Of a DNA stretch of 64,000 bases, positions 1 to 64,000 are shown piece after piece. Under the pieces are notes generated by a model, which saw only the letters and a list, made by a program, of their open reading frames with translations, did not search any database and was not told the DNA's origin. The stretch lies in assembly GCA_029962745.1 (NCBI GenBank), contig CM057154.1, forward strand, positions 24,461,998 to 24,525,997, given 5' to 3'. The stretch comes from Echinometra lucunter. Its lineage: Eukaryota; Echinodermata; Echinoidea; Camarodonta; Echinometridae. Numbering within the stretch: the stretch's first letter is position 1; every line of letters begins with the position of its first letter. Both the position numbers and the translations under genes were made by a program.

Positions 1-739
1 ATTCCAACACAATTTAGACTCAACTTTGCTCTAATTGTTGGAAAAGTATGGAAAACATCAATGGGATTTGATAAACATAATACAAACGTTGCATCCACGT
101 GAAAAGCTATATCAATCGTGGCATCTGAGAATTTCTAAAATTAATAAACGAAAAGCTGCTGTTGCGCTTTGCGAATTTAGATTTGTAATTAAGATGACGC
201 CGTAATTGAGAAATTGTTGAAAGCAGACCCATATTTTGTTTTAACTTTGACAAATACTAAATTGGTATATTTTGCCATCGAAATTTCGACTTTTATTCAT
301 TAACAAATAAATTTCATATCATTTCAATAAATATTGTAGTTGCGAAAAAGGGAAATATGGAAGAAGTTCATACGTGTTGAATTGTCATCGTACTTACGGG
401 CCTGTAAGAACAGACTGCTCCGTTTTCTATGGGAAACTCATGGGAGGATAATCAATATTAATCACAATTACTTGTTGGAGGGTTAAAACGTCGCTAAGAT
501 ATATAGGTTATTTCACTTATACTTTTATATCAAAATCAGTAATAACTGGTTATGGAATGAGAGTCTGGAACTCAAGAAATATTTGTATTTAATATATAAA
601 CATTCCTTATTTTAGGCTGCCCGCGAGTTGCCCATAGCCGACGAAAAGGTGACCTGTGATGGCGTGCGAAAAAAAATATATGACATGTTCGGAGGAGCGA
701 CAAGTCATTTGTCAGGGAAGTTGTCGCTGGTCTTGGCAA

Positions 740-835
740 AGACGGCTTTGTGAAACACTTAGCAGACAAGATGACCGACAACTCCGAGATGTCGTTGATC
801 TTGTAGTTATGACGGTTTCATGAAACGCGCCCCTG
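740..835. repeat. Fragment related to the CAGGGC-type foldback MITE
   Basis: The stretch ending near 829 (TTATGACGGTTTCATGAAAC and following) closely matches the right terminal repeat of the element at 36737-36873. A diverged inverted counterpart lies about 70 bases to the left. It is probably an old copy of the same non-autonomous family. Confidence 0.45.
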
Positions 836-1016
836 GTATCTTTCTTTTCTTTTCGGTAGAAGGTGCTTTACCAAATAATACGAGAAAAAAAAACTTTGCT
901 ATTTGGAGCCAAAGTATTAAAAATACACCGTTCCGCTTTCTTTGGGACACCCAGAATAAATGGGGGGGGGGGGGGGGAATCAAAATTATTTGAGTTTTAA
1001 TAAGGACATACTCTAC

Positions 1017-1327
1017 ACACTAAGGGTCAATTTCGCATCCTTCAAAATAATGCAACACTTGGAACTCCTTTATGGGTACAACACTGCACCCAAAGGAAGC
1101 ATTATGCACCTTTAAGGGTGCAGTGAGCTACATTTTGCACCCTTAAGGGTGCAGAGTTGTACCCTGTAGGGAAGGTGTAGATTTACACCCTTTTGAATAC
1201 AAAAATGTATGCACCCTTAGAGGTGCATAGTTGCAGACGGGCATTTTCGGGTGCAAATAAGTATAAAAAGGTGCGTCTTTGCACCCCTTTCATGTATGGT
1301 GCAAAATTGAACCTTTCATTCTAAGTG
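1017..1327. mobile_element. MITE-like element with internal TGCACCCTTAAGGGTGCA palindromes
   Basis: The outer ends are imperfect inverted copies: CACTAAGGGTCAATTT at the left, and a right end whose reverse complement begins CACTTAGAATGAAAGGTTCA. Inside, the motif GCACCYTTAAGGGTGCA recurs several times. About 310 bp, no coding capacity. The superfamily is not assigned. Confidence 0.55.
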
Positions 1328-1446
1328 AGTATTAGAAATATAATTGAATATATCTTTATTCACAGTCCACTACATTGTCTTGTACGTCTTATATTTTAAC
1401 GTGAATTCACAGAAGTGTTTTCTGAACTGTTTAAATATGATTGTAG

Positions 1447-1560
1447 GTCTCACAAATGGTGATCAGACCGATGATCTCCAGTACCGCAACGGAACCATCG
1501 TGATGGATACAGCTGAGAAAAACCTCACTGGCAGAGACATATATGACTTCGGACAAAGTT
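1447..1560 (+). CDS. Exon: C-terminal part of VWD domain
   Basis: Acceptor ATTGTAG, donor GTAAGT, 114 bp. The translation contains LTNGDQTDDLQYRNGTIV, the G-x-x-NGDxxDDL signature near the end of VWD domains in MUC4- and SUSD2-like proteins. It ends FGQS plus one base, which the next exon completes as Trp. Confidence 0.85.
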
Positions 1561-4500
1561 GTAAGTTACTATGAGGCGTGTCTATAACACTAACATTTGC
1601 TTGGAAGCTATAAAGCGAAATGCTCATGGAATTACTGGCACCTGACCGTTGTCTTGTCAGAGCTATGGTTCAAGCACAGCCTAACGGTTCAACCATTGCA
1701 AGATCCCAACAAGATATGAAGAGACAATCTATCTGGAAATGATGTGACAGGTGCCTGAAATAGGATGGGAAAGGGGAGGCATAGTCTGAAATGTGAATAC
1801 ACTGTGCATGTATTTCCCATTGATTTCTCAGAGGCCATCGTCTCTGGGTGATTATCCTTTAATGATGCCCTATCTGATTTTATCATAATGCTGATGATTC
1901 TGATTGTGGTGATGATGGTGATGATAATTACGATTAATTGGGTTCTTGTGTAGATAATTACTTAGTGGGATATTTATCCTAGTTTCCTCTGCCCGTGGCA
2001 TTTTAAATGTACAATGTATATTCTTTCAGCAAAAAGTAAAGGTCAAATATATCGATATCAGAGATCTTATTCTCTATCCTCTCTATATTTTATTTCATTT
2101 TCCTCGTTACATCAATGAATGTATATTATTCCCGATGTACTTTTAAAAATTTAAACAAGATTTTCAACACCTTTTATGACACCATCCTTCTGTGTTTCTG
2201 TAATCAGTCCACCCAATATTAAACCGTGATAACTTCATATAGAGTTTGTCCTTTCATTCATATCTATGCCTTACTGTGCGAAGGGATGATCAACGAAACT
2301 GAATCACTGTTTGATTACGGGGATCATAACTGGAGTTTTTACAACAAACCCAACTACGTACCACCCTTCCTTGACGAACTCATTGGAAACGATCCAGATG
2401 CAGCAGCAGCTGCTATCGCTCTGTGTGGGGACAATGAAGGGTGTCTTTTTGATTCCCTAGCTGTGGACCCGTCCGCTGGTTTAGAAACATTGTCCTCTAG
2501 TAATGCCTTTGATGTACTGATATCCGAACTAGGTGAGATTCAATGTGTCATTCTTTTTAAAACATTCTTTCAGTTTACATGGTGTGGATACAATTGGTCT
2601 GTCGAAGTATTTTTTTTTTTACAAAAAAGGGTTTAAAATGTGTGAGGGGAGGATTTAAAAGGGGGTGTTAGGGCAAATATTATTATTGCGTTTGCTCTGC
2701 ATCCGTACATAATGATGAAACGGTTAATATGCAAATATGCATATTGTTCAGAAGGTAGATGTTTATGCCAATATTCCTAGATTTGGACATTAAAAGAGTT
2801 TCATGACAAATTTCACTGTTTGTGGTGTTTTTTCTAAAAGATTTTTAACGTTAAGAATATATATTTTGTTTACGTTTTCTCGCTTTTAGTTTTATGTGAT
2901 GTTATGATAAATCATCGTTCAGCCACTATCTATTTTATTCCAAGACAACTTCCCACCAAACATTACATCAGTGACTGAGCAAACTGTGACTAATGCCCTG
3001 GAAGAGGAAAGAATACTACGAGTCACTGTCAACCAGACCGTCCAATTACAGATTACGGCAACGGATCCGAATGATGATGATACTGTACAGTATTATTTAC
3101 AGGGCACCGTCCCTCAAGGTGCAAGCATAGATTCAGGTTTGTAATACACCCCTATATCAAGGCCCATTTTAATAATATATGTATATCATTAAGTATTTTT
3201 GAAATTTCAGTGGTCGAAAAAAAGTATTAAAAAAAATGTTTCTAAACCTGAAGTGTTAACAACTAGGTTTCTTTTTTCTGCTATCATACTCTTTCAGATG
3301 ATGGATTGTTAGTGTGGACTCCTACTAGTTTAGATGCTTCTTTAATCGAGATAATAGCAAGCGATGGCCATGGAGGTAATGCTTTGCTTACATTCAAAGT
3401 CAAAATTTGTCATTGTGCCAATGATGGGCAGTGCAACTTTGAGACCTTAGCATCAAACCAAGATCTTATCAACAACGGCTTTGCTGTAAGTAGTTTGCTA
3501 CTAGAATATTTGCAGTTAGCAGTTTATTAATTGATTGATTTATCTATTCATCATTTTTTTCACATGGTGGTCCCTTCATTAATTGATATGGGGTTGTCCT
3601 TGGGTCCTTGGTAATACGAAGAATAGAAAAGTTAGAAATATATCAGAGATGCCAACTGTTCCTGTTTTTTTTGGGGGGGGGGGAATTTATACTTCTTATG
3701 AAACATTTCCTGAAAAAATACCTAGTTTCTAAAAAATTGTATTACTACACATTTCTGTTCTAAAAAAAGGCAAACTACGTTTTTTTTTTCCGCCGAAAGT
3801 ACTTTTTTTTCCATCCCTCAAAATACTCCAGGGCTTTCTAAAAGGTCATCCCTGATATATGTTGCATGATAATAGCACTAAGTACACTGTTCATAAATTC
3901 ATATCCCGTCAGTTACGCTTAATAGCCCACAAAAGGTTGAGGTGCTTGAAAACAGAAATTGTTCCTATTTGTAGAAATAAAAACTGCGAATGGTTAAACT
4001 GTACATCAATGAAAGCATAATTTTTACATGAAATACAAAGTGAGGCCAAGATTTACCAAAGTGAGGATTTGATGTCCCCTCTGTCACGCTTAAATCTTGT
4101 ATTTACAAAACAGTTAGGTATGCAATTGCTCTCCCAAGTGCGATAAGTTGATGAAATATGTCATAATATAACGACACAACGGCTTTCCTTTCATAAATCG
4201 CCTGAAGCTCTCAGAATGTTAAAATTCATACGCATCCACAGTTAACACTATTGTCAATTTCCCTGATAGCAACCGGCACAAAATACTCATTCTTGTCAAG
4301 CCAGGGCCCTGTAACCCAAACATTTTCAATCAGTCGCAAAGTCGTAACAGCCAATCAAAACCATTGTTTCATTGGCATCTCACTAAAGAAGGTGACCCTA
4401 GATCAATCAGAATGGTTGTTTTAAATCTGTGATTGATGGCAAACTTCTGTGTTACAGGCCCCAGATTATACCCGTTTACAAAAGTTACTGTTACTCGCTC

Positions 4501-7500
4501 ATGCGTAAAATCTTTCGATATGTCGGTGGTCATTAATAAAAGAGTAGCAGGGGTATCCACCATATGAAAGTTTCCTGAAAATATTTAGAAGTATTTAATT
4601 GAGACTTTTCCAACTGTATTTTTTTTTTTTTTTTTTTTTTTTTGGGGGGGGGGGCACCGTACATTGTATAAGCGAGATAGCTTCTTCATTTTTCTATTGA
4701 AACAGATTGTCAGATGTACCTGCACAATGGGTTGGTCAGGTGATCATTGTGACGTAGACCTTGATTCATGTGAGGGTTCTCCCTGCTATGAAGGCGTTCT
4801 GTGCACTGACTTACCACCACCTTCAGTAATGCCATTGTGCGGACAATGCCCATCTTCTCTCACGGGGGACGGATTGACCTGTTACGGTATGCCTTAGCTT
4901 TAATAATTTAACATCATTATTGTTCAAATTATTTAATAATTTCCATCATTATCATTGGGGTGGGGGGCACCGATCACGTTCGTACAAAAAAAAAAAAAAT
5001 CCGGGGGGGGGGGGGGGGAGGCAAGGTGCATAACATTTTCGAAGAAATACAAAAGCGAGAGAATGAAGCGACCGAGCTAGTCATGAGGGCCCTTTTAAAT
5101 TTTAAAACCAAAATTGAAGGATCTGATACACACATTTGGTGGATTTTTATACCTCCGCCCACCTAAGGTGGTTGCCGGAGGCATTATGTTTTAGGGTCGT
5201 CCGTCCGATAACTTAGGAACCATTTGACGTATCAACTTCAAACTTGGCTCGAGTATGCAATGGGAGGGACAATGATCTGATTAGATTCCGTGTTCAAAGG
5301 TCATAGAGATCATTTTGTTCATATAAATGCTCCGTTCTCACGATAACTCAACCATTTTACGGATCAACTTCAAATTTGGTTCACGCATGCTTACAGTATA
5401 TGGGAGGAACAAAGATTTGATTAGATTTGGGGGTCTCAAGGTAAATGGTCAAGGGTCCCAGAGGTCATTATGTACATAGAAATGGTTCGATAACTCAACT
5501 ATTTGACGGATCAACTTCAAACTTGGCTCATGTATGCATATGGGACGGACATTGATCTGATTAGATTTGGGGGTCTCAAGGTCAAAGGTCAAATGTCATA
5601 GAAGTCACCATACATAGAAACGGTTCGTTCTCGCAATAACTCAACATTCATTTTACGGATCAACTTCAGACTTGGTTCATGTATGCATATGGGAGGGACA
5701 ATGATCTGATTAGATTCTGGGTTCTCAAGGTCAAAGTTCAAAGGTCATAAAGGTTATTATGTATATAGAAATGGGCCGTTCTCGCAATAACTCAACAACC
5801 ATTTGACAGAGCAGCTTCATACTTGGCGCAGGTATGCTTGTGGGAGGAAGAGTAATCTAATTAGATTTTTGGGTCTCAAGGTTGAAGGTCAAAGGTTAAA
5901 GAGATGATTGTATACATTAAAATTGCTTATTACTGTTATAACTTAACTCTGTGACGGTTCAACTTCAAACTTGGTTCATTATGCATATGGAAAGTCTCAT
6001 AATGGTCTCATTATAAACTGGCCAGCAAAAGAAAGTACCCACTTCTTTCAAAGGCTGCACACAAAAATTCACCCCATAGAAATAAACAATTTTGTACACA
6101 GGTATGGTGCAATATCCATTAGTAATCACATACCCAACAGGAAGTGATTATCTTTATTACAAAGAAATAAAATGACATGTACAGCATCTTGGTCACTGAA
6201 TCAAAAGTCACAAAATGTAACAGAATAAGCCGTCCAGGTTTTACACAAAAGTCAATGTCAAAGGATGAAATAAACCAGACACAAACAACAATGTTCAATA
6301 ATGTGTATGTCCTCCTCGTGCCTGGACCAATTCCAGGCATCTCTGACGCATGCTTTGGACAAGTTGTCTGGCGTAGTCCTGGGGAAGTTCTGTCCATTCC
6401 TCCTGCAGAGCTTGGATCAATGTTTGCCGATTGGTAGGAGGCTGTTCTTGGCAGACGGGTGAGATCAAGGGAACAGCCTCCTACCAATCGGCAAACAATC
6501 AGCAAAAGAAAGTACCCACTTCTTTCAAAGGCTGCACACAAAAATTCACCCCATAGAAATAAACAATTTTGTGCACAGGTATGGTGCAATATCCATTAGT
6601 AATCACATACCCAACAGGAAGTGATTATCTTTATTACAAAGAAATAAAATGTCATGTACAGCATCTTGATCACTGAATCAAAATTCACAAAATGTAACAG
6701 AATGAGCCGTCCAGGTTTTACACAAAAGTCAATGTCAAAGGATGAAATAAACCAGACACAAACAACAATGTTCAATAATGTTTATGTCCTCCTCGTGCCT
6801 GGACACATTCCAGGCATCTCTGACGCATGCTTTGGACAAGTTGTCTGGCGTAGTCCTGGGGAAGTTCTGTCCATTCCTCCTGCAGAGCTTGGATCAATGT
6901 TTGCCGATTGGTAGGAGGCTGTTCTTGGCAGACGGGTGAGATCAAGGGAACAGCCTCCTACCAATCGGCAAACATTGATCCAAGCTCTGCAGGAGGAATG
7001 GACAGAACTTCCCCAGGACTACGACAGACAACTTGTCCAAAGCATGCGTCACAAGGTCAAAGATGTCATTGTATGGATGAAAATTTAAAAAAAAATCAAC
7101 TTTGATGTGCCATATATTTTCGATCTGGCAACTGCGGAGGCAAAAATTTCGACCACGCGCGGTCGAGGATTCATCTAGTTTTGACAGTTTTTAGTAAAAA
7201 CAAATGTTAAGTAGGCCTATTCAAAATTTTAGAGGGGCAACCTCCACCTTGTCCCCTGCTGATTGTCTCTTGGTCCTACATTATTATTTATGGAAATTTC
7301 AATATATTGTTATGTAAAATGGACAAAGGGTAGACCCAAATAACTTTGGAATAATCCCTTAACTTTAAATTATCTTTATTTTGTGACGTATTGAATTCCC
7401 TTGGTCATAAAGTTTTCTGCGTATGAAAATAAAGTTTTAATGAAGAACAAGTAAAGTAATTGCTGAGGCTGAAATATGTGATTTTTTTGTGGATGTGCGT

Positions 7501-8581
7501 GCGCTGGCCAGTTCAAAGTAAAATCTGAAAATAATGAGTGTCCAGAAAGCATTTGTGAAATCCACCCCCCCCCCCCCAAAAAAAAGCGTAGCATTCTGCA
7601 GGTTGATGGTGATGGATTTTGACGATCTTAAATGAAAGCACAGGCCCAAAGCGCGCTGACTAGAATGGCTGTCCGATTCCATTAACACCCTAATTCATGT
7701 CCCCGCCTACGTGTACGTTGTGTTGCCCACCCATTGACTAGTTGCTTTCAGGTAAACTGTGATACATGAACTCCCAGTATTTTTTTTACATACATATAAT
7801 AACAATGACATTTGAAGCTAATATTTTGAATAACGAATATTAACATGGATCTTCGTACATAAAGAGTAAATTTCCTCTTTTTTGTGATTTGTGCGCTGTG
7901 GATTATATCACTATGTTGCTGTTTTTCTTTCTTAGATGTTAATGAGTGTGCCAGCAACACACTTAATGAATGTGATCAGAACTGTGCAAACCGACTTAAT
8001 GGATATGATTGCTCATGTAACGAGGGATACACTCTTGCTCTCGATCAACGAAGCTGTCAGGGTAAGTGCTTCTGCTACTAATATGTTTATTGAAAACGAA
8101 AATGCACAGTGTAAACAAGTTTAATTTTCATTAAACCGCTATCATGGTGGTATGTCAACACTTTTCTACACGCTCTACATGATAGTGTGAGGCGATGTTT
8201 ACCACAAATGAAAACCAAGAAAAAAATCGCGTGCATTCACTTGGTCCATCCTATCAAAGGGAAAATGGATACACCATAACCATTCGTATGCCCGCATTGA
8301 AAATGTGCTACTATGCCTTGGGTGTTCTCAGCCATATACTGAACCAATTTTGAAGTAAATTTCTTGTGCAGGGTACGAAGTTGAATGAGAGTCCTTATAC
8401 ACAAACTGCTTTTTGCGCGTTCATGCAAAAAGGAGTTTTAGCGATTTCCAAACGTTTCCACATGTATTATACCATACCGTGTAGACAATTTCGTCAAAAG
8501 CATGTCATGACGTTTTACATTGAAAGGTTGGGCGAAATTCAAACACACTGCATGTTTTGTTTTGTTTTGTTTTGTGTGTGT

Positions 8582-8613
<32 letters not shown>

Positions 8614-11600
8614 GGGGGGGGGGGGTGTTTGGGAGCAAGGCTTATCTAGAGTATTCAGCCAGGTATTGGTCATATTCCTCAATTGTGTTTCACATGAACG
8701 ACTTTCATAAACCCATGCTGGTTGGGATCACCAAGCAAAAGTCATCTAAATGAGCTCTGATAGACTTTGCCACAATAAATTCCATCGATTTACAAACAAT
8801 AAACTTTAATGCTATGGGTCTGTATAGTTTCTCAAATAGGATGTATCACCAATCTTGTGGACAGGTGTGACATAAGCTTATTTCCAAGCAACGGGAAGTT
8901 TACCATTTACTAGAGTTAGATTAAACATATTGAAATGACATCCAATACATGGTTTTATAAGCTGAGCTGTTATGCAATTAGGCCCATAGGATTTGTTATA
9001 AGGTAATTACTAAATGAGACTCTTAATGTCACGTTCAGTAATGCAGACGACCTGAAATTGCCAGTTCACACTCTTCGGGTTCACTGGGGAAGTGATTATC
9101 TACACTGTGTACAGATGCAAAATATTGACCAAACAATCCAGATATTACTAAAGATTTTGTCACGTTTTGTGGTGCGTGGTCACAAATGGTACTTGTCCTC
9201 TCGCAGCAGATTTTGAATCTGCTTTGTTTTCTCTGAATGGGCTTGATTGGGCCTTAAACTTCTAAAAAGAATTTGAAGATTCATTAATTATGCACATTTT
9301 TTTTCAAAATTATAAGCACATACATCAAATTAATGTCACTCCACGTAATTATTACCTGAAGAAATATTACTTCACAGAAAATAGCCCCATAGCAGAGATG
9401 TACTCTTCCATCCTATCTCAGCACCATCAATCACTTCATTTCAATCACAATATAATTCATTTTTCCTATTTACCAAGAAGGATCTATCAGAAGTTACAAA
9501 AATTTAACGCCTTTCCAAATATCTACACTTCTGGCGGGGACATAACACGTTGCGTAATTTACTGATTCCTGTTTTTTTTTTTTTTTTTTGTTTTTTTTTT
9601 TTTTAATTTAGATTTTAGCACTGACCGTGAGGTGTTGTACCTACATTCTAAATGCAAAGATAGTGCAAACGTGTCACTAATAGGAAGCTTTGTATTGTTA
9701 TGGGTTAAAACAAGAAAAGACCAATAACTTGGTCATGTTGGTGCATTACCATTTACCAGCAGTAGGAGTTAATTCCTAACAGCACTGAATATAAGCAAAA
9801 ACGGATGTTATAATCATTTATACATTGGATTTAATGAGCTGAAAAAATTTCAAAAAAACAAGGACATACGGTCCGAAGACGAATATTTTTCTTGTGTACA
9901 AATTCAAATCATATTCATGTACAATTCTAAATCATATGATGAATATTATACCTTTATTTCATTTCAGATGTAAATGAATGTACATCGCGTACCCACGCCT
10001 GTCTCAACAACAGCATTTGTAATAATACCATTGGTTCCTACCAGTGCTACTGCCAGATTGGTTATTCTCCCATTACGAATGATAACGCCATTTGTGAGGG
10101 TAAGTACATGTATGCATCTTTTATTTGGTTACATACCAGTATATGTGTTCATGTTTCATTATACACGGTTTTAACCAAACTAATTGTTTTATTTAACTTC
10201 ACCTCACCAAATAAAAGCCAACATGTTTTGGGATTTATTTATTTATTTTTTTTTTAAGATTCTGCATGTAAACAAGAAACGAATATTTTGTCTGTTTTAA
10301 TCTGGGATGATACATGTTTGAAAAAAAAAGTATGTTATTACGTAAACACCCCCCGAAAAAATTGAATTAAACAAAATAAGAATAAGAAGATGAAGAAAAT
10401 CCTCAAAGTATTGGTTCTGTTTTCTATTTTCAGACATCGATGAATGCACTGTAGAAAACCCGTGTGACAATCAAGCTACCTGTAAAAACAACGAAGGCTC
10501 CTTTGCGTGCACATGTAATCATGGATATGTTGGAGATGGACGAAGCTGTACAGGTAACTGCGACATTTGTTTAGAACTGTTGGACAAAGGCTCTTGGGCA
10601 CGTTCCCTATCCCCATAGGGTTTATGGGTGTGTGCAGTCTGGTTGTGTATTGATAGTTGATGTCGAAGTTTACACCCCTGGCCCGAAGTGTTGATTGTTG
10701 GCTCTCATTTATTTAACATTTCACTTTACGGAGAGAAAAACAAAATTCTAGCCATTTGAATGGACTCACCCGAATCTTTAATAGCCTTTCACTGTCTGAG
10801 CAAATAAGTGCTGGACTGGTATTGAGAGGTATGCTTTGTACAGCCCATCCCAGTTTAGCAATTGACTGTATAGAAAGCCACTTCCTGACTACATACAACA
10901 GAGAGACTAAAAACAACCCCTCGAATGAACAACAAAAAATGTTTCAGGAAAGTCATGTATAGATATCATACTGTAGGTTTTCACAGCTTTATTGTGTCTC
11001 CATTATTTTCTACTGGATTTCATGTATTTACACTGCGTGAGTCATTTGGGGGAAAAAAATGCATTATTTGTGACATATTTTTACTCTCATTCAAGTGTTA
11101 TAAAAAAATGCTCTTAGCACAAGACGTTAGCTGCAAACAAAACAGCAGGAAGTGGGCTTTTAACATTCCTTCTATGTTTCCGTTATGATGGTTATTGTTA
11201 TTTTGGTAATAAAAGGACATTATATTCATTTACTACAGTTTGACTTTTCTTATATTTATTTCGTTTTATTCAAGATGTAAATGAATGTCTGGATCCCGAT
11301 TTAAACAACTGTGACCCACAAGCCACTTGCCAGAATAATGTTGGTAGTTTCTCATGTATGTGCAATGATGGTTGGTCTGGAAATGGCACATTTTGTGACG
11401 ATATCAACGAGTGTTCTACTGTTGATAATGCATGCAGTAATGACGCAATGTGTGAAAATAATCCCGGGAGCTATGTATGTACCTGTAATGATGGATACAG
11501 TGGGAACGGGATTATATGCATCGGTGAGTCTTCGAGTCTTCTGTTCTCCTCTTTCTCCTTCTCCCCTGCAATCCTATCCGGTATTAATCAAACTTCAAAT

Positions 11601-14600
11601 ACAAATAGATAATTCATGTTAAATATAAAATCAGTAATAAAAATACAATGTGAAAAACATTTACGGTCATAATTTGAATCAAAGAGAAAATAGGCGTAAT
11701 AAGCTTGTGATATCATTTTCACGCCTCTATCCTACTTAAAAGAAATTCAGCAAAATAATGAATGAACATTAATAATAAGGACGTGACAAGAAAACGGTCT
11801 TTGGTTTTGAGTTGGCGATGAATAATTTTGGTTGTTCAGTTCAATTATCTTCCTTAGTAGTGTTAGACCTCTGAAGATATGAAGTTGAGAACCATTTTTG
11901 GATTTCGCTAAGAACATGTTTTATCTCTTTTCAGACATTGATGAGTGTACCAATGGAGGTCATAACTGTACGTTTCCTGCCCAGTGTTCCAATACGGATG
12001 GATCTTTTGAGTGTCCATGTATCATAGGTTACATCAAAAATGGACCGGGACAGTGTGAAGGTAAACAGAAAAAAAGGGTAAATCTATCTACAACAAAATG
12101 TTTGGAATATATTGATTCTTAACGAAACTGAATATATTTGTTGGAAAAATAATCCATAGATATGCATTTTTAAGCACATTTTTTCAAAAAATTGCAGTAT
12201 CTCCTGTGCACATGTGCTTATGTTCTTAAGATGAATATGAAAGTCCATATCATATATTTTTGCCTTTACATCTTGCAATTTCTAAGAACCTTTCAAGAAA
12301 TCAGTCAAAGCTCAATTAAACCTGTATTCTTCCGATTGTTCTTTGTTAAGTGTAGGTTATCGCATTCTGATATGTGTTGTGTGTCATTCAAATCTATACA
12401 GAATAAAAGATTTTCCAAAGCTTGTTCACATACATACACGCACACGCACACACACACAGGTAATTAATAAAAAATAACATGGTAAATCTATGGATTATGA
12501 AATGTATAAACATATATTTCATTCGGTTAATACCGTAATCGATGATTGGTTATTAAAGACGTTGATTATCAATGCTTTCTATTATTGGTGGAATAACTTA
12601 GGAAATAATTTTTTTTTTCTTGTTAGAAACATTGGAAATCTGTCAGACATCAAAGATAAATACTAATGCGTATTTTTATTCATTTAATCATTCATTTATT
12701 CGTTAGACGTAAATGAGTGTGATGATGATTCTTCTTGTGATGCGAACTCGACCTGTACGAACACAAATGGATCATTCTCATGCGACTGTGATGCAGGATT
12801 TATAGGAGATGGAATCACGTGTCAGGGTAATTAATGACGTAAAACTCTACCAATCATGCTCTGTATTTTTCAAATTATTGAGGGCGGGGGAACTTTTTGA
12901 TGAAATAAGTTTTCAGCTCTTTGTAGTATCCACTAATCTTTCATCATAAATTCATATATAATTCAAGACCAGGTTTAAGCTCAGATCAAATTCACATTTC
13001 TATATCGTATCAAATGCTCGAGAAATAAATATTTTTGATTAAAAACAATAATTAGAAGAATTTGTATTTTTTCACCCAGTTTCTTTCTGTAATCATTCAA
13101 CCACAGTGAAGAAATGCCGAGCTGTTGTGTCTTGTTTAAGTATCTATTTTCTTATTTATATATATTTTTTTCTTTTGCTAACATATACCAAATGAAATGG
13201 CTCTTCTTAGAAGTAAATAAATCGAACAATCAGTTCAATCATCAAATTACAAAACTTCTTACTTTGTTATAAGATAATACTTTCGGGTTGCCGCTATTTT
13301 TTCCCAAGCTTTGAAATGCGCAATTGCATTTTAATTAGATAAGCTCATTTTATACTAAAATCTTGCAGATGTTGATGAATGCACGTTGGGAACAGATAAC
13401 TGCCAGCAAATGTGTATCAACAAGATTCCCCTATTTATTTGTGATTGTGCTGAGAACTTTGTCCTCCGAAACGGAACCACGTGTGAAGGTATGCAGAACA
13501 ACCAAAGTTCATAAACCCTTTGACTACGGAATTGATCTTTCCCCATAGGCTTTACACAGGGGCCACCCGATTACAGTAGCCAGTGGATTAATTAGGAAAA
13601 AAATGGATACAAATTTACTTGGATATACAATTTCAATGAAGAATTTTGAGCAGTTATATAGGACAAACTTTGGCGATGAATTCCCGAGATTTGCCCACCA
13701 AAGATGTTGTGTCGGGGGAAAAGAGACCATGATTATTTCATTGAAGTCTTTATATATTTACCTGAGTAAGGTTAAATTTTACGCCCTATCACCCTGATTT
13801 GATAATAATTCTGTTCGTATAATCTGGCCGTGAAACTGTCATATTGTTCCCCCTCTATGTCTGTTACATTTCTAAAATTCAATTTCATATCCTAGTGTCC
13901 GCTAACGCTACTTGTAACTCTACGGAGAGTGCCCTTTGTATTGACAACACCTTGTGTGTTTTGGTTAATGGAAATCCTACATGTGCGTGTTCAGTGCCTG
14001 GTTATGAGCTCAACCCGGATAACGTAACCTGCTCGGGTAAGTACATTAATTCTGTAGAGATATTTCTTTTTGGCAGGGAAGCTAGAATGCTCTAATGGCT
14101 TTGTCAGTGCCAGTCATATCTGCGGTATACACAACATGCTCGTACACCATAAAGTATATATATTTCATAAAGAATGTGATTTAACAAAGGATGTAAAGAG
14201 TAAACATGTTTTAGGGTTGCCCTTACCGTTACGTACCGTCTCACTTGGCAAAGGTATGCAATCTATATGTATTTTTTTTTCTTATATTTTGTTGCCAATA
14301 ACGCAACACAATGCAATTCTTTTAAATGTCTTATCCCTCTTTCTCACTTCAGACATTGACGAATGCGAAGGCGAGAATTTTTGTGAAACAACATGTAATA
14401 ACACAGCTGGAGGATACGAATGCTTGTGCAATCCAGGCTTCATGCTTGATTCAAATCAAAGGAACTGTTCAGGTAGACCCTCACTTGTATTAGTAGGGTC
14501 TATTTCATATTTATTATTCTACAGTAATGACCTCTTTTTATGAATGAATTTCTTTTTTTTTTTCATTTCGTATGTGTTAAAAAAACAAAACACGAAACCT

Positions 14601-17367
14601 AATAAACTTAATACATCAAACCAGCAATAGTGGTTCATTGTAATCTGTGTAGAATATTGAGTGATCATTGAGAATCTCCATTTTGTTTTTATTTTTTGTT
14701 TTTGTGTTTGATTTGTATTTAACAACTTGGTTGCAGACATCTCACACATGTGAAAGGAAATTTTAAGAAAAGCAATTAACGAGAGCCGTTTTAGATGCCC
14801 AATTTTGCCTTAATAAAATATGATGTAACTTTGTTATTTTTCGATAAGAAATGAAAAATAACAATAGAAAAAATACATAATCAAGATTTTTTTTTCTTGT
14901 GAGTAAAGATATTATTTCAATTATTGTCGATTTTTATGTTCTAGATAATAATGAGTGTGAAGATGGAACAGCTATGTGTGATCCCAACGCTGCATGTATA
15001 AACACAGAAGGAGGTTTCAATTGTTCCTGCAATGATGGATATATGGGGAACGGAACAACTTGCACAAGTAAGAGATCATTATATTTCATTATGTATTTTT
15101 TTAATGTAAAGGGCATTTTTCCTTACGTTTGAAAAAAAAAAAGCCTTTCCGTCTTTTGACTAAATAATGGGAGATTTATGCATTAAAAATGGTGCGGTAT
15201 ATATGTATATACAGATATGAGTATATGAATATAAAAATGACCCAAGTCCATGGGAGGTCATTTCGGGTAAATTGAAGAAAAAAGACTGAATGTTTTTTTT
15301 TTTTTTTTTTTTTTGTAAATTTGTCCAACAACATTATATTTGAGTAGAAGAAATAACCAGTTGTCTCACGATGTAGCAAACGTAGTAGGAAAGCGACGTT
15401 TCGTCTGCAAGCTGCTAGACTTCGTCAGGCAATGAGCAAAGACGCTGCTGCGCACGGGTTATATAGCGTCGGGAGCTATTGTCTGGCTCCACTCGGGCGT
15501 GAGCCGCGCTGTGATTGGCCGGTCGCTTTCCTACTACGTTTGCTACATCGTGAGACAACTGGTTATTTCTTCTACTCAATCCTTCACCACGATGAACCTC
15601 TTCCACAACATTATATTTGACTAGATACATAAAACAACATTGTAAATAAAAATTGAATTGTACATTTTTATTTTGATTAAGCTTCACGTTACTTGTCCTT
15701 TTGTTTGATAGACTTTTAGAATCATATGGACTTGGGTCAGTCTTAGAATCATACAGAATAGGCTATATGTACTATCGTAATAGGTCGTCTAAAAAGAATA
15801 CATAAGAGAGTTGTGTCATATATTACAGAGTACAACGTCCCCCATCTCCTAGCATGTTACTAGTAGTTTATTGGATTGCATGTGTGTGGATGTGGGTGTG
15901 TATGTGTGTGTGACTTTTGGATGCCAAGGGTGGGGGACATAGGCGTCGATCCATTTTAAGGGGGGAGGGGGACAATACGACCGAGCGAAGATGAATGCTT
16001 TGCCAGGCCGGTAAGCTTTTTTTTTTTTTTTTTCGGGGGGGGGGGGGGGGGAGGGGGCAACATGCAAAAAGAGTTTCGGGGGGTGGCAAATTTTCCCCTC
16101 TCTACTTCTACTTTGCGTACAGGCATGCCCTCGGCTACATGTTTATAGACACGTGTATATAAGCGCGAAGCATTTCCAATTTGGGGGAAATTGCTTTTGC
16201 TGGCTAGATTATGAACCATCAGGGTATGAGCGAGCCCAAAATAACATATTTCTTGATACGAGAGTAGTATTATTATATTATCACAATGCAATATGGTTAC
16301 CTCAGATTTAGTTCAGAAATTATTGGGGGGGGGGGGGGAGGGACTTGGGACAGGTTATCCAAAAAGAAATGTGCTATACATGTATAGTACTTGCATGTAG
16401 TTTTGCAAGGTTTTTTTTTTTCTCTTTTTTTAAATGTTGGCATAACACATATACATGCCCCCCGCATTTAACATGCGCACGCACACACACATCCACGCAC
16501 GCACCCTTACACCCACCCACAAACACCCCACATGCGCGAGTAAGCATATTTTACTCTTGCATGTACTGCCCATATGGCAATAGTACACACATAACGGTGA
16601 TGTTAGAGGAGTGATGAGAGGGGGCGCTATAATACGAATATAAGAATGACCCAAGTCCTGGACTTGGGTCATTCTTACATTCATACTTGATTTTAGTCGT
16701 TTATTTCAGGCACTTCCGGGGTGAATTGGGGTTTATCATTTATACAAAAGATGAGTCCATGTATAAGTAACAATTTTCCATGTTTAACTCAATTTGACCA
16801 CCAAAAAAAAATGGACTGGGGTCGTTTTAATATTCAGATACTCATATCAGGTAACATATACAAGTGTATGATTATATACCTTATTCTATGATCCTAGGCC
16901 TCTGATTGGTCAAAGGGGGCAGTCATGGAAACCGCTAGCTGACTGCCGGGCATATAGCGAAAAAACAACAACTATTGACTGGGCATAAAGCTCTACCTCC
17001 GTGTACAATACATAAGTACATGGCTTGTTAAACTTAGCTCTAGAGAAGTAGACCGGGTAAGATGCGCCTAAGTATATCTTGCGCGTGTACGTTGTTTGTG
17101 CATTGTCAAAATTTAATCAGAATTTAATTTCTCTTCCCGGTAGCACAACTTCATTTTACTGACTTAATTTAGCATAAGTTAAGTGGGATGCGGTATATAA
17201 AACAAATATTGACTGCTTATTTTTCAGGTCACGGTTAAAACTATAGCTCCTCAGTGATCTCGAGACTGTACTAAGCCCCTTGACTTCGTCTCGGGACATG
17301 GTAAAGTTTCGAGATCACCTTGGGCTATAGTTCCAACTATGCCCCTCAGAGCAGTCAATATTTGTAT

Positions 17368-17401
<34 letters not shown>

Positions 17402-18327
17402 AGCGGGCCCTTCGCAAAACGTGTAGTACAGTTTTCATCTTAATTTATATGGAAGAAATAAGTTTGCTCCCGCAGTAACTGAGACCGAAATTATATTTGT
17501 AATAAAAAAAAGTCAAAAGCGTGGTGTGATGGCACACAGTTACTATTTTCAACCTCGTTTTTTAACTCTCCATGTAGATATCGATGAGTGTATGAAATCC
17601 TCACCATGTCACCCTTCAGCTGACTGCACTGATGCTGACGGATCCTTCAGGTGTCAATGTGTGTCAGGTTTCTCTGGCAGCGGATTCCTCTGCATAGGTA
17701 TGCTGACATCAAGTTAAATCGTGGTGTTATCACTATTGCATATCTTAAGACAAAGGTTTCCATTACACTTTGCCATGTAGGATTAAAACTCTTTGTATGT
17801 GTGCGTGTGTGGGGTGTGTGTAAGAGAGAGAGGGAGCGAGTGATTACAAGATAATGAAAAAAAATGAAATTGAATTCCTTTCCTAATCATATCCTTCTCT
17901 GCAACATTCTTAACTTCAGATGATAATGAGTGCGACAGTTCACCCTGTGATACGAACGCAGATTGTAATAACACAGCAGGATCTTTTTCATGCACATGCC
18001 GTGTAGGATATAGTGGTAACGGGGCAAGCTGCACAAGTAAGTGGCCGCTGTCATGAATAGATGGAAAGGATGTATTTTGTATGCCTCAAGTTTACTTTCA
18101 GATTTTGGTCGAAGAGTTTAATCATTACATCTGCCATATTAATCGTTTTTAAAATAATATTTTTAAACGTTTGAATTCTTTTCTTGGGTAATAGATGATG
18201 GAAAGAAGGATAATATAATCAAAACAGTTATAATAAACATACTAGTAATCACTAGCAACAGTAAATATAATAGTAACAATTAATAATAATGTTGGTAATA
18301 ATGATAGTTACACGAATGATGATAACA

Positions 18328-18364
<37 letters not shown>

Positions 18365-21300
18365 TAATAATAACAAGAAGAAAACTACGCGCACTTGTAC
18401 TGCGCCATCTTTCAGGCCAAAATTATTTCCAAAGCGCATACCGAAACGCTAACTTAAGAGAAGATGGAAAGATAGCGATGATAGTAAAATAGACTTAGGA
18501 ATACCACAAATTTTGTTGAATTTCATTCTAATATATGCTTTAGAAAAAACATGGGACTGTTTTCAAGTTTCACATAAAAAGATAAAGCATCAACAGAGAA
18601 TGAAAATATATCCATTTTTTCTTGCTTTCTGCAATTGGTGACGAGAGAACAAAGACCTTTGTATATATTTTCATGTTTTTTTAATCATTTAGATATCAAT
18701 GAGTGCGAAGATTCATCATGTGGTAGTAACGCTATCTGCCTGGACACAGACGGTTCATTCACATGTACCTGTGAGACTGGTTATCAAGGCAATCCCTACA
18801 CGACGTGTACTGATATCAATGAGTGTGAGAACCCAGCCTTGTTCACGTGTCATGAACACGCTGTATGTGTGAACAATCCTGGCAACTACTCGTGTGAATG
18901 TATCGAAGGTTACGAGGCAGATGGAGTGGTATCCTGCACGGGTATGGATTATAATGTCCCTTGAATGTCTGGCTCCTAAGGACGTTCCACAGTTTAAATG
19001 AAATGCATGTCATTTTCTCCAAATTTTGCATAGAGTTACTTTGGTACCTATGTAGGCCAAACATGCAAAAAAATAATATAGGTTCATGTGCTTATATTTT
19101 TTTTTTCTACGGGACTTTGAAGTTGCCATAATTGGGTGGCAGACAAAATGACGCAATCAAGAGATTTAGGCCTCTATTAGACGTCACGATTTCGACAAAA
19201 GAGTATAAATCACTCTTACTCTGTCCAAACCCTATTAAACTTCATCAAACCTTCCAGATTTGTAGCTAAATGTATGACAAATGTGAATGAAAGACTGGTC
19301 AAACTGGGCCATCTGTACTTCTCTTTTTTAAACTAGCAGCGAAAATGGTGCCAAAAAGGAAAAAAAAAAAAACATCTTACAGGCTTAGACTAGCATCGAA
19401 AATGGTGCCAAAAAGGAAAAAAAAAACATCTTAGAGGCTTAGAATCTACACGAAAAACCAAAAGGACAGTTTAAGCTGCACTTTATTCAAATCCATGTCA
19501 TTTTAATGAAAATTTGCAAAGGTTGTAGAGGAATGCCTACTGAAGGGGTAAACACATTTAAAAATGGGGGTTCATGTGCTCGTTTTCAAGCTGTCGGCGC
19601 CCTAATGGCTGCGAATCGGCTGAAAACCACACAAACGCGCGAAAAATACTGATAATTTAATCCAAAATACGGCTGATTCAATTTTATGGTCGTAAAACAT
19701 TCAAAACCCATATGATATTCGTCTTTCTCTCTAGAATTGTAGAGGAAAGTATACTGAAGAGATTAAAACATTAAAAAAGTGAGGTCCATGTGCTTGCTTT
19801 TGAACTATCGACGCCCCAATATTTGCAAATTGGCTTGAAAACCACAAAAAACGTGCCAAAAACATGCCAAAGGCTGAGAATCTAATCTAAAATACGGATG
19901 ACTCAATTTTATGGCCCCAAACATTCAAAACCCATGTCATGTTGGTCTTTCTCTCGAGAATCGTAGAGGAAAGTATACTGAAGAGATAGCAACATTAAAG
20001 GTGACATTCAAAGAAAATCACAGAATAGGGTTAATTATATATGAATGGAAACGGGGAAGTATGTAGAAGACACTGGTATTCATTATTGCTCCTGTAAATT
20101 CCAAGAAATTATCTAAAAACATATTTTCCAAAAACGCCCCTCTGATTCTCAAAACCCGGAAGTGGCTGCGAGCGAAACGGGTCCCCAATGATAACGTAGG
20201 CCTATGGACGATCTGCGGCGAGCTAGGCGCTTGCACGTACTGAAACATTGTGCATTGAGATGATCGCATGCAATTTTGATGGATTTTAGCTGTTATAAGA
20301 GAGCAGGCAAAACTGCAGTTGTTTATTATTTAAATTACATCATTGATGAGTCGATTTTCTCTTCTTTTTTTGGTCAAAGCAGAATATAAAGTAGGAAATT
20401 GACATGAAATGACAAAGAAAACCAAGCCAGGCCCCGGGCCAGGCCGGGATGCAAATGTCAAACTACGTCCCAAAACGACGTTGCATCAAATTCTCAGAGA
20501 CAGATCAAATCATGATTGTATGTAAAAGTTACCTAGATAATATTGTTGTCTAAGGAAAATTGATGCTTCTTGTAGAAACTACCCTGATCTACAACATTCC
20601 TCCTCACTAAAACCTCGTATTTATTATGATAGGAATGGCTAGCTAGCGTACAGAGACTGGACGTCACCACTGATCTCAGATAGTGTGGAGCTGGGGTGTA
20701 GAGATGAACATCACACATGTATTGCATTATAGCATAGCTTCAAGTCTTTATCAAGGGATTTTTTCCCCTGTAATACTCTGATTAAACCTGATTTCGATAA
20801 CGAATTTCATTCGAATTTTTTTTTCAAGGAATTTATTTCTTATTGCAGGTTATGATTTTCAAGCAAATAAACAGTGAAAATAACCCAGATACGAAATTAT
20901 AACTGAGCAAAGACTATCACCAAAGGCCTAATTGAATTACAAGCCAAATTACTCTCACCTTCGCCTCACCTACCTCACCTCACCTACCTACTACAGACAA
21001 TTGACTACTGAAATGCCGAGTATTGAAAAGTTAACTTGAGCTTATAAGTTAGCTACTTAATAGAAAAGAAAAACAAATTAGTAATAATGTGATTACCATT
21101 TCTATATTTTCTTTACACAAGTTCAAACTATTCGCCAAGAAAACAATTTCAAATTCAAGAAAAAAAAAAAGTATTCCGTCTATCACTCCGTCTTTCGTGA
21201 ATTATAACACCCCTAAAATTAAAATGGTATGCCCCACAACGGTTACATAGCATGTACAAGGGAGACTGTTCTATCATATTATGGGATTTTTTCCCCTTTC

Positions 21301-24300
21301 TAATTGCAAAAAGTCATCATTAAGTTGTAGAATTTCTCCGACATTATTATAATGAATAATGTTAAATAGAATAGTTGAAACATACTTTGAAAACATTCAC
21401 AGAATGATGAATACATACAAACAATGCAGAAACATCGTTTTCATCACTCCCTCGGACACGACACATCACATTCACCACATTCACAACACACCAGATCACA
21501 GGCTATTGCACATACGATGACGTCACGGATCTCGCATCGAGTTGGGCAACGTATGCACAGGCAACATTGGGGGTCCGTTTTATCGATTTGTGACAGGCAA
21601 TATTTGTTTCCCACTTACTTTTCAAAAGTTTCAATCGGTTTCATAGTGATTTGTGCACCATAAACTTTATTTTGATATGATATTCGAGCATATTCAAAAC
21701 CTATGAATAGCAGCTTTAAAAAAGTGGGGTCCATGTGCTTGTTTTGGAACTATAGTCGCCCTAATAGTTGCGAATAGGCTTGAAAACCACAAAAACGCAC
21801 CAAAAACATGCCAAAGGCTGAGAATCTTATCCGAAATACGGATGACTCAATTTTATGGCCCCAAACATTCAAAACCCATGTCATGTTCGTCTTTCTCTCG
21901 AAAAACATGCAAAAGGCTAAGAATCCACACTTGTCTTCTTTGGCAGTCGCCTCCTCCTCGGACTGCTCACCTCGAACTCAACATGCCTGCCATCCCTCCT
22001 CAGCACATATCCATACCAACGTACCCCATTAGCCTTCGCCAACCGGTCCAAAACGTCTTAGAAACCCAACATCATCATCAAGTCCCCAGTCTTCTTCCTA
22101 CCAACTTCATACCACACATTGCTCTCACCGTTACTCTATCTGTCCTCCTCAAACTCCCCATCTCATTTTCGCTCACTCCCATGCAGCATCATTGATCTCA
22201 CTCAACTCTTATACACCATTCCCCTCATGTGGGTGTTGTGTAAATCTCTGACATTATACCATGTATATCCATTGTAAAAAAAACAACACCTTTTTCACGT
22301 TAGACCAGATTCTTACTTCGGGTCAGTAATTCTAGTTTACATCAGCAGTTTGAAAAACAAACACGCACCAGCACATTTGCTTTACATCTCTGCGAGCACC
22401 TAATTGGTAAACAAAAAGAAGGAATAAACATGCATCTACATAAAGTTTATTTCATATTGATTTCTTTTAATCATAGTCAAGATACCAGGTTGTTTCATTC
22501 AAACAAATCTAGTATCAGTAAATGGTATTCACATAATCCCACATGTACATGTTTCACTTCGAAGTAAAAAAAAAAAATGAAAATAAACAAACAAAAAATG
22601 AATGTTAAAGAAATAATAAAATTTCAATCTTCAACTCAAGATAAGCCCGCTTTGCACGTTTATTTCTGATTACTTCTTGACACAAGCCTTGCGATCAAAT
22701 TTGGGTCTATGGAAGATAGAGTGATTGTTTTCGTGTTTTTTTTTTCTATCAGGATATGACGAATCATCAAATTTTCTGCTTTCCTGGAAGGAACGAATCA
22801 TATACTTCGTCCTTCTTCCATAGATTGAATATTTCTTGCAATATAATCCTCATACATATGGGATGTGTCAAACTCTGTATCCATCACATAGCATAAGGCA
22901 TTAGCAATACTGAGTCTCACCCACTTGCGAAAATAACTAGATAATATAATGTAATCTCCGTTGCCACCCCACATAATTGTATTCACAGCTCACTGTGAAA
23001 TATCTACCATACAATGTAACATCCCTTACAATTTGAGAAGGGCTATTTCATGAAATGCTATTCCCTTTCAACTTCTTATCCTCAACCCACTCTTTCCCCA
23101 TTTGATATGAGTAATATCATTCCATTGATATTGTATGTGTGTGAAAGTTAAATTTGTTTAACGGTTGAAAAGATATTTGTCTTATCGAAACTCTTGCAGC
23201 TAAACTTTAATGTGCAAGAGACGTAACACGTACAGCAAGAGCAAGCTGCGATCCAGGCCAGCCAGCTCGGCAGGCTCGGTGTTGCATCTGCGCGTGATGC
23301 ACTGCGAGCAATGATCAGCTGACGGGCACAGCTGATTAGTCAGCTGTGCGCGTGACGTTCTAAACCTGCGCGGCAGGGATGCGCAGAAACATAACCGTCG
23401 AACGTCCTTAAGTAAAATAACACCTCGATAAGTTACCTTCATGAACTGTAGAGGAAAGGGAAGGATAATTCCCAAATAATTATAAAAAAAAAAAGATGCA
23501 AGAAATTACGGAGCATCGCCAGATGTTTTCCACAATATGCTCAAAGATTTTTCTTTCAGTCTCTTATTGACCTCTGCCATGTTGTAAATAACTTATTTAT
23601 AGTTACGGATTTTCAAAGCTGAATCAAGTAATGTCAAAGAAGTTCACCTCATGGGTTCGCCAATGCAAACCATGTTAAAGCAGCTATGGTTCGATTTTTT
23701 TAAACTAAAATTTTCTTCATTTGCTTTTCGGTGGGACTTTACGATGTAAGTCCTTATAACATTGTTATCAAGTTATGAAATCAATAAACATATTCCTTCC
23801 AATCCTAGTAAGTGCAAGTTTTAAAAACATCCAAGCTACATTTAAGCATTTTGGCTGTTTTTTTTTTCTTCGAATTTTGTTTGTCGATGTTTAGATCGAG
23901 ATGAATGCAGTAATGTGCTTGATTTCTGTGGACCAAATAGTAACTGCTCAAACTCAGTCGGTTCCTACGAGTGTTTCTGCCTTCCCGGATTCCAGCTGGA
24001 GGATGATAATTGCACAGGTACAGTCACATTAAACAGGCAATACACGTATCAATCAAGTCCATTTGACATAAATTTTTAAAAATGAAGAAAAATTACATGT
24101 TCCCTTGTTTCGATATGACAAGTTCAAAGAACTTTAATATCGGAACAAAACTTCGACGCAATGTAGCTACATTTTAATGGTTCTGTAGAGTCATAATGAA
24201 TAAGAGTTTGTTGAAAAATAGTCTAATAGGAATCTGTTATTTCGTACAGAGTGATATGCAGGCCATTTTTGTTCAAAATTAAAAGTGGGAATTACGAAAT

Positions 24301-24792
24301 TTTGCATGATACAACCACCAATGTCATGGTGAAGCACGGCATACACACCTCATATGGGGGTCGCTTAATCATTTCTCGTATTTTTCGTTTTCTTTACGAA
24401 ATAATGATACGAGAGAAATCTGGTATTTTTCTTACTACTCGCTAATGGAAGCTGTATATGCATTACCAAAAGGATTTATCATTATTGTTATGATGATGAT
24501 GCTGATTATTATTAGTAGTATCTTTTTGACCATGTGTATTGATATTGCCGTTATTAATACTTATAATAGTATTATTAGTATTATCAATATTTCAATCACT
24601 ATTGATATTATTACATATCGCAATAAACTGATATTGTTTTCGTCGTTTTTCCTACTGTGATAGATTTCAATGAATGCGAGAGTGTTCTAAATACCTGTCC
24701 TGCAGACATCTCTAGTTGTGTGAACATACTCGGCGACTTCAGTTGCACATGTGTTGAGGGATACGTGAATGACTCACCAAAGACATGTCTTG
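1447..24792 (+). CDS. Mucin-4-like membrane protein, N-proximal part (VWD end, post-VWD module, Ig/cadherin-like, EGF array), 20 exons
   Basis: Gene-level entry for the + strand exons listed below. The visible order is the end of a VWD domain, the Cys-rich module that follows VWD in MUC4/SUSD2-like proteins, a cadherin/He_PIG-like beta domain, one diverged EGF exon, and then 17 EGF-like domains in 15 exons. Every exon has AG/GT boundaries. The EGF exons are symmetric phase 1-1 and divisible by three. The coding total is about 3.0 kb with no internal stop. Such proteins are secreted or membrane-anchored, and calcium-binding EGFs form stiff rods. The 5' end (signal peptide, probably NIDO/AMOP and most of VWD) lies left of the window. 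No 3' end occurs before the N gap; the - strand exons from 63417 down to 28265 are probably its continuation. Confident as a gene; the family name is inferred from domain order. Confidence 0.85.
2284..2532 (+). CDS. Exon: post-VWD Cys module of MUC4/SUSD2 type
   Basis: Acceptor GCGAAG, donor GTGAGA, 249 bp, phase 1 in and out. The split codon T|GG makes FGQSW. It continues MINETESLFDYG and YVPPFLDELI, then CGDNEGCLFDSLAV. In MUC4-like proteins this segment follows VWD, with the W..(E/T)SLF.Y and CG....C.(F/Y)D patterns. Extracellular. Confidence 0.85.
2945..3136 (+). CDS. Exon: first half of a cadherin/Ig-like beta domain
   Basis: Acceptor TTCCAAG, donor GTTTGT (non-optimal), 192 bp. The split codon gives Asp, then NFPPNITSVTEQ and later ITATDPNDDDTVQYYL. 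The ATDPNDDDTVQYYL stretch resembles cadherin-like/He_PIG domains. Ends in phase 1. Confidence 0.8.
3298..3485 (+). CDS. Exon: second half of the beta domain, start of a Cys-rich linker
   Basis: Acceptor CTTTCAG, donor GTAAGT, 188 bp. DDGLLVWTPTS and IIASDGHGG are typical cadherin/He_PIG strands. KICHCANDGQCNFE then begins an EGF-like Cys pattern that finishes in the next exon. Ends in phase 0. Confidence 0.8.
3486..4705. other. Intron with no supported gene
   Basis: AT-rich intron with poly-T and poly-G runs (3667-3682, 3780-3790). A T(n)G(n) tract at 4620-4654 lies just upstream of the next acceptor. No exon signature was recognised on either strand. Confidence 0.5.
4706..4886 (+). CDS. 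Exon: diverged EGF-like modules (CTCTMGWSGDHC)
   Basis: Acceptor AAACAG, donor GTATGC, 181 bp, phase 0 to phase 1. CTMGWSGDHCDVDLDSCE is a laminin/EGF-like C-terminal half followed by a new Cys-rich start. It ends GDGLTC, as EGF domains do. It sets the phase-1 register used by every later EGF exon. Confidence 0.8.
5190..6005. repeat. Tandem repeat array, about 5-6 units of roughly 145 bp
   Basis: Diverged units recur with the sequences GATAACTCAACCATTTTACG, ATCAACTTCAAACTTGG, ATGATCTGATTAGATTTGGG and TCAAGGTCAAAGGTCA. The flanks CCGGAGGCATTATGTTTTAG (near 5176) and GCAACTGCGGAGGCAAAA (near 7127) look like the two inverted ends of the element that carries the array. Similar arrays are widespread in marine invertebrates. 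Non-coding. Confidence 0.7.
6023..6499 (-). mobile_element. Tc1-like transposon 3' fragment, tandem copy 1
   Basis: This 477-bp unit repeats at 6500. On the - strand it encodes the end of a Tc1-family DDE transposase (TLIQALQEEWTELP, QLVQSMRQRC, GGHTHY then stop near 6295). A 3' region and the TIR-like end GCAAAAGAAAGTACCCACTT follow. Tc1 transposases typically end in GGHTRY or similar. The catalytic core is missing, so it is inert. Confidence 0.8.
6500..6976 (-). mobile_element. Tc1-like transposon 3' fragment, tandem copy 2
   Basis: Near-identical to copy 1 with exactly 477 bp spacing; only a few substitutions were noticed. It ends in the inverted segment around GGTAGGAGGCTGTTCTTGG, after which the transposase C-terminal sequence appears again on the + strand. 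Confidence 0.8.
6962..7053 (+). mobile_element. Inverted Tc1 transposase C-terminal fragment
   Basis: The + strand reads NRQTLIQALQEEWTELPQDY, then RQLVQSM, the same peptide encoded on the - strand of the two preceding copies. With copy 2 it forms a hairpin with a short loop near 6925-6940. This suggests a template-switch or aborted transposition product. Confidence 0.75.
7936..8061 (+). CDS. Exon: calcium-binding EGF 1
   Basis: Acceptor TTCTTAG, donor GTAAGT, 126 bp, phase 1-1. It starts DVNEC, the calcium-binding consensus, and has six Cys with CNEGYTLALDQRSC at the end. NGYDCSC is the aromatic-containing loop of cbEGF. Confidence 0.88.
8062..9967. other. Intron with a LINE relic and homopolymers
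   Basis: Includes a poly-T/poly-G tract at 8583-8626, an antisense RT relic (8745-9135), and long T runs at 9572-9604. No exon recognised. Confidence 0.5.
8745..9135 (-). pseudogene. Relic of a non-LTR reverse transcriptase
   Basis: The - strand, across frames, reads NQYFASVHSVDNHFPSEPEE, then GPNCITAQLIKPCI, LVNGKLPVAWK, AYVTPVHK and GDTSYLRNYTDP. This is the order of the N-terminal and motif 0/1 region of CR1/L2/jockey-type reverse transcriptases (YFASVFT, GPDGI..LK, WK.A.VTPI.K.GD). Interrupted by stops and frameshifts; inactive fragment. Confidence 0.75.
9968..10099 (+). CDS. Exon: calcium-binding EGF 2
   Basis: Acceptor ATTTCAG, donor GTAAGT, 132 bp. DVNECTSRTHAC, NNTIGSYQCYC and a sixth Cys at the end. 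Three NxS/T sites (NNS, NNT) suggest N-glycosylation. Confidence 0.88.
10434..10553 (+). CDS. Exon: calcium-binding EGF 3
   Basis: Acceptor TTTTCAG, donor GTAACT, 120 bp, phase 1-1. DIDECTVENPC, then CKNNEGSFACTC (beta-hydroxylation-type C.N..G.(F/Y).C.C) and GYVGDGRSC. Confidence 0.88.
10554..11274. other. Intron, no feature recognised
   Basis: AT-rich with no exon signature. Short overlapping open frames here lack any family pattern. Confidence 0.5.
11275..11523 (+). CDS. Exon: two calcium-binding EGFs (4 and 5) in one exon
   Basis: Acceptor TTCAAG, donor GTGAGT, 249 bp. DVNECLDPDLNNC...GNGTFC is followed directly by DDINECSTVDNAC...GNGIIC. The intron between two ancestral EGF exons has been lost, or the exon was copied without one. 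A similar double exon occurs at 18693-18941. Confidence 0.88.
11935..12060 (+). CDS. Exon: calcium-binding EGF 6
   Basis: Acceptor TTTTCAG, donor GTAAAC, 126 bp. DIDECTNGGHNC, then CSNTDGSFECPC, with the sixth Cys in GPGQC. Confidence 0.88.
12707..12826 (+). CDS. Exon: calcium-binding EGF 7
   Basis: Acceptor TTCGTTAG, donor GTAATT, 120 bp. DVNECDDDSSC, CTNTNGSFSCDC, GFIGDGITC. Phase 1-1. Confidence 0.87.
12827..13368. other. Intron, no feature recognised
   Basis: AT-rich; nothing beyond simple sequence was seen. Confidence 0.5.
13369..13488 (+). CDS. Exon: calcium-binding EGF 8
   Basis: Acceptor CTTGCAG, donor GTATGC, 120 bp. DVDECTLGTDNC, six Cys. The usual G-S-(Y/F) before Cys4 is replaced by IPLFICDC, so this domain is diverged. 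Confidence 0.84.
13510..13625. repeat. Dispersed repeat segment shared with about 57010-57095
   Basis: The stretch around CTTTACACAGGGGCCACC and AGTAGCCAGTGGATTAA matches the pattern near 57045-57095 (ACTTAATACAGGGGTCATCC and AACCAGTGGGTTAAC). The two are diverged copies in introns. Family unknown. Confidence 0.45.
13896..14036 (+). CDS. Exon: atypical EGF-like domain 9 without calcium-binding start
   Basis: Acceptor ATCCTAG, donor GTAAGT, 141 bp. It has six Cys and ends GYELNPDNVTC, but starts VSANATCNSTESALC instead of D-x-(D/N)-E-C, so calcium binding is probably lost. Several NxS/T sites. It is longer than its neighbours. Confidence 0.82.
14353..14472 (+). CDS. Exon: calcium-binding EGF 10
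   Basis: Acceptor CACTTCAG, donor GTAGAC, 120 bp. DIDECEGENFC, CNNTAGGYECLC, SNQRNC. Phase 1-1. Confidence 0.87.
14945..15067 (+). CDS. Exon: calcium-binding EGF 11
   Basis: Acceptor GTTCTAG, donor GTAAGA, 123 bp. DNNECEDGTAMC, CINTEGGFNCSC, GYMGNGTTC. Confidence 0.87.
15341..15580. mobile_element. Foldback element with about 55-bp near-perfect terminal inverted repeats
   Basis: The left arm TTGAGTAGAAGAAATAACCA (15340 onward, through the 15390s) is the reverse complement of the right arm ending CTGGTTATTTCTTCTACTCA (about 15524-15580). The arms look nearly identical, implying recent origin. The sequence ACAACATTATATTTGA also occurs on both sides (about 15329-15343 and 15605-15620), possibly a target duplication or an outer repeat. 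GC-rich core, no coding capacity. Confidence 0.8.
17201..17366. repeat. Palindromic MITE-like hairpin
   Basis: The arm with AATATTGACTGC and AACTATAGCTCCTCAGTGAT is inverted on the right as ATCACCTTGGGCTATAGTT and GCAGTCAATATT. The loop lies near 17260-17295. A related AACTATTGACTG stretch occurs at 16968, so a larger element may extend to about 16850. Confidence 0.65.
17578..17697 (+). CDS. Exon: calcium-binding EGF 12
   Basis: Acceptor CATGTAG, donor GTATGC, 120 bp. DIDECMKSSPC, CTDADGSFRCQC, GFSGSGFLC. Phase 1-1. Confidence 0.88.
17920..18036 (+). CDS. Exon: calcium-binding EGF 13
   Basis: Acceptor ACTTCAG, donor GTAAGT, 117 bp. DDNECDSSPC, CNNTAGSFSCTC, GYSGNGASC. The shortest EGF exon here. 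Confidence 0.88.
18289..18375. repeat. AAT-type microsatellite
   Basis: Interrupted ATA/AAT triplets with a pure run near 18328-18362. One of four such tracts in the window; intronic. Confidence 0.8.
18693..18941 (+). CDS. Exon: two calcium-binding EGFs (14 and 15) in one exon
   Basis: Acceptor CATTTAG, donor GTATGG, 249 bp, exactly the length of the earlier double exon. NINECEDSSC...PYTTC is followed by TDINECENPALFTC...VVSC. All twelve Cys are present. Confidence 0.88.
19330..19435. repeat. Two tandem copies of an about 55-bp unit
   Basis: CGAAAATGGTGCCAAAAAGG, a poly-A run and AACATCTTA..AGGCTTAGA occur twice in direct order, differing mainly in A-run length. Confidence 0.75.
19560..19995. 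repeat. Two tandem copies of an about 215-bp unit
   Basis: Both units contain CATGTGCT, CTTGAAAACCACA or a close variant, AAAATACGG, ATTCAATTTTATGG, CATTCAAAACCCAT and AGAGGAAAGTATACTGAAGA. A third copy lies at 21715-21905, about 1.7 kb away. Confidence 0.7.
21715..21905. repeat. Dispersed third copy of the 215-bp repeat
   Basis: Shares GAAAACCACAAAAACG, ATGCCAAAGGCTGAGAATCT, ATACGGATGACTCAATTTTA and ATTCAAAACCCATGTCATGT with the second unit of the array at 19560-19995. The 1.7 kb between them may be an insertion that split a three-unit array. Confidence 0.65.
23895..24017 (+). CDS. Exon: calcium-binding EGF 16
   Basis: Acceptor TGTTTAG, donor GTACAG, 123 bp. DRDECSNVLDFC, CSNSVGSYECFC, LEDDNC. 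Phase 1-1. Confidence 0.87.
24664..24792 (+). CDS. Exon: calcium-binding EGF 17, last exon before the gap
   Basis: Acceptor GTGATAG, donor GTGAGG, 129 bp. DFNECESVLNTC, CVNILGDFSCTC, SPKTC. It leaves phase 1, the same phase required by the - strand EGF exon at 63295-63417. Confidence 0.87.
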
Positions 24793-24925
24793 GTGAGGCC
24801 TGTGTATAGTAAATTAGAAATATAACGTGATATAATGTCATCATAAATAACAACACCATTTTAAAGTAATTTTCAAAGCTAATCTTAATTTGATGCAGTT
24901 ATAAGGATTCTTAAAGCTGCTTCCT

Positions 24926-25283
24926 GTGATGGGATATATGAAAGCTATGTTCTTTGTATGGGCATGTCTGTTGGATACACCTTTTCATCAGCAGCATTAT
25001 AATGAGCATTTTTATATCACTATGACTAAATTTTTACAAATATATTACAACGGGATGAAGCGAGTGAAGATTGTATGCACCTTGTGCATTGCTAGATTTA
25101 TTTCCTGAGGAAGCACCCACAAGAACCCTTTGACGCTAAAATGCTATACATATGTTGTATATTATTAAATGATGGTAATAATAGTAATACTAATAATAAA
25201 ATCAACAATAGTGACAATAATAATAATAATAATGATAATAATAGTAATAATAATTAATGACACTAAAAATGATAGTAATAATG

Positions 25284-25314
<31 letters not shown>

Positions 25315-25342
25315 TATTTCCGAAGTAATACAATTAATTCTG
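24926..25342. repeat. Sequence duplicated in inverted orientation at 63602-64000
   Basis: Reading the - strand from 64000 leftwards reproduces this stretch base by base, with only about four substitutions and a length change in the AAT tract. The match runs up to the edge of the N gap on this side and off the window end on the other. Confidence 0.93.
25204..25314. repeat. AAT-type microsatellite beside the gap
   Basis: Interrupted AAT triplets. The inverted copy near 63632-63760 has fewer repeats, as expected of alleles. Confidence 0.8.
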
Positions 25343-25842
25343 NNNNNNNNNNNNNNNNNNNNNNNNNNNNNNNNNNNNNNNNNNNNNNNNNNNNNNNNNN
25401 NNNNNNNNNNNNNNNNNNNNNNNNNNNNNNNNNNNNNNNNNNNNNNNNNNNNNNNNNNNNNNNNNNNNNNNNNNNNNNNNNNNNNNNNNNNNNNNNNNNN
25501 NNNNNNNNNNNNNNNNNNNNNNNNNNNNNNNNNNNNNNNNNNNNNNNNNNNNNNNNNNNNNNNNNNNNNNNNNNNNNNNNNNNNNNNNNNNNNNNNNNNN
25601 NNNNNNNNNNNNNNNNNNNNNNNNNNNNNNNNNNNNNNNNNNNNNNNNNNNNNNNNNNNNNNNNNNNNNNNNNNNNNNNNNNNNNNNNNNNNNNNNNNNN
25701 NNNNNNNNNNNNNNNNNNNNNNNNNNNNNNNNNNNNNNNNNNNNNNNNNNNNNNNNNNNNNNNNNNNNNNNNNNNNNNNNNNNNNNNNNNNNNNNNNNNN
25801 NNNNNNNNNNNNNNNNNNNNNNNNNNNNNNNNNNNNNNNNNN
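25343..25842. other. Assembly gap of exactly 500 N
   Basis: A run of 500 N. A round number indicates a scaffolding gap of unknown true size rather than a measured one. Confidence 0.97.
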
Positions 25843-28264
25843 ATTACATATGACTACAGAAATGTGAGATACACCTTACGAACGATAACCGAATACAGTA
25901 ATGTAACAGATGAAAGTATATATTATAAGAAATCGCCCCCCCCCCTTTTTTTAGGTAACATGCACTAGGAGCAATTCTGCAGAAGAGGGGGTAACTTGAA
26001 GTCCCTGCCAGACTTTCAAAATGCCAACTGTTTTGGCAACCGTCTCATTACCTTGCATAGACGATCACAGGGGAAAGCGGAAGGAGATTTCCCTCTAGAA
26101 TATTCGAAAACATAAAAAAAAAGAGTGACAAAGCGGCAACATATACTAGTAAAGCTTTCCATTGGTATAAACTTCACAATAAAAATGATGAAATTTCCTG
26201 ACCTGCACCAATTCCTCCCCTCCCATATCTATTATAGATCTCTAAGTGGCGAAACAAAGGCTGAGGATATACAAGATGGGAAATTTAAACTCTCAGCATG
26301 GACATTTGGAGGGGGGGGGGGGGGTAAGATCCTAGGAGTTACCCCTCTAAAATTGGAAGGAACTTTGAGGAGTGGATTCAGAGCAGTCAGTATATAAGGA
26401 CGGTTATGTAAAATCAGACTGGACTTGGATGGTTGCAATGATATTGGAACTGGTGTTCATATGGTTAAACCAAGGCGTTTTTTTTTTTTTTTTTTAGGGT
26501 GGGGGATATTTATTTCTTAGTCAAAATCAGTCATTTTCCCCCTAAACAAGTTAAAAAATTGATACTCAGCCAAAAGCATTTGCCCCAATCCCAATCTAGG
26601 TCATGTACTTGCATTTTTTTTTTCTTTTTTTTTTCTTTCAAACCGAGATGAGAGAAATCAAAATAAAACCTATTATGCGAAATATAACGTACCATGTCTA
26701 AAAACAACAAAATGTTCATTGTGTGCGAAGCACCCGCAATCTGAAAAACATATGGCATATTTCAAACAGCACTGAGAGAAATGAATGAATTGACAAAAAG
26801 CGCCAGACATTATACTACATCATATAACATTTTCTCATTTTTCATCTACTAAGGAGCTATGTAAATCAAGAGAATAATAAACATATTTTCATATGTATCT
26901 TTCATTGGTTACGCTTGATCTGATGAATATAAAGGTTTAGCTATTAAGAGATTGATAAGATAGATACAAATAACTGGAGCAGAAAAATCACCAAGAAAAA
27001 AGGATATAGATTACATATCGATACGTAACACTACAAAGCAATTAAATGCATTACATGTAACGACTTAACGGATAATAGCCATATTACTGCATGTACATGT
27101 ACTCTATTTATTATAAAAATTGTAATAACAACAATTAATCAAATTACAATACAATCAGTAGTTGAAGCAATAATATTAGTGATGGTAATAATAATCTGTG
27201 ATATTAGACAACAGTTAAACTAGAACTTAATAGAATGAAATCAAACATGAAGATCCTTTATTCTTAAGAAATGATACTTTGCATAGAACAAAAACTTAAG
27301 GATAACATGTCCATGGTAAATATACGAAAATCTATCATTTTGAATATTTTTGTCTGAAACTGATTTCAATGGCATTTAAATTGACTAATGTATCCGGTGA
27401 AATACCAAAGGTTGTACAAGAACATGAATTAACAATATAGAAGAAAAAATCCCCAAACCAGACACAAGATTATGCTAAATAAGAAAAAAAAAATGGTTTC
27501 AGTGAAAAAAAAAAAGATACCACAAGTTTGAACATGGATCATTTCTCCAATTTTCTTGTTTCTTTTTTTTCCCCCAGTTTATAAGGCAGGCCTTAATAGG
27601 GAATTCGTGAATCATACCCAAATGTTGACCTCTCTTACATGTGATTTAATTTTAAAATGTTCACAAAGCAGCTGCGTTGGTAAATAATGACATGTATGAC
27701 TACTAAATGCATTGCTAGCATATCTGCTGAAACTCTTTTTAAATTCTTGAAGAACCGGACAACACTTTTCATCGATGAAGCAAGAGTGTAGTCGTTGGTA
27801 TATGATCCATGTTTATCCTAGGAATAGCAAGCCTGGGTCTAGTAATACGAGGTCATAGGGTTGCGTTCAACGGAGATCTGCAAGAAATCCAAAGTCGTAC
27901 GCTTAATAACATATGCGATAGGATGAAAATAGAAAACTGACGTTCCAACAAAATTAAAACAAATCAAAACAATCCCCAAATTAATGATATATTTGGAATA
28001 TTTCCTTTGATGAAAACCGATGTCTTTTTTTCCGGAGACATAAGCCACATATTTGCCAGTGTATGCTTAATCAAATACTGCTTCAGAAATGTTTGGATTT
28101 TCATTAAACATTTTTTTATCTTTTTTCAGATCTCTTTATGCTTCCTTCCATGAATCAAATAAACAAAAGTCTATTGTAAGTTTGGGCTTCTCCTCTTATT
28201 TTTTTTCCTGATCAGTATGGTAGGGGAAGGAGAGAAAGCGAGAGGGGTGTTTAAACATACTCAC
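25843..28264. other. AT-rich region after the gap, no gene recognised
   Basis: Holds poly-C (25937-25945), poly-G (26311-26323) and poly-T (26477-26494) runs but no convincing exon. If the - strand gene is correctly modelled, its final exon, stop codon and 3' UTR should lie here or beyond the contig edge. I could not identify the stop exon. Confidence 0.45.
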
Positions 28265-28321
28265 ATTATCAGTTCCGTCGATAACGTAAGGTGTGCTGAA
28301 ATTGTCATCTCGTGCAGGCAT
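28265..28321 (-). CDS. Exon: cytoplasmic tail segment 2
   Basis: Acceptor TTTTTACAG, donor GTGAGT, 57 bp, phase 0-0. Encodes [19 protein letters not shown] in frame after the previous exon. The good donor predicts at least one more exon. Confidence 0.72.
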
Positions 28322-31300
28322 CTGTAAAAACACAAGAAAAAGAAAATACATTTACAATAATGGTGTGGCATGTAATGGACATAGAATTGAACAAAACAGT
28401 GGATGTTGAGGTTCATACACATTTTATTTAGGAGATGTACATTTATCTCAGGCTTTTTTCTTTCTTTCTTCAGCAGGAGGGAGGAGGGAAGTAAAGCATC
28501 TACGTTTTTAATTTCGATCGTGCAATCCTCTATCAACGATTCTGAAATGTATTTTATAATTTATAGCGAATACTGAGGACGGGATAAACAAAAACGGGTG
28601 TTAGTCAACTTTGATCAGGTGATTATTTCCAAGAAAAGGAAAACTTGGATAATGGTTCTATTAAAACGCATTTATAATTTGAAGATGGCCTCTGCTAGAT
28701 AAATCAAAAGAAGTAAGCGTCTTTAACATGAGAGATGCTGAATTATGATGAATTATGACAAATTACATAATGCCTTGCTCTTTGAACTATAGATGGGTTT
28801 TACAGGAGTCACTGCAATCAAAACGGGAAAATCTGCAGGTAAACATAAATATCGGAATTCCTGAAAAATTGGAGATCGTGGAAGGAAATGACTCGGTCAT
28901 GTCAGCTTGAGCAAAAGACGCTAGAGCGACTTCTCGCTATAGCGTCTTTTCTATGACGCCCCTATGACGTAATGATACGTCCGGCGACCTCAAGGAGTGC
29001 TAAATACAGCCTGTAGATGTGGACAACAGGCTGAGTTTGGAAATTTACAAGCAGTCGATTTCTTTGTGTGTGGTCCATCTGGCAACATGCGCTTGAGGGG
29101 CGGTGTAGCTTTCCATTTACAAAATTTCCCTGTGCTGCTCTTTGTTTTCTATCTTTGCATCTTCTTTTCTGTCTTTACTAATGTTATTCTTTGTTTTTTA
29201 TTCAATCTTTTTCTCTTTCATTCTTTCATTATGTTATTCTTTGTTTTTAGCAAAATCATTTCGTTTCTAAGTTTCTTATGCTACTCATTGTTTTTCCTAT
29301 CTTCTTCACTTTCCATCTTTTGGTATATCATTTCTTTTTCTGTCTTTCCTTTTTTATTCTTTCTTTTCCTGTTCCATCTTCTCTTTCCATCTTTTATGTT
29401 ATTCTGTGTTTTTCCTTCAAGTTTCTTATATTTCAGTCTCTTATGTTATTCTTTGTTTTCTCGTTTATTTTCTATCTATCCTTATGTTATTCCTTGTTTT
29501 CTCCTATCTTCTCTTCTATCTGTCCTTATGTTATTCTTTGTTTTTTTCTTCTATCATCTTCTCTTTCCGTCATTTCTTATGTTATTCTTTGTTATTCTTT
29601 CTATATCTTATCTTTCTGTCTTGTCTTGTTATTCTTTGTTTTCTCTTTTCTTTTTTCCTCTCTTTCATGTTATTCTTTGTTATTTTTTTCCAACTGCCTA
29701 TCTTTCAGTATTTTTATGTTATTCTTTGTTTTTTCCTATCATCTTTTCCGTCTTTCCTCATTTAATTCATTCTTTGTTATTCCTTCTATCTTATCTTTTA
29801 ATATTTTTCTTATGTTATTCTTTGTTCTCCCCTATTGTATCTTTCTTTTGGAATGTTATTCTTTGTTATTTATCTATCTTTTCATCTTTCAGTCCATTCT
29901 TGTGTTATTCTTTGATTTTTCTTATCTTCTCTTCTATCTTTCCCTGTTTGTTTTTCCTGTCTTCTTTTGTATCTTTCCTTATCTAATCCTTTTCTTCTAT
30001 ATTCTTTTTTCCCGTCATTTCTTTTGTTATTCTTTGTTATTCCTGCTATATTATTGTATTTCATTCTTTTCTTATGTTATTCTTTGTTTTCTCCTTTCTT
30101 CTTTCCTATCTTTCATTATGTTTGCCATTGCTATTCCTTATCTTTCAATCTTTTCTTATGTTTTTGTTTTCTATCTTTTCCTGTTATTCTATGTTTTCTC
30201 CTATCTTTTTTTTTAATCTTTCCTTATCCTTTCTCCTATCATCCTTTCCATTTTTCCTTGTTATTGTTATTCCTTCCATCTTCTCTTTCAGCCTCTTTTA
30301 ATGTTATTCTTTGTTTTATCCTTTCTTTTTTTCTATCTTTCCCTATGTATTTCGTTGTCTTCTCCTGTCCTCTTTCATAATTATCTTGTTGTTTTTTATC
30401 TTTCTATCTTTTTTCTATTTTTCCTTATGTTATTCTTTGTTTGATGCTATATTTTTTTCTCTCATTTTCCTATATCATTCTTTGTTTATATTCTTCCTAT
30501 CATCCTTATGTTGTTCTTTGATTTTTCTATCTTTTTTTCCCTATCCATATTTTCTTGTGAAAATCTTTTCGGGAATTTTGAAATAACGACTTTTTAGCCT
30601 AGCAAATACATTGACCTTGAGAGGAGTTATTGTGGTTTCGCCTCCTCGAAGACGCTTAAGAGGGAAGACGGTATAGCGTCTTTCGCTCAAGCTGGTTATT
30701 TTCTTTTCAAATTTTAGAAACTCCAGAGGAAAAATTAATTCAGTCCAGAGGATCTTCCACGTTTTTTTAAACTATCTTAAATATTTAGGGACTTATACAC
30801 GGAAAGTACTTTTAAAAACACGAAGACAAAAAAATCAAACAAGTTTCTCTGGATTTCTGTCCCTCAAACAAAATAAAAAAAGAAAACAAAACAAAACAAA
30901 AACATATACAAAATAAACAAAATGTGAAGGCGTGGTGCGATCCGCAAGAGGCTCAGTCGGAAAGCGAAGGTTACATCAACGAAACTATTCCATCCTTTCA
31001 CTACAAAATGCCTGGGCCGATGTCAATGGACATTACTAATCAGAATTTGCACTGAATATGTTTGTACTGAAAACAACCTGCACAAATGAAAGCGATACGA
31101 AAGTGCAACTTCCACATGCCAAAGCTGGATATGTCATGAATATTGTAAAATCAGTAAAAGAATTCGAAAGGTTTCTAACAAATATTTCCTGTTAAAAAAA
31201 ATAGTCTGTTAATTCCCCGAGATATATGCTGCAAGGATATACTTCTTTCTAAGATAACATTAACAGTAAATAACTTACTTGAACTGGGCGGTTTCCACGG

Positions 31301-31516
31301 CTCCTTTGCTTGCGTAGCTCACGATCTTGAGCAAGCCTGCCCACAGCCTGTCCGACAGCAAATTCACGCTGGTCGAAAGAAAGATCTTGAGAACGACTAT
31401 CCTGGGATCCCATCCATGAATCGCCGCTGTAGAAGAAAGGAGCCTCCCTGTCGTACGTCTCATTGAACCGCTCTCTGCAGGGAATAAATATTGTTCTATT
31501 AAAATATAGATTATAC

Positions 31517-31573
<57 letters not shown>

Positions 31574-32537
31574 GTGAGTAAAAAAAAAAAAGTCCCATCA
31601 TTTTGAAGATGTCTTGTTTGAAGTATGAACATTTAATCATGGATTTCACGATATGACTTGGTAGAGTTATCCTCCCAGCATTTATTGGTACCCTTTTCAT
31701 TTGGATCTTTGCATGCATGACTGAATAACAGACAATCTTTGGAAGACTGCAAAATATCACTTGCGCCAAGTGGATGGGTGAAGAATAAAAATGATGACGA
31801 ACCATAATACGTGTGCTACTTACAGAGGGCTGAACATAAGTAACTGCTGCCAAATCAGGCAAGCCCTTTTGTAGGCAAGTACAACAAAGACAGACACAGA
31901 TTTCCATTTTTGTCATTGTTAACAAACAAACAAAAGCCATAACCAACGAGATACATTTCAGATAGCACATTGGATTAATGTGCACTTGGTGATAATGATA
32001 AAGATGACGATGATGATGATGATAATGATGCTGCTGCTGATGATGATAAGGATGAAGATGATGATGGTCGTGCTGGTGGTGGTGGCAAAAATTGTTAGGG
32101 AATCACCACTTAAACATTCAGCGATGTTTTGTAAAACAATAATCAATGCTTAATCTGAAAAAGAAAATGTTAACATGGCATTGAGTTTTTTGCTGTGTGT
32201 GTGTGTGTGGGGGGGGGGTGGGGGTAGGGTTGTACGTGCGTGTATGTTGTGTGAGGGTGGGTGTGGTGTTGTTTGTGGGTGTGTGCACATAAGTTATAAC
32301 TTCTTTTAAAAATGGTTTTAATCTTCATCCAGCCACTTGGCGCAAATGATATTTTGCAGTCTTCTAAAGATTGTCTGCTATTCAGTCATGCATGCAAAGA
32401 TCCAAATGTAAAGGTTACCAATAAATGCTGGGAGGATAACTCTAGCGAGACATATCATGACACCCATGATTAAATGTTCATACTTCAAACAAGACAACTT
32501 CAAAATAATGGGACATTTTTTTCTGACTCACTCTGTA

Positions 32538-32588
<51 letters not shown>

Positions 32589-35500
32589 GGGTATATTTAT
32601 ATATGTATATATATATACCCATACATACATACATACATATATATATATATACACATAATGGTATAATGCATGGGGGAAAAACATATACTGGTGTAACGTA
32701 CAAATAATAATAACCTGAAATTATGTTTCTATTTCCATATCAACATAAAAAAAACAATACATGACAATCAACGACAAATTGTAATAATGCAGGACAGCCC
32801 ATTTCATTAGCATTTTTAAAAAATGCAACTGTTCTTCCATGTGGTCAAATTTTTATATGTATATATATATATATATATTCCAGTTTATTTATCATCTCTA
32901 AATTACACCGGTATGGTTTTTTCCATGTTTCAAATAAGCAAAGGCTATCAAGGCAGGCTGCGCTAATTGAGCCGTTTTGAGGAAAGGATATTAGTGGAAG
33001 TAATGTGAAAAAGTACAATCCTTCTTTAAGAAGCACCCCTTCAATTATAGAACGCAATAATTCAATGGAACCACCTAGCTTCTGCTGAACAGTGCCTCAT
33101 ATATATAGCAGGCTATATGATTGGTCATCACACATCAGTCAATGAGGGATTTTCATTTTCTTCGATAGCTCCTTACGAGCTTACCTGAGCATGAGTTTCG
33201 TAGCTTGGTTCCGAGAGGCCATCTGCATCATGACGCAACAAGTACATAAGATGAAGATGAGAAGAGCTCCAATGATGCCAAAAACGATCCCCATAATAGC
33301 ACCGATTGATAACCCTTCTTCAAGAGCTGTTTAATGGAAAACAGACGAAAGAGAATTTAAAAAAAATAGAATGAAAATACGCAAACAGATATTCCTGTGG
33401 GTTTCACTTCATTTCAATCATAAGTAAAATACAAATATGAAATTTAATGCCTCTGAGTGTCTATAAAATAAAGCCCCTCTTGTGTCCTACGTGTATTTTT
33501 AAAGATAACCCACAGGTGAATTAACCAAGGAAAATATATACTATTGTGATAAAGCTCGAAGGCCCAAACTCACAAGCGCCCACAAAACCTCCCATGACCC
33601 TAACAACACATACTGCCGAAAGACATTCTCACACGCACAAACACACACGCACACATCCGACCTCCCATATCCATGTCCGCAGTTGGAGTCATTTGCAATG
33701 CATTTATTTAATTGGAAAATAGAGAAATATGTATAAATGACTTTTTATTACTTGTAACAGAAAAGTCTGAAACATCAAGTTCGCCGAAATCCAAGCCATC
33801 GTCTTCACTAGAGAGTGCACTAGCTTCTTGGGCGAGAGCATCTGCTTCAGGTGCAGTATCTGCCCGGAGAGCTATTTGCAAAGTGGCAACGACACTACCA
33901 TTTCTAAAAGACAAGGCGGTACATCCGACCCTCCTCAGGGTTGATGCAAGTTGTTTCCCGAAGAAATATCTCACCTACGAATAAAAGTGAATGCAATAAC
34001 TTTATGTTTTAGTGACCTGGAAAAAAAAAAACAACAACAACACGGGCGCACGTGGGGGTGGGGGTGTATACACTGCACATGTATTCGATTAACTACTGAA
34101 AAGGCATTTTATATTACAACAGGGAATAAATGATATCACCCTAGCCTGAATAATTGCAGCAATGGAAATGCACACCTGAAAAACCACCTGGGCCGGTATT
34201 CTGAAAATCGTGTTACCTTTGCAATCAGAAATAGCGTACGCCATTAGCTCACATCGCGCACTTTTGTCTTGTGTGCTGGTAATTTGCGTAGTTTGTACCA
34301 ACCATAAGTACGCGTTTTAAATTTGTTATGACAATTAACACAGTAAAGATAAGACAAAAGATAACACGATTTTCCGAATACCGGCCCTGAGGTCGGGACA
34401 CTTGAGTTCGAGATACCTCAAGTTGACAACGGGACTTAGAAAAAATTTTGAGCAAAATAGAGCTCGTACTTTACTGTATACGTGTCGGTGCGGGTGCGGA
34501 CTATCGTACTTCATGGCAACCTCAAGTCGACATGCACACCTGAAAAACCAATTGAGGTCGGGACACTTGAGGTCGAGACACCTCAAGCCGACAACTGGAC
34601 TTAGAAAATTTTCGAGCAAAATAGAGTCCGTACTGTACGTATGGGTGCCTGATATACTGCCCTGCATGTTATTGAACTTTATTGTAAAAATAATCTGTTC
34701 AACCTCTCTAGCTGTCGCCCGTTTCATATCACATCTCTTTATTTTCATTTAGAATAGTTAATATTAACTTTAATTATGTTTCAATCCTTAACATTTTTCA
34801 AATCAAAGTTTGTACAGTGGATGACAGGAAGGGGGTTGGTAGATAAATAGGGGGATGGTTGTCGACTTGAGGTGTCTCGACCTCAAGTGTCCCGACCTCA
34901 GGTGGTTTTTCAGGTGTGCATGTTGACTTGAGGCTGCCATGAAGTACGATAGTCCGCGCCCGCACCGATACATATACGGTATAGAATAGGCCTTATTTTG
35001 CTCAGAAACTTTCTAAGTCCCGTTGTCGTCTTGAGGTGTCTCGACCTCAAGTGTCCCGACCTCAGAGTCAGGTGGTTTTTCAGGTGTGTATTTGCATTGC
35101 TGCATATATATATATATATATCCCAGGTGAACAACTACATGAAAATCTAAGAAAAAAAAAGTATGGAACTTAATGCCCAGAACAATAAGACGCACCGTAA
35201 AATACAGTCACCTTATTTCATGGAGTTAAAGCAAGTAATGATAATGCAACAGATAGAAAAATGGCCCTCAAAACAGAAATCAACACACACTTATTGCTGT
35301 CAGAGGAAAAATACAAGTGGCATAAATGACACGAAAAACCGTTATAAACTATCAAAACTAGAAAGAGGAAAATATGTTAGGTAATAGTTAAGCAGATATC
35401 AGGACACTGAAGAGAGAGAGGGTAAATGAAAATAAGATGAATAAGAGAATGGGGAGACTTATTACTAATGGACCGGGTTGTCCCTGTATAAAGCCCATGG

Positions 35501-38500
35501 GAATGGGAATGACAGAATTTAGTAGTCAAATGGTTAAAAGGCGAGTGAAGAGAAGTGGCGAAATGGAAGTGCATGGAAAATATTGATTGTTAAGTAAAAG
35601 AGGTAAAAGATGGGAGAAAGCTAACCGATTAATCAAACCAATACCTCTGGGTCATGCTAGTTAATTGTGAGGAAAGGTGGCTATTCATTACTAAGATCCT
35701 AATCACAAAGCCGACAAAAGGGAGAACCTAGGCTCAGCGTATGCTCTATAAACAGGCCACTACTCTTCAAACTCACCGCATTGCAAAACTGAGTCTGGAA
35801 AGTTTGGAATTTCTGTGATGACGAATCCTCCAGTTCCGCGGTGTATGTGAGCGGTTCACCATTATATTGAGTTGCTCTGATGGTCATTACAACCGTCCGG
35901 GTGACCAATTCTAACAAAAAAATACGCCATGGAATCAAGTCGGAACAGGCTTACTTCGAACCATCGGGTCTTCGCGTCGGGCCGTGTAATCGCGTAATGC
36001 GACCTTTCGTGATAAAAAGCCCTTTTATTTACGAAAGGTCGGGTTCACCGTTTGAGAAATATACCAATTAAATCTACGAAAAGTCGGGTCCATTAACCCG
36101 ACACTTCGTAGAAATTAGCTAGCAAATATACGAAGGGTCGCGTCCTAAACGCACATTTCTACAACAAATAATTTGACGAAAAACGGCTTGAATAAAAGCT
36201 AGCATTTGATTCGTACAGAGTCAGCCTTTGCCACGGAAAGTCCAGAGGTGAGTACAGTTTAAATTTCGCTAATTTGTCAAAAAATAGAATCTATTCCTAA
36301 TGAGTTCTACATTGTGCCAGATCTGCGTTAATTTCTTTATATTTTCAAAGAACTGCTCTGAGCTGTATGTCATGAAATTATGTGCTATAAACTCACTAAC
36401 TTTGTAAACTATTTTCATCGTCGGCAGCTCATTGTTACCGCTGCACCCTGTCACGACGCAACATCTTGCCCAGACTTTCGGGCGGATTGCCTATGATTGT
36501 AAATGCAATGCAAAAAAGGTTGACAGCGAGATTCAACGTTTATTTTATCCCACCTACATGCATAGTGTGTTGGCGAGTTGACGAATTAGTTATCCTGAAT
36601 TGTTGCATGATGTATAACTGTAAAGCAAGGGGGAGGGCGAGGCGGGGTCTATGACTGTGTGTACAGTAAGCTCAGATTTCAAAGACGGCATAAGGAAGCA
36701 TAATGAGACTAGGTATGATTTAATCCAGCAGTGTAACAGGGCTGCGTTTCACGAAACCGTCATAAGTCTAAGTTCATGGACATCCCATAGAAACGCGCGT
36801 TTTTTCTACAACACGCGTTTTAATGGATGTCCAAGAAGTTAGACTTATGACGGTTTCGTGAAACGCAGCCCTGGTTTTTGTTATCGAGGGGGGGGGGGGG
36901 GGAGCCCAAAATTTCTAGTAACTCGGTCAAGAATCGGTGGCATAGCTATGATTTCATTCGACTTTGAGGGGAGCGGTAGTGAGTACACAAAGCATTCAAA
37001 ACACTGAGCACGCGAAGCACACTCCATAGGGGGGAGGGTGCAGGGAGGGAGAGACTACCGCCCCCTTAAGTGAAATACTAGCTATGCCACTGATTCTAAA
37101 TTTACTTACCAGGAAATTTTTGGCTCTGTCCCCCCCCCCCCCTTTCTTCTTTTTTTTTCCATATCTCTTCTTCTTTCTCCCTTTTCTTCTTTCTTTCCTT
37201 TCTCCCTTCCTTTTTCTTCCTTTCACTTTCTTTCATTTTTTTCGTGGTGGTTTGGTGGATTTTCCCACTGAAATCCTTCAGGGGGAACTCTGTCCCTCCC
37301 TCCCATGCCCCTGGTTGTTACACCACTGATTTAATCTTTTATTTGTTTTGTTTTTGTTCATCAGATTGAACATGCTGCATTTATGTCTGCATCCACATCA
37401 TGTTGGAGATGTAGGTGATGATTGCTTGTTGACTGAGACTCAAGAAAGTTTCTGCAAGATATGAGTTAGTCTACCACTCCAGTTATGGAAGGTAAGTGAA
37501 TTCTGCATGAATTTAATAAGGTTGCTACATGTACAGGTATGTCAATATTCAGCCAGGGTTTAGCATCATTTAAAAGGCCATTGGCCTTGGTTGCAAATAC
37601 ACCCATCCTTGAATTTATTTGTAAACCCTGGCTGAATATTTTTTTTTTATTATTATTGTCTCCTTTGAAAATTTCATCAGTCTGGCATGATGAATATTTT
37701 TCTTCCTTGAGTTTCATGGGCACCAGGATCAAAATATCTCACCAACATTTCTTGCTTACACTTCATTAAGAAATGTATTGCTTAGTTAAAGCTAAATAAT
37801 TGTTCAGCTTTACTTGTTCATTTTTGCTATACAAGCAGAAACTATATTTTGTTTTCTGATTTCCTCTCATTTCATTTGCAAGTTTGTTTTTTATTATTAA
37901 ATTTCAAGTTGAGATATTCATTGTTCAATATGTGTTTTGTTCTAAATTTCTGTTGTATAAATTTCAATTATATTTTGAGTTCTGTGAAATAAACTAAAAT
38001 GATTTATAAACCTTGGTCTGCAAAGGTAAATATTGAGTGCTCCTACTGTCCATAATTTGTACATGTACTTTGCATTTATCTTAATTCAATTCAACTTTCA
38101 ATCTCATTTTTTTCTTTAACAGAAAGAATTCAGCTTCTACTCTTCATTGCATTGGACCCCTGCTTTGGAGATCTGTCTCTCAATGAGTGAGGAGTCATGG
38201 CCCTGTATGCAGCAGGGGGGGGGGGGGGACGGGAGCAGTAGCCAAACCCACAATTCAATTCAATTCAAAGTTATTGATATGCAATCTACAATTTTGGATT
38301 ATTATCGACATACAAAATGTTGTGCAATGTCATTAAACAAAGTTACAAACAAATAATTGCATTATTTTTTTTAACTAAACCCCTCCCCATAGGTGTGTGC
38401 GAATTATTTGAAACTCTTCGAGCAGATTATTGTTTCATTTGAGGATTTGAAAATACATAAATTTAGTACAGTATACTAGTAATTTGAATTGAATGATGAG

Positions 38501-39571
38501 TATGTAAGTTTCAAAATTACTGTTTTCAGTTGCGTTTTAATTGATTTTATTAATTTCTTCTAAAGGGATGTGGAATAGCTCATTCTTCCTGAGTTGTGCA
38601 CAACATCTGACTATGAGTTCTGTTAATGATTTATTTACAAGTATTATTTAAAGTAGAGAAGGATTCTATTGGGCCTTGATACATGTTAGCAATTTGAATT
38701 ACTAACATTTGAATGGTAATGATGTAAAACTCTATAGTCTGTTCTTTATTTTGTTGTAAGTTGTAAACAGAGTATATGATTTTAAAAAATTGTTATTAAT
38801 AATATGAAATATATTTTACTTTTAATTGATGAATGAAGGCTGATGTAGTTTCCTTTTTATCGGAATGAACCTATTTTAACATGTACATGACTGTAATCAC
38901 CATGCAGAAAAATAATCATTACATAGCAAATTCATTTTTTTTTTTACTACAAGTGTACTTTGATATTGATTGTGTAATCCCCAGCAATTTTTAAAAGAAT
39001 GTGATAATTGTCATACATGTATCCGGGACATGTATACATGCATATCTAAGAAAATACTGAAGCCCCCTCTTATGAAATGAATATGGGGGTAGGTGAAAAA
39101 TGAAGCAACCAAGAGGGTGTGTTCAATACTGCTTTCACACCAAGGTCGCAGCGACCGATGAAATCATAATGTGAAAGCATTTCATCGGTCGCTGAGTACG
39201 GTCGCTGAGGTACTTCAGCGACCGATCGCGACCGATGCAAGCTAGATGTGAAAGCACATCGTACTCAGCGACCGATCGAAATGCAATGACCCCCATACAT
39301 GCCTACGCACTATATCTACTTCCGCTTCCGGCTAGGTCAGCTATACAGCGACTGATCGCTCTGGGCCTGACCAAATTTTGACGGAGGTGTGAAAGCACGT
39401 CCGATCGGTCGCTGGGTACGGTCGCGACCGTACCCAGCGACCGTACCTTGATGTGAAAGCAGTACAAGAGAGATGGAAAGGGTTGGAAAGAGAGATAGAG
39501 ATAGATACAGGAAGAAAGAGATGAAAAATCAATTCAGGCAAGATTATTTGATGAAAATTCGAGGGTGTCCA

Positions 39572-39605
<34 letters not shown>

Positions 39606-42600
39606 GGAAATGGGAAAGGATGGAGTAGTGGAGAGTTTGTGAAGGAGATAATTGCAATCTATATGTGTTTTGTGTTGATTAAATTTATCAGATTTTCAAA
39701 GTGCATTATCTTTTGAAGATCAAGGTCGTACATCTACAACCCACATACCTTTATGGATATTAATTAACAAATTCTTTGGTATAGGTCTTCTCACGCATTC
39801 ACCAAAATTTTATCATCACACGTGATTAGCCACCCCCCCCCCCCCCCCCCATGATCAGTGATAGTAAAGAAAAGATATATATTCGGCATTTCCATGGAAA
39901 TCTGTTAGTACATTAAAATTCAACAGTTTGGAACCTAATTATAATGAAACTGAACAGGGGCGTAACAGGTACCTGTTATCAGGGGGGGGGGGGGCAGACC
40001 CCAAAATTTCCCGGTAACTAGTCTATGTCTAGAATCTGTGGCGTAGCTACGACTGCATTTTAAGAGGACGGTAGTGCTCCACCGGCGTAAATCCAATTTG
40101 AGGAGTGGGGGATGAAAAACTTTTTAAACGATTTTGCGAGCGAGCGAAGCGAGCGTTCAGAAAATAACCACTTTTCTGGTATTGAATCGCATTTTCGAAT
40201 AAGAATTCTAAAATATGAAGAAAAAGCGAAGTGAGCGAGCCAAAAATAACCACTTTTCTCGATTTTAATCGCATTTTCGGATGGAAATCCTAAGATTTTG
40301 ACAAGCGAGTGAAGCGAGCGAGCCAAAAATAACCCCTTTTTTCAGTAGCATTTTCAAATAGAAATTCTAAAATATGATGGTTGTTTATGATAGATATTCA
40401 GAATTTTTACTATCTGATTAATCAAAATATATTTTCTTCCTTAAAAAGTGTGTCTGCCTGGGGGGAAATTTGTACACACCATCCCCCCCCCCCCTCTCCC
40501 CGTAGTGGGGATGAAAGATCCCCCACCCCCTGGAATTTACGCCAATGTAGTGCTCCCTAGAGGGGAGGGGGAATTTTCCCCCTCCCGCGCGAAGCGCGGA
40601 AGCTCCGACGTTTCTTTGAATTGTTAGTTGTCGGTAATTAAGATTATCTTCTGCGGCGTAACTAGGGTTTCATTTTTAGGGAGATGGTAGTGCTCCGTAG
40701 GGGGTGCAGGAAGCTCCGACGTTTTTTCTTTTTGCTGTCAGTTCCCGCTCTTCTTACGCTTTCTGCTTTTTATCGGGGGGGGGGGGGGGGCGGGCATACG
40801 CATAGCCAAAAATTTCCCGGTGATTTAGTCTAGAATCAGTGATTTCATTTTAGGAGGACGATAGTGCAAAGCGCGCTCCTTAGGCATGCTAGGGGTAGGG
40901 AGCAGGGATGGTGATTTTCCCCTCCCGCGCGAAGCGCGGAAGCTCTGACGTTTCTTTGAATAAATTGTTCGTTGACTTTTCCCGGCCTCTTACATTCTCT
41001 GCCTGTTATCGGGGGGGGGGGGGGGGGGACAGAACCGAAAATTACTCGGTATCTAAGTCTAGAAATAGAACATGCGGAGGTGAGCCCGCACCGCGATTTG
41101 CTTGTTGCGAAGCCCTTAGCGGGTGGGGCCCAGGGTTCTGGCTTAGGGCCCCTGATGGGGTCTACAGGGAAAGCCACTGCGGGGGTCCAGGGAGTGGAGC
41201 CCCCGGAAACTCCGGGGTTTGGGTACTAAATTTTCCCTCATTTCTTTTGTTTCCCTTTGCCTTTTTTCTTTTTCCCCCTTCCCTCTTTTCCCCCTCTCTC
41301 TTCTTCTCTATCCCCCTTTTCCTTTTTTCTTTCCCGTTCTCCTTCTTCCTTTCCCTTTCTCTTTCTTTCTCTCCCTTACTCCTTCTTTCTTTTCCTTTCT
41401 TCTTCTTTCTTTTCCTTTCTTCTTCTTCCTTTCCCTTTCTCCCTTCCTTTTTCTTCTTTTCCCTCCCTTTCATTTTTTCCCGGTGGTTTGGTGGACTTTC
41501 CCGCTGAAATCCTTCGGGGGGGGGGCACTCTGCCCCCCTGCCCCCGGCTGTTACGCCACTGAAACTGAAGTACTTGCATATCATAAATAGATTAATATCA
41601 TTTTTTTTTTTTTTTAACCCGATACTTCGTCATTTGAAAGTAGTTTTCTCACGAATATTCGCGTAAAAGATTAGTCTTATGTCAATGACCACAATTGCTA
41701 AAAATCACATTTTTACCACACGATTTACCCGACCTTTCGTAAATAAAGGGGGCTGTTTTCACGAAAAGTCGGGTTACGCGATTACACGGCCCGACGCGAT
41801 CACCCGATGGTTCGAAGTAAGCCGTCGGAACATGTACTGTATTTTCATTCGATCAATCAATCAGACATAAATGCTAAATCCAGCTAGGGATTAACCTCCC
41901 TTACTACTCGAAATACCGGACTTCCTTTACAACTAGGATTCTGTCAGAGTCGGAGCATAGCCTAGATAACGCTATACCTGTCACAAAACATGTCAAAATC
42001 CCCCATATGCTGTGTAAGGTTGTGCTTTCCTAACACCTTAAAGAATGATTTGTTGAATTTTTATAAGCTTAGTAGAGGAAGTTCCAGGTTTCATATTTTT
42101 TTTTTCAAGTGTGTGTCAAGTAATACTATTACAGAAACCATGCGTCCCAGAAAAAAAAAAAAAAAATGAGCGGGAAAGACGTTGAAGGCTGCGTTCCAAA
42201 TTGGCTCAGACTTTTGATAAGGTGCCTAAAATGGCGTACCTTGAGCTAGGGAACAAGGGAGGAGAGTGGGAAACACGTTAGAGACTATCAAGTGATCCAG
42301 AGAAAATCATTTTCCAAGCCCTAGTTTTCTTCGGAAGAGGGGGTGGGGTAGGGGGGGGGGGGCAGGAGGCCACCGCCGTCAATCCACTTTGAGGAGTGGG
42401 GGGGGGGATGATTTATTTTTTGACCCTTTTTTCCCTCTTACACACATTTTGATATCTATCTAAAAATAACCACTTTTCTGGTTTATAATTGCATTTTCGA
42501 ATGAAAATTCTGAAATATGATGAGCGAGCGAAGCAAGCGAGCCAAAAATGACCACTTTTCTCGTTTTTAATCGAATATTCGAAAAGAAATTCTAAATTAT

Positions 42601-45600
42601 AATGAGCGAGCCAAAAAACGCCACTTTTTTGTTTTCAATGTTTTCAAATAGAAATTCTAAAATATGATGGTTGTTTATGACACATATTCATTTTTTTTTA
42701 CTTATTAATCAAAACATATTTACTTCCTTAAAAAGTTGGGGGGAGGGGGCTGATATTTGTACACGCCATCCCCCTCTCCATAAAGTTGGGGGGATATATA
42801 CCCCCCCCCCCCCCGGAATTTACGTCAATGCAAGAGATGCATGTTGACCCTAGATCCATCTTTTGATGATATACGCATTATCATTAAGATTTAGATCTAA
42901 TCGTATTTCCTATCCACGGCCGTGTCATGACTAAAGTTGAGCTAAATAAAATTAAAGTTTTTTGAGAGCGAGTAAAGTTTTGGCCTCACTCCGATTTGAA
43001 AGTGGGGAGGTTTCATTCTTTCATGCATAAAATAAGGATTGATATGTTTGAAACTACTGCCAAATTTCTTGCGCTCAAGTTCTCTCTATTCGGCTTCATT
43101 CTTACCAAATAGTAGCTTTCCTTGTTAATTTGGTGTTTACTTCATGACGTATCCTTGAAAGATATTCTTTTGAGGTTCCTTTGCAACCGAGCAAGAAATC
43201 TTTTCGAAAAATTCGCCTAGATTCATATGGTTCTAAAAATTATTTAGATGCAATTTAGATGTGAATTATTCTATTATTATTACTTTTATTATTTAAATAA
43301 TTTAAATGTTTGAAAAGTGAGTTATTTTATTATCATTATTGTTTATCTATATGGCTGAAGAGCTGCCAGGCAGTGGGGAGAAACCTCCACTTGTCTCCGA
43401 CAGACATGCTAGAGCGTCCCCTTACAAAATCTTAATGAGAGAGGAAAAATCACGATATAAAATCAGACATTCTCCTGGCTAACCTGAGAAGGTTTCGCGG
43501 ATCAAGTCGAGAAGCGCCACCCTGAACAAAGGATTATTGTGGACATTGTGGGTGGAATATGACAAAGCACTTATGTTCCCTAACTTGCTTAAAGTAAAAG
43601 TATTATGCTTTCAAATGATTCGTTGGTGACATTCATCTATACACACACACCTTAAAAAAATATTGGGTAAAATGTGCCATGCGGTTAATTATGTGTCCAA
43701 CCAACGTTGGGCACTTATTTGGGCATTTGTCATTATCCAAGTTGTTCGAAATTTTTTCCCATTCTAAAGTAATTACTGCTTATTTTTGCCCCAAATGGAC
43801 AATATGCTTCCCGCGCAGGGTAAAGACATTGCCCTAATTTGGTTGGACATACAATTACCCTCGTGCTGGTTAAATTTTTACCCAATACTTTTTACAGTGC
43901 ACTTCACTGTAGCACTGTTAGAAAATGGCATGTAAAATACATTTTTTTTTTTTTTTTTTGGGGGGGGGCAGATTTCGGTAAAACAGCGAAAACAATGGTA
44001 TCACATGCAACTATGATATGACAAGGAAAATGCCAACTAAGAACCTGAAAGCATGGGGAAACTTGCAGTGTCATTATGCAGCCCTGTAATACCAGTAGAA
44101 ATCCTTTTACGTATTGTCTCCTACTACTGTGCCCACTGACACGTGTGGGACACCTTCTACCTGTCTACTGTGCGAACTGCACTGAAATATTAAGATAGAA
44201 ACTCAAAGATAAAATACAAGCAAAATAAAACTTCACACCTGTTCTGGGAAATGAGGTTGTGGTTGCAGCAGATGATATTGTCGTAGTGTCAACCGCCAGG
44301 CTTGTTTCAGAAGCTGGCAAAATGAAAAGAAATGGTAATGCAAAGCTGTTATTTGCAATAATGTTAACATGTTTCATTACATGACATGTTTCCTGTTTAT
44401 TACTTCTGAAACGTTCCATATGTATTACCCAATGACACCATTAATTCCTAGTTGTGTAAGAGAATTTCAATAATGAATAAAAAAATCTGATAAATAAAAC
44501 AAGTGCACTTCCAACTTTCAGACATGAAAAATGCATACCTGATTGAGAAGACATTGGTGGCATTGCTGTGCTGTCATCCGGTCGGTTTGTTGGACGTGCT
44601 AACGGAACACAAGATAAACGGCAAAGATTATTAACAGAGTGACCATAAGAAAAACGAAAACAATATCTTTCCCTAAACCTACTAATAATATATTTGAAAA
44701 TAAGACAACTGTGCTCTGCGTCTCCAATATGCCACCACCTCTGCTTAATTATTAGCTTGTGACTATGCAGCTTTTGACCAGGCTTGTTTCAGATGCTGGC
44801 AAAATTGAAAGAAGTGGTAATGCAAAGCTGTAATTGCAGTATGTTAACATAATTATTTCATTACATGACATGATTTCTGTTCATTACTTCTGAAACGTTC
44901 AATATTTATTACCCAATAATGCAATTAATTCCTAGTTGTGAAAGAGAATTACAATGATAAATTTAAATATCTGATAAACAAAACCAGTGCACTTCCAATT
45001 TTCAGACATTAAAATGCATACTTGATTGAGAAGACGTTTCTGGTGAAGTTGGTGGCATTGCTGTGCTGTCATCCGGTCGGTTTGTTGGAGGTGCTAACGG
45101 AAAACAAGATAAAGGGCAGATATTATTAACAAAATGACCATAAGAAAAACGAAAACAATATCTTTCCCTAAACCTACTTATAATGTATTCGAAAATAAGA
45201 CAACTGTGCTCTGCGTCTCCAATATGCCACCACCTCTGCTTAAAGGAGAAGTCTAGGCGATTTCTGTAAGCATGGATCATAAAGAGAAAAAATTCAGCGG
45301 CTAGAAAATGTCTTCCTTTACACAACATACCTTAGGATTACAGAGTAATCAACAATTAACTTTTATAAACAGTAGTTCTTGTACGAGCCCATTTTCATCC
45401 ACAATACAGTTCGCATCCCCGCCCAGTGACGTAGCAGATGCACCGCACCGAGGCATGCAGTGATGGTATAGTGCGTGCATAGCGCGAGCTAGAATGAATC
45501 ACTGCAGTAGAGGTACACATTGTTTTCGTCATCTCATATCGCGTCGTAGTTCCTTTTTTTTCTTTTGAATTTTAGTAGATCTACAGTCATATCATTTCTG

Positions 45601-48600
45601 ATTTTATTTATGCTAGTTTATGCAAGTTTTTTGATAGCTGATAACCCTTGAAGAAGTTGCATGAAATGCAAATGAAAATTTCGTAACCTTAGGTTCAATT
45701 TTGCAATAAAATTCAATGTAAATGAATTCAAATGACATTTGACCTTGAATTTGCGACCTTTAATTTGTTCCACATGATTTGTATTACTTAATATCCCTTG
45801 TAAACAATTTCCATGTAATTTTGAATAAACGAAGACTTTTGAAATGAGGGTAACGATTCAAATCTTAACCTGAGGATATTTTTTTTTTTAAACTTTGACT
45901 TGGTGACCTAAAATTTCTTCCACATGATTTGTGATAACTGATGTTTCATGAAAAAAAAAATAAAACAAAATTAAAAATGATGATGTGCCGCCGCCTTCGT
46001 CGCAATCGCCGCCCCCGGAGTCGGAAAAGCGACGCCTATATCTCGCTCTTGATACGCCACCAAGACAATAAACGTGATTTGCAATTCTTTAAGTTCACGG
46101 TAAGAAACTTCCATGACTCCTATTTTTTTTGACAATCACGTAAATCATACCAAAGAAAAGTTTACTAAATACAGTTTTGAGTAATTAAGTTCATTAACGT
46201 TTTGAAAGTTGGATTTGGTACCCTAGAACCCTTCATTAGCTAGTATATTAAAAGAAACCGTTATATTCATGGTTGTAAAAAAGGATGCAATAAAAATTTG
46301 ATCTAGCATTTAAAAGGCTGAACCAAAACATGAGTTTGTAAAAAAAAAAAGAAAAGGCAAATTACTGCCTTTAAGTATTCTGTTTAAAAATTCGTGGTTA
46401 TTAATCTTAAATGAATAAGGGTCTGAAGAGTAAGATTATGCCTCGTATCATGCCTTGCCTAACTTGGCAGCATTGCCAGAATTGCATTTTTGGTGAGATG
46501 CTACATTCATAGAAGGAACCCCCTACACACGCTTTTCCAGATTTTTTTTATATAAAAGATATTGAATATAGCATTCAAACACTAAACATGATAAATGACT
46601 GATTTCAAGGACCTGCATAAAGGAAAAAAAAAATGATTTATTAATAAATCCGTGTAGCGTCTCTTTTGGCCAGCCATAATATATTTATTGGCATGTGATG
46701 GCGTTCCGTTTTGACTAGAAAAAAAAGACCGATTCGCAAGTGTCAGAAGTCCTTGTCTCGCAAGTTTTCTTTGTCCTTGGTGCAGACGTATTCATTTAAC
46801 ACTGAGCGGACAACTAGCCGTCCTTGTGTCCGCCAAATCTAATCATATTATTGTCATTTTCGTATGCATGCACGTGCCAAATTTGAAGTTGAAGGTAGTA
46901 GCCCACATTTGCAAGTGACAACCAATCTGCACAAAAGTTTTATTTTTTTAATAGATTGCTTTAGGCCACAGAAAAACACTCGTAAAGTCTAAGATCCCAG
47001 TACATTCCCGTTTAGGATTTTTAAGGAAATATTCAACACAAATTTTCTTTCATTTTCTTTGTTTCGTAAAGGTGTCTTCCTGAGCTTTAAGGCGCTTTAG
47101 TTTAGAGCAAATAAGGAACATAACTTAAATTACATGTATATCGTACATCATTAAATTCTCTTACAAGGATTGGCCAGGAATCAAGATCGTGTGACGTCAG
47201 ACCTCCGTATATTTTTCGCTATACCAATATTTTGACGTCACTTTTTTCGATATACGCTATCGATATCGTAAAAAGGTATCGCGATATGACCCATGACCAA
47301 GGGATGCGGTATAGGTGCCGTGGTCGAATGGTCTAAGGCGCTTGAGTGGAGACGCGAAGGTCGGGGGTTCGATCCCCGCGGTTCGGTACCTATGCCCTTA
47401 AAAGCCCCCTCACACCTAACCGAATTGCCTGAAATATGCCTTGCGATGGCTGGCGAAAGGCATTTTTTTTAAAAAATCGTTTTCAGTGGTAACTGATAGT
47501 AAATCATATTTACCCTTCGTGTTTGGGTTCGTACACCTTCTGAACTAACAGCTGCGATTATTCAGATTCGCGCGGAAATTTTGAACATGTTTAAAATTTC
47601 CCGACGAATTGAAAAATCGTTGGACATCTGTTTGAATTCGCATCTCTTATTTAGTCTGCGGTAATCGTTCGTTTATCGTTCGTGTGTTATTGTCGCGCAT
47701 AGTCCCTCATCGCGCTTTTTCCAAAGTGGACCGATCTCGAAAGAACCCTTAACGAAGCAACACGATGACAAAATATGAGTTGCGCATGGAAACGAAGATA
47801 CTATGACAAACGGATTTTCGCTTGCCATCTTCTATGCGAAGGGAAACCAATATTAACTTTTACTGAATTTTAATAGCGATACATACACGAAGACAAGGCC
47901 AAGAGATACTAAGACAAACTATGGATTGCGAATGCGAGCGAATGACCAGACGAATAATTTGGCGAGTTCTTTCGTGCCTTCCCTCTGCCTTTGCCTCTTC
48001 CTTTCACTGTCATGACTGTAGGCATGTTGCGTGGATGACTTCTCTGGCCGTACTGAAATCCGGACGGACCTGGTCGCTTTTTTACACCCCGAGGAGCGCA
48101 CACAAATGTACAAGAACGCCCGATCTATTCCCTCGTCTTCGTTTCTAATTGCACGCCATATCAAACCATTGCTCACTGTTCGTTCGTCTTATTGGGTTAT
48201 ATCAACCCTTCGCTCGCCTTCGGCTGCAATTTACTCAAAGAGATGAACTGAAAAATCGATATCCTTCGCATGTCATATTTATCCTTCGCTTACCGTTCGT
48301 TGATAAAATTTGACAATAGTTACTGATCGCAGGATTTGACGGAAATTTTATTTGAATTCGTTGAATTCGCGTGCATTTCGTGCATTTTTCCCATTCGTCA
48401 CCCTTCGTCCGCCTACATTCGATCAGGTGTGAGGGGGCTTTAAGCAAGGCATTTTTATCTACATTGCTCTTTTATCGTACATCAAACAAATGAAAATGCT
48501 ACAGGCATTGTTGTTACCAACGTGGGCACGTGATAACAAAAAAAAAAAAGGGCCTCACAAGAATCTGGGAATGCGAAACCCAGTAGTCATGACAACAAGA

Positions 48601-51600
48601 AGAAAACGCACAAGAAGCGATCTCGTCCAATAATAGTCAAGTTTGTGTCGTAGCAAGCTAGAAAAGCGGTGTTACTACAACCACGCAAGATGAAAGACAC
48701 TGACCTATCGATCCATGAAGATCTTACAAAGCGCAATCAGCAGTTACTTTATGAAACGAGGAAACATAGCAAAGTTCTCAAAGCGTGGACCTCAGATGGA
48801 CATGTCGTTGCGCTCCTTCCTACCACCGGAGGAAAGACAATGAGAAAGGGGATCAGGGACTTCGGTGATTTGAGAACACTTTGACTTAAAATGTATTTCA
48901 CGATGTTTTGTCTTAGTTTGTATTCCTCATATTCATATTCCCCCGTCCTTTTCTGGATTTTCTGGATATTCATTTTAATCAACAATGTATGATCGAATTT
49001 GTACCCATTTCTTTATTATGGTTAAATACCCATGCAGTAAATGTAATAAAGCAGTAAGGAAGAACCAAAAAGCCCTTTTATGCACTTTGTGTACAAATTG
49101 GGCACATATAGCACGTGAAGGAATTCCTAAATGCAAATATAAAAATTCTGAATGAATCTTTTGAGAGTTGGCCATACACTGTATGTATTATGAAACTGTT
49201 TCCTTTTTGGGGACAGGAAGATATTTTTTTCCGTTGAAAATTGTCTTTGCTGTTATCATTTACCCGATGATTCTGAATCGAAAGAAGATTATAGCTACAG
49301 CAGACTTCATGATTTTCCAAAAGAAATTGGTATTAAGTTAGCACACCTTAACATCAGAAGTTTGAGAAATAAAGTTACTGATGTAAAACAGTTTCCTTCT
49401 ATCAAACTATTTTTGACGTTTTAGGACTATCGGAAACATGGTTGAATGACGATCGTTAAAATTATATGATTTCTCTTAATGGTTACAAAATTGAAAGAAA
49501 AGACATGGATGCCAATGGTGGTGGCGTAGGATGTTACATTAGTGAAAATTTCAATCATGTGAGTAGAACAGACCTAGAAAGAAAAGAGCTTGAACTCATG
49601 AGGCTTGTAATCAAAAAGAGCAAGTAGTAGTTTGATTTTTATTGGTATATCATACAGGAAACCTTCCTGTCCAGGTACATTTTTTAGTTTTCTTGAAGAT
49701 AACATTGAGAAGGTAATGTCAGTCAAACAATATTGTTTTAATGGGTGATTTCCACTGCAATATGAAAAATGATAATACACTGTCAAAATATATGCAGGAT
49801 ATTTGTCGTACTTATTCAGCTCAATCAGTTAATTAAAGAGCCTACACGAGTTACACCTCACAGTAGTTCACTCATTGATTAAATTCTCACCTCGAATTCT
49901 ATTGCAAACCTAAAGTCAGGTGTAATGTCCATTGGTTTTAGTGACCACTGTGCAATATTTTTAGTTGTAAAGCGAAAAAATTCTATACTTCCTTCAAAAA
50001 TATGTAAATTTAGATTTTTTTCGAAATTTCAGGGAAAGAGAATTTCAAGAGGATTTGAGAAATCAAAACTGGGTCGATTATCATGACAAAAATGTTAGTG
50101 TTGATGAAATGTGATCTCATTTCAAATCTGTCTTTACAACATTGAGTGATAAGCAAGCTCCTTTTTTTTTGTCAGAAGAAGGCGAAATGGTGTGCCTTGG
50201 ATTACAAATAAATATATTACTTTAGCACGTGACCGTGATTATTATAAGAGAAGGTACAATACCACGAAATGTGATTGTTTTGGGGGAAAAGTTCATCGAA
50301 ACAAAGCAAATAACCTGAACAAAAAACTTTAAAAGAGTGTTATCAAAACGAGTTCTCGGAATGCGGGAATGATTTGAATAAAAATTGGAAGGTTTTGAAA
50401 AGACTTTTACCTTCAAAGCAAAATGAGGTAAACAACACGATTGTAATTGATGCTAACATAATGACCGACAAAGAAGAGGTGGCAAGTGTATTGAATGAAA
50501 CGTTTAATAAAGTGAGTTCAAATTTACAAACTAGTACATGTAACATTCCAAGAAATTTTAATTCTTTACAAACTTCATTTCTCAAACCGATTGTACTTTC
50601 GAATTTAATGAAATCAAATTAGAATTTGTTAGAAATGAATTACGCAATATCGATTGTAGGAATGGACGGTCTTCATCCTAAGTTACTTAAATTATCTGCG
50701 GATATCATTGCTAAACCACTCACCTTATCATTTAATCAATCTCTAAAACTTCACTATTCCCATTTGGTTTCAAGGTTGCAAAATTCACCCCAATACATGA
50801 AGGAGGTACGTTGAATGTAAACAATTTCAGGCCAATCTCAATACTGCCCTCTGTGTCAAAAATTCTAGAGAAAGCCATCCATAAACAATTGTACTCTTAC
50901 CTCAACCAAAACGATTTGTTATCAGAACGTCAATCCGGATTTATACCACTCCATTCCACAACATGTCTCACAGAAATTACTATCTTTTGGATAATGTGAA
51001 TTCGGGCCAGATTACTGGAGCAATATTTTATGATATTAGGAAAACCATTGTTGTTATTCCACATGAAATAATACTTGATAAAATAATAGTGTATGGCATA
51101 AGTAATAAGGTGCATGGTTGGTTTAATCTTACCTGATGGGAAGACATTGTGTTACAATAGATAATCATTGCAGTGAATATCTAACTGTAAAATCTGGGGT
51201 ACCACAAGGGTCAGTCTTGAGCCCGTTAATCTTTTGCTTGTATATAAATGACATTAATAACGCAAAAATTCATAGAAATTCCAAGCTATCTCTCTATGAT
51301 GACGATAGTGTCATTTTTAATAACGCGAATAATTTTTCTGAAGTTCAAACAAATTTGCAAAATGATTTAAACTTAATATGTAAATGGTTTGATATAAACA
51401 AGATGTATATACATCCACAGAAAACCATGGTTATGTCCTTCGGGTCAAAAAGAAAGTTGAAAAACAACCGTCTCTCAATTAACTTTACTGGTAATAACTT
51501 ACAGTGTGTCGAAGCTATAAAATACCTAGGAGCTATACTCGACTCGCAACTGACGTGGTCTGAACATATCAAATATGTATGTACTAAAATTCCCAGTTCT

Positions 51601-52610
51601 ATTGGCTGTATCCCTCGTATCAAACATCTAATACCCCCCAAAACTCGAATGAACTTTTATTTTTCTCTTATTTTTATCTTACCACATATCGACTATTGTT
51701 GCACTACATGGGGAAAATGTTCAAAGATAAATTTAAAGAAATTACAAAAAATGCAAAATAGATATGCGAGATAAATTTAAATAAGGACTACGACACACCC
51801 CGTTGTTTACTGCTTACAACTTTGATCTGGCAATCTATTGACCAAAGAATAAAATATCACTACTGTGTGTTAGTCTATCAAATTATGAATGCCATGGCCC
51901 CGACGTATTTAAAATCATCAATCAGTTATAGCACCTCCAACTATTGTACCTGGTATTCTTTAAATTCTCTACTTGACATTCCGTACCCCAAGAATGAATT
52001 TTTAAAAGAGATCATTCGCTTCTAAAGCAAGTTTCCTGTTTAATAAACTCCCTTTCGCAGTCCAATCAACTAAACGAATTGAAATATTCAAGCGCGGTTG
52101 CCGATTGGCAATATATTCATTGCAATAGAATCTCTGCTCTCATTTTCCTTATCTTATTTTCCTGTCATCCCTAATGTCATTTTAAGTGACTGGCATTGTG
52201 CTATGCCTGTCATTTTAAGTGACTGGCATAGTGCTATGCCAGTCACCTCAGAGAATCTATAATTCCAGCTGGAGCAGCTCGGTGTGTAAGGTATATTTGA
52301 TTATTATATAATGCTATAAAATGAATAATCCATACCCGAAGTAATTGGTCCCGCCGATGCTGAAGCCGTTGACGTAGATTCCAAAGTTCTGTTCGTTGTG
52401 GACACTGTAATAAAGCCACAAAATGAAGGACATTACAGTTTTTCTAGTTGATAGTAGTCATGAAGTACTGCATATATGACATACTGATAAGTTGATACAT
52501 TTCACGTTTTTATGTCAACATTGAAGATTCAGATTAAGTGTTGCGATTTAGCAATTTTAAGACAGTTCATATATACATATGTACATATATATATATATAT
52601 ATATATATAC

Positions 52611-52682
<72 letters not shown>

Positions 52683-52691
52683 TTATATATG

Positions 52692-52737
<46 letters not shown>

Positions 52738-53551
52738 CTAGTCTGTTAGTCCTTTATTAGTTGCCTGAGGATCGCATCTGCGTGAAACTCCGAGTAGCAA
52801 AACAATAAAGTACAGATGAACCATACGTTAACTGTGTAACTTTATTTATTTATTTATTTATTTTATTTCATGCTCTGCCTCATCACAGACATCGAGCACT
52901 CTTAATTACAAGGATAGCATTCACCAAGTGTATATATATATATATATATATTTCAGGAAACACTGAAAGTAACTTTCAGTGATTCAATTAATGTAACCCC
53001 TAGTCTAACTCAATATATCTGCTTTTAAACGGATAACAGACGGAAGGCTTTATGGAAACTCAAGCTGTTTTACATTCAATGATTTGCTCATGAAATAAGA
53101 CCAAGGACCTACCGCTAAGAAAGAAATGAATCAATAAATGTCATTTACATTTTTTTCCATTTATGTCTATATATATATATATATTTTAATTTCGATTTGA
53201 CAGAATGTTATTAGCTATGCTCTTCTGAAGAATCTTACCATCAGAGCTGAAGGCAGTTACATCATATATTGTGTTCCCAACAGTGATGTTCGATATACCC
53301 ATGGAGGAAATACTTTCCGCATTATTCATGATGTTCTCTGCCTCAGATGTGTTGTTTGCAGGAATGGTCATTTCGACTTCAGCCTTCGTGCTGCCGCTGT
53401 AGAACCTAATAACTACGCATTCAATGTTACTACTCAAGCTAGCGAAAAGACGTGTCAACTGTTTCAAGAGAAATTAGATATGTCGCAGTTAGCCTAGACT
53501 GCATCAAAAATATTGAAAAGGAATACAGATGTGTAGTGATAGCCTTAAAAC

Positions 53552-53588
<37 letters not shown>

Positions 53589-56500
53589 TAATAATAATAA
53601 CAATAATAATAATAATAAAATAATGATAACAGTAACAATAATACGGCAGGTCAATGTTAACGTTTGGTAAAATATAGACAATATGATAAGAATGCTGCGT
53701 TTGTATGTAAAATTCTTTACATTGTGCATTTAAACTCAAATAATGCATTTAAAGGCATTGGCTAACTTTGTGAGCAGCTGATTTAAAAAATTCTCAAACT
53801 AAGATGAAACATGTGTATGAGTACTTGTATTTATACTAAAAAACCCAGAAACCAACCATAATTTGGAAGGAAAAGCTGTAAATTAGACGCAAACCGCGAT
53901 TTTATTAGCTTTTGTCTCGAGAGACACTGAACTAAGAGGACCGTTTGGACGAATTCAAAAATACCGTTACTTGCCTTCCGCCGCGTGATACGTCAATACA
54001 CACAGTGCGGTCCGTTGAGTCATGTGCGCATGCGCACTCCTTACGTTGGGTCTATGCAACCGACCCTCGTATATTTTTCAAACATTGGTTCACATTTCTA
54101 ATATTTAAAAATACTTCCCGTGGATATTATGCTCTGAAACTTTCACACTGGTATTTTTACACTATAACCCTAATGTTTATCCCATTTTTAAGTAACAAAA
54201 TGAGATTTTTTAAAAATCATGACAATGTTAGCCAATGCCTTTAAGGTTAATGTCAGGCTGACATTTAAAAAGATAGCTAATAAAAATCATTCACATTCTG
54301 CTAATTCGAGGGTGAGTTTCTGAAGAAATCGTCGTCTGATCTGGGAAATGTTTGGTCGTGTACAGCAAACTGCCGGTGGTCTGGTCGTGTATACAACAGA
54401 TCCTGCAGTCGCCTGGTCGTCTATACTGCAGATCTAGTCGTCTAGTCGTATACAACAGACCGGTGATCGTCTGGTAGTGCGGTAGTCAGCTGGAGTTGTC
54501 TTGCAGAAGGGGTTGGTGGTGCCAAAGTCAGTTCGGGCAGTATACCTATGCCAAACGGATCCATGGCCAGAAGTTTGGAACCCGACTTAGTGAATCTGCC
54601 GGCAAAAGGCACCCTGACAAGACTACCGTGGACAGATTTCGACAAAGTCACCGGTTTCGTCACAATGCCTTAGCTAGACTTATTGCTCACAGAATATTCC
54701 TAAAGCAGGTAAGTCGTTCATTTTTGCTATAATGAAAAATAATACAAACTCAAAATAAAAAAGAAGAAAGGACAGAACAAAAATAATAAACTTACACGAC
54801 CGCAAAGAGCCTCCGAAAACCTCATAAAAGCCTCGGATGACCTGTTTGACAGATCAGTATCAAATGGAGCATCAAATGTGATGGCGATGGCAATTGTTAC
54901 ATCTGAAAACAAATAAAGAACGAATAAATCCTATGTTATACATCATTGAAAGGCACAGAGTCTACTTTCTTGATTTAGGGAAAAAAATGAAACATAGGAA
55001 AGAATAGTGCTGTTACCTACAGTTATTTGAAATTAATACGATTTGTTCTTAACGAACATTTTACAAATTTCTTGAATACGCCCTGGATATAGATCCCCAC
55101 AATACAGTTCCAGATCTTATTTCGACACTCTCCATGAATCACTCTATATTAAAAAAAGATGAACCACGTTGGAATTTGAGATGTTTAAAAGATAATCTAT
55201 GATAAAATCCGAATTGTATATCAAATCGAAGATACGGAAATAGTCCGCATATGCTCAAAGTATAAACCATGATTTGTACATGGACAGATATGGTCCGTAT
55301 TGTTTCAAAGACCACTGGTTATTTATTATTTCTGATAGATGACATATCGTTTTTGTTTTTTTTTAATCTTAGTATTTCAGTTATTGGCATTACTCATTTT
55401 AAAAGCGTTTTATTACTTTCTTGTGAATATTGCCTCACTCGAGTTTGTACATTAGTTATCAATTAGATTCATATTTTATCTGGTGTCAATGAAATATTGA
55501 GAATGGTTTATCAAATTAAATGATAATCTTATCTCTCATGAAATGAACGAACGAGCCATTGTCACTGAACGGTTTCGAGGTACGCTTCATTGGTAACAGA
55601 GAGGTCTTAAAAAGGAGCACCAATTTTATCAATGGACCATACTTATTCATACATGAATGATCACGATTTGTAACTAAAGGCGAGGAAAAGGATATTTCCT
55701 TTGCTTCAGCTTGATATACAATGCACATGATTTTATGATAAATTGAGAATTTTCAACTTCAAAAAAGGTCAACCTTATCCTTTACAGTGTGATTTATGTG
55801 TAGTGTCGATATAAGACTTGGCTGCATTGTCCCCATGTATTTAGCAAACACAGTCCCGGAATTTTCTTTGTTTAGGAAACTTTATTCCTTACATAACTTT
55901 CACTAGTCCAGCGTCAGTGAAGAGGTAAGTACCCCCTCTCCACAAAAACATATAGAATAAAAAATAAATATATCCTCTTAATTCTATATTTCTGTTACCT
56001 GCCCCCTAATTGGTCAGAATTTGGGAGATGATGATATCAAAATATGCTACAAGTATTTCGCAACTTAGAGGATGAACTTTTTCATATACGCACTTATCGA
56101 AGGCGTTTCTATCATTGTAGTAGTTGCTGGTGTTGACGTAGTCTCTGTCACGGTTTTGGTGTCCGATGTTGACGTAAACGTCTGTGTCATGGTCGTGATA
56201 TCAGGTGTTGACTGAGATGCACCTGGCATGGTAGTGGTGTCAGGTGCATTAGTCACTGTTGTAGCAGTAGATGTATCCACTGATAAAGGAAAAACCAAAA
56301 GAGGATTTAATTCATTTTTTTTTTTAATCGTATGTCGCATCAGCATCATGATTCACCCATTTTGCGAATTATGCTTCATTTTCACTCGCTTAGGAAGGAC
56401 ACGGAAAGAAAAAAAAAATCCCATTGTTCTTATACAGGTTTCCCCGCCCATTTTCGTTACCTCTTCATTCAATTGTCAAAAGTGTGCTTTCAATTTCGTC

Positions 56501-58641
56501 CTCTTTCAGTATACTGAGAAACGGAAATCGAGCATACATTTTATGAACACTACAGAAGAAACAGAAAACAAGCGGGGCAACAGACAAAAAAAAAAAAGAA
56601 GCAATCTATGACAGGGTTCGAGGAAGAGAGGAGAGAGGAAAAGAGAAGCAAAGTGGAGAAATATGCAACCATGCAACATATTATGGAAAAACAAGGATTT
56701 AAGTAATTACAAATTGAGAATATGGTAAAGTGGGTAGCTAGAAATATCACTACAGATAATATCCCGACCGCCATGTGTGCGAGGAATTTTCTGAGCATTG
56801 CTCAAAAAACAAACAGAGAAAGTAGTTCGATTCGCAATATTCCCACTGATTCATTGCCATAACATGCCGTTACCAAGGCGACACAGTCTGTAGCACATTA
56901 AAAAAAATTGTTCTTGCACATCCTACCCAAAGTTAATATGTGTGCCAAATTTCAACAGCAATATGTCCCCTATTTATTGCATTATGGCACATTAACCATG
57001 CCAACGCATGTCTAACCCGTTAACTAGTGAATTCTTATATTCCCAAAGACTTAATACAGGGGTCATCCGGTTCCAGCAACCAGTGGGTTAACACATTAAT
57101 AAATACGTCTGGCACATCTTCACAAGACAAATGCGTGTGTCAAATTTCATGAGCATTGCTTAAAAAACATGAGAAGTTTGATCAGCAAGATTCGCAAAGG
57201 ACCGACCGCCCGACCGACTGTACGCTGATTCAAATGTATATATATATATATTGAAAGAAATTTGACAAATGCAAACAACTATGGCACCTCCCTTGTAAAT
57301 AATAAACGCTGAAAGAAATGAAAATGGGGGAATAATAATTGCGTAGCTCCCTCAATGTTCCCCAGAGCTGTCATCCATTTTGAATCAAGGGTTGAAAAAA
57401 TGCCTCCGCCGGGAATCGAACCAGGGTCACTGGCTTAGAACGCCAATGCCTTACCACTAGACCACAGAGGCGGGCGAGCAGTTAGGCGTGACCGAATCTA
57501 ATTGACCGACAGACAGATTTCCAACCCTTTTTGATTCTTTATTTTGCTGCAGATGAGTTAATGATCAATGAGAAGCCGCGTGCCGCAATTGGATTTCAGC
57601 TAGAAGCCTGGATACATGCATAAGTCAGAATGAGGGGACAATACATTGAAGGAAATTTGACAAATGCAAACAACTTTGGCATCTCCCTTGTAAATAATAA
57701 GCACTGAAAGAAATGAAAATGGGAGAATAATAATTGCGTAGCTCCCTCAAGGTTCCCCAGAGCTGTCATCCATTTTGAATCAAGGGTTGAAAAAATGCCT
57801 CCGCCGGTCAATTGGATTCGGTCACGCCTAACTGCTGGCCCGCCTCTGTGGTCTAGTGGTAAGGCATTGGCGTTCTAAGCCAATTATTATTCTCCCATTT
57901 TCGAATTTTAATTTCTTTCAGTATATATATATGTATATATATAAATGTAAGGCATGTAGCCGAAAGCTCGGGACATTAAAGTGGAATTATACAGCTACGT
58001 CCGCTGTCTTGCGTGTTTCATTCTATATGTATATATATATACATGTGAGACAATTGAGAGAATAATAGCGTAGCATGAATCAAAGTTCCCCAGAACTGTC
58101 TTACCATTTTGGAAATTTTGCAAAGGTTGAAAAAAGTCTCCGCCGGGAATCGAACCCGGGCCTTTGGGTATGAACGCCAATGCCTTAACCACTAGACCAA
58201 GGAGACAGGCCAGTGGTTTCGGCGACTCCGAATTCGCTTAACCGACAGATTGACAAATGTTACTTATTCCAACATATACATGTATCCTAAAGCATTCGCT
58301 CGGATCCAGCTGAGGTGTGCGGCAGGTCATTGTTCGAAACTCATCTGCCACCGACAAAGGAATTAATTAGTGAGGTTTGAAGATTTTTCAATCTGTCGGT
58401 TAGGCGAATTTGGAGTCGCCGAAACCACTATCCCGTCTCCGTGGTCTAGTGGCTAAGGCATTGGCGTTCATAGCCAAAGGTCCGGGTTCGATTCCCGGCG
58501 GAGACATTTTGTTCAACCTTTGCAACATTTCCAAAATGGTAGGACAGTTCTGGGGAACTTTGATTCATGCTACGATCTCAATTGTCTCACATGTATTTAT
58601 TTCCACGAGAGTTGCCAAGGCTGTTGTATATGTTACCTGAT

Positions 58642-58737
<96 letters not shown>

Positions 58738-61700
58738 ACAGCAGAATTATTCATACCCCTGTGAATATGTGCTACACATGTAGCTTTTTTTTAAATTACT
58801 TTAAAGATAATGCAAAAAGTGGTCAAATGCACCTCATGCTTATTTAACCCATATTTCAATAAATTTATATGAGATTCCTCCGGCGATTTTGAAAAGCGCT
58901 CTCATTTTGGGCCACTTTATAGATTCCGTAATACAAAAGCAGCTTCTTTATGAATAGCTCTAATCAAAACTAATGCAAAAAGTGGTCAAACAAGACTCAT
59001 ATACTTATTTAACCAATATACACACTTTATATGGGATTGTGTCGGCCATTATGAAAAAAGCGTCCGCACGAAAAAGAGTTCTCAGGATACAACCCGTTTA
59101 CCTCAGATATTCTTGTTCCCCATGAAAAACTGGTCCAGAAAAACCAATGAGAATGTTTCCTTCTCTAGGTGGCACCTCCCTCAATTATAACCCGGACTAA
59201 TTTCCCAGAAAAGTCTGTTCGAACATTAAACAATTTTTTTTTTAATTTTTATCCAAAGTCACTTACAAAAATTATACCATATCCTCGAGTGTGAATTCAT
59301 TCCAATATACAGGCCAATCAGTGAACAAGCAATTCACAAGTATGCATGGACATGACATTACGACGAAATGAAAATGTTATAAATGTTTTTAGACACATCC
59401 TCCGGTGATCACTTGGCCGTGAAGCCCATAAACTAACCGAATACTGCACTTTTATTCTTGGAGCAAAAACAAAAAAACAAAAAACAAAAACAAAAACAAA
59501 CAAAAAACTATACCAAACCCTAACAATTACTTCAATATCAGGCCCCAGCCTACAAAACCTATTGCAACCCTGACCCTAACTACGTATCACTGACAAACGA
59601 AATCCCGGACCAATCATCGCCGGAGAATATGTTGGGTCATCGTTCAGGACAATAACATTGCTCATTGCTTACCTTCTCGGCATACAACATTTTCTTTCCC
59701 CGCAGAACCGAATCGCCGGCTAAGTGGCAAGGCGTCATTGAAAGCAGAATCTAATGTTATGGTGGTGATACTTGACGATATGTTGACATCCACCCTGAAT
59801 TCTATCCAAACACACGGACTGGTCACATTTGCGTTTGCGATTATAACGCTGAGTACATTGTCCCCGAGTTCAGGAGTGGACTTCAGATATGAAAGCAGCT
59901 AAAATAATATATTCATATGAGACTTTATTTTAAAAGTGAGATTTCATGCAAAGAATGATTTGATAGATAAGTTAACGGATTACCTTTGTTAACTTGTCTT
60001 ACATAACATGTCTTATAACATGCAGGTAATGATGTCTAGCTGTAAACGTTATCCATTATGTGCAACGCTGGTTTTCAGCTGTTGTGGACAATGAATAAAT
60101 AATTACAGTGAGTCTTAAAATATTTCGTAGAAAGGGATTTGAAATTGAAAGTTGCACAGGCAAAATAACTGTATATGTATATGCGCCCCCCCCCCCATCC
60201 CAAGTATACAGTTTGAAAAAAAAAATGCCATATAAGAATTTCAAAATATTTCCGGAAATTTTCATACCGGTGGATAGCCCAAAGACTCTTCTATCAAGCC
60301 CCACCAAAAATCTCCAAAGAATTCACGCTTGAAAGAGCAAAAGTAACTTTTGTTATTTTGGGATTGAGTAAGTGTGTGATTGGTCGTTTTTTTGTTTTTT
60401 TGTTTGTTCTGAGTGATACTAAAATTGATTGCCTGACTGATTGGTTGATGTTGGACTGCATGACTGTATGCTGATATTCTAATCCTGACATACATAATGT
60501 GCCAGTTTTAACATATTAATGTACATTTGTAAGAATTGACCTACAATGAATATTTCAAATCAAGCAGTGAAGTATTCAAATCCTCATTCAAGCTTGACAT
60601 GTTAATGATTTATATCAGAACATACGTACAACCAAAGATAATTATAATTTGTTGTAAATGTATCACAATATGAACATTTCTCAGCCTTTAGAGTTCACAC
60701 TACCCTAGCCCCGCTGATATTAAGCAGAACCGTACAAATTCTTGTCAAGCTCAAATTGTGCACCCTTTCAAAACAGTTATGTCTATTCACTGAAACGTAA
60801 AATATTTGAGATTTCGGGATGGCCATGGGCTTTCCACAGGTGTGACAATTCCGTGATAATAATTTGAAATGTTCAGGTGGTTCGAATTTTTCCAACTCTA
60901 CATTTTTTGGCGTACTGTATATATGAATATATCATTCTTTAAGAAGAACCTTTGTATTATAACCAATGAGAATTTGTTAAACGTTACGGATTAGTCACTT
61001 AGAATAAAAGCAAACTACCTGCACAAGTGACACTTAATCTTCGATTTAAATAGAATGCTAATGAAAAGAAATCGGATAATCCTGGTCTTTATTGTAATCT
61101 AAAAGTATCTCTTTGCAAGTACATAACCATACTTTATCTTGTACCTGTATATAAACCATGTCAAATTGTAAAAACAACCACTTCACCTGAAGAGAATTAA
61201 ATCGAAAGCGCTTGTGAAGTACAAACCAGGTTACCCTGTGTTTTCCATATATAATTGTGAATCTTCTATATAGTTTTTTCTGATATATATATATATATAT
61301 ATACATATATATGTATATATATTATGCAATATCAGAAGCCCTGCTAACATGACTGCTTCAAGATTTGCCGCCTTTAATTCACTTTCAATTATTCCACGTA
61401 TCGAAGCAAATACAAAGTGTCAACAACTGACAAATATAGGATATGACATCTTCATATGACGTCTTTCAAGTACACATATGTAGTTATGCAACAAGACATA
61501 ATAGGGGCCTTTATACTTATTGATATGAATATTTGAAGAGTTTAGATGCAAAAAAAAAAAAAAAAACCTTGAATTTCTTCTTGCTAAAGTGAGATATTAG
61601 CAATCAAAAATCGTGGAAAATGAAGAAAACATTAATAAAATATATGCGACTTTTGACCATACCTTCAACAATATACCTTTATATCATATAGCGTATGTAT

Positions 61701-63417
61701 AATACGCGTTGTTTTTTGTTGTGATTGGTTAGATTTGCATCAAGTGATGTGTGTAAATTTGGTTATAGTGCACGATCTTGCACAACTTTGATTTTTGCAA
61801 GGGGAATCCCGTGCTAATTGAATGGGGACGAGATATAATGTTAGGCATTTATTTACTTTTCTACTTAGTATTTTCGTGCACATAATTATATTATATTGGA
61901 TGGCTCTGAATGGAATACCAGAGAATATTCCACGAATTAGGGCTAATATTGCACAAATCGAGAATGAGTGCAATGTAGGCCCTAACGAGTGGAATATTCC
62001 TGGTATTCCATGAAATAAAGCCATCCAATACAATTATTATTATCTATACCCAACAAAAAAGGGATTTAAAATTCAATAAAAGTCATTTCAGCAACTAAAT
62101 AGGGCCCCCATCATTCATTTATTTTGATCACACAAGTTTGACTTGCCTCTTTATGACGTCATCAGTGTCGTTTTTGTAATTTTGTACATGAGCCTATGGG
62201 GAATTCGCCGTTTTATACAATATGCTCTGATATTGTACAGACAAGAAATATGTGTTTTAATGTGCCGCAAAAATGCCCTATGTAGATAATAAGCCAGTAT
62301 ATTGCATGACAGTTAATGCACTATCCATATGTAATGAATATTATTTCATTTGAAAAGTATTATTTCGTATCATATGACGGTGAAATTATATCACAATTTC
62401 AAAAAATGACCTTTATTTGTTTTTACATATCAACTCTTTATTTGGTAAAGATGGGTAATTCCTGAAATTATGTAGACCGGCAATCCATTTACTAAAGAAC
62501 TTACATCGTTTGCAAGGGCACGTTTAATTTCTAGAGATTCGATGACAGACGGATTGCTCTGAATAACGGTTCCTTGGACAGCTTCAAATCTTACTTTCAG
62601 TCGCAATGTAGTGGAGGCTATAACATGACCAAAAAATAAGAAATTTTTATAGGTATATCTAAATATACATTTCTTTCTAAATAACAGGATTTGCTGAAGG
62701 TAAAATCCATTCCTATTTAGGATAATGTGTGAATTACAGATATTAATAATAATTCAAAGGTTTAGAAGTGCGTGACATCGTAATAATTTACTGTGAGATT
62801 TAATAACGTAGCATTTCACATTTCACTGGAAGCGATTCCTCTGTCGCACTGAATTGCACATCATTTATACATATGTATATATGTTGTCTTCAAATGAACA
62901 ATCAAATGTGAATAAACAAAACGTTGACTGCTTTAAAAGAGCACGGTTGAAGGCATAGTCTAAGGAGTTATCGAATCTGTACTGTACTATACTTGTGGAA
63001 ACGTATTCATTTGAAGGGAAATTTACCAACCTAAGAGTAGCATGTGTACTTGGCTTACTGCTCTGCACGTATTCTTTAATCACATATGCCTCTATTGCGC
63101 CTTTCCCTTATTCACGCAAGAAGTATACCCAATCAATATTTCCCGCCACTCTGCACGGCAGTCAGTAGTAAATTTCATGTCTGCAAATTTGGCCAATCAG
63201 AGGCCTAGAATCTCCACATGTGGTATATGACAGAAACTGTTAAATTCGACTATCTGTTATCCTTTCCTCGTATGTAAGACAAGTTATATGCTACCTATAC
63301 AAACTCCATCAATCTCTGTGGATTCATCAGGGCACACACAACTGAAGTTTCCCACATTGTTGAGACACACACGACTGGGATCACATCCATGGGAGTTTGA
63401 TGTGCACTCGTCTAGAT
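28265..63417 (-). CDS. Mucin-4-like membrane protein, C-proximal part (EGF, three SEA domains, mucin linkers, TM, tail), 15 exons
   Basis: Gene-level entry for the - strand exons listed below, read from 63417 down to 28265. The order is one calcium-binding EGF, SEA domain 1 (two exons), a Thr-rich mucin exon, SEA domain 2 (two exons), four short Ser/Thr/Pro exons, SEA domain 3 (two exons), a transmembrane exon and two cytoplasmic exons. All phases fit; each SEA exon pair sums to a multiple of three (339, 327, 357 bp), and each mucin exon is itself a multiple of three. SEA domains next to a membrane are typical of shed or autocleaved transmembrane mucins. The stop codon was not found. It is probably the continuation of the + strand gene across a misoriented contig; otherwise it is a paralogue running in the opposite direction. 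Confidence 0.85.
28903..30694. mobile_element. TIR-bounded element enclosing a T-rich minisatellite
   Basis: The left end CAGCTTGAGCAAAAGACGCT and the reverse-complemented right end CAGCTTGAGCGAAAGACGCT form a TIR of at least 20 bp with one mismatch. The core (about 29130-30560) is T/C-rich with the recurring unit TTATGTTATTCTTTGTTTT. No target duplication is evident, so mobility is an inference. Confidence 0.6.
29130..30560. repeat. T/C-rich degenerate minisatellite
   Basis: About 1.4 kb built from variants of TTATGTTATTCTTTGTTTTC spaced roughly 50-60 bp apart. Strong strand asymmetry keeps several + frames open (up to 329 codons), giving Phe/Leu/Ser-rich translations with no protein-like features. 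Confidence 0.85.
31279..31474 (-). CDS. Exon: cytoplasmic tail segment 1
   Basis: Acceptor CCCTGCAG, donor GTAAGT, 196 bp, phase 2 to 0. Encodes [20 protein letters not shown], then a charged stretch with [13 protein letters not shown] acidic/aromatic sequence, [15 protein letters not shown] and NRPVQ. Tyr residues (ETYDRE, FFYSGD) are candidate sorting or phosphorylation sites; this is inference. No enzyme domain seen. Confidence 0.8.
31569..32536. mobile_element. Foldback element with about 230-bp inverted arms flanked by (TA)n
   Basis: The left arm (31569-31800, from ACAGAGTGAGTAAAAAAA) and the right arm (32309-32536, ending GACTCACTCTGT) are inverted copies. Both include ATGCATGACTGAATAACAGA or a variant, and TGCTGGGAGGATAACTCT. 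The core holds GAT and GT simple repeats. The TA-rich flanks are consistent with TA-targeting mariner-like elements but do not prove it. Confidence 0.72.
32536..32650. repeat. (TA)n microsatellite
   Basis: Long TA/TATG alternation beside the foldback element; a matching tract lies at 31508-31570 on its other side. Confidence 0.8.
33185..33326 (-). CDS. Exon: transmembrane helix and juxtamembrane Cys cluster
   Basis: Acceptor TTAAACAG, donor GTAAGC, 142 bp, phase 1 to 2. After LEEGLS comes a helix of about 24 residues, [20 protein letters not shown], followed by CTCCVMMQ and [10 protein letters not shown]. The small-residue pattern GxxxG/GxxG may support helix packing, and CTCC is a likely palmitoylation site (inference). 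Positive residues after the helix fit an extracellular N-terminus. Confidence 0.88.
33752..33974 (-). CDS. Exon: SEA domain 3, second half, with GSVV motif
   Basis: Acceptor ATTCGTAG, donor GTAATA, 223 bp, phase 0 to 1. [18 protein letters not shown], then [19 protein letters not shown] domains that cleave themselves do so at G-S in GSVVV-like turns; here it is GSVVA. The rest ([17 protein letters not shown]) fits the second SEA helix. Confidence 0.86.
34154..35104. mobile_element. Large inverted-repeat element with ACCTCAAG/GAGGTCGGGACA modules
   Basis: The left part (GCAGCAATGGAAATGCACAC, then CACCTGAAAAACCA) is mirrored at the right end (GGTTTTTCAGGTGTG, then GCATTGCTGCA). The module GAGGTCGGGACACTTGAGGT, with ACAACGGGACTTAGAAA, occurs twice in tandem on the left (about 34387 and 34553) and again inverted on the right (34861-35075). 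A separate MITE interrupts it at 34191-34386. Non-coding. Confidence 0.8.
34191..34386. mobile_element. 196-bp MITE nested in the inverted-repeat element, 3-bp target duplication
   Basis: Terminal inverted repeats GGCCGGTATTCTGAAAATCG and CGATTTTCCGAATACCGGCC. It is flanked by CTG on both sides (34188-34190, 34387-34389). The uninterrupted module near 34890-34915, reverse-complemented, reads CCACCTGAGGTCGGG with one CTG, so the empty site is visible in the same window. A 3-bp duplication suggests PIF/Harbinger-like or CACTA-like mobilisation. Confidence 0.85.
35777..35910 (-). CDS. Exon: SEA domain 3, first half
   Basis: Acceptor TTTTTGTTAG, donor GTGAGT, 134 bp, phase 1 to 0. [20 protein letters not shown], then [18 protein letters not shown] and QTQFCNA, which match SEA beta1 and helix 1. 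The 3' splice site is 28 bases from the 9-bp target duplication of the 5.9-kb insertion. Confidence 0.85.
36737..36873. mobile_element. 137-bp hairpin MITE
   Basis: The arm CAGGGCTGCGTTTCACGAAA (on to TCTAA) is exactly mirrored at 36839-36873 (TTAGACTTATGACGGTTTCG and on to CCCTG). A second inner palindrome of the form GACATCC..GGATGTC is also present. Nested in the 5.9-kb element. CAGGG ends recall hAT-type MITEs, but no 8-bp duplication was seen. Confidence 0.8.
37080..37330. repeat. Dispersed repeat with CT-rich core, copy 1
   Basis: A poly-C/CT-rich core is followed by GGTGGTTTGGTGGATTTTCC, CTGAAATCCTTC and TTACACCACTGA. The same order recurs at 41040-41570, in the same orientation, about 4 kb away. 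Confidence 0.65.
39129..39462. mobile_element. 334-bp MITE with TA flanks and GCGACCGATC modules
   Basis: Ends CTGCTTTCACACCAAGGT and ACCTTGATGTGAAAGCAG, flanked by TA on both sides. The internal sequence is built from many direct and inverted copies of CAGCGACCGATCG/GTACGGTCGC. Nested within the 5.9-kb element. Transposase class unassigned. Confidence 0.8.
39995..41570. repeat. Mosaic of repeated G/C-homopolymer units
   Basis: Units containing AAATTTCCCGGT, TCTAGAATC, GTAGTGCTCC and CCTCCCGCGCGAAGCGCGGA recur at about 36880, 39995, 40560, 40680, 40790 and 41020. A GAGCGAGCGAAGCGAGCGAG / CCAAAAATAACCACTTTTCT array lies at 40120-40350. Copy 2 of the CT-rich repeat sits at 41040-41570. Non-coding. 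Confidence 0.6.
42360..42830. repeat. Second copy of the GAGCGAGCGAAGC / AAATAACCACTTTTCT array
   Basis: The GCGAGCCAAAAATG, CCACTTTTCTCG and AAATTCTAAAATATGATGGT units match 40060-40560. Like that copy it ends with a run of C near GGAATTTACGTCAATG. It lies outside the 5.9-kb element, so the family is dispersed. Confidence 0.65.
43647..43902. mobile_element. MITE-like element, about 255 bp
   Basis: The left end CACCTTAAAAAAATATTGGG is mirrored by the right end ACCCAATACTTTTTACAGTG. The core contains GGTTAATTATGTGTCCAACC and inverted relatives. Confidence 0.6.
44239..44313 (-). CDS. Exon: mucin-like linker
   Basis: Acceptor TTTGCCAG, donor GTGTGA, 75 bp, phase 1-1. [20 protein letters not shown], then SFPRT. 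Ser/Thr-rich and without Cys, as in O-glycosylated linkers. Confidence 0.82.
44539..44598 (-). CDS. Exon: duplicated mucin linker, short copy
   Basis: Acceptor TCCGTTAG, donor GTATGC, 60 bp, phase 1-1. [20 protein letters not shown] sister of 45022-45093 lacking four codons (SPET region). Confidence 0.83.
45022..45093 (-). CDS. Exon: duplicated mucin linker, long copy
   Basis: Acceptor TCCGTTAG, donor GTATGC, 72 bp, phase 1-1. [20 protein letters not shown], then SQS. Pro/Thr/Ser-rich. Confidence 0.83.
45094..47313. other. Intron, no gene recognised
   Basis: AT-rich. A possible element end, TTAAAGGAGAAGTC, begins at 45239, but no matching inverted end was found. Simple A runs near 45950, 46340 and 46620. 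Confidence 0.45.
47314..47390 (+). tRNA. tRNA-like sequence with A and B boxes (probable pseudogene)
   Basis: It has GGTGCCG pairing with CGGTACC at the end, an A-box-like TGGTCGAATGG, and a canonical B box GGGTTCGATCC. The D-arm resembles Ser/Leu tRNAs. Four extra bases between the T-arm and the acceptor, and a poor anticodon stem, argue for a degenerate or SINE-type Pol III unit rather than a working tRNA. Confidence 0.45.
47402..48439. mobile_element. 1.04-kb TIR element flanked by TTAA
   Basis: The left end AAGCCCCCTCACACCTAACC is mirrored by AGGTGTGAGGGGGCT at the right; the inverted repeats are about 15-20 bp. TTAA lies immediately outside on both sides (47398-47401, 48440-48443), as for piggyBac- or Kolobok-type insertions. 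Many TTCGTTCG-like motifs inside. No transposase frame seen. Confidence 0.75.
48669..48884 (+). pseudogene. LINE ORF1 C-terminal fragment
   Basis: Translation includes [20 protein letters not shown], then [20 protein letters not shown]. This matches the (I/V)xEDLTK.N..L....R.......WT.DG.V pattern at the end of many LINE ORF1 proteins. The N-terminal part is missing. Confidence 0.7.
48985..52130 (+). pseudogene. LINE ORF2 remnant: zinc module, endonuclease, reverse transcriptase
   Basis: The start reads [19 protein letters not shown], then [10 protein letters not shown] (zinc module). Endonuclease motifs follow across frames: [28 protein letters not shown] and FSDHC. The RT part has [56 protein letters not shown] in place of (F/Y)ADD, and [10 protein letters not shown]. 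Frameshifts and stops (for example near 49440-49460, 49880 and 51775) make it inactive. Confidence 0.88.
52336..52404 (-). CDS. Exon: mucin-like linker after SEA 2
   Basis: Acceptor TTATTACAG, donor GTATGG, 69 bp, phase 1-1. [20 protein letters not shown], then TS. Ser/Thr-rich linker. Confidence 0.82.
52572..52735. repeat. (TA)n microsatellite
   Basis: Interrupted TA repeat about 160 bp long, intronic. Shorter relatives lie at 52930-52952 and 53168-53184. Confidence 0.85.
53239..53458 (-). CDS. Exon: SEA domain 2, second half
   Basis: Acceptor TTGAAACAG, donor GTAAGA, 220 bp, phase 0 to 1. [20 protein letters not shown], then [24 protein letters not shown] and [16 protein letters not shown] fold pattern; the cleavage turn reads GSTKAE, so self-cleavage is doubtful. 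Confidence 0.85.
53556..53640. repeat. AAT-type microsatellite
   Basis: Runs of AAT with GAT/AAC interruptions, in the intron between SEA 2 exons. Confidence 0.8.
53753..54240. mobile_element. 488-bp TIR element with TTAA target duplication
   Basis: Ends AGGCATTGGCTAAC and GTTAGCCAATGCCT are perfect inverted repeats, with TTAA directly outside on both sides (53749-53752, 54241-54244). Consistent with a non-autonomous piggyBac- or Kolobok-type element. Located in the intron splitting SEA domain 2. Confidence 0.85.
54310..54480. repeat. Degenerate short tandem repeat (GGTCGTGTATACAACAGA-like)
   Basis: Variants of CTGGTCGTGTATACAACAG occur about five times at 25-35 base spacing. The following 250 bp are GC-richer than the surroundings and open in several frames, but match no family I know. 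Confidence 0.55.
54796..54902 (-). CDS. Exon: SEA domain 2, first half
   Basis: Acceptor GTTTTCAG, donor GTAAGT, 107 bp, phase 1 to 0. [20 protein letters not shown], then [16 protein letters not shown]: beta1 strand and helix 1 of SEA. Confidence 0.85.
54903..56093. other. Intron, no feature recognised
   Basis: AT-rich sequence without clear repeats or exons. Confidence 0.45.
56094..56279 (-). CDS. Exon: Thr-rich mucin domain between SEA 1 and SEA 2
   Basis: Acceptor CTTTATCAG, donor GTGCGT, 186 bp (62 codons), phase 1-1. Begins [18 protein letters not shown]; Thr and Ser dominate and TTTM is repeated with Pro. Imperfect repeats of PDTTTM/PDITTM/PATTTM about 13-17 residues apart suggest internal repeat expansion. 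Heavy O-glycosylation is expected. Confidence 0.86.
57010..57095. repeat. Dispersed repeat shared with 13510-13625
   Basis: Contains GTCTAACCCGTTAAC, TTAATACAGGGGTCATCC and AACCAGTGGGTTAAC; see the copy at 13510-13625. Confidence 0.45.
57402..57471 (-). tRNA. tRNA-like module, anticodon UCU by structure
   Basis: On the - strand a 70-base cloverleaf can be drawn: acceptor GCCTCTG/CGGAGGC (one G:U), anticodon stem TTGGC/GCCAG, loop GTTCTAA with TCT at the anticodon position, and T-loop TTCGATT with one T-stem mismatch. The A box TGGTCTAGTGG and the B box are intact. Embedded in a repeat, so probably tRNA-derived rather than a dedicated gene. Confidence 0.55.
57842..57882 (+). tRNA. Truncated tRNA-like module (5' half)
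   Basis: GCCTCTGTGGTCTAGTGGTA and on to TTCTAAGCCA is the 5' half of the module at 57402-57471; the T-arm is missing. Its 3' acceptor piece sits inverted at 57797-57807. Confidence 0.55.
58136..58206 (-). tRNA. tRNA-like module, anticodon UCA, imperfect stems
   Basis: The - strand 71-mer has acceptor GTCTCCT/CGGAGAC (one mismatch), anticodon stem TTGGC/CCCAA (one mismatch), loop GTTCATA and a perfect T-arm. It is the degraded partner of 58435-58505. Confidence 0.55.
58435..58505 (+). tRNA. tRNA-like module with intact cloverleaf and UCA anticodon
   Basis: A 71-base sequence with perfect acceptor (GTCTCCG/CGGAGAC), anticodon (TTGGC/GCCAA) and T (CCGGG/CCCGG) stems, T-loop TTCGATT, A box TGGTCTAGTGG and B box GGTTCGATTCC. 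The anticodon loop GTTCATA puts TCA at 34-36, complementary to UGA. It is too short for a selenocysteine tRNA. The D-arm resembles Glu/Asp-type tRNAs. Lying within an inverted repeat suggests a tRNA-derived mobile sequence; whether it is transcribed is unknown. Confidence 0.65.
58646..58733. repeat. (TA)n microsatellite
   Basis: Near-pure TA repeat with a TATG interruption, directly after the tRNA-like inverted repeat. Confidence 0.85.
58734..59672. other. Intron, no gene recognised
   Basis: A phrase TAATGCAAAAAGTGGTCAAA (58809 and 58973) is repeated about 160 bp apart with its flanks, indicating a diverged two-unit tandem repeat. Otherwise unremarkable. Confidence 0.5.
59673..59898 (-). CDS. 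Exon: SEA domain 1, second half
   Basis: Acceptor TATTTTAG, donor GTAAGC, 226 bp, phase 0 to 1. [20 protein letters not shown], then [11 protein letters not shown] and [14 protein letters not shown]. No GS cleavage turn is visible. Ends CRE before the mucin exon. Confidence 0.83.
59899..62504. other. Intron of SEA domain 1
   Basis: Holds a poly-C run (60185-60196), a TA tract (61281-61322) and the hairpin at 61888-62037. No exon found. Confidence 0.5.
61888..62037. mobile_element. 150-bp hairpin MITE-like element
   Basis: The arm TATTGGATGGCTCTGAATGG, with ATACCAGAGAATATTCCACG, is mirrored by TGGAATATTCCTGGTATTCC and GCCATCCAATA. The loop lies near 61944-61975. Further flanking similarity is unclear. 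Confidence 0.72.
62505..62617 (-). CDS. Exon: SEA domain 1, first half
   Basis: Acceptor TGTTATAG, donor GTAAGT, 113 bp, phase 1 to 0. [20 protein letters not shown], then [18 protein letters not shown]: beta1 and helix 1 of SEA. Follows directly on the EGF exon. Confidence 0.83.
63295..63417 (-). CDS. Exon: calcium-binding EGF, last EGF before SEA 1
   Basis: Acceptor CCAATGCAG, donor GTAGCA, 123 bp, phase 1-1. [32 protein letters not shown]. Same exon type and phase as the + strand EGF array at 7936-24792. Confidence 0.88.
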
Positions 63418-63601
63418 CTGCATTGGAAAATGGATATCTGTTTTTTTTTTTTTTTTTTTTTAGTGTCTACAAGGTAATTTGAACAAGACAATTCAAGGAT
63501 ATGTAGAATTTGACTGCTTCACGTTTACAAAATCTCAATGTGACATGAAACTCTTCTTCTTGTTCCAACACACTCCTACATAGAGAGATAACTAAAATGA
63601 C

Positions 63602-64000
63602 CAAAATTAATTGTATTACTTCGGAAATATTGTTATTATTATTATTACTATCATTTTTTGTGTCATTAATTATTATTACTATTATTATCATTATTATTAT
63701 TATTATTATTGTCACTATTGTTGATTTTATTATTAGTATTACTATTATTACCATCATTTAATAATATACAACATATGTATAGCATTTTAGCGTCAAAGGG
63801 TTCTTCTGGGTGCTTCCTCAGGAAATAAATCTAGCAATGCGCAAGGTGCATACAATCTTCACTCGCTTCATCCCGTTGTAATATATTTGTAAAAATTTAG
63901 TCATAGTGATATAAAAATGCTCATTATAATGCTGCTGATGAAAAGGTGTATCCAACAGACATGCCCATACAAAGAACATAGCTTTCATATATCCCATCAC
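63602..64000. repeat. Inverted copy of 24926-25342
   Basis: Reverse complement of the sequence left of the N gap, with about four substitutions (for example C/T near 63842 and C/G near 63808) and a shorter AAT tract. It continues past the window edge. Confidence 0.93.

Follow-up and report, generated by a model that had tools for sequence, protein, structure and literature searches.

The window analysed here is a stretch of 64,000 nucleotides from Echinometra lucunter with a GC content of 36.6%, and it carries exons of a predicted membrane mucin on both strands (Table 1). Positions refer to the window (1-64000); negative positions and positions above 64000 lie outside it in the same 743 Mb assembly. 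A stretch of 314 kb, partly N, was examined, comprising the window, 100 kb on each side of it and 50 kb further to the right. On the + strand, the exons from 1434 to 4886 match residues 195-505 of P0001 (an annotated Strongylocentrotus purpuratus protein of 2008 amino acids, named 'fibrillin-1 isoform X5') with 55-77% identity per exon by tblastn. A splice-site-based scan, covering EGF-type exons of 90-300 bases, identified 15 EGF exons between 7936 and 24792, corresponding to 17 EGF modules. All of these exons are phase 1 at both ends, and their joined translation is free of stop codons. Matches to P0001 residues 195-1205 extend along the + strand from 1434 to 24788; the EGF exon at 13896-14036 is without a listed P0001 match, and the other EGF exons follow the order of P0001 as far as residue 1205. 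One spurious + strand match was also returned by the scan, in a repeat at 58458-58733. As stated in the original prediction, no 3' end of the + strand gene is seen before the gap that follows the 15 EGF exons, and this gap consists of exactly 500 N. An intron repeat at 6023-6974 is made up of two head-to-tail copies of 475 bases (98.3% identity), with another copy (96%) near 122248-122717.

Table 1 Predicted exons, sequence pieces and gaps at the locus.
Feature	Position	Strand	Basis or remark	+ strand copy
VWD tail exon	1434-1560	+	tblastn, P0001	
C8-3/MUC4-like segment exon	2285-2532	+	tblastn, P0001	
Ig/cadherin-like segment exons	2946-3133, 3299-3485	+	tblastn, P0001	
First EGF exon	4707-4886	+	tblastn, P0001	
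EGF exons 1-5 of 15	7936-8061, 9968-10099, 10434-10553, 11275-11523, 11935-12060	+	splice-site scan	
EGF exons 6-10 of 15	12707-12826, 13369-13488, 13896-14036, 14353-14472, 14945-15067	+	splice-site scan	
EGF exons 11-15 of 15	17578-17697, 17920-18036, 18693-18941, 23895-24017, 24664-24792	+	splice-site scan	
Last EGF exon, next in gene after 24664-24792	63295-63417	-	scan and tblastn	67540-67662
SEA domain 1, first part	62506-62616	-	P0001 residues 1244-1293, 44%, tblastn	68530-68640
SEA domain 1, second part	59674-59897	-	P0001 residues 1286-1360, 45%, tblastn	71206-71429
Thr/Ser-rich mucin-like exon	56095-56278	-	ORF reading; P0004 match 56268-56116	74702-74885
SEA domain 2, two exons	54901-54797, 53457-53240	-	Pfam; P0007/P0008, 46-49%	76109-76213, 77072-77284
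SEA-like domain 3, two exons	35908-35783, 33973-33753	-	P0001 residues 1730-1771, 1780-1832	89738-89863, 91662-91882
Transmembrane exon	33187-33325	-	P0001 residues 1886-1929, 57%, tblastn; span judged by eye	92300-92438
Tail exon	31470-31333	-	tblastn, P0001/P0003/P0004/P0005 tails; P0010 match 31473-31276	94226-94363
Last two tail exons, to stop codon at 27839	28320-28266, 27880-27839	-	weak tblastn, P0001/P0003/P0004/P0005 tails	95930-95984, 96369-96410
Piece with N at both ends	-80091 to -64658			
Piece with N at both ends	-61606 to -24704			
Piece with N at both ends	-24203 to -10204		14,000 bases	
Left contig, N at both ends	1 to 25342			
Gap, scaffolding junction 1	25343-25842		exactly 500 N	
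Middle contig (block), N at both ends	25843 to 66842		41,000 bases; 2,842 bases beyond window edge	
Second gap, right end of block	66843-67342		500 N	
Third contig, N at both ends	67343 to 118342		51,000 bases	
Piece with N at both ends	118843 to 161720		42,878 bases	

To the right of the gap, the 3' part of the gene is found on the - strand. Here the scan recovered a single EGF exon and, among EGF-type exons of 90-300 bases, none further upstream within the window, in agreement with the claim that the - strand gene has no 5' end before the window edge. The claim that the phases join was also upheld, with the 15 + strand exons free of stops and the - strand exon entered in phase 1 at 63417. 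By tblastn, P0001 residues 1198-1257 match the - strand at 63445-63266, and later matches run down to residue 1929 at 33187. Colinearity of P0001 with the window thus requires a switch of strand at the gap.

Profile and protein comparisons suggest that the gene encodes a MUC4-like EGF/SEA membrane mucin, biologically ordinary and with annotated sea urchin relatives. With Pfam, a He_PIG match was obtained in the 5' part of the gene (4.1e-08), EGF_CA was clear on the last two EGFs (1.2e-18), consistent with calcium-binding EGF modules in series over 15 exons, and C8-3_MUC4 was weak (1.7e-04; 21.3 bits, below the cut-off of 25). The SEA profile was matched by SEA domain 2 only (2.4e-05; 24.8 bits, below the cut-off of 26.4), which also resembles P0007 and P0008, proteins listed with PF01390; for the protein that contains the transmembrane segment along with the final SEA-like part, no SEA profile match was obtained at E <= 1. 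PF06119 denotes NIDO and PF00094 denotes VWD, and the segment at 1434-1560 is named 'VWD tail' here. With residues 1-320 of the model as query, 24 proteins were matched at E <= 0.001, the best 14 being from echinoderms and the best three (69% identity) from S. purpuratus. For the C-terminal part, no closer relative was found at E <= 0.001 or 0.01 among the ~8,000 top word-sharing candidates; P0001 itself was also not listed, so that a closer relative may well exist. The sea urchin proteins P0001 and P0002, P0007 and P0008 ('mucin-like protein') share with this gene the VWD tail, the C8-3-like and Ig/cadherin-like segments and the EGF run, in the same order, and P0001 additionally shares the SEA, transmembrane and tail regions. 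The gene differs from P0001 in its three SEA-like domains, in its Thr-rich exon and with respect to the EGF run that P0001 carries between SEA 1 and its last SEA domain (residues 1361-1729), for which no tblastn match was obtained in the 3' part of the gene.

Identity to P0001 is 55-77% for the + strand exons and 38-57% for the - strand exons (one intron-spanning match left out), dropping from 76% at the last + strand EGF to 38% at the first - strand EGF. A fall toward the C-terminus is also seen for P0005 and P0009, a pair that looks orthologous by identity, from 73% to 60% over the same two EGFs. Because the fall is steeper here, it was at first a serious possibility that the two halves belong to two paralogs, with the + and - strand genes being members of a tandem family. 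However, the contig to the right of the gap (the block) carries EGF copies of its own directly upstream of 63417, at 65037-64915 (119/123 bases) and at 64262-64134 (128/129 bases), the latter being a copy of the last + strand EGF exon, 24664-24792. As the final two + strand EGF exons recur at 97-99% identity on the - strand contig, the paralog explanation was rejected. The presence of these copies beside the last EGF indicates that the + and - halves are one gene split over two strands, as had been proposed.

The left contig and the block share sequence in inverted orientation. Within the window, 24926-25295 corresponds to inverted 64000-63628 with 97.9% identity (373 columns). Beyond the window edge, the match covers 22450-25295 and inverted 66480-63628 with 95.6% identity (2,869 columns; substitutions 3.11%), and a global alignment extends it to 25342/63602, giving ~2.9 kb (22450-25342 on the + strand against 66480-63602). 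The original prediction had described 24926-25342 as reappearing inverted at 63602-64000 with allele-like differences, and the repeated stretch does look allelic. It had also anticipated that the sequence past 64000 would continue as the reverse complement of 24925 and below and then reach a contig end. This is what we observed: the continuation includes the EGF exon at 64262-64134, and the contig ends at 66842, followed by a gap of 500 N. Both this contig end and the + strand copies of the 3' exons, which start at 67540, are located beyond the window edge. The last 362 bases of the block (66481-66842) have no match in the left contig and resemble a repeat located elsewhere.

A search of the 743 Mb assembly with 24800-25342, in which 40 of 924 candidates were scored, gave at least 96 matches, two of which span the full query (the query itself and the block copy). 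The remaining 94 listed matches are limited to the simple-repeat end, from query base 335 onward. A chance or repeat match as the source of the inverted copy was rejected, since among the matches from these 40 scored candidates the other sites cover no more than the query's simple-repeat end.

The third contig repeats the last EGF, SEA, Thr-rich, transmembrane and tail exons of the gene on the + strand (67540-96410), confirming that the contig to the right of the gap is inverted relative to the gene. Positions 25843-63601 are inverted with respect to the third contig (67343-98432), with 96.3% identity over 28,042 columns and 2.01% substitutions. The aligned overlap of the block with both flanks therefore amounts to ~31 kb of columns (28,042 + 2,869), and not to the 0.4 kb supposed originally. 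These results bear on the proposal that the gene truly continues into the block, which would be wrong only in orientation, such that flipping it in place would restore the order. The block overlaps the left contig in dovetail fashion and has the predicted contig end, both of which fit this proposal, as does the colinearity of P0001 across the flip. However, the third contig has the same 3' exons already on the + strand and joins the left contig without a lost base, and the aligned columns would stand twice in succession after a flip, which makes this explanation very unlikely. Thus, the orientation error and the single gene proposed at the outset are retained, but the flip is not retained as a repair, since the 3' half of the gene would stand twice.

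The junction of the two flanks is exact in the frame of the block. Left-contig base 25342 aligns to block position 63602 and third-contig base 67343 to 63601, with zero bases lost or doubled. An ungapped test of this join with 50 + 50 bases gave one mismatch in 70 counted columns and no indel, with one further mismatch among 30 columns set aside as simple repeat. In a 200-base test, the left half of which consists of simple repeat, 202 columns aligned at 92.1% identity, with gaps in 5 columns and mismatches in 11. With 25342 and 67343 abutting and the 3' exons on the + strand, the primary sequence is contiguous once the block is removed. This zero-base abutment indicates that the left and third contigs adjoin and carry one + strand gene.

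When exon segments of the block are compared with their + strand copies (segment ends, and the frame of one segment, being chosen by the analyst), all 14 align without gaps and differ at 25 of 1,933 bases. The codon changes comprise 12 non-synonymous and 13 synonymous ones, and no premature stops were found in these segments. The substitution level of 2-3%, the open exons in both copies and the same exon order suggest that the two copies are likely alleles and not recent paralogs. About 10.4 kb of the 41-kb block lies outside listed matches of at least 500 bases (27,793 block bases being matched to the third contig and 63628-66480 to the left contig). This includes the block's last 362 bases and ~5.9 kb at 35947-41824, perhaps a mobile element, which is found only in the block and is absent from the + strand counterpart at 89699-89707; ~1.4 kb at 79402-80835 is found only in the third contig. 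Elsewhere in the block, a reverse transcriptase fragment lies on the + strand at 51127-51771 (RVT_1, 6.1e-14), and three tRNA-like predictions (Arg and two SeC) fall within ~1.1 kb amid repeats at 57401-58506, resembling a tRNA-derived short interspersed element.

Open exons in both copies and 2-3% substitutions would also be compatible with a real inverted duplication, in which a 41-kb reversed copy was inserted into an intron of its own gene in this individual or in the species, and further inverted copies with 88-93% identity do occur nearby. Such an event would, however, have broken the gene, and its insertion point would have to coincide exactly with the switch in homology between the flanks. 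Moreover, the length of the block is exactly 41,000, and both of its junctions with the flanks are 500-N gaps, whereas sequenced junctions would be expected of a true inverted duplication. We regard this explanation as extremely improbable, and we give equally little credence to the broader version of it, in which a self-inserted inverted copy breaks one member of a fast-evolving sea urchin mucin cluster that is more generally prone to inverted duplication. The orientation of the block, opposite to that of its counterpart, could also reflect an inversion polymorphism, with a second haplotype truly reversed at this locus and both haplotypes listed in succession in the assembly. But the exons are in normal mutual order and the flank matches run through the split point, so that no breakpoint is seen inside the block, and in Hi-C scaffolds the orientation of a short piece carries little weight (PMC6719893). 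A true inversion is thus almost certainly not the explanation.

The 3D-DNA fine-resolution editor setting has a default of 1,000 bases. Among the seven fully N-bounded pieces, three have a length exactly divisible by 1,000, compared with a chance expectation of 0.007 pieces. Piece lengths of exactly 14,000, 41,000 and 51,000, together with gaps that are uniformly 500 N long, are indicative of Hi-C scaffolding. 3d-dna and SALSA2 are described as inserting gaps of 500 N by default (PMC6952475), 3D-DNA as having a fine-resolution setting for its editor (PMC7585841), and short contigs in Hi-C scaffolding as commonly inverted and unreliable in orientation (PMC6719893). Immediately to the left of the window lie 10,204 N (-10203 to 0).

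On the basis of sequence comparison, we hold with high confidence that the 41,000-base block is most likely a haplotig carrying the second haplotype of a single membrane-mucin gene, and that Hi-C scaffolding likely placed it here in reverse orientation. As the two outer contigs abut with zero bases between them and the third piece measures exactly 51,000 bases, the left and third contigs were likely a single contig until a misjoin editor cut it at 25342|67343, on a 1-kb grid. Contacts of the haplotig with both flanks plausibly drew the block into this cut, where the scaffolder would have placed it, similar as it is to both sides, in inverted orientation. The true gene would lie on the + strand, reaching from the contig on the window's left across 1434-24792 and on to 67540-96410. 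Very probably, then, the assembly is better repaired by setting 25843-66842 apart as an alternate haplotig and linking 25342 directly with 67343 than by flipping the block in place.

Similar arrangements are seen elsewhere in the stretch. The 14,000 bases at -24203 to -10204 are an inverted copy of -47138 to -33232 (92.9% over 10,995 columns), and carry the gene's 5' exons on the - strand, where the preceding piece has them on the + strand; this is a second inverted copy of the block's kind, to the left of the window. The end of the piece from -61606 to -24704 overlaps window positions 1-5015 with 97.4% identity. Within this one 314-kb stretch, the neighbours of five of the six 500-N gaps share matches of at least 500 bases (the exception being at -80591). 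At these five gaps the aligned columns common to the two neighbours amount to 2.9 to 40 kb, in four cases in inverted orientation. The pieces at 67343-118342, 118843-161720 and 162221-214000 share pairwise 16-40 kb of aligned columns at 88-89% identity and 6-7.5% substitutions, two of the three pairs being inverted. These pairs are more diverged than the allelic ones and, like the two rightmost pairs with 6-7% substitutions, may be real local duplications.

Annotation of the scaffold as it stands would yield a convergent pair of broken genes along with a spurious inversion and a spurious 41-kb duplication, where there is likely one complete gene. Sequence shared between the neighbours at five of six gaps suggests that inversion, gene-duplication and copy-number calls near gaps in this assembly may be unreliable. 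Checking whether two outer contigs abut to the base when aligned to the contig between them provides a simple, read-free test for such insertions. The apparent inversion would be an assembly artefact, and nothing biologically new is claimed.

The locus resembles the retained haplotigs, or false duplications, of Hi-C scaffolded assemblies of highly heterozygous animals, with which it shares a near-identical, intron-bearing copy placed beside its counterpart, gaps of a fixed 500 N and a split gene model. The usual retained haplotig, however, mimics a tandem duplicate, whereas the block described here sits inverted inside its own counterpart, at a cut in the primary sequence, and mimics two convergent broken genes.
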